A stretch of 64,000 nucleotides of DNA from Apteryx mantelli (lineage: Eukaryota > Chordata > Aves > Apterygiformes > Apterygidae): positions 32,570,583 through 32,634,582 of the forward strand of contig NC_089985.1 in the NCBI RefSeq assembly GCF_036417845.1, in the 5' to 3' direction. Of this stretch, positions 1-64,000 are shown piece by piece. The translations under genes were made by a program, and so were the position numbers. The notes beneath the pieces were generated by a model that was given only the letters and a program-made list of their open reading frames with translations, was not told the DNA's origin and searched no databases. How positions within the stretch are numbered: position 1 is the stretch's first letter; every line of letters starts with the position of its first letter.

Positions 1-930
1 TCTCAGGCTATGGTCAGGGTAAAGACCATGAGTGCGTTTTGCCTGGACTTCCTCACTTTGCATACCTCCCATATTTCTTGCTGTACTGTCTCTCATGGGC
101 AGGTAGGAGGACTGGATTCAAGGTCGAAACTGAACATTTACCTCCTGTTGGTAAAAACTAATCCAGTAGCCTTTCACTAGATCATAAAGGGGAAAATCCG
201 TATCACAAGAATGAAAGGACCAAACTGTTTTCTAAGGAATAGAATTTATGCAGTTAGTGTTTGGCTCTGATCTTTCATACAGATCAACACTTGCAGATGC
301 AAAACCAGTAAGTCACAGATTCCTGTCCTGACCAGTGGACATACAAAATCATCACAACTCTGTTCTTCCCAGTTCAATACCCACAGAACTTGCTACACTT
401 CATTCACATTAGTTTATTATCAGTCTCCCATCCCGTTACCTACCCCACAGTGCAAGGGTTCTGCTCCCACATGAAAACGCAGCACATGAGAATCCACTTG
501 CCTGGAAAAACCGGCAGGCTTAGGGTGGGCCTGTCACACTTCCCCACAAGGAAGGTGGGCTCAATATGTGAATGGAGTTTGCCCTGCATTCTGTTTTGTC
601 TCCTAGCCACATCGCATGCCCTTGAGATCCTACTGGGTTTACATCCCGTTCCCTCCTTCTCCTCATCCCTGCGGGGCTGTGCAATTCCATATTTTCATCT
701 CAGCACCATTTCCTCCAACACATAATGACCCTTCTCTGTCATTGCTGGCTTCCTTCTCCCCTCAAACGACTCCTCGCACTCTTTATGTGTCTCTGCCAAT
801 GCCATTTTCAGGACCAGTTACTCTTAAAATGCTCATTCCAGTAAAAATAAATAAATAAAAGGAGGGTAAACCTGAGCAGTAAGTCATACTATTAAAACAA
901 GGCCGGAAGTACCCTGTTCATACCACTAAC
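1..930. other. LRRC41 intron, no exon recognised
   Basis: This stretch lies 3' of the last visible LRRC41 exon on the minus strand and starts with that exon's donor (GTTAGT read leftward from 930). I looked for the leucine-rich-repeat exons that should follow and found no segment on either strand matching the human protein. It is probably a single intron running past the left edge. A short A/T-rich tract (repeated aaat) sits near 845-860. Confidence 0.6.
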
Positions 931-3837
931 CGTTGTAAGACAGAACCAGGTTTTCTAATGACACCCAGGAGCTCAGCAGGTTACTCAGAGTCCGACACGC
1001 ATCCCCAGTCAAAGGAATGGAGAACAATTCCAGTGTGGACACGCTTCGGAAGCGGTGAGCAGTTTTCAGAGAAAAGTTCCCAGCAGATCCTCCTCTTTTC
1101 TTACAACCAGCACTGCCAGAGCATGGAGATCCTGTGGAGGAACTAGCACAGTTACTGGCATTTTCTCCTTCTGCGACACTGTTGTCAAAGAGTAATTCTG
1201 AAGCATTCTCTCTAGCAACAGCAAAAACAAAATCATAAAGGTCTTCCGGGTCATCATAAGTCCCCCTGCTTCGTCTGGGGCAGCGGCGTCTCCTCCCTAC
1301 TGCAGATTTCAGACGTCTACGTGGCTTTCGAAGAATGGGGCGACAGGACAGCCTTTCTGAGAGGCGATGAGAAGACCACCCTCTGGGGGGGTCTTTAACA
1401 CTGGTGGGGTCACAGGACGCCTCGCTGCTTCCCTCCTCACGTACTAGGTTTTGGGAAGGATGACTTCTCAGTCCAGAAAGGGCTGAGCTCTGGGGAGTGT
1501 CAGCCCCACGTCTGTTCGCCTCCACTTGAGCGTCAGCCTCCTCAAGTGCGCTGAGGGAAGCCTGCTGGTTCTTGCCGTCACTCCACTCCTTCTCATTGCA
1601 ACGGTCCATCTCTGATCCCTCTTGTGTTGACTCCTGGCTTTGGGCATTGCCCTCTCTGCAAAAGCCACAAGGGCTGCTGTGATACGTAAGCACCTTTCCT
1701 GAGCACCAATATCCAGCACTCATGCTCAAAATGAGAATGAGAAGAACTGTGTCAGGAATAGGCCAGGAATACATGGACACTTGGCTGACAGAGCCATGGT
1801 GAATCAGCCGGTGAAGAAGTAAAACCAGAGAACGTCTGATAGACTGGTCAGAGGAGAGCAGGTGCCGAAACTTCAGTATCCGCAGGGAGCCAGCCAGGTT
1901 TTCAAGCACCCTTTGGTTGTGTTCAGCAGTGAGCTCCATCACCCCCTGCAGCACGTTGCAGAGAGTGAGCTGGGTAACGTGCCGTGAGCTGTGGAGCAAC
2001 GGTGAAAAATGATGGTCGTTGAGACGCCAGTCAGAAGAAACATCCAAGACACCATGAAGAATGTTTGAGAAGAATGTTTCAAGGAACTTCTTCCTCCAAC
2101 AGGTTATATTCTGCAATTACATCACCTTAGGGTCAACCAGGACAAAACCCATTCAACAGAGCCATGTTAAGAAAAAGTCAGCTAAGATCTTTCTCATTCT
2201 AAATCAAATTATTGCTATCTGCTAAGCTTATAGTAAATATTGCCTCAAACAAAACTACTAGCACAACTGAAACTACTTTACCAGTCCACAACATGCTTCC
2301 TAAGTGTGTTTGTTCAAAAGCTGAGTTACTCTTGCTGCTATCTCTTCATTCCCCTTCTAGCTTAATTTAATATATTCAGCGGTTTGAAAGTGAAGCTAAA
2401 TTATTAAAGAACACACTATCAGAAATTTTCTTCCTGGGTGTCTATTTATAGGCTATGGTTAACTTGTCTCCTAACCATTCTTTTGTTATGCCAAATCAAT
2501 GGAGCTTCTTCAGTTCTTCTGTGTAAAGAAAATTCTTCCAAACTCAGGGCATTTGCTTTGTGCTCTTTCTCCGCTCCCCATAAGCAGCTTTTCCTCACCT
2601 CTGAGTTGGGTGGCCTGGTTTTCATCACATCATCCCAGAGCTTGCGCCAAATTGGCTGTGTTGAGAGGCCTGAAAAAAAGAAACTAGGCACCTTTACCCC
2701 TTCTTCCCAGCCTAAAGTCCTCCTGCAGAGTTTCCCTCCTTGGGGTTCATATGTGTGTTTGGACAGATGAGGGAACAGCTTTCTAGGGGGAAGCAAATTC
2801 AGACCCTTAAAGCAGAAGGAAGATGTTTTACATTTGTTATGAAGGATGTAACAAGGTAAAAAACATTGTCTTTTAAGAGATAGGACTTAGAAAATGGCTG
2901 TTTTTGTTGGTCTTCAGAAGAAGCAAATTGGTGAGCCAAGGGAGTTACAACATACCCTACATTACCAGAAAACCCCGCCTGCGTCCATGACTTGGGATTC
3001 TGGGCCAGAGTAGCTGCCTTTCCTGCTGGATTTCCATGTGTTTGTGGTAAGGTGGCAAAGTCAAGTAACCAGCGTCCCAGGCAAGGGATATAATTATGCT
3101 CTTTGGGTTCATCTCGCCATTCAGAGGGGTTCATCTCCCCAGTTTAGGGTTTATTTTTTCAGTTTGCAAGACTTTGTCCCTCCAAATTGAGGGAGTAAGG
3201 GTGTGGGGTGTCCCTCCCATTTGGCTGGGGAGGGGAGTGCTTTTGTCCCTCTAGTTCTGAGCTGATTTTTCCAGTTTGGAGGGTGTTGTTCCTCCAGCTG
3301 GGGGGGGGGGGGGAAAGCCCTCCACAGCTTGGGGGGCAGTTGGTTCTCCAATTACAGGTTCACCTCTCCAGTCTGGGGGAAGTGTCCCTGCGGGTTGGGG
3401 TTCATCTCTCCAGTTTTGGGGGCTGTCCCTTCAATTTGGGGCTCATGTCTCCACTTCGGGGTCCGTGTCTCCACTTTGGAGGGTGCCCCTCCACTTTGGG
3501 GTCCGTGTCTCCACTTTGGGGGCTCGCTCCCCCTCTCCGGTCCCGCCCCAGGCCCCCCGCCAGCCGCGGCCCACCTGCGCGGCGCGCAGCGCCCTCGGCC
3601 CGCTCCAGGTAGAAGACGTTGAGGAGCGGCAGGAGGCCGCGCAGGACGTGTCCAGGCAGCGCTGCGGGAGAAGGAGAGGGCGGCAGCGTGCGGGCAGGCT
3701 CCCGCGCCCCGCGCCCCCCGGCCCCGCGCCTTACCCCAGACGTCCCTCTCCAGCGCCCGCATGCTGCAGCTCACCGCCGCGCCGCTGAGCGCGAAGAGGC
3801 TGGGCGGCCCCGCCGCGCTGCCGCCGCCGCCCTCCAT
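931..3837 (-). CDS. LRRC41: LRRC41 (MUF1), 5' four coding exons, partial
   Basis: Leucine-rich-repeat substrate receptor of the Elongin BC / Cullin5 ubiquitin ligase. Exons on the minus strand: 3837-3735 (ATG at 3837), 3661-3575, 2669-2599 and 2110-931; all junctions are GT-AG and keep frame, giving about 480 of roughly 810 expected residues. Exon 2 reads ALPGHVLRGLLPLLNVFYLE, the BC-box region that binds Elongin C in the human protein. Exon 3 reads GLSTQPIWRKLWDDVMKTRP. Exon 4 begins NITCWRKKFLETFF and contains DVSSDWRL and FSPLLHSSRHV, very close to human. The middle of exon 4 is a poorly conserved Ser/Arg-rich linker (SRRLSERLSCRP type), followed by a conserved segment EDLYDFVFAVA and then FRSVSTLELFSIPLT and SWVSLENLVLSYNG, where the repeats start. 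The 3' exons lie left of the window. The first exon opens in a CpG island shared with UQCRH. Confidence 0.95.
3110..3540. repeat. Degenerate G/T-rich minisatellite in LRRC41 intron 2
   Basis: The plus strand carries many imperfect units of about 20-28 bases built on 'ctccactttggggtc' or 'tctccagtttggggg', running from about 3110 to the edge of LRRC41 exon 2 (which ends at 3575). The best copies are near 3450-3525, where 'gggtccgtgtctccacttt' recurs. A run of about 15 G lies at 3301-3314. The regular G-tracts could fold into G-quadruplexes, but that is inference. Any open frames through it are by-products of the repeat. Confidence 0.75.
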
Positions 3838-4325
3838 GGCCGCAGCGAGCCCCCCTCAGCGCCGCCGTTCCGCCGCCACTGCCGCCATCTTGGGCAGGGC
3901 GGAGAGCGCGCAGCCACGCGCGCCATCTTGGCGAGGGGGAGGGACGGATGGCGCCGTCGGCCATGTTGGGGAGGTCACCGTGAGCGGCCTCTCTGTCTCG
4001 CAGTCTGCAGGATGGGCTAGGAACAGAGGCAGCCTGGCCAGGGAGGTCACGGCGACCGGGACCCAGTGTTGCTTTCACAGAAAGGAGAACAAAAACAAGA
4101 CACAGCGTCCTGCGGCAGGTATCTTGAGGAGGTCACACGCGCAGCCATATTGGGGTGCCATATTGGGAAGGGAAGCACTCGACCTAAAGCGCGGCTCTCT
4201 TGGGAAGGTCACCCGGCACGTCGCTGCGGCGCGGAAAGCGTTTCCGTTTCCGGGGTGGGAAGCGGCGTTTCCGGCGGGTGACCCTGGTGAGTCCTTCTGC
4301 CTGACTGCAGCGGAGGCGCGGGGAG
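3838..4325. promoter_or_regulatory. Head-to-head promoter LRRC41 / UQCRH with YY1-like sites
   Basis: Only 488 bases separate the LRRC41 start codon (minus) from the UQCRH start codon (plus), and the segment is CpG-rich. It holds five motifs of the form GCCATnTTGG: gccgccatcttggg at 3881-3894, gcgcgccatcttgg at 3919-3932, ccatgttgggg near 3960-3970, gccatattgggg near 4144-4155 and tgccatattggg near 4156-4167. This is the core of YY1-bound promoter elements, known to position transcription start sites in TATA-less housekeeping promoters. No TATA box is evident. The shared arrangement of these two genes is known in mammals. Factor binding here is inference. Confidence 0.75.
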
Positions 4326-5983
4326 ATGGGGCTGCGCGATAACGTCGTTCACGCTGGAGAGCCCGAGGTGAGCGGTGCCGGGACCAGTATTCTCCCCTAC
4401 CTCCCGCTCCCCCCGGGGCGACGGGGCTGTAGAGCGGGTAGCGCGGAGTGGGGCGGGTGCATCCCCGGTCCATCTTCGTGGTAGCGCGGATTGAGCCCTG
4501 CCGGTTGCCGTATTGCAGCCGCTCTGTGGGGATAGAACGTCGGTTTCGGTGTGACCCTTGCCGGCCCCCGTTCAGCCTGCAGGTGCTCATCCCGCGTGCA
4601 CTGACCCTTGCCGAGCCCCGTAGCCGCGTACGGGCGATGCGTTGTGGCCGCCGCCGGGCGCCGTAGCCCGGTCGCGAGGCTCGGGGGGAGGGGGTTTGTC
4701 GGCGGGGCCGCGCTGAGCCGAGGCGCTCCGGGGCGGGCGGGAATGGGTGTGCGGGGCGGGGGGTGAGGCCATGCGAGTCGGTAACGGCTGTGCTCTGGTT
4801 TATCCCCAGGAGGAGGAGGAGGAAGAGGAGCTGGTGGTAAGACGCTGGAGGCGGCAGCGCTGCGGGGAGTGGGGCCCGGCGGGGGCCCGGGGCCTGATCG
4901 GCGGCGTGGACCGGGAGGGGCGGGGGCGGCGTAGCTGGGTCCTTCCCGCACCCTCATTCGGGTGCGACTCCCTGCACCTGCTGCACGCATGGCCTGGGCA
5001 CGGGCCGCTCTGCTCTGTAGGCTGTATGGCGGCTTGTTGCGCCAAGGAGATGCACTGTGGATTTCGGCACTCGAGCACGCTTATGTGGGTTTGGGCTGCT
5101 GTTTGCTGGTTTATGCTGGTGATGCAAAGTTTAGGATGGAAGTAGTTTGAATCTGGGGTCTGGTATGGGTGTATAGCTCCCATCAGGCCATAAATGGAAA
5201 AAAACAATTCTGTGGGGAGAAAATAGCTGCGTTGCAGGGTCTCTCTGTTCTTATCGCAGTTCTGTGTCTGCAGGATCCTTTAACCACAATTAGGGAGCAC
5301 TGTGAGCAGACTGAGAAATGTGTGAAGGCGCGGGAACGTCTGGAGTTGTGTGATGCACGGGTTTCCTCGAGGTCCCAAACAGAAGAGCAATGTACAGAGG
5401 AGCTTTTTGACTTCCTGCATGCTAGGGACCACTGTGTAAGTGCAGCATGGGTGGGTGTAACATCCCTGCTGAAACTGTGAGCAGAAAAGTGTTTAACCAT
5501 ATTCCTGAGAGTGAAAACAATTTGAGGGTGAGACTCGGTTAAGTCACAGTCAAAAGGAGCTCTGAAGAACTGTGATTTCATGGTAACTGTTTCCTACTTG
5601 TTACAATTCCATCTGAAATTCTGTAGGCTTTAAACAACAGTACAAATAGATCACGTTTTTGTGCCATACAAATAACACTTTACTATGTTTGCATTACCCA
5701 CTCAGAGTTAACCATTTTTGTCTGAAGTGATGCTTTGTAAGAAATCTCAGCTTATTTTTTTTTAAATGATTTTCTGATACTTGTAAAACATTGAGAAGAG
5801 CAGAGAGGTGTAGGGCCATGCACATTAGTGGTGTAGAAAACCAAGTGATGGGTGAAAAAGCGTGCAGGTTTCCAGATCTTTTGAACCGAGAGAACTTAAC
5901 AGTTAGTAAGTGCTTTGTTTTTTTTGTTTTGTTTTTTTGTTTTTTTTTAGGTTGCTCACAAACTCTTTGATAAACTGAAGTGA
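4326..5983 (+). CDS. UQCRH: UQCRH, mitochondrial complex III hinge protein
   Basis: Subunit 6/8 of ubiquinol-cytochrome c reductase; the acidic hinge protein that helps cytochrome c1 dock with cytochrome c in the intermembrane space. Four coding exons: 4326-4367, 4810-4836, 5274-5435 and 5951-5983, all with GT-AG introns, giving 87 residues (human 91). The protein starts [14 protein letters not shown], then a run of seven Glu encoded largely by exon 2, then [20 protein letters not shown] and [20 protein letters not shown]. The five cysteines of the family are present, four of which form the two disulfides of the helical hairpin. The start follows the shared CpG promoter, and the human start aligns exactly. 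Intron 3 ends with a long T-rich tract before the acceptor at 5949-5950. Confidence 0.97.
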
Positions 5984-6210
5984 ACACTGGAGTAATTGTC
6001 CATCTGCTTCCACGATCCAACAGAAAATCCATGGAGGTTCTTCTTGGATTCACAGTACTGTTTGCTGCCCATTTATTGTGAATGTGAAATATAAACAAAA
6101 CAGCTTTCTGGCAGCTTGGCAGTGACTGAGTGTCAGCAAGTCACTGTGCCTGTTTTCATGGAAGATGTGCAGCTACGCAAAATCCATGTTAATGTTCTGT
6201 AATTTTCCAT

Positions 6211-6216
6211 ATTAAA
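6211..6216 (+). promoter_or_regulatory. UQCRH poly(A) signal (ATTAAA)
   Basis: ATTAAA lies 228 bases after the UQCRH stop codon, with a second overlapping-type ATTAAA a few bases on (6219-6224) and a T/G-rich stretch downstream. It is the best polyadenylation candidate for this gene; AATAAA is not seen in the preceding 3' UTR except the weaker 'ataaac' near 6090. Confidence 0.6.
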
Positions 6217-6239
6217 CATTAAAAGTTCCTGTGGAAATA

Positions 6240-7170
6240 TCTTGCTTTTATTTCTTAATCCTTGTGGTTCTGACTTGCACCAATGCCAGGTTAAGATGAA
6301 ATCAGTGTGGGTTGGGTCATCTGTGGGAGTGGATGGGAGAGGCTTTTCTTCACTTTTGTGAACATCCTTTTTGTACAGCCATTATGAGCAGTGGCTGGAA
6401 TGCAATCCTAAAGGTAAGAGTTTTTCTGTTAGCACCAGAAAGCCCTACAAGATGGATATTGTTCATAATAAGTAAGTTGTGACTGAATTAAACTTCCAGA
6501 AACACCTGCTGCCTACCAGAAGATGTGGAGTGGCCCTTTTTTTAGGAGAAGTGTGACTTCTATGGTGTAGTTGAACAACTGGGAAAAATTGTCTTTGCAC
6601 TGGTTGAAGACTTCTCTTTTTAAACAGCCTCTTCTCTGGCGCAGGCTTGCACAAAAGCAACCAGGTGGCTGCAGACAGACGTGCCTAGCTGGTTCCCACC
6701 CGCTCTCGAGCGCAAGTGGTCACAGCGGTGCTAGAGCCTGGGCTGCGAGCTGTCCTTGCGGCTCTGAGCGCCCCTGGGGAGCGATGAGGCCCTCCTGGGG
6801 TGCGAGGTTGGAGTCATCCCCCCCCCCTTACCATCCACCCTGTCTGATGACTGGGGACTACTGCTGCGTGGGGGCGAGCTCACACGCGACTCCTGCCTTG
6901 ATTTGGAGTAAGAGGTTGTTCAGCACCGGAAGAATGGGGACGTTTCCCAGGGCAGCCAATACTTTCTCAGCTGTTTTTTAAATCATCAAAGTAAAATAAC
7001 ACTTTTTAAAACTTGGTAGATGTTTTATCAATGTAGTAGTCCATAATCCTTTTGCTAATGGATTCCTAATTTAATCCCTAAGGGATTGAAACGGAGCTTT
7101 CTTCGGATGAGTGTAACAAGCTAGGAGCAAGTGTAACGTTAGCTTTTTTTTCCTTCTTTTTTTCCTTCCC
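6240..7170. other. UQCRH-NSUN4 spacer, no gene seen
   Basis: Between the UQCRH 3' end and the NSUN4 CpG island I see no exon-like similarity, tRNA or recognisable transposon. A moderately GC-rich segment around 6660-6900 has an open frame without any family I recognise and without codon or motif features of a real protein. Confidence 0.5.
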
Positions 7171-7199
7171 CTGTGGCTCAGGGGTTTTGGAAGAAGGCT

Positions 7200-7373
7200 G
7201 GGGAGGGGGAAGCAGCTACAGTCGGTGTAACAGGGGCTGCCGCGCCGGCGCTGCCGCCCGCTCCCAGCTGCCGCCGCCGGGGGCCGCCGCGTCGCGGCCG
7301 GGCGCCGCCCCGCTCCGCGCTCCCCGCCTCGCTCCGCGCTCCCCGCCCCGGGGGCGGCGCGGGCCGCGGGGCC
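7200..7373 (+). promoter_or_regulatory. NSUN4 CpG-island promoter / 5' UTR
   Basis: Very GC-rich, CpG-dense sequence immediately before the NSUN4 ATG, including a direct duplication of 'cgctccgcgctccccgcc' near 7310-7350. There is no TATA box. The island continues through exon 1 and intron 1 to about 7880. The transcription start cannot be fixed from sequence. Confidence 0.6.
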
Positions 7374-11923
<4,550 letters not shown>

Positions 11924-12129
11924 AGGGAATGACAGACCTCTTGGCTCTGTGGCAGGTCCAGTTTCCACACCATACCTCCCTGGGCCATTTTGAATGGAAC
12001 TGATCTTGCTTCCCCACTGCTGGCTATAATGAAATACCCCACGTTTCCAGGGAAAGCAAAGCTGTTTTGTATTTATTTTTCTTTTTAAAATGTCCCAAAG
12101 GAATTCTGCTCTTTAATGCAGATTTTGAG

Positions 12130-12135
12130 AATAAA
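12130..12135 (+). promoter_or_regulatory. NSUN4 poly(A) signal (AATAAA)
   Basis: AATAAA lies about 207 bases after the NSUN4 stop and is the first canonical hexamer in the 3' flank, in the context 'ttgagaataaatgagaaag'. A T/G-rich segment follows. Fits a single short 3' UTR. Confidence 0.65.
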
Positions 12136-12139
12136 TGAG

Positions 12140-13470
12140 AAAGACCTGCCATGGAGTCTCCTACTCTTTTATTTGTTTAAGGCCGAGGTGTTTAATCTTG
12201 GAAAGCGAGAGAGGTCCTACCAGGGAGAGCAATCCATCCTGTCTGTCTCAGAATGGGCTCAATCGCCCTGTGCGGATGTTGCTCTCTCCCTGCTGTCTGT
12301 TTTGATCCTGAATGAGCTGGTTCATAAACACCATCTGGGGATCCCAGATTTTCTGGTCCATATCTCACTATCTGCAAAGTTGAGTTGCAGCTCTCTCTGC
12401 TTATCTCACTTCTTCGCGATTTTAGAAAGAGCAGCCTGAGGTTATTGAAGAAGAGGTTCTTAAGGAAGCTGCTGCTGTGGAGGTGGAAATATCCTTGTGA
12501 TGCTTGAGATGTGCTGGTGGAAAGAGCGCAGTGCTGTGGAAAGGCAAGTGATTATTGCCGTCTCTCATAGACAGGATAGCTTTGATTGAGGGAGAAGGTG
12601 TGAGCAGGCCCAAACACACTAGATGCTATTTCATGTGCAGTGGGAAGGTGTTCCTATGACTTTGAGTAAGCAGTACCTGTTCACTCACAGTACTCACAGT
12701 ATTGTAATCGAACCCATCAGTGAGTAGTAAATGATAGATTACTGGCGCTTATGATAAGATTTGCTTAATATCTACATTTTTATTTTTTGTGAACAAAATA
12801 TGGTTGGGCAGACATGGCTGTATTCGTGCAAATACACTGTCCCCTGCAATGCTGTTAGAATAGCCCACAGTCACATCTGTATGAAGTTACTTCAGTGTGC
12901 CAGCAAGAAAATACTACTGAGCTTTAAGGATCCTTTCCTCTCTCAGCATTGCCATGCTTCTGCAAGACACTACATGGATGAAAATGAGGGTGAAACCCCC
13001 ATCCATGTCCATCCTTCTAGGAAGCTGGCAATTCATAATTTACGACCATGTGAACCCAACATAAGCCAGTGTTGCCCTCTGCATTGCATCTTGGGCCAAC
13101 ATGAGCATCAGTCTGGCTGCACAGTGTACTGGGTCAGGGAACACTGCATAATCATTAATGCAGTAGAAGGAACTGGTTGTTTTCAGCCAGATCAGTTTGC
13201 TGGTGCAGAGGAGGGGAGAAATGAGAATGAGCAGCAGGATGTGATTATAGAATGATTTGTGAAGCTGCAATGTCAGTCTGGAGCCCTTAGACATTGTGTG
13301 AATTTTTCTTCAAAGGAAGAAGGCAATGCAGCCAAGGCAGGGGCCCTTTTTGGCAGAAGGGTTTGGTGGCGTGAAGAGTTTGCATGATGATGTTCTGGAG
13401 ATATTATTTTGACACTTGCTTAGTCTCTGTCTCAGCCACTGAGATTCCAGGAGGAAATTAGACAAACTTA
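12140..13470. other. NSUN4 - FAAH copy A spacer
   Basis: The genes converge here (NSUN4 plus, copy A minus). I see no exon or recognisable repeat. An uninterrupted plus-strand frame at about 12761-13255 has no recognisable domain and is probably chance. Confidence 0.5.
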
Positions 13471-13477
13471 CAATCCT

Positions 13478-13483
13478 TTTAAT
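13478..13483 (-). promoter_or_regulatory. Poly(A) signal candidate, FAAH copy A
   Basis: On the minus strand ATTAAA occurs about 200 bases beyond the copy A stop codon (stop at 13684-13682). No AATAAA was noticed closer. Position fits a short 3' UTR; assignment is tentative. Confidence 0.4.
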
Positions 13484-13681
13484 GGCTAACTAGAAACCCA
13501 CTGTGTCCCTTCCAGGCTGTATGCTTATTGGCAAGGAGGGGGAGAGTCAATAGTTGTTCCTTTCTCCTTCCCTCCTTGCTGTAATTTATGCATTTCAGAT
13601 CAGAAGTGAGGAGAAATCACAGAGCACTCTCTTATCTGTGTCTTGGCTGTCTCTGGCCCTGCAGATGCCGGACTGGAGAGG

Positions 13682-16600
13682 CTATATTGCTGTCTTCTCA
13701 CGGCTAAGCGTCTCCACCTCCTTCATGAACCGGAGGCACAGCTCCTCCTGCCATGGCAAAGCCACGCACTGCACGGCCACGGGCAGTCCCACAGCTCCTT
13801 CCACGGCCTGCAGTGAGGACACAAGCAGTGAGGTGTTACCCACAGAAGCTCAGACCTCCAAGATCTTTTGGAAGCTTGGCTGAGCTACATGGCTAGTCCC
13901 TTCTGACCCAAGGGCTCATCCTCGAGAGCAGGGAGGTTAGAGGCTGAGCCCTGTTGTTCAAGCAGGGGCAGGCTTCCTCTCTAAAGCGTGCTGGGACAGA
14001 GAGAAGGCTCTTGCTGTTCTCATGATGGAAATGGCTGCCAAGTCTCAGGCAGCATGTGTGAGGTCAGCCCTCCCCAGTCAGCTCTGCTTGCAGCTGTCTT
14101 ACTACGAGATCCCTTTTCCTTTAGCATCTTTGTGCCTGATCCATGCTCTGCTGATAGCCTGGGCCTGGCAGAACAGATCATGGAGCAGGAGAAAATTCCA
14201 GTGCAGTGCTGCAGGCTGTGGCTATAGGAAGGACCTACTCAAGGAAGCTTTGCTCCATGGCTTCTTCCTGGTTGCAGACTATAATCCAGGCCTTAGGTGC
14301 TCCCCCAGTCCCTCTCTGATGTTTACTGACTTGTGACCTTTGGGGCTTGGGAGAAAAGGGATTTGTGAGGCATATATAAAGTAGAGGTGACTTTTTTTTT
14401 TTTTCCTTCTCACTGTGCCTGTATTGATGGAGCCATTTAGGAACCCCTGATTTCAGCGAGACTATTACTCTGAACACCCTGAACGGCCTCTGCTCCTTCC
14501 CTTTTCGTGTAACAGACCTGCTTCAGTGTCCTGTCCCAGGGGTCGTCACAGTATCCTTGGTAAAGCTTCAGCTCTTCTTCATCAGCTTCTGTCACTGTGC
14601 TGACTGGTACAACGCCAGCAGGGAAGTTCAAGACATTGTACAACATCGTGGAGGAGATGGCAGCTGAGAGAAGCAAAAGACAGACTGCAGGTAGCCACAG
14701 CCATCTATGTTCTTTCAAACTTCAAGCATGTTCCTTAAGCCCCCTGAAAACTAGCCGCTTCTGGGGGAGATACTGCAGAGGGCTGGTTTTATGTGAGTCC
14801 AAGTCCCACTGCACGAAACAACTCTCACCAAATCACTTCATCTGCGTGTCTATCTCTGTTTGCCAGTAACGCCCATAAAATGCTTAGATAGGCAGCAAAG
14901 TTCCCCAGCAGCCCCCACAGTTGGATGTTTCTGTCCAGTCACAACCACAGTGGTCTTTTCCCTCCCAGATTCACTTACTTAGGAGTTTCCCAGGGTACCC
15001 CGTAGTGAAAGCCGGACCCAGGACAGGGCAAAGCATGACGTGCAGCCTGAGTTCCCTCCACTTGTTGATGAACTCTGTACGGTACGCCTTGGGGAGGAGA
15101 GCAGAGATGATATAGAGGGCATGTCAACACCTGGAGCATCTCAGCTTCTTTGGGCTGTGCACCAGGCTCTCACGTGGCTGGGGGAGGCAGCAGCAGGCAG
15201 ATCAGTGCATGAGGGAAAAAGGCAGGGCAAAGCAGCTGGTTACAGCATTTGTCTGCATGATGGAGAAACTTTTCCGGGATCACAACACTACCAGGGAAGG
15301 TGGGGGTCAGCGAATGTCCCAGCCCTAAAGGCTATGTACAGAGCCTCTATGGCCCCAGCTCTTGCGGTCTCTTATTGCTTTTTTCTCCAAAGCAGGACCT
15401 GCACTAAAAGCCTGTGTGCGAATGCCTTTCCCTGCCACACATGGACAAACCATGACTGAATGGCTCATGAGTCAGAAATTGGTAAGACCCCTCTTTAGCA
15501 GGCATCAGCTGCACTGGGACCACTGAGCATGGGCATTTGGGCATGAGCACTGGGCAAACCATAAAAGCCATCCTGGGTTGACCCCAAAGCCCAGGTAGCC
15601 CAGGCTTGTCTCTTGTTTGTGCCTTTCCCTCCATCTCTCCTCCTCAGCACTCCACTGCACAACCCCTTTCTTAAATAATGACCCCCAATCTGGTACTTGC
15701 TGTTAAGCCTCAACTCATAGCATGATGCCAGAGAGAAAAGTCCTCAAAACATACCATTATTTGATGCTGATGCTTCCACATCTTGTTCACTGACCTGCAA
15801 ATGGAAACCACAGTAACATTTTTAAGCCTTAAGAGGAAGGGAAGACTGCTTAAATTATCCTCCAAGTTGATACGCCTCAGTGATTTTAGCAATTATTCAA
15901 AACAGTACATCTCTCCCAATTTCTCTAAAGTTTCTTTTGGGATTTGGGCAAATGTCTGGGAGAGGTAGAAAGAAGGTTTCTCTTGTGAGGCTGGGTTTAG
16001 TACTCAGCTCTGCTGCAAGCTTACTGTATAACCTTATCTAAGTCCCTTAATCCTTTATGGATCCCAGATTTGCTACAGGAGGGATGGGCTTGTATCAGAC
16101 TACCTGAGGTAGTTGTAAAACATAGATAAATCTTTGGCATCTTGAAGAAACAAAAAGGCTGCAGCCTTTGAGAGAGCTGGAGGGAAAACTCATTTGTGTT
16201 GGAGGGTATCTGGATTCTTTATCAGTATCTTTATTGCTAGTTCCTCTTTGTAGAGAATAATGAAAATGGGATGTGATGGGTATGTCATTTAATCCTTCGT
16301 TACATAAAACTTTGCTTTAGCTTTGAAAGTGAATTTCTTAAGTGTTTCATAACTTGTCTCAGGCCCTGGGGGACTGCAATCTGATGTGGAGAATCACCAG
16401 AAATGGCGCTGACAGAAACCATCAGAGGCTGTTTTCCATTCCCCCACCCAAGGCAGGCCTGGTGGGTCTAAGCCATTGCTGACAGGTGTGCATCTGGTTC
16501 CTGGGATACCCCAGCATCTCCTGGGGAACCTCTACCAGAGGGAATGCTTCCTGAGTTCCCTGGCTGTAATGTTAAGCCTTTGACTTTGCATCCTGGCCCT

Positions 16601-19600
16601 GGGAGATGCAGGACTTAGTCTTTTGCTTCTCACCTTGCAGCAACCTAGAGCATGTTTGAAGACCTGTGGGAAGGCGTTATTATGCTAGGGGTGTGGGGAG
16701 ATGTATTCCTAAAGGCTAAAGTGTAGTCCAGGACAGAGGGACAGCCCCTCCAGAGAGTGGGTCAGAGTGTGTCTTGAACCTGGTGTCCCTCACCCCACTA
16801 TGGGCACCCGTTGCAGAAAGTACAGTTCATTTCCACAGACACCCCATTTCCCAGCAGGCAGCTGAGGAAGGTGCTGTCTTACCTCATTCCACACAAGGCA
16901 CTCAGATAGTCAGCCAGGCGGGGAAACTGAAAAGGCAAGAGGGTCCTGTTAGGGTTGGGATGTGGGGCGCAGCAACTTGTGTCATCTTGGGAGACCTCCA
17001 GTCGCAGCCCATCTCTCTCCCTGGGGATGCTGCTCTGACAGTGAATTAAATTGCTTGAAAATGTTCCTCATAGCTCTCATTTTAGTTCATTTCCGACTTT
17101 GTTGTTGATTCTTGATTTGTTTCTTTCAGCCCAATATTTGCTTCTCACAGAAGAAAGCACTGACATGAAACAAGTCACCTTTTATTATTTTTGGTAAATA
17201 AAACATCTTTTACTGTGTTATCCCACAGAAACAAGACTTCTGCAAACACTGGTTGTCTCACATTCACTGCTACCTTTTTGATCCTGTTAGTTGATAACAA
17301 CCCAATTGGACAGAAAGAGAAAACAGGATGGAGGAGAGAAACCCTACAAAAGGATGCTCACCTGGTGAAGGGGTTACAGTGAGCATCAACCCTTATTAAC
17401 CATGAGGAATTCCCATGAAAACAAGCTCTTTGGGAGGCCTCAAACACAGGCATAGCGCTTCAAACTCCAGTCTGCCTGCTGCAGTGTTTCCCAGTTGCAT
17501 GAATCAGTAGGAAACTGGGCATCACTAGCTCCAGTGTTGAAGAACTGCTTGCTGTGGACTCTGCATTATTCTTTTACAACTCTTGGCTGGTCCTTTTCTC
17601 ATTTCCTTTTGCACTATATAAATCCTAGCAAGATGCCAGAAAAGACCTTCCCAAGTGGTAGCGTTTGCCTTGGTCTGAAATCCCAGGGTTTCCATTTAAA
17701 GGCATCTCCCAGTACCACCACCCTTTCAAGCATCACAGGGCTTTCCTGACACCACTTTGCCTTGAGCCTGAGGCTAGGGACTCACCAGAGGTTTAAGAAT
17801 CAGAGCCAACAGCTTCTTCCACAGTGTTGGGATCTTGTAGCAATTCACCTGTGGTTTCAAGCCTGAATCTACAATATTTCCTGCGCTGAGAAACAAGAGG
17901 AGGAGGGGATCATGGCAGAGAAGCCATTTGCCTTATCTCAGAAATCTGAGTATCTCCTGTTTGGGGTAGGAGAGATGAGCTAGTTTTACCCATGCATGGT
18001 GCTCATGGGTGCAGGGATGAAAGTGTTTTACGGCACTCCTGCCAGAGGATTCCTACTTACAACAGATCCAAGAAAGCACGGCCTCCATCAGCAAAAAATG
18101 TCTTCAAAAACAGTTCGGTCATGACATAGTGGATCCGAGGTGGAGCAAATGGCACCAACTGCATCAAAGTACAAGATTATGTGGCAGCTTGGGGATGTGA
18201 ATAGTTTCCAGTGCCTGACTGTGGAAATACTTCAAATGCAGAACAGCAGCCTCCCAGGGCTCCACACACCTGTGGAGAGCCCCAGTTCATCCCTTTCCCA
18301 TGTGTGATTATTCTTCCCTGAGGGCTGCTCAGCCCAGCTCTGAGATCTTTCCAGAGCCATTTCCTCATCCTATTCTAGGCGATCACTGAGCCAGAAACTG
18401 CACCAGTTTCCAGCATGTCCCAGCAGACTCAACACCTGCTCAAACACAGACTCACCTTGCTATAAAGATCAGGTAACATTAACACATTTGTTACAGGTAG
18501 GTCTAGACCGAGGGGAAGGTGTTTTCCAACCCCTGCCAATGGCCCTTTTCCCTCTGTGGTCCAGGAGAGGGCTCCCTGGACATTGAGGAGAAAGGGGAAC
18601 GATGGCTCCCGAAGCCCTAGTGGGGAAGGACAGATCTAGAAAAGGCCAGGCCAGCCTTGCAGGGACAAGACGCAGCATGTTTACAGAGCTTTCTGTCTGG
18701 TCTGCAAGGAGACAGAGATGGATTTACTAGTCACCTGTGCTCTTTCCCCATGAGAGGGCACTGCTATAACAACCTGATAGGCGATGTGCTGGCCTACAGT
18801 GTGTGACTGCATTGTGCATATGGATGTAGTAACTTTCACCAGAATCTCTGTTACCTTCGATTATTTTTCCCACGCTGTTATCCTTGGCTAGTCCATTGTC
18901 AGATGGGTTTGGGGGTTATATCTACTCTCTGAAGAGTGATTGCAACAAAGAGAGGCAAAGATTGAGGCACCTTGGGGAGAAGAATTTGGTGAGGTCACAC
19001 TCACCTCATGCCCGGCTGCCCGCAGAGCATCCCTGGTTTCATGCACTGCCCGTCTCATGCAAGGAGGGAGTGGGAAGTAGCCATCCGTGTCGTAGTACCC
19101 AATCCGGAGGGGAGCAGAGCTTGAATACACCTAAAGGAAAGGAGCCACTAGTTAAAGACTTCCAACTTTACTGTGACTAGGCCTGCCCACATCCTGAAGC
19201 CCACTGCAGAAGGGGATAAAAGGTCTAGGTATTAGAGAGCTGCTGCTTATGGTTTCCACGAGTTACCCTTTCCAAATGTCCAGTGCCCCCCTTTGTCTCC
19301 AGTCTCTTCTTCATCCCTCCCTTCAGATAAAGCACAGCCACTCAAGACCAGCTGGTTCAGCCATTGCTACAAAGGAAGGGGCTAGGAAAACCTCCTGAAG
19401 TTCATCTGCACAGAGGGAGAGGAAGCGTCTTCGGTCAGGAGAAGATTTGCTGCAGGAGTTACCCAGCCTGTCCCATCTTCCCTTAAAAATCTCCATTTTT
19501 TGCTCCTGATGTTCTCTTCCTTCCCCACCCTTTGCTGGGGTATCTCAGTCCAATAATCCATATGCCAACTGAGAGGCAGAAAGAATACTTTTTTTGCTAG

Positions 19601-22600
19601 CCATTCTTTTTCTAACAATTATGACTTGTGCCTTCAAGGAAAATTAACAACGTTGTTGGAAACCTATACTGTAAGGATTCGTGGGCCCTTAAAATGTATG
19701 TATGCTGAGCAGGTACTTTTTCCTTGGTGTCCTGTGGGATGTTCAGAGCTGGCTGGATACTGGACCCTCCCTCCCTTCATCTGTCCCATGCCCTGGTGTT
19801 ACTGTCTTTGTAACTCCACAGTGGCAAATTCCACCTCGGACTTCTCGTGAATCGCCCCTGAAGAACACGAAATAAACAGTAACCTTTTTATGTTTTGACG
19901 TGAAAGCACCCTCAAGAGGACCAGGGCTCTTTCACTAATGACTCACCTCCTCGTTGAAGGGGATGGGAGGCACGGTGGGGTCGAGCTGGAACATCTCCTC
20001 GCACAGCAATGCTTTCATGCACAGGGCCAGGCTGTCCACGTCCCTTGCCATCGGCCCCAGCGCACAGGGAACTGGAGGGGGAGGAGAACAAACGTCCACT
20101 TTAAGCAAGCAGGTGTACCAAACACTGGTCTCCTCCTCTGTGTGGCCTAGCTGACTGCAAGGGACAGTCAGGCAATGAGGTGGGATGTTCCAGAGAACCT
20201 TCTGACAGGTCTTGGCTATCTCAGACCTTCCTCAGGTCTTTGCTTTAGATTTTGCTCAGGATGTCTGTGCTGTGGGGAAAGGTAAGCTCAAGGTAGCTGC
20301 AGGGAGACCACTGTTTGCCTCTTTGCCAGCCCATTCATCTGGACTGCCTCTGCAAAAGCAAATGCTGTAAGAGGCATCAATCCTTCAGTTGTACTTAAGG
20401 AGGGTCTAAACATCCCCACCAAAATAGGATGTTGTCATCCTCTGCTTTATGTGGACAGACACATAAAGAGCTGATCCTTGAATTGAAGACAGATGGGTTA
20501 AACAGACAAAGTAGAGACAGGGAATACAACCTTTCTGCTTCTACAGTAGGCCTTAGAGATGACATGACTTCACTAAGGTGTCCCTAAGGAGCTGTGACAG
20601 TCTACAACTGGGTATACTGAACCCAGGCCAAAGCCTCATGCTGTGCTATGAAGTGTCCAGACACAAGCAAACCTGACCTCTCCCTCCTTCCACCCTTCCT
20701 GTTCTTCGCAGCATATAGAGAAAAACAATTCTAAATTCACATACCCGACAGAATCCCATCGATTGGGCCACTTGCTCCAGACAAGCTGGGAGGGGGCAAA
20801 AAAAATGTATACTGTCATTTCAATAACAGATATTGCCAGGAGGTCTGAATGGACAGTGGGGTCTTCAGTCTGAATTTCCATTCCCTCACCAGGGAAATGC
20901 GGTTCTGTGTGACCAGGCAGCTGTTTGCTGATCCATCAGTTTGCTGAACCAGCCCCAGATTGTCCTTGATTGCAGTGCATGTAGGACAAGGTACATGTGA
21001 GCTCAGAGGGGCTGTGTGTACCTCAGTAAGGAGCAACATGGGTTTGCAGGCTCCTTGCAGAGCAGGAAGGGCAAACCCCAGCACCTACCTGAGCCTCTCG
21101 CTCGTGGGCTTGAGCCCACACAGCCCGCAGAAGCTGGACGGCAGGCGGATGCTGCCACCAATGTCCGACCCAATGCCCAGGATGGAGCCTCCCCCTGCAA
21201 TCAGAGCTCCCTCCCCACCGGAGGAGCCTCCGGGGCTCTTCTTGTGGTTGAAAGGGTTCAGTGTCTGGCCAAAGATGGCATTACTGCAGTCGTAGCTGGG
21301 GAGAAGAAAAGCAGCAAGCAGACTGTCAGGAACAGCCTAATGCCTTGACTTCGCTGACTGTTCCTTACTGTGAGCCTGTGTGGCACAGCCAACCCCTGTC
21401 ACCTTGTAATCCCTTTGGGACATGACTTGTTCCCATCAGAAAGAGTTGGGAACTGAGGCACAGGCTGAGGTCACAGATCACTGTGTGTGGGCAGGGAATC
21501 AAACTGGGGTCTCTGAGTCCCAGAGCTGTATTCAAGCTGTCTACTGTGGGTTGTGGTGAAGAAAATGCATACCCCAGTTCTCCCTCACATACATGAGTGC
21601 ACTTGATTTCTTTCATTGTGTGTCTTTTCCCCTAAATCTTATATAAAAGCTATTTTCAGCTGAACTGGGATTGTTGGCAGCTGATTGGAGGGGGAAATTG
21701 GCCAGGAAACATCTCAAGAAACACACAGGGAGCCTGTCCCCTGACCCTTGGGCTGGGTTTTAGCTTCAGGTGTACAGCCAGAGGAGACATTTCTAATGAT
21801 GTACTACCTGAAGAGGGATTGCGACACGTTGGTAAGTGCAAATGGGATGGCCCCCTGTCTCTTCAAAACCTTGACTAGGACGCTGTCCTCTTGCACCGGG
21901 GTGTTCAAGAACTGCACAAGCCCACAGGTCGACAGATGTCCCTGCAAAGAGGAGAAATGACAGTGGAGAGGGTCAGTGAAGTTCCTCTGCAGTTTCAGCC
22001 TGCAGTTTGGGAAGGAAGAGCTGGTGTCCATGTTTGGGGTACTAGTCTGCTCCCTACTGTGTGTGCCCTTGCACAAAGGGCCAAGGACTCCTCGTCCCAG
22101 TGATGCCCGTAGCAGCAAAGGGCTGCCAAGCACTTGCAGGGTTAAGGCTTCTCCTAAAGCTGTCCTTGCTCCTTTTCATGCTATTTCTCTCCCCCATCCC
22201 AGATGCAACTCCACAGGTGCTCTTCCTTTACCCACTATCTCAAGATCAAACCCAGTATCCTGCTCTCCAGAGGTAGCCAGTAGTGGAAGTTCAGGGAGGC
22301 AGTATAAAACCAGGCAAACAGTGTACTCCCTTCTCAGTTATTCTTGGTGTCTGGGGCTTACTTTTGGGCTTGAGCACTCTTAGCTGTGTTGGTAACTCAA
22401 CATGGAGCAGACAGCCCAACAAATTCAGCTCAGGAGTCTGTGGTCTTCAAGGCCAGTCCTCATCAGGGCTTGTCCCTGTGACAGGGTCACTAGTGCATCT
22501 GTTCTGAACACAGGTTTATGGCTAAGGGGCTCAGTGGTCTGGTGTATAACTATTCACCCCTTGGTTTTGGCTGATGGAGGCTCTGGGACAGACTTGCTGA

Positions 22601-25226
22601 TGCAGTTGGGTTCCCCTGCTCAGGAATTCTTGCATTGAGGCTTTGGACGCACATCCTCTTCTGGCAGCCGAACTGCTCATGTGATGGCTCCCTAGCCTGC
22701 TTCTGCCAGCATGAGCAGGGTTAGCAAAGATCTGCTCTTTAAACTGCTCTGGCTTTGCTGATTTTTTCTGTTCAAAGTGAAAGCATTCAGAAGAGCAGCA
22801 CTGCTGATGCGGTGGCAATGCTCATCTCCATGGAGGAGCAGCTCTTGAACTGCTAGGGCTGCAACTGCAAGGAGATGTGGGGCCACAGCTTCAGACCAGC
22901 AGGGTTTCCTGTGGTGTAAACAGGAGGGGAGGATTAGGCCCCTTTCCCATCCTCTTGTGTCCCCCTTACCTCATAGCCCATCTAAATTTGAGCCTAACTC
23001 TCAGTGGGATGCTTCATGGGCACAAAGGGAAAGCACCTTGTGGCCAATGTGATCCTTGATGCTGATGGGAATGCCATAGAGCAGCCCTTTCTCCTTTCGC
23101 CGTTGTATTTCCTGGAGTTGCTCCTCACACTCTGGGATAAAATGTCGCAAGCAGTTTGTCTGCTGGGTCACTTCCAGGGCCTTTGCCGGGACACATTGAG
23201 AAATATGTGTTAGTTAAGAACAATGTAATTACTTAGATGCATTTGGTAGCTACCTGGATCCGTAAAGCAAGGACTAATGACTCGGGATGGAAGATAAGCC
23301 CTCCCTAGAGCATCCCAGCTCAAACCCTTTAAAAAGACTGTCCAGTGAGGGGTCTGACCGAGGAGACAGAGAGATCCCTTCCCTTTCATATCTTTTTTCT
23401 GATATCTGCTGTATTAAAGACTTGTCATAATCAACAGCTCCAGCAAGTCTCCTCAACCACCAGCCCCCACACCATGGTGTGGGGAATGTAAGTGATTTGC
23501 CCTTCATGCTCTGTATGGGTTCTCACCTTCTCTACATAGGTGTAGAGGACTGTCTCAGGAGACAGAGACCCTTCCCGCAGTCTCCCGGCAAGCTCCACCA
23601 GGGGCAGGGACAGGATGGCAGCAGTCTGGGCATGCGAGATCTGCAAAGGGAAGAAGGGCATGCCAGGACAGCATCTCCAGGTACCTGAGGCAGGGGCCTG
23701 TGCCTTGGCTCAGAGAGGGTAAGTCCCTTAAGTTTTGTCAACGTTATCAACTGAGCTTTCTGGAAAGGCAGACTCTGACTGTTTCAGCCTGAGTTTGAGC
23801 TGATCTGCAGGCCTTGTGGATAGCATGAACATGCTGTAAATCACAGCAGCCCAGCTGTCTCTGAAGGCATAGAAGAACTTCACACATCCACTGCAGCAAG
23901 GGACAAGGCAATGTGTCACTTCTGAGCCTTCCTCCATGCACTGTGGCACTTACCCACAACTGAAAGGTAATCTCAGCTGTGCAGACACCAGCGCTAATGA
24001 GCTGGTAATGAATTCCTTGCACACAAGTCTCGGGTTGGCCCTTCATCCCTCAGTGTGGGTACAGGCACTGTGCTATCAGCCCTGGAGTCAGCCCAGTCTG
24101 GCCTAAACATCTAATAATCCAGGTCTGGCAAACTACAAAGAAGCCAGTAGGGGCTCACAGGTAGATAAGGACTACTCAGATGAATAAGCCTGTCAGATCT
24201 CAGTGCCACCAACTCTTTTTAAGGTTTCATACTATATTCAAAAGAAAAAATTTCTAAGGGTCTTAGCTGGTATGCTTTATGTGCAGGTATGTTACCTGTG
24301 TAAACGTGATGGTTTAACCAGGACATACTCAGAAGAGAACGGAGCAGGGAGGAAAGGGGGTTAACAATCAGTGTCACAGTAGGAATTTGTGACCGCATCC
24401 GTGCTGGTTGGGTGCCTGCCTTATTCACCCCTGCTGCGTCCTGGTTGCTCCCAGAGGGCACCAAATGCCTGTGCTTCGTTAGTGTTAAGTCAGGCCAAGC
24501 ATCTTCTGGGCAGCCTGCTGGGCTGGGAGGCCTCCCTGGCTAGGATCCCTGGTGAAAGCTTTTTTGAAGACTCTCTAAGAGCCATCAAGAAGCCAGGTTT
24601 TAGAGCCAAAGATATAGGGGAAGGATATGGACAGATGAATAAACTCAGAGTTAGGAAAATAAATTAATTTCTTTCTTGTACCCATAGAGGCAAGAGACAT
24701 TTCCAGGTCCCTCAAGAACTTGAATTTGGATCAATGAAGGTCCAGTGCTTCATCACCTGTGTTATCCAAAACCTCTTCCCAGTGCGTAATTCACATCTCC
24801 CTGGCTACAGACTCCCACTGCATCTCATTCAGCTTGAGGAAAGCAGTGATCTCCCTTCCTCCCAACGCAGCCTTTCCTCTTGTTGAAGGCTGCTGGCACA
24901 TCTCCTCTGGGCTCCTTGTTATAAAAGCTATAGAAGGGTGAACTAGAAGGAGGAGATGGAGAACAACATCAGCAGACCACCCCGGTGTGACTCAGACCCC
25001 CCCCCTAGAGGCACATTACCTGTTCTCTGAACTGCTGAACAGCCTTTTCCATTTTTTTCACACCCTGATCCCGGGTCCTCCGAGCCTCTTCCATTTTCTC
25101 CTGAATCTGCCGTTTGCCCAGCCATTTCCAGAATGCCATGGCTGCAGCTGAGCCACAGAGCAGGGCAAGGGCAGCAGAAGGACTCACCTCCCCATCTGGC
25201 AGGAGCTGTCTGAGCTGTTGCTGCAT
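13682..25226 (-). CDS. FAAH-like amidase, copy A (complete, 15 exons)
   Basis: Amidase-signature serine hydrolase of the FAAH type; FAAH cleaves fatty-acid amides such as anandamide at internal membranes. Minus-strand exons: 25226-25020, 23640-23527, 23180-23037, 21941-21808, 21295-21089, 20785-20745, 20071-19947, 19130-19005, 18158-18061, 17885-17786, 16926-16883, 15794-15755, 15087-14979, 14663-14518, 13807-13682. They join in frame to 586 codons (human 579). An N-terminal membrane helix ([17 protein letters not shown]) is followed by a charged helix with MEEARRTRD. Triad residues are present: Lys in PISIKD (about 149), Ser in [11 protein letters not shown] (about 224) and nucleophile Ser in [10 protein letters not shown] (about 248). 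DPTVPPIPF matches the proline-rich loop. [16 protein letters not shown] and [13 protein letters not shown] form the membrane-cap region. The C terminus has [19 protein letters not shown]. It is nearer to copy C than to D, and is plausibly a 'vitamin D3 hydroxylase-associated protein'-type paralogue. It looks functional. Confidence 0.93.
16000..16085 (+). repeat. MIR-like SINE remnant
   Basis: Plus strand reads 'ctcagctctgctgcaagctt' then 'ataaccttatctaagtccct', the order and spacing of the MIR core (…gctctgccac…gaccttgggcaagt…cttaacc…). Short and diverged; it lies in the copy A intron between exons 11 (16926-16883) and 12 (15794-15755). Confidence 0.5.
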
Positions 25227-26898
25227 CGTAATGCAGCTCTCTGGTCTCTGGGGATGGAGCGAGAAAGAAAAGCAAGGCAGGGGCAGGACAGCTTAACTGC
25301 CTCCCTGAAACTGTCCCTCTTCCCACCACCACTATCTCAGCTCAGAAAATGGTTTGAAAGTCCAATGCCAATCCCTGCAGAGCTGCCTTCAGTGAGGCGT
25401 GCAGGGGAGAATGATTGACTGGGAAGTGGAGAAGGTGAAATTTGCACGGCCAGTGAAGCTCTGGGGCGTGTCAGGCTCATACTGGCTTTCTGGACCGTGG
25501 TAAGATCACCTCTGGGAGGGAATGGCTGTGGGATAGCTGAAGAGAAGAAGCAAGGAAATAGCTTCTCTCCTGTTTCCTGGGCAACCTAAAAGGACAATGG
25601 GAAATGGGGAAAATCCAACTTGATATCACAAGATTTCCATGCACAGTGAGGGTGATGGTATGCTAAGAGGACCCATACGTGTTGGGTGCCCGTCAGCGCC
25701 CAAGCTCCTTAGCCTGTGCTGCTCCCATTTCAGCCCGCCTGAGAGATACAGCTCAGCACTGCCACAATGTCTGCATGCACCATGGGGAGAGGCTGGGTGC
25801 ACCCCGTTACAGAGTGTGCTGATACCACTTTAGGAGTGGAAAACCCCACAGGGTTGCAGCCCAGAAGCAAACCATTCCCAGTAGAAATAGAGAAGTCTGT
25901 TGGCTGATGTCCTTCCAGCAAGAAGCAAACACTTCTTGCAACAACCTAGCTGACATCAGCCTCAAGCCAAAGGCCATGGTCTATCTGTGATCCTCTCTAC
26001 CTGTCTTGGAGAGAGAGTTCTCACCCAGAGTTCATGACCATCTGCTCAGAAGAGTCATGACAGAATCCCAGAACCTGATCCCAGTCCAACAGAGTTTGGA
26101 ACCGGATATAGAAAGAAAGATAAAGAGCCTTCCCTCATCAAGGCTAGAGAGTCCTTTAATGCTTGCTTTTTCATCCGTTGTCAGGTCCATTCTAAACTGT
26201 TAGACAAGACAAGTTCATTGTTGTTTCCCCTTAAAATTGGTGAGAGTAGTGAATGTTCTCTTTGTTTTTAACTAGTGAGATTCATGAGGGACTCTGGACA
26301 AAACTGACTTTGGCATCCTCTAAGAAACAGTCTGAAGATGACAGCAATTACCTAGTTAAGCTGACCTCTTACTGTGTTCCCTTTCAGTGGCGTCCTCGTC
26401 TCAGAGGATGCATCCTCAGCTAAACCACTGTTGGTTTTACAAGACTAGTCACCTGAGGACAGAGCAGCAGCCCATCTAGCTCCAGCTCCTGCCCCATGGT
26501 ACCAGCTGCAGCAGATGCCTTGGGAAGGTGCATATGAACAGAGTTGGCATGAAATGACACTCGAATCCTCTCCCAGCCTCCAGGGATCTGTGCAAGGGCT
26601 TTCTGAGCCAGAGGTGGGCTCTGGGTGTCTGGGTGTAATGGTGATGTAACCCCTGCAACAGACTGAGCAGATGAGGGAGTTATTTACCCCTTCCTGGGAG
26701 GCAATCGGGCATTGGCTTCCCACATCCACTTGCACACTAGATCCTGTGCTCTGATCCTGCCCTTTAGACACTTGGTAAATGTTTAATGGAGACAGAGCCA
26801 GCTGTGTCTGAACAGACTTGGCATTTCAAAGGGAGGTTTTATCAGCAGGCACAGCAGCATTTCCAGGTGGCCAAACCTTGTTGAGGGAGTCCCTTTTC
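25227..26898. other. Spacer upstream of copy A, promoter not identified
   Basis: This stretch separates the copy A start codon from the 3' relic. The first bases upstream of the ATG are not CpG-rich, unlike the housekeeping promoters further left, and no TATA box stands out. No exon-like similarity was seen. A regulated, tissue-restricted promoter would fit, but that is inference. Confidence 0.4.
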
Positions 26899-28128
26899 TT
26901 ATTGATAGGTGAGCAGCTCTGCCTCCTTCATGAACTGGAGGCACAGCTTCTCCTGCCATGGCAAAGCCATGCACTACATGGCCACAGGCAGCCTCACAGC
27001 TCCTTCCACAGCCTGCAACAGGGACACAGGCAATGGGAAATGTCTGGAAGGGAATGAGGGTTGAATCCTCCCTGAGGGAACACAAATACCTTTTTACACC
27101 CTCTGAGTAGACCTTTGGGCTGCTGAGGCACTTCACCTTGCACAGGGACCCCAGGAAGTTAAAGAGTCCTTCCCTTGGATGGGAACAGCTACATAGAGGC
27201 GGACGAGCTGATGTCCCGGTGGAGGACTTTGTGTGGACTCACAGCTAGGCTAAGGGGAAGAAGAGGTGTTTGGGAAAAAAAGGTGTCTTCTGAGAAAGAG
27301 ACCACTGTCCTCATGGATTTGGGAAGCCAACTCTGAGTTTATCATATCCCTGATCCCAGGAATCCAGTTCACAAGAAATGCTTCAGCACTGAGGCAAAGC
27401 GGGTCCAGCATCAGGGATGTTCCAGATCCGGGCATCCGCTGTAGGAAGCCTTTTCACTCCCTCACCCCACAACACCATGGTGGCCCACACAACTTTCAGC
27501 TGTTCCCAAAAGCACAGCTGCAATGAGAGTTTTAGCTAAGACAGACCCTGGACTGTCTCAGGGCAAATGCTAGATACAGGGGCCAGTCCCCGTGCACCTC
27601 CAATCCCAACTCTGCATCACTCGGAGGCCCCAGAAATGCACAAGACTTGGGCAAAGAAATTTCCTGGGCCTACTTCTGCCCCCCATGCAAAATGGCCTTT
27701 CTTGCTTCCAGCTGACCTGTTTCAGCTGCTTAGCCCAAGGGTTCCTGTAGTGCCCTGTGTAATGTTTCAGCTCTTCATCAGCTTCCATCACTCTGGTGAC
27801 ACAGCTCAGTCCTGTATGGTGGGAAAGGCTTACCTGGGTGTCAAGTGAGCCAATGGATCATTAACTTTCTGTACAATGTGAGTTTAGAAGGATATGGGAA
27901 AATATAGATTTTTTTTTTTCCCCTCCAGATCTTTCTAACACTGCCCAACTTGCCAAGAAAAATGTCTCTTACTTCTTTGATGGCTTCTGTCTCAGTCCAG
28001 AAACGACTGTGTAAGCAAAGGCATAGTTAAACATCAACCCCCTCCCAGGCACAACCCCCCACCATTTCTATCAGGGAAGTAAAATTACCTCCAGCACAAT
28101 GTTCTGCGTCCACAGGTTCTTCACTGAC
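26899..28128 (-). pseudogene. FAAH-like relic B (three 3' exons only)
   Basis: Three recognisable FAAH 3' exons in the right order. Exon 15-like 27012-26899 reads AVEGAVRLPVAM, then an in-frame TAG where copies A and C have CAG (Gln), then CMALPWQEKLCLQFMKE, ending in TAA after LLTYQ. Exon 14-like, about 27820-27717, keeps MEADEELKHYTGHYRNPW and the donor after KQLKQ, but its 5' part (the FPAGVVPV region) is scrambled and frame is lost. Exon 12-like 28128-28089 reads SVKNLWTQNIVLE with intact splice sites. No exon 13 is seen in the 260 bases between exons 14 and 12, and nothing 5' of exon 12 is recognisable up to copy C. It is a dead tandem duplicate rather than a processed copy, since intron positions are kept. 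Confidence 0.85.
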
Positions 28129-28269
28129 CTGGAAAGTGCAAAGACCACAGCAAACCTATAAAATGTCGCATATCTGTAATGCCTTGCCATGCCCAAAACA
28201 CTTTGACATGAACTAACCCATGCTCACAACCTTCATGTAACATGGTTGAGCATGTTGCTTTCCCCATTT

Positions 28270-28375
28270 ATTTTTGTACATGGGGAAACTGAGGCAGGGA
28301 AGCAAAAGGATGTCTCAAATGACACCTCAAGTCCATAGCAGAGGAGTCAAGCCTTTCTGACTCACAGTTCATTCC
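28270..28375 (-). repeat. MIR-like SINE remnant
   Basis: The plus strand shows 'catggggaaactgaggcagg' followed about 25 bases later by 'tctcaaatgacacctcaagt' and 'gaggagtcaagcctttctga', the reverse complement of the MIR core and tail. Clear by eye, though diverged. Confidence 0.55.
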
Positions 28376-29574
28376 TCCAGGTTGCACTGAAGATAAACAA
28401 GACCAAGTGTACCTTTCTTTCCAAAGTTTTTCTCATCTGGCTTTGATTCAGGTCCAAGATCCCCAAGTGGGAGTGGTGACCATACTCATGTGGGACACAG
28501 GTAGTACCACCAGTTTGCACCTCATTTATTCCTAAGCACCTTCTTTGGACTTAACTGGAGTTTCAGGAACATGCATTTTCATTGCAGCTGTGTTAGGCAC
28601 TCAAGCTTGGACCAGAAAAAAAAAAAATCACCTTGATCCCAGGACTTGACACCATCGTGATGCCAGACCTGAGAACATCTTAGATACTGACTCTCCAAGG
28701 GCATCTTGCCTTTGAAAATCTTCCTAATTCAGAGCTGTCCCCACCTGCATTAGCTTAAAGGAGACAAAGTTGATACAGCCCCATCACACAGCCTCTAGAT
28801 ATATTTACACATTTTTTACTGCATCACTGACCCATTGCCACTGATGTCTGGTATGGGTGACACTGATGAGCAGGGCTGTGCTGTGGCTCCTTGCTCTGCT
28901 CTGTGCAAAACAGAGGATCATGAGTCAGGCTCAGGAGCCAGGATTGGCATATGTGAATCCAGCGCAGAAGGAAGACCAGGATGAGGACTGCCAACATGCC
29001 ACGTCCAGACCTGACTGCAAAGTGCCAGCGTGTGGCATCGCTAGGCAGTCCTAGGGGGGCTTTAGGGCAGATGTTAGATAAGTAACTAGAGTGGCATTGC
29101 TCCTTAGCCCTGTGCCTCTCTCTTCCTATTGGGGAAATATTGTCTCTATTCTGGCCAATATGGCTGGAGAGGCATGCAGGTCTTGGAGAAGGCCCAGATC
29201 GTTGCTAACATTGATGCTTTGTTTCAAGGCACACTTACGTAATCAAAGCATTTCATCCACCTCTATCACCACCACATTCCCTTCCAGCCTCTCCCTCTAC
29301 CTCAAGAGGAAGGGACAGGTCCAGAAAGCACAAGGTTGTCACAGTGAGACTGGAAGCACCAGACAGCGCAAACAGTCCAAAAGTAGCCACAGTATTGCTT
29401 AAAATCAAGTTTCCCTCAAGTGTCCACCAGCAATTAAAAAAAACAACAAAAAAAAATCCCTTCTGCTCTCATTGCTCAGCTGGAAGAAACCATGAGGAAC
29501 AGAAGTGAATGAAGAAGGACTAGATACCATTTCTCACAGCACACGTGAAGTTTTTCTTCCCCTACTCACTGCCT

Positions 29575-29700
29575 GATTAAACTGTGGAGCCCACTGCCAC
29601 AGGATGTTATGGAGTCTAAGAGAATAAATTAGTTCAGGAAGGGACCCAGGAAGTTCATGAAGGAGAGTTTTCTTGGAGGCTATTAAACATGATAGGTTGA
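29575..29700 (+). repeat. CR1 LINE 3' fragment
   Basis: Reads 'aactgtggagcccactgcca' then 'caggatgttatggagtctaa', followed by 'aaattagttcaggaaggga' and 'ggctattaaacatgat'. This is the sense 3' end typical of amniote CR1 elements (…ggaactcattgccacaggatgttgtggaggcc…). Strongly 5'-truncated, as usual for CR1. Confidence 0.65.
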
Positions 29701-30010
29701 CTTCAACTCTTAGCCAAAAAGTCTCTTAACCAGCTAATGGCACAGGCAGAAAGGGAATTCTATACTTACTGGTTAATACTCTTCCACAAATATTTGCTAC
29801 TGTCCACTTGTGGCAAAATATTGGGATAAATGGCTCTTTGACCTCGTATCACGCAACAGATCTTACACCATTTCAGTATCGTTATTGGACTCCTTCGGTC
29901 CAACATTAACTCTCATTACTTTTGATAGTAACCTTTGACTCATATTTAACTCTAACAAACAAGCACTTTTTGAACCGACATGAGATTTTGCTGACTGTTT
30001 TAAAACAGCA

Positions 30011-30016
30011 TTTATT
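30011..30016 (-). promoter_or_regulatory. Poly(A) signal, FAAH copy C
   Basis: The canonical AATAAA on the minus strand (plus strand tttatt) lies about 145 bases past the copy C stop codon, a usual 3' UTR length for this cluster. Confidence 0.55.
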
Positions 30017-30159
30017 GCCAGTTTAGGAAAACAGTGATTCAGAGTCTGCAGATCATTACCTACAGCCTATAGCTTGCTTTGTGCATCAGGTAGACAGAGG
30101 CTGGAGTGATGGACAGGGAATGAAAAACCAACTTCATGGTGAAGGCAGACCCCAAGAAA

Positions 30160-33100
30160 TCACACATTTCTCCTCATGCCATGGGTGAGTGTCTCCACCT
30201 CCTTCATGAACCGAAGGCACAGCTCCTCCTGCCATGGCAAAGCCACGCACTGGACAGCCACAGGCAGCCCCACAGCTCCTTCCACAGCCTGCAGCAGTGA
30301 CAAAAAAGTCAGTGTGGTGTGAGTGAGAGCACCTGGGGAGCCACACGAGGGAATGCAGTCTCCTGACATTAAACAGAAGAGACACCAAGGAAGACGTACG
30401 AGAGGACAGACTTCTAGTTGTTGTAAACCAGCCTAGCTGCACCACAGTCACGGTACTAACACAGTGTATGCAACTTCACTGTTAAAGAAACTCCTCTCAT
30501 CAGGAGATGGAGAGAGACCTTTGGAACAATGTGCCAGTGGTGCCAAATGCCATTCAGAGCCTTCTGCTATGACTTAAACTTTTTCCCTACTGACCTCTTT
30601 CAGCCTCTTATCCCAAGGGTCCCCGTAGTGTCCTCTGTAATGCTTCAGTTCCTCTTCATCGGCTCTCGTGACCGTGCTGACTGGCACCACCCCAGCAGGG
30701 AAGTTTAAGACGTTGTATAAATTGGTATAGGAGGTAGCAGCTGGAAAAGATCACACAGAGCATACAACATGGCATGGTTTAGTGTGCTGGGCCAGCAGTG
30801 ATTTTCAGATGACAATTTGGGCTGGAGGAATTGTGGACTTGAGGTGCTGAAGCTGAGGAAACCATGAAAAAAACACTAGTTTTAGTGGGACTTCTAGTAG
30901 GAAAGTTTCAGGGCCGCACATCTGCTGAAACCAGAGAGAACCCCATGCCTTTTGTTTTCAGTGAGGTGGAGGTTAGATCTGCTCTGGGAGAGATAGAAAT
31001 CCTTGATCTAGTTCAGACAGAGCCTGACTCCATGTTTCCCATGCCCCAGGGAAAATCCTGGCTATGTTTTCAAGATAACCCAATTATATTCCAGCTCAGT
31101 AACACCATCCTGAGGACTTTGGATCTGAAAGGGCTGTTGCTAGAGAGATGAAGAATTCAGACTTTGCTAGAAGGTATTGAATTGCTTCTCTGCAAGTCAC
31201 TGCAAATAGCAGAAAGGCTCTGTTGCCTATGTCCTGGGAAATGTGAGAAGGCAGTGTTCAGAAGAGCCCGGCCCTTGTGCTAAGGTCTGCCACCCCTCTG
31301 ATACAGAAGTAGCTCCTGGGAGCAGGATGGACAATCCAGGGGAAGGTCACACAGTAATGACCGGAACAGATATGCCACTAATTGCTACTCCACAATAACC
31401 CAAACACTTGCAGCTCAGGTGAAGCAGGGGCATGAGAAGACCCACCCAGAGGAGACCTCTCCTTTGTTTTCTCCACCCAGAGGAAAGGCCAGGCTCTGCA
31501 CATTTTTCAGGGGAAGTCCAAGAGACCAAAATATCTTGCTCCAGCTCTGCCCACAAATACCACATGTGTGCATCCAGAGACATCTAACTAGAGATTACCA
31601 AATAGCTTCCCAGCGTAGCCGTGGTTAAAGGCTGGACCCAGCGCAGGACAAAGAATCACGTCCAGCCCTAGCTTCCTCCATTTAGCAATGAATTCTGTGC
31701 AGTAAACCTGCAGGGGAAGACAGAGGAGATGACAAACAGTGTCTGTTGGACAGCAGTGGTGGATCAATACCTACCGGATAGAAAAAAGGAGGAAAAAGAA
31801 CTCTTGGATGCAACTGAAAAATCAGATCAAATCTGAGTTGTGTTTTCAAAGAGCCAATGGATTTTGTTCCTCCACCCTTATGTTTCCTGGAAGAATATTA
31901 TGTCCTGTCTAGACCTAGACAGTGATGCTAGATGGGCATTTCAGGGTTGATTCTCTTAAGCATTAAACCAATCTTCTTTTATGCTTAGTTTTGTGCTTGA
32001 ATTGGTTGAATGAAGATCTACAGTCTTTCAAAGGACCATTTTCAGATGACTAAACAGTACATTTCCTCAGAAAAAAATTTTTTTTTTTGGTAGGGAGATC
32101 TAGAAAACATGAATTCTAAATCTTATCAAAAAAACCTTTCACTCTGCAACAGGATACAGTTAAGAAAAAGAAGCCACAAGTGACAGTTAGTTAAGTGCTG
32201 AAGTCTTCCCCCCATGAGCTAGAAGGCACAAGCTTGCACTGTAGATCCAAGAGAGATCTAGATTTGCACTCTGGTCTTCCACATCTTCGTGAACATCAAG
32301 CAATAAACGAATCCATCCTTTAAGAGCTGTTCCATTTTGTCTTAGTAAATAAATATCAGTGGACCAGAGTGTGGCCAACTCTGTAGCCTACGCTTGTTAT
32401 AGAACACATTTGTCCCATGTTCTAACCTGGGCTCTATGCAACTGTCTCTTACCCCATGTTTTATGTAAGAGTCTTCCACATCTCCCATGAAAGGCCTAAC
32501 CAGTAGGGTATTCTGTCTGACACCAGATTTCATCCTCAGTTTGAGATCCTCCTTGCTGAAAGCTCAACAAGAGAGATTATGTTTCCAGGAAACACAATCA
32601 ATGCAGCTAATCTTAATTTTTCTGATGGAAAAATCAAGTAGCCAGCCAAAAATCTGGGATCAGCTCTTGCTTGCAGTAGATAAAAAATGTGAATAAAGAA
32701 AAATAACTCCAAAATATCTCTGAGGCAAGCATTTCTGAGGGTTTCGGAGGGAGAAAAAAAATCCATTTTCACCTAAAAGAAACCCCAAGACCTTTTCATT
32801 CCAAACACTCCCATCAGTCCAGTGACTAGGCTGGCTTATGAGCTTTTTCCCTGCCCTACAGCATGTTGGACCTGCTGCAAATGAGCGTACACTTCCACTG
32901 AGTGACTGACACTGACGGGGGTTGCATGGTGTAGCCAGAGGGGCATGTTCATCCTCAGGAAGGGTTACGAAGGTGTTCCAGGGGACACAGATCCTGCCTT
33001 GTGGGAGGACACTAAAACAGCTCAGCAGCTTTAGCCTTGCAAAATACCAGGTGAAAGGGAATACAATTGCTGTCTATAAATAGATTAAGGATGAGGAAGA

Positions 33101-36100
33101 CAGTGGAAAATATCAGAGAGGAGAAGAGCTATTTAGGCTCAAGGACAAGAATAAAATGAGGATAAAATGGAAGTGAATAAACAGCACCAGAAATAAGGAG
33201 GTTTCTAACCACCAGAACAGGGAGGAAAGGAGCTGGCTAGTAAAAACAAATGCAAACAGACAACTCAACTAGTTTTAAAGAGGAACCTGATCAGTTTGTG
33301 AACAGCACTGGACTCAGTTGCCCAGGCCAATGCTTCCTCTCCTATGTTCCTCATCCCAAATGAATTCATACAAAATCCACCTAAACCAAGGAGTTCATGG
33401 CCACAATTTTTGACTCCTAGGGTCTCTGCTTGATAGTTCAGGCATGATCTTAGCAAGTGACAATAGCACCTAATGCCTGAAGTGAAGGATTTACTCCAAG
33501 AGATGGAATTAAAAAAAAAAAAAGCCACATCTTTAGTGGCTTTTCTTATGCTATTTCTGCATAAAAAATGCAGGACAAAGGATAATCTCTCTTCCCCATC
33601 CTCCAGTCAATAGAGACCTCCACACAAGCATCTATTGCCTTGAGGTCTTATCACTTTTTGCAAAGTGTGACTCCCAAAGAAAAGCCCAGCTGTTTTATTT
33701 CCACAGGATCCATTTCCAATACCAAATTCAACAAAAAGCAGAAAGCAACTGTTCAGAAATTCAATGTAAGACTTGAGGAATCTCTCACTACAATTAGTAA
33801 GGGAAAAGAAAAAAAAAAAAATCACATTACCGCCACTGCCCCATGCTGATTCCAGAGGTTTTTGGCAGACCTGAAAAGGTGATAGAATTAATCAGCATTG
33901 GGACTTTGGCAACAGGGAACTATCACTAAAATGTGTATACGGCTCATTATTCTGGAAAGCTCATGAATCTTCTGGGGAACAAGCTATAGTATCACACAGG
34001 TGATCACACGGATGACCACACTGTTCACATGTGCCTACAGGTACATCAAAAGAGCTTTCTCTAAAGACATACCATGATGTTTCCGTTTGCTCTTACATGT
34101 AGACAAAAATCATGGCAAAGTCTTCTAAATTTGCTCTCTCCTGGTTTTATTGGTCTCTATTTCTCTCACAAGGGTGATTTTTCCAATGCTTGTGACAGGC
34201 ACTGCACAGGCAGGCATGCAGAGATGTCTGCATTAACATGGCACATGCTGCACAGGGTACCAGAATCTACGTGGTCCCAGGGACAGTAGCCTATTTCAGT
34301 TTGTGCTGAGCTCCGTGGAGACATCCTAGCCCTGTTGTGATAAGGATCCCTGAGCTCTTAAAATAATCCCCAGCTACATAACCTTGGATAACACCACGCA
34401 GAGCCCAGGTGGTGTTGAGACAGCACATCTTCATGCAAGCTCAGCCCGTACTGCACAGCCCCGTGACTGGGCTTTGCACAGTGGGCTGACATCTACCTGC
34501 AAGAACCTGTGTGGGCATATCCACGTACATCCCCCTTCTCTAGGGCTACTTCAGTGCTACTTACCCCACTCCACAGAGGGCATTGAGATCCCGAGCGATT
34601 CGTGGATACTTTCAGAGGGAAGAGAAAAACTTGGGATTAGTCAATAACAGTGCAGCTGAAATAGTGGGCTACAATAAGGACTGCAGTGTGGGCATGCTTC
34701 TTGCCCTAGTGGGAGTGGCTTTGAACGATAGGTATGGTTTCCAACACAGTGGTTTCATTCTGACATTGATTTACACATATTATCACAACCACCCATGCAA
34801 AGAAGGCTCTAGACCATGCTGTTAGCTCTGGGGAGCATCTCCCGGATGTGGGGATGCTCTTTAGATCCTTGTTAGTGATCTCCTTTCTCTGTGGAGCCCC
34901 TTGCTGGATGAGCTGGATGAGCTGTATGGTTTCATTAAAGTTCATTAAAGTGGATCATAGTTTAGCCACCCCATACAAAACTCCCACAAAAGGCTGTCAA
35001 GCCACTCAATGAGTTAAGCCTGGGTTTAGGGACATCTGTATTTCACTTTGAATCCTGTTGGGCACTTAACATAAAGCAGCAAAACACTCTCAGAGTAAAG
35101 CAGGTTTCTTCCCTGCTTGTGAAAAATCTCCCATCTTGCAGATTTACTATGATGCAGCGAGGTGTCCACACACTTACTATGGGTTTCAAGATGATAGCCA
35201 AGATCCTTTTCACCAGAACAGGAAGCCTGTAAGTATTGAACTGGGATTTCAGGTTGGGATCCACGATATCTCCTTTGCTGGAAGATGATAGAGTGAAGGG
35301 GAAGTCAGGACAAGTCCATCTGTTTTAAACCTACTATAATAGCAGTGCTGCTTCTGAAGCAGTTTGCCTTAGGGTGAAGTTGCTAGAAGACAAAGTCTGC
35401 CTGCTTCAGTCTAAAGCACTGAATAAGAAATCCTCACATGGAGTTTAGATGCTCAGGCAGAATTGCTCACTGTAAAAGCTATAAAGAAATGAATACTTCA
35501 ACTCCTGTATCATCAGCACTGTAAAGGCTCTGAAGTGCTTTGCAGAGGTGGGCCCATACACAGAGTAACATGGACAACCTTGGACATGTTTCACCTTGAA
35601 GTTCTGCTGCAATCACTTAAAAGAGCTCAAGAACCACGTCATTTCGCAACTTCCTTCAACATCTGTGATCAGGAGGGTTGCTGCAGCTGGTGAAGGCCAA
35701 GGGGACACTTGAGGGGATGGTACTTGACTTGATTAAAAGCTCTATCCCAGAACAGGCCTTTCCATTCGAGTCAAGCCCAGAGCTTGGTTCAGGTTAGGCC
35801 CCCAAGCAGCTTCCAGAAAATGAGCCAGGAGGACATTCTCCAAATGGTCCTTTCACCCTTTACCCCCCACATACAACACCTGGACAGATGTGCTACTTTC
35901 CCCCGGACATTAACATCCTCCCAGTTTGTAGCTTGGGGGCTCATTTGCAATGCTTGGATGTTGCAAAGTCACTGAAATGCAGATGGGTTAAGGTCAGCCC
36001 ATGGTACATATCCCAGAAATGAAACAGACTGATTAACTCTGCATCCACTAGCAACCATGAAGGGAGAGGTACAGGACTGCTAGGGCCGGTCCTTCTACGT

Positions 36101-39100
36101 GGCTTTCAGAATGTTTCTCAAGCTCTTATAGACAGTGGAGTTGCAGTGCTTCAGAGGTAACTCTCTGGGTATAGACCAGGCTATTGGAAATCAGCCAGTC
36201 TGCAGTAGCTCTTTGTGTGTAGGTCCTTAGCCCATGGTAAATGTAAGCTAGCTTGAACATTTGCTTAGCCGCCAGAGGAGGTTAAAATAATGCACGATGT
36301 CTCCCATGTGCTATGGACTAACCATGCGTATAAAATCAGTTGCCACAGCACTGCTTACACACAGTATCTTATCACCCCACGGTTTCTTATCTGTGTGTGT
36401 GAACTAGTCTTGTGAACTAATTGCTGTCGATACTAAATTCATCCTTCCAGAAATTGCTCCTCTGCTGCCCATTCTTCAGTATGCATCCATTGGAATAAAA
36501 ACATTCTGGATGCATACAGTCCCCTGGCCATATGGTGCCAAGTCCCAGGGCCCACGCTCAAAGCAAATGGGATTTACTCACATGCAATCCACCAGGTGAG
36601 CAGTGCCATCTGAGAAAAGACCTCTAGTGAACAGCTCATCTACCACGTAGTCAATCTTGGGCGGTGCAAAAGGAACAAGCTGCAGGAAAACCATCCACAT
36701 TCAAGAGACAAGAAAGACGAATGATTTGTAGACTCTTCTGTAAATCTCGCTGTCTCACTAGTGAGGTGAGTGGGAAATGATGAGAAGTTCAGGCCCCTCT
36801 ACCTGCAGTAGGGCAGCTGTAGAGTGGGGCCAGCCGTTCTCCACCCCTACACAGGAGGTTGCAACCTACCACTGCTGGGGGCTCATTAAACACCTTCTCA
36901 AGCTTAAGGGATGCGATAAGACTCCTCTAGTCAGCTCACACAATTGTCTTCTGCCTCAAATTCCCATGGAGCTCACACATTTATTGAGCAACATGCCAGA
37001 TTAGCCAGCTGCCCTGACTGTGGACACTGACCAGGTGCTTCTGGTATGTAGGATCACACAGCAGGACAGAGGCGGGGTGTCTCACAGCAGGAATTGTGCT
37101 GCCCTGCAAAACCTCATTTTCAAAGGGGCCTGATTAGGCAACATCTGCCCATGGCCCTTCCCCATGCCCCAAGGCGTTAACACATACTTGTGAGTGATCT
37201 GTCTCCGCTTCTTAGAGAAGGATCTTGAGAGACCTCAAAACACCCAGTATTTTTGATTAATACCTATCACTGGAACAGTCCCCATATAGAAATTGCCTTC
37301 AATGGAATTACAGAGTAAGTTAGGTTAGAAGGGACCCTTGGGGGGTCAACTGCTCCAATCCCCTTCCCACTTGCCCACCAAAAAAAGTGTAAACTGGGTT
37401 CAGGGGCTGAGGGATCACAGAAACTGCTGAGAATTTGATATTTATGGGGACACCAGACATCACAGGAAAAAACAATGTCCCACAATGGGCTTTAGAAAAG
37501 GGGTGACTTGGAGATATCTGAAGGTCACTCTCCTGTTTGCTAGACTAGGAACACAGGCATTGCTTCGGTTTGGGAACAAAGACTATTGCATTTGCCTTCC
37601 CTTGTGTGATCCTCACAGCAGATGGGTAAAGGAAGGCTGGTCCTTGTTTTACAGGCAGCAGAAGTGGATATGGGAAGTGACTTGTCCAAACTTCATAGGG
37701 AGAAAGAGGATAGAAAACTCACTGTGTGTCCTGCCTCCTGTAGGAGCTTTCTGGTCTGTTGGACGGCCCGTCTCATGCTGGGTGAGGGCTGGAAGTAGCC
37801 ATCTCCTTCGTAATACCCAATCCGAAGTGGCTTTGAACTGGAGTAAACCTGTGAGGAGAGGAGCTGTCACTTGGATGCATGAGATGTACCACATAGGACC
37901 ATTCTCAGGGCTCAGGGAGGCAGCAACTGAGAACTCTCGGTAGGAGGAAAAACAGGTGCAATAGGGCTGTGGAAAGCAGCAGCAGTGGTCCTTGATATGT
38001 TTTTTCTGACACTACTTCTTGCCATGTGAATGTGTGCCAACTTTGAGATGGTGGGTGTGATAGCATCTGTGTAGACGGTATGCCTGGCTGTGGAGAGAGT
38101 TCAGGGGCCTATTTCTGTAGTTGTAAGCAACTGGTCTGTATTGTCTGAGTATCGGGGACAACTGGAAGATCAGAGTCTTAGGACCTGAGACAAAAATCAG
38201 CAGTCAGACGACAGTAGCAGAGAGCTAATGGCAAAGGCCAGCACTTTCTTAGGTCAGTGACTGTTAAACCAAGCTCTCATTAAAAATGTGAGCAGTGAGC
38301 TTCTCTGCTCAGGAGAAATCAGCTCCTTTAGGGATTGGGCCAGGATGGAGCCAACAAGCTTGTTTTGAGCGTTGCCTAGAAAGGGAAGGTAAGGGGTCAG
38401 TATCTGGAAGGTCTCATCAGGGCAAGTTGACAGGGACCTGCCAACCCTGCTATGAGACTGCTTTTTGCAGTTGCTTATGCAGGAGGCCCTCTGTTCAGAA
38501 GGAAGTTTGCTTCTCTGAGTCCTTCACTATCTTGAGACATGAAACTAGATGGGAGTCTCCTAAGATCCCACTTTGTTGATGGGGAAATGGAGGCATGGGA
38601 TCACCTCTGAGCCAGCCTTACTTCCTCGTTGAAGGGGATGGGGGGCACAGTGGGGTCCAGCCGGAACATCTCTTTGCAGAGCAGCGCCTTCATGCACAGG
38701 GCCAGGCTTTCCACGTCCCTCGCCATTGGCCCCAGCATCCCGGTCACTGCAAGCACAGAGATCCCATCACTGCAGGCAGATGGGCCCCTAGGGGGGACCC
38801 AGCAGAGCAGAGTTTCAATCAAGCTAGGAACAGGGGATGGTGTAATGTTTGTGAGGGAAGTGAACAAGGAGACACAGAGAATTGGTCTATTTGCTCCAGA
38901 CCCACATAACAGAGCAGAGGCAGGGTACCACCTCCTGAGGCTGACCTGGGCTAGGCTTTTGCTGGCACAACTCAAGCAGAGACTGGCTCAAGAGGAGCAA
39001 GGACTGTAGCCCACCTGCCAACAGCAATATCACCTGGCAGCAGCTAAATCCAGGAGTCTCCTGAAGATTCTTCAGTGAAATAGCCCAGGCCTTTGGGCAC

Positions 39101-42100
39101 GTACCTCACATTTCTCATTACTACTCATTGCATTGCTTAAAGGGATTTTGTTTCAATTCTGTTCTAATTCAATTAATATCTACCACAGTCAAGAACAGAA
39201 TAAATGGTGCGAAGAGGTAATACCACAAGGCAGAATCCGGTCTATTAGACCATCTCTGTCTTAAACTGGTCATGAGACACATAATTGAACAGTACTTTTG
39301 CTGGCATCTCAGCAGTGGAAGGAGATGTAAGAAGTGAAGGTCTGACAGTAGTAATATATCATCTGGACTTACCTGATTTCATTCCTATAATAGGAGAAAC
39401 CACACCCAGCTTGCTAGGAACAAAATGGGAGAAGTATATTAGTAGCAGCTCTTGTTGTACAGCAAGTTGCCATGCTGGGTTGCAGACCTTCCATTTGCCC
39501 CTGGGCAACATCTAGGAGAATGAAACATCCTGCACCGAATTGACACTTTTTAGGCTAGAAAGACTTTCATGGATTGAAAGCTGCTAGGAGCTGGAGAAAG
39601 ATTTTATCATCTCCTTTCCTTGGTGGGTGTAATTCCTCATCCTGGAATAAATCAGCCTTGATAAACAGAGAACTCCTACAAGCAAAGCAAGGGCCGGGAA
39701 CCATCTGAGGAGGAGATGACCCTATAGTAGTTGCTTTCAGCTTCATGGTCAGGGCTATTATGGACTGAATAACTCTTTGCTGTCTTAGCAGTTAGAGGTA
39801 GTCATGGGTCGTTAATAGAGTCCTAAGCCCTAGATATGACAAGGAAGCAGGCAGGCTAGGGTAGTAACATAATCCCAGATGAAACCATGGATATCTGTTC
39901 TATAGTTTGATGAACTGTGGGGGACATTTTGCAGCCTCCACAGTGGGTGAAGGAGCAGACAGATGACAGGATGTACCTGATCCTGTCGGCTGTGGGTTTG
40001 AGTCCACACAAACCACAGAAGCTGGATGGTAGGCGGATGCTCCCAGCTACATCTGAGCCAATTCCCAGGATGGAGCCTCCCCCTGCGATCAGAGCTCCCT
40101 CCCCTCCAGAAGAGCCTCCGGGGCTCTTCTTGTGGTTGAGAGGGTTCAGTGTCTGGCCGAAGATGAGGTTGCTGCAGTCATAGCTGGGGAGAGGAAGATC
40201 AACAGATGAGTGAAGTATTTCTGTCTCTGCAAACTGTAAATACAGGGCACTGAGCGTTCACGCAGGGATGAGTGTGGAATTAATCCTGGAGGGTAGGATC
40301 AGTATGAAATAGATTTGTTGGGACAGCTAGATTTAGGAAGAAAGGGGCATCAGATACAGGAGAAATAATTTCTTGTCTCTAGCATTCTGTAGAAAAGACA
40401 ACGAGAAAAGACTCAAGCTGAAATGAGAAAGAAATTAACTTAATGTGCATGATTTGTTTGGACAAGGGTGGGAGTTCGTGCATGTAGGTCCACTCTCTCA
40501 GATCACAGGAGTCACATGGCATAGCATTTTCATGAAGGGGAACAAGCAATTACTTTATCATTGTCTGCGGGATGTTGGTTTTCACAAAGGGGATTGCCCC
40601 CTGGCTCTTTAGAACCTGGACGATCACACTGTCTTCTTCCTTCACTTGGCCCAGAAACTTCACCATCCCGCCAGAAGAGACGTGGCCCTTGGGGATCGGA
40701 AACAAAGCTCTTCAGGCACCAGGGAAGGTGCTGTTTGGAGCCATGGCAATAAGACACATAAGCCCTGACGCCTCCTGTGACAAAGCTGCCACCCAACTTT
40801 TCTAATGACCAGAACAGAACCCAACAGAACCGCTGGGGAAACCAGATCAGAGCAAGTTAGACATTTCCCAAGACAAAATTTTCTTCAGAAGAAAGGTGAA
40901 TTTGCTGAGCCCACAGATACTTGGTCCAGAACATCCTTGTCTGAGGAAACTCTTGGCCAGTCCCAATGGGGTGAAAAGGAACAAGCCCAGATCCCTTTGG
41001 GACCCTTGTAAGGGGTGGAGAGGATTGGATGTCCTGGTCTGTTCCCAGCCCCAGGCCAAGGACAGAGAAGGGGCAGGGGAATCAAGGATGTACCTTGCAG
41101 TTAATGTGGTCCTTGATGCTGATGGGAATGCCATAGAGTAGCCCCTTCTCCTTCTGCTTCTTCAGTTTCTGGAGCTGATCCTCACAGCCATGAAGGAAAT
41201 CTATCACACAGTTCACTTCCTGGGTCACCTCCAAAGCCTCTCCAGAGACACAGGGTGAAGAGCAGTGAGACAGGTGGATGGAGGGAAGGCAACAGCATTT
41301 CAATGGAGATTTCAAGCTGAAAATTCTGTCTCCTCAAACCTCCAGCATTCACTACTCAGACTTTGTCTATAGACTTCAGCTGTTACCTGCTGGGATAATT
41401 TTCTGCCCTGGATCTCTGTCTGATTGATTTGCCCGTAAACTACCCTTCAGCTATTAAGGTATTGACAAATTGTGATCCCCAGTGTTGTTAGTTCTACCAG
41501 CAAACTGTCTCTTTTTTTCAGTTTGGAAGCCCGCCCTCACACTGCTTGTGCAGAAGAGCCCTGCAGCATCCAGATACGCTGGAGGTATCGCTCACTTTGC
41601 CCATGTAGGAGTAGAGGACACTCTCTGGGGACAGGGACCCCTCCTTCAGCTTCTCCACCAGCTCCACCATCGGCAGTGAGAGGATGTGTGCAGTCTGGGC
41701 ACCTGGGTTCTGCAAAGGGTAGAAAATTGGATACACAGGGGAGACAGTGACAGTTTTCATCAGGGAAGAGTCTGGCTCACCTAAATACCATTGAGGTGTA
41801 TTCATTCACATCACAGGGTGGTTTATTCGTACTTCTCTTTAGCAGCATCGTTGAAGAATATTGAAGAATGTCAGAGAATTATAATAGAGTTATTTTTCCA
41901 TCACTGAAACACTATTTTTTTCAAGGTATTAAAAATGATCCCAAGAACAAACATGACATAACAATTTCAGGCAGAAAATTACCATATACAGAACACACCA
42001 ACAAAATTCATTAGGAAATTATTCCACTTTGATATTGCAAAAGGAAACAGCTTCAAAATCTCCCATGAAACCACTTTCTTGTTTTTTGATCAGTTCTAAC

Positions 42101-43256
42101 ATCTACCCAGTGATGAGCTTGAATGCAACATTTTAAGGGATGTTGACTATAGAAATGCAGACCTGCCACAGAGCAGTGTGCTGGAGCAGGGAATTTGCTG
42201 ACAGGGAATTGCAGAGTCTTGGTTGCTAAAACAGAACCAAAATAGGCAGAAAAACACCTCTTGACTGGAGAGCTGCATGAATGTCTAAGAGGTTTGAGTG
42301 GCCCGTTTGTGTTTACTTTCTTGCAGGCCTTTGGCCCCTTGTAATTAATAGACAATGTGTTGAAAGATAGTTGAACCAGCTGAAGGTTTTCAAAATTTAT
42401 CATTAACTTGGGAGAAAAAAATGTCTGGGCTGTTTACAACACCCCCTATCCCCCCCCCCCCCCAAAAAAAAAAAAAAAAGAACAGCAACAAGTGCTTATT
42501 TTGAGTTTAAGACAAGTCCTGAATCCAAGGACACAACCTCCTAAAAAACAGGCGATTCTTTACCTGGGGGTGGGCAGGACGAAACAGCTTTTGGTCACTG
42601 ATGTGCAGACGTTGGATGGATGTAAAGCCCCCCCTGCACTCTGAGGAAGAGGGGACAGACAGCTCCCTACAGAGGGGCAGAGGTGAGGGGACGGGAACAG
42701 AAAATGTTGGCAGTAGGGAAAGATGAAGATGCAAGGGTGCAGGGAGGTCTGGGAATACTTTCTGGGGTTGGTGGCCCAATTCAGGGAATCCCGAACTCTG
42801 GTCATCCTCAGAACTCCCACAACAGGTCTGTATTAAGCAATACCTCCTTTACGCTGCCTTTCCAGGGCTTCTGACAAAGGAGAGTAGTGACCCTCAAAAA
42901 GAGTGGTGCTGACCCAAGGCACATGCACGTCACATGTCCCCACTGTCCCCCTAACCACCATTCAAAGGGTGACTGATCAGGACTTCTGCCTTCGTTGGGG
43001 TACCCAAAATACAATTCCTTCCTCCCAACACTTTTGCCCAAATTACCTCTTTTTTAAACCTGCAAACTGCCTTCTCCATTCGCTCCAGGGCTAGATCACG
43101 CATCCTCCTTGCCTCTTCCATCTTCTGCTGGATCTGCCTTTGGCCCAGCCATTTCAGCAATATAATGGCTGCAGCTGAACCACAGAGCAGGGCCGAGAGG
43201 GTGCGAGGATCTGTCCACAAAGGATCTAGGTCCTGCCACAGTCGCTCTTGGGTCAT
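30160..43256 (-). CDS. FAAH-like amidase, copy C (complete, 15 exons)
   Basis: Second complete FAAH-type gene. Minus-strand exons: 43256-43047, 41709-41596, 41237-41094, 40687-40554, 40183-39977, 39413-39373, 38746-38622, 37848-37723, 36679-36582, 35277-35178, 34608-34565, 33870-33831, 31707-31599, 30740-30595, 30288-30160; 588 codons, same phases as copy A. Start chosen at MTQERLWQDL because it aligns with copy A before the shared membrane helix ([19 protein letters not shown]); an upstream in-frame ATG exists at 43373. Lys is in PISIKD (about 150) and cis-Ser in [11 protein letters not shown] (about 225). The nucleophile loop reads SDVAGSIRLP, so the Ser (about 249) is kept but the oxyanion-hole positions equal to human Ile238-Gly239 are Val-Ala. 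Proline loop DPTVPPIPF and [19 protein letters not shown] are kept. Introns carry old CR1 and MIR pieces. No internal stops seen. Probably expressed; whether hydrolytic activity is normal is open. Confidence 0.93.
33040..33235 (+). repeat. CR1 LINE 3'-region fragment
   Basis: Contains 'ctgtctataaatagattaag', 'aagagctatttaggctcaag', 'gacaagaataaaatgaggat' and 'aggaggtttctaaccaccag', in the order found in the sense 3' part of CR1 elements of turtles, crocodilians and birds. Lies in a copy C intron (between exons 12 and 13). Confidence 0.6.
37296..37395 (-). repeat. CR1 LINE 3'-end fragment
   Basis: The plus strand reads 'ggttagaagggacccttggg' followed by 'gggtcaactgctccaatccc', the antisense of the CR1 3' end (…ttggaagggacct…aggtcatctagtccaaccc…). 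Inserted in the copy C intron between exons 8 and 9. Confidence 0.7.
37570..37720 (-). repeat. MIR-like SINE remnant
   Basis: Plus strand shows 'cctcacagcagatgggtaaa', 'ttgttttacaggcagcagaa' and 'gaagtgacttgtccaaactt', the reversed MIR order (…attttacagatgaggaaactg…taagtgacttgccca…). It ends just before copy C exon 8. Confidence 0.55.
42450..42479. repeat. Poly-C / poly-A homopolymer junction
   Basis: Fourteen C directly followed by sixteen A. Low-complexity tract in copy C intron 1; its length is likely to be variable and prone to sequencing error. Confidence 0.9.
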
Positions 43257-46200
43257 GATTTCTCTCCCAGTCCTTCCCGTTCTGGTCCAGCTACAGATAC
43301 CTGGTGCTCCTACCTTCTCCTTAGAGAGATGGTGAATGCACGGACTATTCAGTTCTCTCCTGTGCAAGATCAACTCTGAAGCAGAGTTGCGTTAACAAAG
43401 TCCAGGAATGGACTTTTTAGACCATGGACTTTGAAAGGGTCTGCCTGCCCGAGGAGCGTTGCAGGCTGGGCTGCAAGCAGTGTGCTCAGATCACACCAGG
43501 TTTGGAGGGGGTGTGCCCAAGGCTGGGTCTCCCCAAGCTACTGACTGCTACCTCACCTGGCTACACAGAGGGGACAGAGCTGATTAACAGAGCTGGATGG
43601 CTGCAAAACCCAGCTCTGGGCTGTTCCCACCCCACCCACATCTCTAGCAATAATTAATTAGCAGCTAAGACCATTAACTAGAGGTGCTCAGCTGTCATCT
43701 CTCTCTCTCTCCCTGACAACGGCATGTGCAGCCCTCAGCCTGGAGATGACATAGCTCTGTTTGCCCCGGGGGGGTGGGGGGCAAGTATAGGGAATGAAAT
43801 TGCACCATCTAAGAGGAGGAAACTCAGGAGCCAGGAGAACAAAAAGCATGGAGCAGGGTTTGGGAGCAAGCAGGACATGCTGACTCTGGAAAGGCCTGGA
43901 AGGAGCCATCTGAAGACACCTTCAAGGACTATGACTGCTGTGTCATTTTCATGCCAAGCCCCTTTTTGAAATGCCTTCTTGGTGACCCAGATCAGGTGAT
44001 GAACGGCCTTGGGAAATCCCTCTGATGGATCCTATCTGCTCTCCAGTTTCCAAGCCCTCTTCCAACCAGCAAAAGACAAAGGAGCTGGACCCGACCGCCT
44101 TGCCAACTGCAGAAGCTGACTCTTGCCATGGTGTTTCCCCCATCATGGGACTGCCCCAGAGGAGTACACAACTCAGCACAGAAAGGATGGGCTGAAGATC
44201 AAGCTTCTCTCAAACTTTGAGGATCTGTAAAGCCATGGGAAGGAGTGGGGGATGTCTCTGGAAGCTCACTGCCCAGATGCAATGAATGGCCCAGATACCT
44301 TGTACACCTGCAATGATGCAGATCTGTCAGCAGATACTGGCTCTGCTCCTGGAAGAGGAGTAGCAGAGCTTGTAAGCAGACATTGACCAGGGTAATCATT
44401 GCTCTCTGAAGGACATGTCTTGTTTGGGAGTTGAAAGCCAGTGCTCCTGCTGCTATCATGTTACCTTACCTGTTATGGACATGTCCTTATTCCTGTGCCA
44501 GCAGAGAGGGAGCTCAGGGAAGAAGCAAGACCTGGCAGAGAAATTCATTGCCAACTAGGAAAGGTGAGGAGGATCCTCCCCATTTGGTTAGGATGGAAAG
44601 AGAAAACAGCCAAACATCTCAACATGGGTGTCCCTACCTCTCCCCGCTGGCTGTGGGGGGGCTGAGAGCCGGTGGCCCTGGTGTAGATGATCCTAAATTG
44701 CCCCAGGATGGCCTTCAGCTTTGGTGCCACCATATGCACTAACCTCTCTCCGGTCATGCTGAACTGGGGCCCATTTTTGCCGCCTGATGTCCCAGCAGCT
44801 GCATGGCAGCCTTCGCCCTTTCTGGTGCGTTGCTCCTTGGCAGCTGTTGTGGCTTGTTGGAGGCCTTCGCCTGAGGTCCCCAAACAGAGCATTTCCTGGC
44901 TTAGATCCACAGGCCATCTCCATCACTTGGACTCTTGCACCCTGCCACCTCCATGCGAAGCAGAGACTGGTTAAACCAGCAGGGCAACGCAGCGCTTGGC
45001 TGCTCAAGAATGTGTTGCTTGGGCCAGTGTCCCACCAGCTCAGGACAGCGTATGGCGCTGCCTGTCCTGGGACAATCTCCTACATGCTTTAACTTTAAAA
45101 CGCAAACAGAGAAAGGGTACAACCCCCTCTAGCAATTTTTGGGTAGGCAGTGATGCCCTGCAATTGTACTGGGGGAAAGACCTCTCTGTCAAAGGACAAC
45201 TCTTTGGAAGTTTGTCTTTACATAGTGTTCAGTCCTGGGCTGCCTGGAGATCCTTTTCTGTCTCCTTTATTAATGCCTGCTGATAAAGAATCAGGGTAGG
45301 ATAAACTCCTCTGGCCAACCCTTGAAAAGACCCCATACTTTTGCATGAATTGGGTTCAACGACAGTAAATAAACAAACAAAAAGTTTTCTGCTGGAGGTC
45401 TGTTATAATCTGTCTGTGACACCGCTACTTTGGGAAAAACTTTTGAGATCTGAAGGGGAAGAAACATTCATCCGGCCACAGGCCCTGCTGGGTGCTGGCT
45501 GGCCGTTTGCCTTGAACGCTCAAGTGAGATATCCCCGCTCTGCTCTGCGGCCAGAGCCGGGATCAGTGCCTTTCCCTGACACCCTGGGAAAGCCAGAGCA
45601 GCGCCAACCCTGTGCTGCCAGCCCCGGGGTCAGCTCCTGCCAGAGGCTGGAGAACCCAGCTGGAAAACCTGGCCTGGCTCCCTCCACCAAACGGAGGAGG
45701 GAGCACGCAGGGCCGAGCGTCCCGCTGGATGCCCGACACTGGCACACCGCTTACACGTGCAATGCAGCGGGCTGAAGCAGTTTGTACCTCCGCTGCGGGG
45801 AAAACAAGAAGAGGTGTTTGTTCAGATGCAGGAGCTAATAACCACTCTGGGCATTTCCCCTGCGAGCTCCTGCGCGTCCGCCCAGCTGGCAGGCGGGTGC
45901 CAGCAGCTCTGCGCCGTGGGAAGCTGCCCAGCTCCCCCCTGCTTACCAGAGGCTGCAGTTTTGGTCTCCGATTGCTGATCTGTAGCAGGGGAAAATACTG
46001 AATTTCTTCCCCATGGAGCAGCTTCTGCAGAGTGGAGTGCTCAGGGAGCAGCTCTTTTCCTATGGCACTGTGAACAGGAGTCTGAACAACTAGGCAGCCT
46101 GGACAAAACCGGCACCTGTGCCTCAGTTTCCCCATTTATAAGATCATGTTCTTGCACTTCCCTGGAGCATGTTGAGAGAATCACTTAATTCCCCACCCAA

Positions 46201-46468
46201 AACACGAACACACCTCCCTCCCTGAAATAACAGACTCTTTTCATTAATGAAAAAAATTGTATTAGGACAATTATTGCGAAAACTCCACCCAAGTGGAGCA
46301 AGCCTCAGTTTCCCCTTGTGCCCCAAAGTGAGCAACCATCACAGCTATCATCAGTGCAGCCTCATGGGTGGGAAAGTCCTGTGAGTTAGTTAAGTGAAAC
46401 GACGGCTTGTGCTGCCGTTAGCACTGGTAGGCACCACTTGGACGCCGCTCTCAGCGAGATCGCGGGCC
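43257..46468. other. Spacer between FAAH copy C and FAAH (copy D)
   Basis: Holds the copy C promoter side (right of 43256) and the FAAH 3' flank (left of 46469). A (ct) run and a GC-rich 'ccccgggggggt' patch lie near 43695-43785. Around 44400-45100 there are several overlapping open frames on both strands, but none matches a family I know. No clear poly(A) hexamer close to the FAAH stop; a minus-strand AATAAA near 45264 is about 1.2 kb away. A MIR-like tail ('tgcctcagtttccccattta') sits at about 46119-46139. Confidence 0.45.
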
Positions 46469-49400
46469 TCAGAGGAGTCTGTTTTTCTCCCGGGTGAGCT
46501 TCTCCACTTCCCGCATGAGCCGGAGGCACAGCTCCTCCTGCCACGGCAACGCCACGCACTGGACGGCCACGGGCAGCCCCACGCTGCCGCGAAAGCCCTG
46601 TTGCAGAAACAGAGCGGGTGAGGGCAGGGAGTACGTCCGCGGGATGGGCCAGGGATGCCCGCGTCCCTCGGGACCTGGCAGTACTCACCTTCGCCAGGAT
46701 CCGGTCCCACCAGTCCTGGAAGTGCCCTTTGTAGCCCTTCAGCTCCTCCTCATCCTTGGTGGTCACAGTAGTAACAGGGACCACTCCGGCGGGGAAGTCC
46801 AAGCAGTTATACAGGATGGTGTAACTGACTGCCACTGCGGGAGAGGGGGGTGAGCTCGCAGCACCGGTGTATCATAGCGAAAAGCCCTCTGCGTGCGAAG
46901 GCTACTGCGGCACGTGAATTATGGCAAATGCCCAAAGCCACTTCTAGTTAACAGGTCATTTGCGTTGAAAAGTCAGGGGCTGCGGGAAGCAAATCTTGCC
47001 CCTTGGCTCCCTCATGCATCAGGGTGGTTTTTGTGGGGCTCATCCAAGAGGCTGGACCTTCAGCAGCCCCAAGAGCTGAAGTGATGCCTTGGAGAAGCTA
47101 GGGGTGAAGGGCAATATTTTCCACTCAGACTGGTGCAAGTGCCGCAGGAGGGGGACAGTGGAGCTAAGGGATTAAGGCTGACTACTCCTGCATCCACAGG
47201 CAGTCCTACCTGAAAGCTTCCCAGGGTAGCCAACAGGAAGAGCAGGGCCCAGCATGGGACAAAGCATGACGTCCAGATTCAGCTTTTTCCACTGGGCGAT
47301 AAATTTGTGGCAAGACTCCTGAGGAGCAAAAGCACTGCTGGTCGGTGGGGCAGAGATGCTGCCACCCGGCTGTCAGCTGAAAGCTCTCCTTGGGCTCCCA
47401 GCCTGGCTTCTGGCCCTTCCCAAGGAGCAGCCACCAGTTCCAGGCAAGCTACATCAGACCTGAGCCTGATAAAAATCCAGCAACATTTTGCTGCTTGGCC
47501 GGCAGCCCTCCCTGCAACCAAAGCACCCACACTGCTGCTAAAACTGGAGGGGCAAAGAGATCAAAATTAAGCACTAATTCAAGAGAAGGAATGTGTTTTT
47601 TAAGTGTGGCCCTAATTTTTAAGTGTGCTGAGACCTTGCAAATCCAAGCGAGATCAGTTCAGGAATGACATATGTTCCTCCCTAGTGAAAATGAAGCCAT
47701 TTCTGTGTGATTCCACTTGGAAAAAACTGGTTTTATGTCTACCTTTAAGCAGGTAGACCCGCAAACCATCTTTTTAACTTGCTGTTTTTCCTGTTAGAAG
47801 GCAGGGAGCTCAGGTCCTGCCATCTCCCTGGAGCAAAGCAACAGAGCTGAGCCCACATAGGATTCATGGGACCAGCCAGGGCGGGGAAGAAGCTCATGAG
47901 ACTTCTTTGCTTTTGAAAGCTGCACACCAATTTTTACAGGGCAGAAGTCATAGCCTTACAGGAGCAAGTGTGATCCATAGAGATGGGCCTGGGGAGACTC
48001 CAGCTCTGTTCTCCTCTCTGCCACTAATCTGCTGGGTGACTTTAGGCAAACCAGTCCCTCCTCTCACTGCTCATCTGGTCTCTTTAGACTGTGTGGTATT
48101 GGAGAGAAGCAGCAGCTCTTACCACACATTTGTGCAGTGTCTGGTGCACTGGGACCTGCTCTGCTCTGAGATCTCTAGTTGTCCCTACCAAAATATCATC
48201 AGCTTGCAAGATGCAGATGCTGATTTTATTATACTTAAGGGGCAAATAAGTGAATGAAGATCTACTAGACTGGCATGTTTAACCCTAAAACCATGTAGAG
48301 TCTCAGGCTGATGGTGACTTGATAGCCTCCTAATCTTGGTGGCCACCAAATCCACCTCTTCCCAAAGAGACAAAGAACGAAAGAAACATCCAACACCCCA
48401 AATGGTGATAATTTACCTCAATCTCATAGTGAAGACTCCAGAGGTCTTCCACTGTGCTGGAAAGGAAGAAAAGCACCTCAGTCTTTATATCCTATTTATC
48501 AGCTGGCCGCAGTCCCTTTCAGCCCTCCCACTGAACTGCCAGAGCATCTTCTGCCAAGTGCTCTGTGTCCAAGAAATGCAAGTGCCTTCAGGGGAACAAG
48601 CACCTCCTTGCAAGGCTCTTCTTCTAAAAGGCCAGTCCTGGATGAGACAGACTAATCCTCTGATGCGGGGACAGTCTTGGAGGCACAGCACAAAATACAC
48701 CTTCTCAGCTATGGAAATCGAGTGCTTTCTTGCCACTGGCAGCTCAGCACTGGCATCACAGCAGGTGAGAGCAAGCCTCTATTTCTGTGCATTTGCCTTT
48801 TGTTCTGTCTTACACGGCCCCTACTTCATAGCGTGATGTATGCATCAACCAGGGCTGAAGCTAACAGCATATTTCATGCCTGCAAGTTTCATTTAATTCA
48901 TAAGGAAGAGGCTGTGAGCCCCTGTCCTCATTACCGTCCTCAGTATTAGAACAGTTTGTCAAACCCTGAAGAGTTATGCCATTGGCATAAAGTGCTCTCA
49001 GTTTGCTCCCATCATTGCCTTATATTTTCTCAGATGCACATGATTGCGCAGTATCCCTAATGTAGAAAACACTGGTGTCTAGTTTTTAAATCCAGAAGAG
49101 AAACCCAAATCTTTACACATTGGCTTAGGCTCAGATTTACTCACTTTGCTCTCATGCTTCTTACGACACTTGACAATCGGGGCATCTGAGAAGGAGAAAG
49201 TCATAAAGAAAAGAATTTACATTAATTACAGCCTTGTCCTCCTAGACAGCTCTAGCACAAATACAAGCTGTTGACTCAGTGCTCAGGCAGGACTTGTGGA
49301 TTTTCCCCAAAATGGGTATGGGGGGACAGAAATGGCATCACTCCAGTTTGGAGGAGATGTGTCTAAACACAGCCAGGAAGCAAAGCCTGGAGCCTTCACC

Positions 49401-52400
49401 ATGGTAAAGCCTCATTCCAATGGGAAACAAGTTATTCACCACCTATTGCTTGACTTCATCTATGCTAGGAAGAAATGGATCTTACAAAGGGTTTGGTAAT
49501 CCAGGACAGGAGAGTTTTTAGCCAGTCTGGTATTTTCGACAACCGTAAGAGCAGCCCCGCGCTGCTTTTGTCCAGCTCCCCCTCGCTGAAAGGGAAAAGG
49601 GTGTTTAGCTGAGCAGCATTAGGAAGCAATTACAGTAGATCAGCTTTTGTGTGGTCAACCCCCCTGAACAATGTATTTAAGTGAAAGAAAGAAGTCTTCT
49701 CCATCCCTCTGGGTTTCCGATTCCCATGGTGTTTGGGCATTTATAGGATATCAGCATCTGACTCTCTTTGATCTGTCACATGCTGGTAACACTCCCAAAG
49801 AGCCCCAAGGTTCAGCTGAAATGCTTGTCTGTAAGCTGCCCCATAAATCTCAATGGGTATCAGCCACTATGTACTTCTAGCGGATCTGCTTCCCATATCT
49901 GGACACTGGCTTCAGACACCCTGAAGTGGGGAAACTGAGGCGCAGCAAGGTTAAACAACTCACACAGGACATCTGCAGCAAAGTCAGGAACCAAACCCAG
50001 CTCTACCTCTTCCAGATCCAGCACCCAGATAAAGAGCAGACCTATTTCCCCTTGTCACCCAACCAACACCAGACTAGACCTAAATCTAATTCATTATTTG
50101 TCTGAGAAACCCAGACCCGCCCCCCCCAAGGGAGGATTTTCATAGTAAGGCACTGAGCACTCTGAGCTGTTCCAGGCTATACTTACAATTTCCTGAAAAA
50201 TGAGGTGCCCCCATCTGCAAACAGTCCTCTGACGCATAAGTTAAAAATGAAGTAGTTGATGTTATCAAGTTTGAAGGGCACCAGCTGAAAGGACAACAGA
50301 AGATGAGTCAGTGCTACAGACACAACGACTGGGTGGGAGAAGTGATCGGGCCTCGCAGTGCCCCGAGCTGGGCTCCTTTCGGCTAGCGCTGAGAATTTCT
50401 TGACATGAGCCCCCAGGATAGCCTCTGGTGTCTGAGGCCACCAGGTCCCCCCATCCTAACCATCCCTCCCACTAAAAATGCAGCTTTCCCTTTGAGCAAT
50501 AATTGATGATTCAAAAGATAAGAGATGGTCTTGGCTGCGTGATGCCCAAAGAGGCCCCAAGGCGCAAAAGCCCTTCTAAAACCCTTCAGCGGGTGACAGA
50601 GGGCACGAATCTGCACACTCCACTTCACTCCTGATCTTTGCGCAAGGGGTTAATGTAACGTCCTACCGTGTGACCAGCATCCTCCAAAAGCTGCTTTGTC
50701 TCCCGAACGGCACGTCTCATGGCAGGGCTTGGCATGGTGAAGAAATCGGTCTCATAGTAGCCTATGCGGAGCGGCTGCGTGCTAGAATACACCTGTGGAA
50801 CAAGAGAGCGCTGCAGCTGGAAGGGCACTGGTGATGTCAGGAGCAGGCAGTACACCCATGCCTCAGAGCAAGACTGCAAAGCAGTAAGTTTCTCACCCGC
50901 GTGCCCACCCGCAGCATGCGACAGGCTGGAACAGGTCCCGGATGGCTCCTGTGAGCCACTGGCATTTTGAGACTAAGCAAAGGCAGCTCTTCTCCGAGCT
51001 CATCTTCCCTGTCTGGAGTCCTTTACCTCTTCCTTGAAGGGAAGGGGGGGCACGGTGCTGTCCAGGCTGAACATGTCCTCACACAGCAGCGCCCGCATAC
51101 TCAGTGCCAGGCTCTCCACGTCTTTTGCCATCGGCCCCACCGCCGCAACCACTGGAGGAGACCGGGAAAGAGCATTCATAGTTGGTGGGTAGGGGGTCAC
51201 TGAGGGGCTGCACAGCTTGCACAGAGGATGTCCTCCAAAAGCAGGGCCCCTGGGTATCATTTTGACCCAATCTAGCATTGGCAACAGTTCCTCTTTGAGA
51301 ACTGGGCTGGGGACGCACACCCAGCTCTTCCCACCAACAGGCCTATGGCTTGCTGAAGCAGTGGGAGGCAGGATGCAGCCTGCCCTGCTCAAAGTGCGCC
51401 ACATCCTGACCCGGGGGCACAGGAGCTTGCCAAAACTCTACTCCCACTCACTGTGATAGCTATGGGCCCAGAGTTGTTATCCATTGATATGTATCCAGAC
51501 ATCTTGCCCAGAGACTTCTAGTTTCTGACTGGACAAGCTCAGAAGAAAAAGGGTCCTCCAGCTGGCCTGCAGCCCAAGCTAGAGCCATGCACGCTCCAGG
51601 AAAACCAGGGCATTTGGGCCTTCTGGCCACATCTATACAGTTCAGCCAAGTGCAGCTATAGTGCAACACCCTGCCTGTTCCTAGGGCATGTCTCAGGTGC
51701 TGTACAACTGTCCCTATTGACATCCAAGGTGCAGCGAGTCTCTCAGCGAAGGCTCCCATGCCCGACTTGGCTGCCTTGAGTCAGCTGCGTGATGCCACAT
51801 GAGGCTGACTTTTGGAAAGAGTCCCTGGAAGGGAACCTTCCCTCTCTGAATGTGTTGGAGAAGGTCCCCCATAGCCAGCTGAAGGTCCTTCCCATGCCTG
51901 CCCCACTCCCCTCCCTGGAAGACAACCATCAGTTCCTACCTGACTTCTGCCCAAGGATACCAGAAATGACTCCTTTCTTGCTGTGAAGTAAAGACACACA
52001 ACATACAGCGGATGAACAGCTTTCAGAGAAGGGAAAGTGCAAGTGCTAGTGAAAGCACTGCCCTTCCTAAGCAAATGCAGAGGTCAGCCAAGGAAGGGCC
52101 AAGAGGAAGGCAAGGAGAGAGGGACCCAGTGTAGGCTGGAATGATTTATGCCCTGTCAGTCAAGAATGACCCCCCTTAAGACAGGGACAGGAAAGCCTCC
52201 CCATCTCTGTTCTGGGGGAACGTTCCTGTTTTGGAATGGTGCTTCCCTCCGTACAGGCCTCAGGAAATGTCTGGGCAGGGGGGAGAAATGAGCCCTGCCT
52301 GGTTCCCTTTGCTGAGGGAGGCAGGAGCATCCTGGCACAGCAGTCAGTGGGGTGGCGGGGTGGGTCTCACCTGAGCAGCTGCATTACTCGCAGTACCTGA

Positions 52401-55400
52401 GTCTGTTCCCAGTGGGTTTGAGTGCACAGATCCCACAGAAGGCAGCAGGCAAACGCAGACTCCCTCCAAGGTCTGTCCCGAAGCCCAGAATGGACCCACC
52501 TGCTGCTATGAGTGCCCCTTCTCCACCGGAGGAGCCTCCGGGGGTTCTGGTGTAGAGCAGAGGATTGAATGTCTGGCCGAAGATTAAGTTCTCACAGTCA
52601 TAGCTGGGGAGAGAGAGAGCGAGCAGATGAGAGAAGTGTAGATACCTGTTGATGTGGAAGGTCGCATGGGAGACCCAGGCCACAGGCTGGCCTTAAAAGC
52701 TTCTATAATAGGCAGTTCACCAATTGTTACATTGACATCCCGTGGGCCTAGAGAGCTTCCCAAAACCCCTGAGAAGACCAGCATTTTCACGGTGGTCCAA
52801 GAACTTGAATTCATTGCCAACTAATTTTAGTGCCAAGTCATCCCCAGACCAAGACGACAGACCCTCTGGCAGCACAAATGCATCAAACCTCTTGGGAAGA
52901 CTCCCTGTTCAGGCAGTCCTGAGGGCCACTGGCCATCTGAAGCAGCCTGTCCACTGCAGGTCCAGGCCCTCCTGCGGTGGGAGGGATGGCAGAGCAGGAG
53001 CCCCTGCTTGGGAACAGGCTGAATGCAATCTGCAGTGATACTTGAACACGGGTTCCCCCAGGAACCAGCGTAAAATCTGATAATCCCGGGGCAGGCCCTT
53101 TGTGTGGCTTTTTTTTTTTTTTTTTTTGAAAGCACGGCCAATCATTGCCACAAAACTAAGGAAGGCAGTTCTCAGGGGCTGAGCAACACTGGAGGAACTT
53201 TGCCAGTTCACTTGGCGGGACACATGGATGCTAGCGGGGCAGCTGTCCAGGAAAGCACACCTGACCTCATCCATACCAATGACACTGAGAGTGGTCTTGC
53301 CAGCCACGTCAGGAGCTTTGGTCGGCACGATGATTTAAGGTCGTTAACTTAAGTAGCTAACTAGTTTCCCCCTCCACGAATGGGCATTTGCCTCTGAGGG
53401 TTTAGTTAGATAAAAAGTAGTTTAAAAACACCCAGCACAGGAAGAAAGGGCAGATTTCTCTTCTTCTCCTCTTTTGTTTCTTTATTTCATTTGGAATTAG
53501 AATTAATTTTCATTCTGAGTAGCTTTAAAACTTAGAGAGACTAAGGAAGGGGAATAGGTGTCATGATTTAAAAAGAAGGGGGAAATGCGAATTAGCCTAT
53601 AATTAATAGAAACCCTCCTGTGAGATCAGGGAGTGAGGAATCCCACTACCGCGAGGGAAGGGAGCGGAGGGCAGGCGGCTCTCCACCTACCTGACGAGGG
53701 ACTGAGGGACGTTGGTTTTCACGAAAGGAACTGCCCCCTGCCTCTTCAGCACCTGCACCAGCACGCTGTCCTCTGCCGCAGGGTTATTGATGTTACTTAC
53801 AAACCCTATCGTGGAGTCGTAGCCCTGGGAACGGAGGACAAAGAGGTTTCCACACGGAGGTTTGCAGTGTTCCTCAGCGGCGTGGTTTTTATGTAAATGC
53901 AGAAGACCTTTTAAGCACCCCAAAGTGCCTGCTTACATAATACATTGTGCTATTTATAGAGGTATGTGCATGCACCTCCAGTACCGGTCCCCCTAGTTTG
54001 TGTAGGGATGTCACAAGGATGACAGACAGACTGAGGTCCCCAGGGGAGATGGTGAGTGCCGGAAAGCTGCTTTTGAAGTGGCTTTTCCTCACTCCCCTGC
54101 TGACCTCCTGTTTCCTCCCCTTTCTCTGCTACGGGAAAGAGGTCACAGGGCCCCGGCACAGCTGTCGTGGGAAGGACGGTGCTCAGGAACCGCGCTACTG
54201 GCTGAGCCACAGATGGGACCTGCCCTACAACACCCTGCCATGGACTGACGGGATATTCTGGAGCAGAGGAAACACCTAAATAAATCAGGGCATTGACCTG
54301 CAACTAGTGGTTCATGAGCATGAACTAGTGGTGAGGATGCCCCCATCCGGCACACGCACATAGTGCATTTGTAATAAATCTGATCAGCCTTCTCCGTTCG
54401 CTCGTGTGGGAGATGGGCAGCAAATCCCATCACCTGGCAGGGCAGTGGCACCCCACGTCCGCTAGAGCAAGTGCTGCGGTGCAGCCAGACACGGAGGTCA
54501 AACCTCCCCCCGCCGCCAAACCTGAAATCGTGGGGACTTCGGGACACGCAACGCTGGTGGTACCTGGCAGTTGATGGAGTCCTTGATGCTGATGGGCACC
54601 CCGTAGAGCAAACCCAGCTGCCTGGGCCGTGCTGCTTGCTGGAGCTGGGTCTCGCTTTCCTGCAGGTAGTCCGTGATGCAGTTGGTCTCTCTGGTGACTT
54701 GGAGGGCCTGGGGGAAACCAGCAAAGTCCACGGGTGAGACGCAGCCCGCACCATTGCACAACGCTGTTTTGAAAAGGGCATCTGCCTCTTCCCCTTTGCC
54801 CACCTCCCCATTTGGGCAGTTTTATATCAGGGCAGCCCTTTGCACCTCTTTACAAGATGTTTTCATGCCAAACTCCAAAATGCTTTTTGGATGCAGGGAG
54901 ACTATAGCGTTGGCTGGTACAAATGGATGTGTCCCAGCTGGCACTCAGCCTGGCAGAATGCAAAAGCTGTTCCCCTGATTGTGCTTCTGCTGTTGCATAA
55001 AGTAATAACACCCAAAGTGTAAATCCAGGGGGGATCGGGGCATTCTGGCAAAATTAGAGAATGAAACCAAACACTGAGTCTTTGAGGTTTTCCGGCCCAC
55101 TTAGACATGGAGGGGAGGGGACACATACCAGCACCCAGCAACTTAGTAAGTATAGCTTGTAAGGTGTAGCTTATACATGCCCCCAAATACGTATGGGCTT
55201 CCCAGATGCTGTGCTTGCTGCCCCCCTTTTCTCCAAGCCAAGACCAGAGCTGTAGCAGCCAGACACCCAGATCTCCTTAGCTCGCAGAAACATGCCGAAG
55301 GAGCCAGTGCTACCCGGCAGGCGGTGGCAGCTCAGCAGCGTCCGAAACAGGCAATGCCCTCCCGCTGGGTTTCTCCCAGCAGAGCTGGTGCCAGCTCCGG

Positions 55401-57054
55401 CGAGATGCCACCCGCGCTCCTCACCTTGCCCACGTAGGCGTAGAAGACCTGCTCCGGAGGGAGAGAGCCATCGCGGAGTTTCCTGGAGAGCTCCGGCAAG
55501 GGCAGAGAGAGGATGGAGACCGTGTCCACAGAGGGATGCTACAGGAAAGATTGGACACGGAATGACCCTCCCCTCCTTCGGCTGATGGGCCAAGGGCTCT
55601 GCCTCTCCCCTTCGTGCTCATCCTAGAAATATCTGCCATTCAGGGGCCAAATGATCCTAATCCAATGCCTGCCTCAAGACTGCAGCCCTGCTCCTGGTGA
55701 GTATGGGAGAAAACCCGCAGAGTTAGTACAAATCCAAAGTTTGTGTGCGCCCAGCCAGACTGCTCTTACCCTGCACCTGCTGTTCAGGAGAAAATCTTCA
55801 CAAAACCTTGTTCAGACAGGCCACAGCTGAGCCTGGGGGCTCTGCTCAGCACAGTTTTCCCTGCTGAATGGCAGTGTGTACTGGCCCTGTGTTTGCAGAT
55901 GCTGCTCCAGCCAGGAATGAAATTGGCCCTGGCGCCAGCACTTCTCCTTGCGTCACCACGGTGGCCTAGGGAGAGCCTCGGCTCGGAGCACAGGGGTCAT
56001 TTTTGAGCCAGCAGAAATTTTCCTGCTGTCTTCTAAATATTTTGAGAAAGCAGCAAGCCTCATTCCCCAAGCTGGGCTCCGAGCCCGAGCGAGTTTGCTC
56101 ATACTGTCGGGTGGGCAGTTTGACGGGACCGCAGCCTGCCCGAGAGAAGCAGCACACACAAGCTGGATTTGAGGACAACTCAGCTGGACACGAGCAGCTC
56201 CCTGCCTCCGCGCCATCACCCCTGCCCTGCAGGCACAGTCCCCAGGTGGTGCAGCTGCACTTTGGCCTCCGCCTGCAATATATTCCCTCCCGCCTCTTCC
56301 TACAGCCTCTTTATTAGCCAGGACGAGCATTTTACTGAGGTGGAAGAGGCCAGGGAGCACTAACAGCGCTTTCAAATGAGAGGCAGGAGTTTTTCTCCTC
56401 TTGCTCTGAGTTACTTTTTGCTGACACCTGCTCTGCTGCCCATCGCCCTCCTCTGCTCGGACAGCCCTGTGCAACCCCATAAAGCTTTTCCTCCCCTTCT
56501 CCGTCGCACTCCCCAGGGGAGTTTCCACGCAAGGGGGTGCCTGCATTTCTAGGGGGTGCAGGGACACACAGGTTTTAGGAGGAAACTCCCCCTGATTAGG
56601 AGGCAAGGCCTTAAAAATAAGCCAGGACCCAGTTTCATTCCCAGGCAAGCCTCCGACACCACTGCAAGCTGCGTGAAAACAGCCCGGCCTCCCACCTGCC
56701 CAGCAGTTGCCCATCGCAAAGCCACAAACCCGCTGCCTGCAAGAGGGGCTCCACACCCACCACCCCCTGCACGCTCATGGGAAAAGGACCGCTTTGGGCT
56801 GGGTGATGAGCTTATGCAGGATGGGCGGAGGTGTTTGCCCCTCTACAGCCTCCCCCCATGAAGATTATTGCACCCACCTGCTTCCGAAAGCCCAGCGCAG
56901 CCTTCTCCATCTGTGCCAAGCCCCGATCGTGCCTCTGCCGAGCCTCCTTCACCTTCCTCCAGAGCCCCTTTCGCCGTCGCCATCGCAGCAGCAGCAGGAG
57001 GCTGGCAGCCGAGCAGCAGAGCAGGGTGGGCAGGAAGGGCAGAGACACCCGCAT
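46469..57054 (-). CDS. FAAH: FAAH, fatty-acid amide hydrolase (copy D, complete)
   Basis: Integral-membrane amidase that ends signalling by anandamide and other fatty-acid amides. Minus-strand exons: 57054-56878, 55538-55425, 54707-54564, 53824-53691, 52603-52397, 51980-51940, 51151-51027, 50792-50667, 50284-50187, 49585-49486, 49185-49145, 48456-48417, 47318-47210, 46834-46689, 46597-46469; 576 codons (human 579). ATG at 57054 ([14 protein letters not shown]) begins the membrane helix, followed by a basic stretch [11 protein letters not shown]. Triad: Lys about 139 (PISIKDS), Ser about 214 ([13 protein letters not shown]), Ser about 238 ([10 protein letters not shown]). [12 protein letters not shown] and [11 protein letters not shown] are near-identical to human. 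Exon 11 is 41 bases, the length the human alignment predicts, against 44 in copies A and C; this and overall similarity make D the likely orthologue. [16 protein letters not shown] and [12 protein letters not shown] form the membrane cap. The proline loop is DSTVPPLPF. Its start lies in a CpG-rich segment, and it faces copy E head-to-head. Confidence 0.93.
47995..48070 (+). repeat. MIR-like SINE remnant
   Basis: Reads 'ctctgccactaatctgctgg' directly followed by 'gtgactttaggcaaaccagt', matching the MIR core (…ctctgccacttactagctgtgtgaccttgggcaagt…). Lies in a FAAH (copy D) intron. Confidence 0.6.
49915..50040 (-). repeat. MIR-like SINE remnant
   Basis: Plus strand: 'gtggggaaactgaggcgcag', 'caaggttaaacaactcacac' and 'aaagtcaggaaccaaaccca', an excellent reversed MIR core and tail order. 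Lies in the FAAH intron between exons 9 and 10. Confidence 0.65.
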
Positions 57055-59128
57055 GGTGGGGACCGTGACCGCGATCGCGAGCAGGGTGTCCCCTCTCCTC
57101 CCGCAGCACCTCCGCACCCACCGGGGACTCTCCCTGCCTGGTCCAAGGCCACCCGCTGGCAGATGGGGAGCGGGGGAAGAGGCAGGCAAAACCTGGGAGG
57201 GATCTGCACGCAGGAAAGGGCTGGACTTGCTGCGAAGCGAGTTAGCTGGTTTGCAGCTTCGCAGGCACAGCCAGTGCCAGCACACGCCGAGAGGAGATGG
57301 TTTCAGAGCTGGGAGGCTCCTGTACAAAAACCCACCCCTGCTTCTATGCTGCTGGGTGGTCCCGTTCTGATGGGGTTAATATTGCAGTTTCCTAAATGAG
57401 ACTTTGATCTCGGGAGTGTGTGTGTCTGTCTATGCCCCTCCCTGCAATTCTGCAGCCAGTGCTCTCCGGGAATGGCCTTGGCCATATCAAAAGAGCAGAG
57501 AAGGTTCCTGAAAATATCTGGCTCCTGTGTGTTTCCCGAACCCAGGCAGCTGTGGGGGAGAAAAAAACAATTAATGCCCTTGGCCTTAATTCAGTGCAGT
57601 GTTCACATCACAGGCAAAGCATGGGTGAGGCAAAGCGTGGGTGAGCGCCTGCGCTTTGCTAAAAACCTCAGCGTCCAGACTGGAAAGCTGGCGTCCCTGC
57701 TCCCCCAGGGAAGTGCTTGCCTGGGCTTGCAGTTTGGAGAGAAACGCCACAATGATTTCTTTCTCCATGGGTCTGTCCTAAAAAAACCCCCCACTGCTTG
57801 CAAAAGTTCATGCCTGAATATTTCAAGCTGTCCTGTTTAGATGCTCTCTATAGGATCATGGAAAAACTGGTGGGAAGGATTTGGGATGTTTTCTTTGTCC
57901 TCCTGCCTCCCAGCAGGATCGGCTGTGCCTAAGCCATCCCTGGCAGATGTGGTGCTGAGCTAGAAAATGCGATGGAGGGTGACATCCCCCAGACCTGATT
58001 TTCCTGGCGTTACTGTCAGGCCACTGGCTTTGCTTCAGCCCTCAGGCCATCAGGACTCCCCTGGCAGCACCCCAGCGACTGGCAAGAGACCCTGGCCGAG
58101 AGGGAGGGAAACGCCACGCTGCATGTGCGCAGTGTCCTGGGACTCTCCGTGCCAGAGGGCGTTGAAGCCATGCGAATATTCGACGTGGAAAGGCTGAAGC
58201 CCACGATGTGAGAGGCCTTCTTCACCCAGGCGTGCGCTGTTTGGGTGAAGAGCCTTCTCTGAACTCATGGCTCGCAGCTTCTTGCTCTGTCTTTGAGCAC
58301 AAGCATCTCCCTGTTAATTTGGATCAAGAGGTAATGTGCAGCAACAGCTTTTATTTCCCAGCCACTGTTTGTTTTTTTGTTTTTCTTTTCCCCCTTTTTC
58401 CCCCACTCTGTTTGGCTGTGGGGTTTGGAGGGTTAGACGGCAGCGCGAGCTTCCACGGGCACTGCAGTCCCATGAAAATTACTCCTGTACCCTCTCCCCG
58501 CCGTCAGCCCAGCTTAAAACCTCTCACGCGGGAAAGATTTCCAGCTTTTCAGCTTGTCGGAAGGAAGCAAATAAAACAGGAGCTTCGAGCCCGGCGCGCA
58601 GGTCCCCCCAGGCACCGCTGCGCAAGACCCACCTTCTCCCCTCTCCCGAGCGAGCGTATGGGGGGGATAAACGCGGCGGAGGGGATGTGCCGTGCGGGAT
58701 GGTGGCAAGCCCCGGACCCTCGCGGGAGCGCGGGGAGCCCCGAGCGCCGTGGCGGCACCGGCCGGCTCTGCTCCGGGGTTCCAGGCGGCGGTTGGAAGCG
58801 GGCGGTTGGGCACCGGTGGTGCCGCTGGCCCGTGGCCCCGTGCCGGGGGACGGCCGCGACGCGCTCCGGCGGGGGGACGCAGCGGGGGCTGGCGTGAGGT
58901 CTGGGGGCACCGATGTGCCGTGGAGCCGAGCCCCACGCCCCAGCCAGGAGAAAGCGCCCGGGCCGCCCTTCAGAGATGTGAAGTGGGTCCGGCCTCGCTC
59001 CCCAGGGGTTGTCCAGCCTGCTGTTACTGGGAAGCAGGTCCAAGCTTCACTGACAGCAGCTAGCGGCCTCTTTTCCTTCGTTTCTTCTCTCCGTGTACGT
59101 TGCTGACTCCTGAGAAGGCTTTGCCACC
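57055..59128. promoter_or_regulatory. Divergent intergenic region FAAH / copy E
   Basis: About 2.07 kb between two start codons pointing away from each other. A CpG-dense block lies at about 58580-58980, nearer to copy E, with tracts such as 'gagcgcggggagccccgagc'. The FAAH exon 1 region itself (56900-57180) is also GC-rich with many CpG. A plus-strand T-rich patch (58360-58400) sits between. No TATA box was recognised. Whether one shared or two separate promoters operate cannot be told from sequence. The large open frames here are GC-driven and show no domain. Confidence 0.5.
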
Positions 59129-62100
59129 ATGATCTGTGAGAAGGTGAAGCAGCTCCTCTCGGCGTTTAGGGATAACCCCTGCTCCATCCCCATCCTGGTG
59201 TGCAGCTCCACCGCAGCCCTCAAGGCTCTCGCCTGGGCCGTGAGAAAGCTGATGAAGAGGAAGTTTGTCCGAGCTAAGCACCATGCAGAGGCCCTGGAGC
59301 AGATGGAGAAGGCTGTCCAGCAGTTCAAGAAAGAGGTAATGTCACATTTGATTCCTTTTGTCCCTGCAAGAAAATGGCATGTTTCAAATGAGGGTGTGGA
59401 CATCTGTTCACTTTGTAGTCACCATTGACTGCAAAAGATGCTAGTCCTCCTCGCTGTGCCTCCAGAGCTCAGTCAGAGGTATGGCTGGTTGCTCCCTAAT
59501 CTGCTTCAAGCTGGAGTATCTGAGTTACCATAAACAGGTTGAACAGGCAGTTTTTGCCAGCTTGGTGGACACTGCTCTGAAGCAGATTAGGGAGCGCTCA
59601 CGTATATTCTCCACCAGCAGAGCTGAGGGGAACTGGTCTGGAAGAGGACCTAGACTTGTGCAAGCTTCTTTGCTCAGCCTGTATCTCATGCTCCTCATCA
59701 GGGCACCTGCTTCTCGCACACCGGGGAGCAGATGGGGGTCCAGAGCTCGCTAACTCCATGCATGCTGGAGGGAAGGGATCACTCAGCCTAATGCTGGCAG
59801 GATCAGGTCCTAAATTAGTTGCAAATCATTCCTGCTTCCATGCAGGCTCTTTCACTTCACTCACAGCTCAAACTTCAATCACTATGATTTTCCAAACACT
59901 GCTGGCATTGCCACATGCTGGCAGTGCCTAGCACAGCTGGTTTATCAGCAGCCTAGCCTTTAATAGGGCTGACTCCCGATATGAACCTGTTTTCCTTTTG
60001 GGGTTTGTTATAAACAGGAGTTCATTTGGGTGAAGTTAAATTGTTCCTGACACCTTTGCAGAACCCGGATGTCCAGACTAGCCACATCCTGTCACTGCCG
60101 CTCACGGAGCTGGTGGAGAAACTGAGGGAAGGTTCCCTGTCTCCGGAGACCATCCTCTACTCCTACATAGAGAAGGTGAGGGACCAGCCCTGCTAGGCAG
60201 GACAGGCAGCAGATAAATCCCCAGTCTTTTCTGACCGTAGAACAAAGAAGTCCATCTCCCTGAGTTTTTCTTTGTCACCTGTCCAGCAGAAATGGCCCTG
60301 GTTCTCTTGTTCTGCCTGTGCAGAGGACTGGTGCTCTGGTACAGGGACAGATCCTGCCTTACTGTGTGCCTGCAGAGCACCTTGCACACCTTCCACTGTG
60401 GCAGGAGCACCAGACTGCAAAGGGCTAAGAAGGACATCCAGTCCAGGTCCCCACAGGTGCATTAACCATCACAAGTACCATGCTCAAGATAGATAGTGAT
60501 GTGTTTAAAATCTCTTTCGTGAGAAAAAACCCTGCTTTCTTCCAAGGCTGAATGAACCTCAGATATCAATTAGGAAGGTTGTCAGCTAAGGGCTCATGGG
60601 CCAGATACAGTCCATCAGATGAAGTGCTCAGCTCCTGAAGATCCTTCAAAGGGACCTTCAAAGGGAAACCCTGGGATGGAGCACTTTTTAGATCAAATAG
60701 GAAACAGCAGAGAATCTCCCAGAAGGTAGTGGTGGGTTTTCTCTTCTTGCTAATGCATAACTTTAAAGAATAAGCTCAGGACAGCGAGCTGCATGGAATA
60801 GAGAGGTGATTGGCCTTTCTCTTCTGTTCTGTGCTTCCGTGCTAAGGCCTTAGAAGTCAACCAGGAGGTGAACTGTGTGACAGCATTTATTCCTAGCTGC
60901 CTGCATCACATCCAGGAAATGAGAAACCAGAAGAAAGGGTTGCTCTACGGTGTTCCCATCAGCATTAAGGATCATGTGGCTTGCAAGGTGTTTCCCCTTG
61001 TCCCCTTATTTGGGAAGCTCAGTGTGTGGAGCTAAGAGCTGGTGAGCAGTCAGGTTGGCAGATGTGCACATGCCATGTCATTGAGAAGACTGATTTATAA
61101 TGGGCTTTTTCCTGTGTCTACTCACCACTGCATCCTGCTGGTTAGAAATAGATGCCATAAACCCTAAACTGCTGCCTCCCTAAGGCAATTCCCTCCAGCT
61201 CCAGCTGTAGGCAAGGCACTGAACCACAGCACTGATCCCTCAGTTCCCAACCCTGGTTACCTCTTCAGGAGGCAAATTTTGCTCCCTGTATTGATGCCAT
61301 TTGCACTGATTTCAGTGGCTACCTCACCATGGTGCCTATCTCCACTAATCATGTCTTTCGCTGGACTCCATGGCAACTGCCTTTCAAACCCGCTTCCTCC
61401 AAATGGTCCCACCCCAAAACCTGGTGTCAAGCATCTTCCGATAGGACTGGGTAGGAGCAGAAAGGTGAAGGGCTCAGAGCCATGAGGAGAGTTGGAGGTG
61501 TGAGGAATGGGCAAAGCCTGCTCTGGGTGAGGGGAAAAGGGACCTGAAGTCAGACCTCCACAAGGGGAAATGCCCAATGGGGAAAGGAGAGAGGACTGAA
61601 GTGTGGGATAGGGAAGAGTGTCATAGTGTTTAGAGTCACTTGAGCCTGAGGTTGGGAATAAGGGAAAAAAGGCCTATTTGCATCTGACTGCAGCTACATG
61701 TTGGTCCTAAAACTTCCCTGGAGTGTCAGACTCTTTTTTGGGAACAGCTTCAGGCTGGAGACATGGTTTCCATGTCTCCATGGGCCCAACACTCAAGTTG
61801 GGCCTGCAAGCTTGCTTATTAGCAGCGGTGCCGTATCCCCACTTCTTATCTCTAACGAGTTCTGTGTCTGCCCTCTGGGTTCAAGGGCTATGGCTGCATC
61901 TGTGGTTCGGGACCGAAACTTAGCCTCCTAGAGCAAGAGGAGAGCGTGCTGGTGAGAGTGCTGAGGAGCCAAGGAGCCATCCCCTTCGTGAAAACCAACA
62001 CGGCACAATGCGTGATCAAGTAATTGGCGGGACCTACTTCAGTAATGGTGGCCATGTCTTGTCCCAGGCTTAGCCCTGTGGAACTTGCCCTGGGACATGG

Positions 62101-63552
62101 TCTTGGGGGGGCGGTAGAAAATGCCCCCTGACTCCCTGAGACACCGCTGAGACCTTTGCTTCAGGAAGCTGGAGAGGGGCAACAGGGAAGAGTGCAATTC
62201 AGTAGCTGCTCTGCAATACACTGAGCACTAATTTCTCTACAAGGTTTCACAGACCAGGCAACTTAGACTCTGTCCCCTTCCTTGAATTTGAAGCCACCTC
62301 AGGGCCTACCTATTGGCATAACCGTGGTTCAAGGTGCATCCATTTCTGCCCCTTACACTTCTGCTTGGCCACCCTGCAGCCACCAATGCTCCATCATATG
62401 GATGCAGCTGAGCTGAGGACAGTAGCAAGGCCCAGCCTCCTCCTTCCCTCTGTTCTCCACTCATGAGCTCTGTGGTCCCTCATGGGTTTTGTTTTCCCCT
62501 GTGCTTGCACTGCTGTTGGAAGAGGGACCAAGACTCGTCAGCAGCAGGCTTGTATTGGCCAAGTAGTCCATGTTGTCCACTTCTGAGTTACCCAAGTTGT
62601 TCTCACCCAATTGAATTTACCCACTGAGTGAGTGCTCCCCCATCCTCCAGAGCAGGGATGATGAGCAGGTTCCCGGTGACTGACTTGTCCCTTTCGATCT
62701 CTCCCAGCTATGACTGCAGTAATGCCATTTATGGCCAGACACTGAACCCTCTCAACCACAAGAAGAGCCCTGGAGGCTGCTCTGGAGGGGAGGGAGCTCT
62801 GTTCGCAGGAGGAGGCTCCATCCTGGGCATTGGGTTGGACATTGGTGGCAGCATCCGCCTGCTGTCCAGCTTCTGTGGGCTGTGTGGGCTCAAGCCCACG
62901 AGTGACAGGCTCAGGTAGGTGCTGGGGTCTGCCCTGCCTGCCCTGTCGAAAGTCTGTGTTTTCTGACTGACATTTGCAGGCTAGCACAACTGAATTCCCA
63001 GCCAGCCCCTTGCAGGGTGAGGATGATGTGCTCAGCATGCTCTTCCCACTTCAGGAAGAGATGCCCTGAAGGAGCTTGGTCTCAAGAGCTGCAGATGGGA
63101 TGTATGTCGTCTAGCCTTGCCCTCCAAAGCCAGGCAAAGGGCTGGGAGAAATCACCTGGCTCAACCAACCCACAAAAGCTGACATTTAGTCTGGAAGGGG
63201 CCACCAAATGTCCAACCCACATGTCTTGTCATCCACAGAGAAACTTTACAACCTTTAGGAGGCAAGCCACAAAGCAACCCAGTGGCCAGAGAAGGGAGAA
63301 CAGGAGCAACTGTGGGTGTTGCCAGTGTCTGAGGGACCTGCAGCAACTAGGGCTCCTAGTTGCAGCCCTGCCCACAAGACTTTCTTCCTGATCACAAACC
63401 TTGGGCAACTTCCCCTGGGGCAGGCTTTCAATCTCTGTCTCACCCTCTGTCCATGAGTCCCAGATACTGCTGTCGTTTGTATTTAAAAATGTGTTTCTTT
63501 CTCTTCCACAGTTACTGGGGAGTTAGTGGTCCAGTGCATCGCCTCCAAACAG
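59129..63552 (+). CDS. FAAH-like amidase, copy E (5' six exons, runs off window)
   Basis: Inverted family member on the plus strand. Exons: 59129-59335, 60062-60175, 60847-60987, 61886-62019, 62708-62914, 63512-63552; about 281 codons, frame kept throughout. The ATG has a strong context (gccaccATGa). N terminus: MICEKVKQLLSAFRD, a weaker hydrophobic helix, then [15 protein letters not shown] as in copies A and C. Exon 3 is one codon shorter than in the others. Lys is present in PISIKDH (about 148), and the nucleophile Ser in [10 protein letters not shown] (about 247). The GGSSGG motif is GGCSGG, so the triad's cis-Ser (human Ser217) is Cys at about 223; the position equal to human Thr236 is Leu. 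SIRLL replaces the usual SIRLP. No stop or frameshift in what is visible. Exon 7 was not found in the last 448 bases, where intron 6 should still be running. It may be a modified enzyme or a pseudoenzyme. Confidence 0.9.
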
Positions 63553-64000
63553 GTGAGTCAGATTCTGGGTGAGGAGACCTCAAAAGCAAGGAAGATGCTT
63601 GTTATTGCTGCTGATAAAAAGCCCCCTCAGAGAACAAGGGTGGCCTGATGGCTTCACAGCTCATCTTGGTCAGAGAAAATTGCCACCTAGATTTACCAAG
63701 CTCTCTGGCTGCCTGCTCTTCATTTCAGTCAATGGGAGTGAGATCCTTGTGGATGTTTAAGGGTTAATAATTAAGGTCCTTGGGGCAGGTATTAGCACTC
63801 ATAGCACTGAGAACAACACCCTTGTAGCACCCTTTTTATGCCTCTCACTAGCCTCAGTCAACTTTGCTTGATCAACTTGCAAATCTGCAAGCTGATTTTT
63901 CCTGCCTTCTCATGTATTTTTGCAGTCTCCATTTAATCAATGACAAGCAGCGTTTTGGCTGTGATGGGCCAGCTCTTCCCACCAGCATTGCCTCTGTTCT
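63553..64000 (+). other. Start of copy E intron 6
   Basis: Begins with the donor GTGAGT after 63552. No match to FAAH exon 7 (GPMARDVESLAL-type) up to the right edge. Copy A's intron 6 is about 670 bases, so exon 7 would be expected just outside the window. Confidence 0.6.

Follow-up and report, generated by a model that had tools for sequence, protein, structure and literature searches.

In the window, that is, the whole 64,000-nucleotide stretch of Apteryx mantelli DNA that was analysed, spliced alignment delineates a cluster of FAAH-like membrane amidase genes at positions 13682-63552. Three of its members (A, C and D) are intact, one (B) is a relic and another (E) is partly visible; the limits of the cluster are the stop codon of A (13682) and the last base of exon 6 of E (63552). 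FAAH is an enzyme that degrades fat-derived signal molecules and thereby ends anandamide signalling. The features discussed here are the following:

5268-5441, plus strand: UQCRH exon (PF02320), flanking anchor
11648-11920, plus strand: last coding stretch of NSUN4, flanking anchor, tail-to-tail with A
13682-25226, minus strand: gene A, FAAH-like amidase, 15 exons, 586 aa, intact, K142, S217 and S241 kept
21058-21318, minus strand: exon 5 of A plus intron flanks of 23 and 31 bp, likely conversion tract shared with E
26905-27827, minus strand: relic B, exon 15 and remains of exon 14, maybe a scrap of exon 12
30160-43256, minus strand: gene C, FAAH-like amidase, 15 exons, 588 aa, intact, triad kept, G239A
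46469-57054, minus strand: gene D, FAAH1 orthologue, 15 exons, 576 aa, intact, triad kept
58201-59300, no strand: CpG-rich stretch lying where D and E diverge and including the start codon of E
59129-63552, plus strand: gene E, exons 1-6, open frame, S217C, T236L and P245L, runs off the window
62684-62945, plus strand: exon 5 of E with flanks, other side of the likely tract

Gene models of the cluster

The models were obtained with a purpose-written spliced aligner, the query being the FAAH1 letters of solved-structure matches in the PDB; 22 residues missing from this FAAH1 reference were filled in, and the ends of exon 14, the starts and the stops of the models were fixed by direct reading of the DNA. 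A, C and D each comprise 15 coding exons, with an AG acceptor and a GT donor at 14 of 14 junctions, no internal stop, and a common series of intron phases (0,0,0,2,2,1,0,0,2,0,2,0,1,0). E is visible in the window as exons 1-6 alone (59129-59335, 60062-60175, 60847-60987, 61886-62019, 62708-62914 and 63512-63552), with an open frame, normal splice sites and the same first five phases. A six-frame motif scan located the amidase-signature exon at four sites, of which one lies on the plus strand and the other three on the minus strand, and in an all-versus-all comparison of translated fragments the exons of A, C, D and E matched in order, B being represented by two late exons.

The Pfam family PF01425 was matched by all four proteins A, C, D and E (best E = 1.2e-109), with C reaching 367.8 bits over positions 3-445 of the 445 in the profile. 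Among the solved structures, FAAH1 was matched by a draft of D with E = 2.4e-156; taken together, these matches exclude chance. A preliminary description, made from the letters of this DNA, had proposed a local expansion of the FAAH family in which A, C and D were complete 15-exon minus-strand genes with the same intron phases, and both proposals are borne out, the former by the gene models and the Pfam matches, the latter by the splice sites and the uninterrupted frames. Furthermore, a hydrophobic N-terminal segment is present in all four proteins, the best 19-residue Kyte-Doolittle mean within the first 80 aa being 1.63 in A, 1.81 in C, 2.11 in D and 1.66 in E.

Relic B had been regarded as a dead copy, and indeed its last two exons are what is left of it. 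Exon 15 (26905-27012) carries an in-frame stop, and exon 14 (27717-27827) has lost its first part and lacks one codon. A possible scrap of exon 12 (28101-28127, 9 codons) lies upstream at the expected place, a weak match with E = 0.10. At the nucleotide level, exon 14 of B most resembles that of C (77%, versus 69% for A), and exon 15 is 86% identical to C and 87% to A. A more complete fifth gene in this interval was considered and rejected: support there is confined to exons 14 and 15 and possibly exon 12, and the remaining aligned segments have none.

Genomic context and orientation

The cluster lies beside two anchors, UQCRH and NSUN4. The best solved-structure match of the UQCRH exon is 3cwb chain H, which we take to be a chicken structure; such a match agrees with a sauropsid origin of the DNA. 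A minus-strand open reading frame at 926-2116 lacks a Pfam match and has as its sole solved-structure match a leucine-rich-repeat protein (E = 7.8e-6 over 42 residues); it may correspond to LRRC41. The human gene order is LRRC41, UQCRH, NSUN4 and FAAH. Another open reading frame considered for NSUN4 (12758-13255) gave no solved-structure match and was discarded. CR1 repeat ends, sought in the window as a hint to the lineage with two motifs at up to one mismatch, were not found.

NSUN4 and E are read from the plus strand and A, B, C and D from the minus strand, and the start of E faces that of D across the CpG-rich stretch. The observed/expected CpG ratio is 0.22 at the starts of both A and C, which are CpG-poor, 0.43 at that of D and 0.65 at that of E. 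The gene E had been described as inverted and head-to-head with D. The head-to-head arrangement stands; as to the inversion, it is probably the A-B-C-D block, rather than E, that has been turned over relative to NSUN4. Indeed, when the A-D block is flipped, the order becomes NSUN4, D, C, B, A, E, with every gene on the plus strand, head-to-tail and with FAAH first, and, as one inversion of this block is enough to restore such an array, a single inversion offers the simplest account. The ancestral state would thus have been a head-to-tail array of NSUN4, D, C, B, A and E, from which one inversion spanning D to A would have generated the head-to-head pair of D and E. This polarity takes human NSUN4 to run in the same direction as human FAAH. 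Human FAAH runs toward higher coordinates, with FAAH-OUT downstream, according to published coordinates.

Relationships and age of the copies

Protein identity to the FAAH1 reference is 58.6% for D, 55.0% for A, 53.9% for C and 47.5% for E, the last over six exons. Among the copies, A and C share 66.4% of residues, A and D 54.8%, and C and D 54.7%; over its six exons, E is 59.4% identical to C, 57.5% to A and 49.6% to D. This is the pattern to be expected if the split between FAAH and the A-C lineage were older, and the split between A and C younger, than the separation of D from its mammalian counterpart.

D was joined to the FAAH1 reference with bootstrap/SH-aLRT values of 99/99 in a tree with four bacterial outgroups and of 100/99 in an unrooted five-row vertebrate tree from which exon 5 was left out, and A, C and E fell outside this pair in both. 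The outgroups are four plasmid amidases, taken from 15 listed among 980 matching records; they are distant, and their branches were flagged as long or of odd composition. A genome-contig scan for closer relatives suitable for rooting retained none of 167 pattern matches. With these bacterial sequences the A+C+E clade was not recovered, though it was not rejected either (p = 0.16), and neither were A+C (p = 0.111), A+E (p = 0.402), C+E (p = 0.367) nor, by the AU test, an A+C+D+E clade without the reference (p = 0.161). The A+C+D clade was rejected (p = 0.003), and this constraint shuts out E too, hence it is no test of the age of the split. Because the bacterial root is far and the other clades are not rejected, both the dating of the split and the grouping of A, C and E as one lineage depend on the distances and the unrooted tree. 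The distances, together with the midpoint of that tree, lead us to infer that the A/C/E lineage would predate the separation of mammals and sauropsids.

Two other origins of the copies have to be weighed. That they are spurious duplicates, arising from misassembly or from separate haplotypes of one gene, is hardly conceivable: pairwise dS between copies ranges from 0.85 to 1.94, which rules out such duplicates, coding nucleotide identity is 59.5-70.3%, and the 32 matches obtained when the window was compared with itself by blastn lie nearly all at the exons of the cluster, none reaching 300 columns and the longest having 248. A birth of the FAAH-like copies after the sauropsid-mammal split, straight from a single D-like FAAH, would agree with the A+C+D+E clade left standing by the AU test, and is nevertheless unlikely, since D is nearer to the reference than to A or C and its pairing with the reference has support of 99-100. 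Moreover, genes annotated as VDHAP in goat and salmon and a pseudogene beside human FAAH might point to older copies. An A/C/E lineage older than the split is thus the reading that we retain.

Catalytic residues and expected activities

K142, S217 and S241 are named as the FAAH triad in PMC9779292, which also lists the residues of the substrate channel, and were found essential by mutagenesis according to PMC7033180. A, C and D retain all three, and C carries in addition G239A in the oxyanion-hole strand. Seven channel residues (Y335, F381, F432, D403, I407, R486 and W531) were compared in A, C and D, their positions being outside the visible part of E. F381 and W531 are kept in the three proteins; Y335 is kept in A and C and replaced by F in D; none of the three has retained D403, I407 or F432, and R486 is K throughout. 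Given that most of these residues vary even in D, substrate preference is unreadable from them, and claims about substrates are accordingly weak. Between A and C, dN/dS is about 0.21 (0.243/1.14). A, C and D would be active membrane-anchored amidases working by the Ser-cisSer-Lys mechanism; D would cleave fatty acid amides, anandamide among them, whereas the substrates of A and C would be other amides, and B would have died.

A probably shared catalytic exon and the proposed fate of gene E

Exon 5 carries the catalytic residues S217 and S241, and it is there that A and E are unusually close. The proportion of synonymous differences between them (pS) is 0.19 in exon 5 (10.0/51.5 synonymous sites) versus 0.62 elsewhere (90.8/146.8; Fisher p = 1.2e-7), and the minimum over 130 equally sized windows outside exon 5 is 0.46. 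Their similarity amounts to 90% over 262 columns and extends into the introns, by 23 bp on the upstream side and 31 bp on the downstream side, the tract being the longest of the self-matches mentioned above. Sites informative about the grouping of the four genes favour AE|CD in exon 5 by 8 versus 1 and 2, and are evenly distributed in exons 1-4 and 6 (27, 31 and 29). As judged from these sequence comparisons, gene conversion has probably carried exon 5 from one of the two genes to the other; it could have been copied in either direction.

In this same exon, E departs from its relatives. K142 and S241 are kept in E and a cysteine occupies position 217, so that the Lys-cisSer-Ser triad is incomplete, and further changes of the signature exon affect I225, T236 (T236L) and P245 (P245L). 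In the five-row tree without exon 5, the terminal branch of E is the longest (0.80, versus 0.23, 0.35, 0.44 and 0.56). Of the sites on which the other rows all agree, 13 of 96 are changed in E, 11 of 94 in D, 19 of 102 in the reference and 4 of 87 in both A and C; such counts do not single out E, which is marked rather by where its changes are located. S217C, T236L and P245L, together with the longest branch, make it probable that E is impaired, and we place it, from its residues, as an amidase-signature homologue and not as an active amidase. With the bridging Ser217 turned into Cys, E would have weak or no hydrolase activity, and would be either decaying or used for binding.

Some of these observations would also fit other explanations. 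That A and E differ so little at the synonymous sites of exon 5 might reflect constraint on the nucleotides themselves, in codons or splice enhancers, rather than conversion. The pS of exon 5 is also lowish between A and C and between C and E (0.42 each; p = 0.015 and 0.022), the similarity of C and D likewise enters the introns by 24-33 bp, at 71%, so that the extension seen between A and E is not decisive alone, and exon 15 of A and C is also 91% identical over 115 columns. However, windows elsewhere equal the drops of the A-C and C-E pairs (lowest values 0.44 and 0.42), which leaves the A-E pair alone as outstanding; the three pairs involving D have an ordinary pS in exon 5 (0.66-0.69, with no drop, p from 0.19 to 1.0), and the grouping of A with E comes from exon 5 alone. 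Constraint is thus an unlikely explanation, and conversion is preferred. As for E, it might be a functional amidase in which Cys217 productively takes the place of Ser217, with shifted chemistry or substrate; the open frame over all six visible exons, the normal splice sites, the start codon inside the CpG-rich stretch and the conservation of K142 and S241 would agree with such a possibility. It seems improbable in view of the long terminal branch, of the accompanying alterations at I225, T236 and P245, and of the essential role assigned by mutagenesis to S217 in mammalian FAAH (PMC7033180). A more elaborate proposal, in which E would be a complete and expressed paralogue that acquired the Ser-to-Cys change after an exon exchange with A, would serve as a lipid-amide binder or altered amidase and would share a two-way promoter with FAAH, is very doubtful.

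Comparison with known systems

Chicken VDHAP, which we take to be an amidase-signature membrane protein related to FAAH, offers a possible label for A, C and E. That they are of this kind, as the preliminary description had proposed, is a plausible lead. D resembles vertebrate FAAH1 in its whole-length match, its triad, its N-terminal hydrophobic segment and its neighbourhood of NSUN4 and UQCRH, as in human. In contrast, A, C and E differ from FAAH1 by the lower identities given above and by their position outside the pair formed with D, C also by G239A and E by S217C. Altogether, we give a probability of about 0.8 to the reading of this locus as FAAH beside UQCRH and NSUN4, in which D would be FAAH itself and A, C, E and the dead B FAAH-like paralogues, with the activities proposed above, the conversion between A and E and the inversion included. 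The system is of a known kind. Beyond the preliminary description, it shows a probable inversion of a block of genes, what is likely a conversion tract on the catalytic exon, and a paralogue whose bridging catalytic serine is changed.

VDHAP is a propionamide-metabolising amidase according to the title of a published paper, and in other publications the name is applied to genes of goat and salmon too, hence it is not specific to birds. In humans, FAAHP1/FAAH-OUT is described as a FAAH pseudogene and a 13-exon lncRNA, and a microdeletion starting about 4.9 kb downstream of FAAH takes in its first two exons. The earlier statement that human has one FAAH at this place had omitted the adjoining pseudogene, which may be likened in kind to relic B. 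A truncated, catalytically inactive variant of FAAH known as FLAT has been assigned a proposed role in anandamide handling; it would provide a precedent for a role of an inactive FAAH protein such as E may be, with the difference that FLAT is a variant of FAAH itself and E is a separate gene.

From the perspective of the locus, the gene that ends anandamide signalling would be accompanied, outside mammals, by older relatives, which raises the question of whether these are living counterparts of the human FAAH pseudogene region. If A and C were of the VDHAP type, a second set of membrane amidases would have to be considered in work on the endocannabinoids of birds and reptiles. The exon 5 tract of A and E and the S217C change of E are specific and easily tested. 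No published account of such a FAAH-like cluster was named in the titles and abstract openings among the matches listed, a scope that leaves most subscription journals outside. The expression "fatty-acid amide hydrolase 1-like" does occur in a zebra finch paper (PMC6693190).

Minor sequence features of the FAAH-family cluster and its flank

39977-40183, alanine in place of Gly239 (FAAH1 reference numbering) in the intact FAAH-family gene C, within the amidase signature's oxyanion-hole strand
~21820-21892 (gene A, also intact) and ~40566-40638 (gene C), both approximate, a 73-bp match of 74%, picked up when the flanks of exon 5 were compared
28101-28127, a scrap of nine codons similar to exon 12 of C, lying upstream of B, a relic FAAH-like copy
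58201-59300, CpG-rich stretch between the divergent genes D (the FAAH1 orthologue) and E (FAAH-like)
926-2116, minus strand, ORF of 396 aa near UQCRH
7506-7751, imperfect GC-rich tandem repeat within the CpG-rich 5′ region of NSUN4

In the sequence alignment, A, D, E and the reference all carry Gly239, and C alone has alanine at this position. The A-C match sits upstream of exon 5, in or near exon 4, and is therefore probably exon 4 itself. As for the relic, the exon 12-like scrap may be a sign that B formerly extended further.

The CpG-rich intergenic stretch includes the start codon of E. Genes A and C have CpG-poor starts.

Among the flanking features, the ORF ends in a leucine-rich-repeat-like stretch; it is probably LRRC41. 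The NSUN4 repeat reaches 85% over 118 columns in the self-comparison of the window, and a repeated peptide in the translated-fragment comparison reveals its 64-bp offset.
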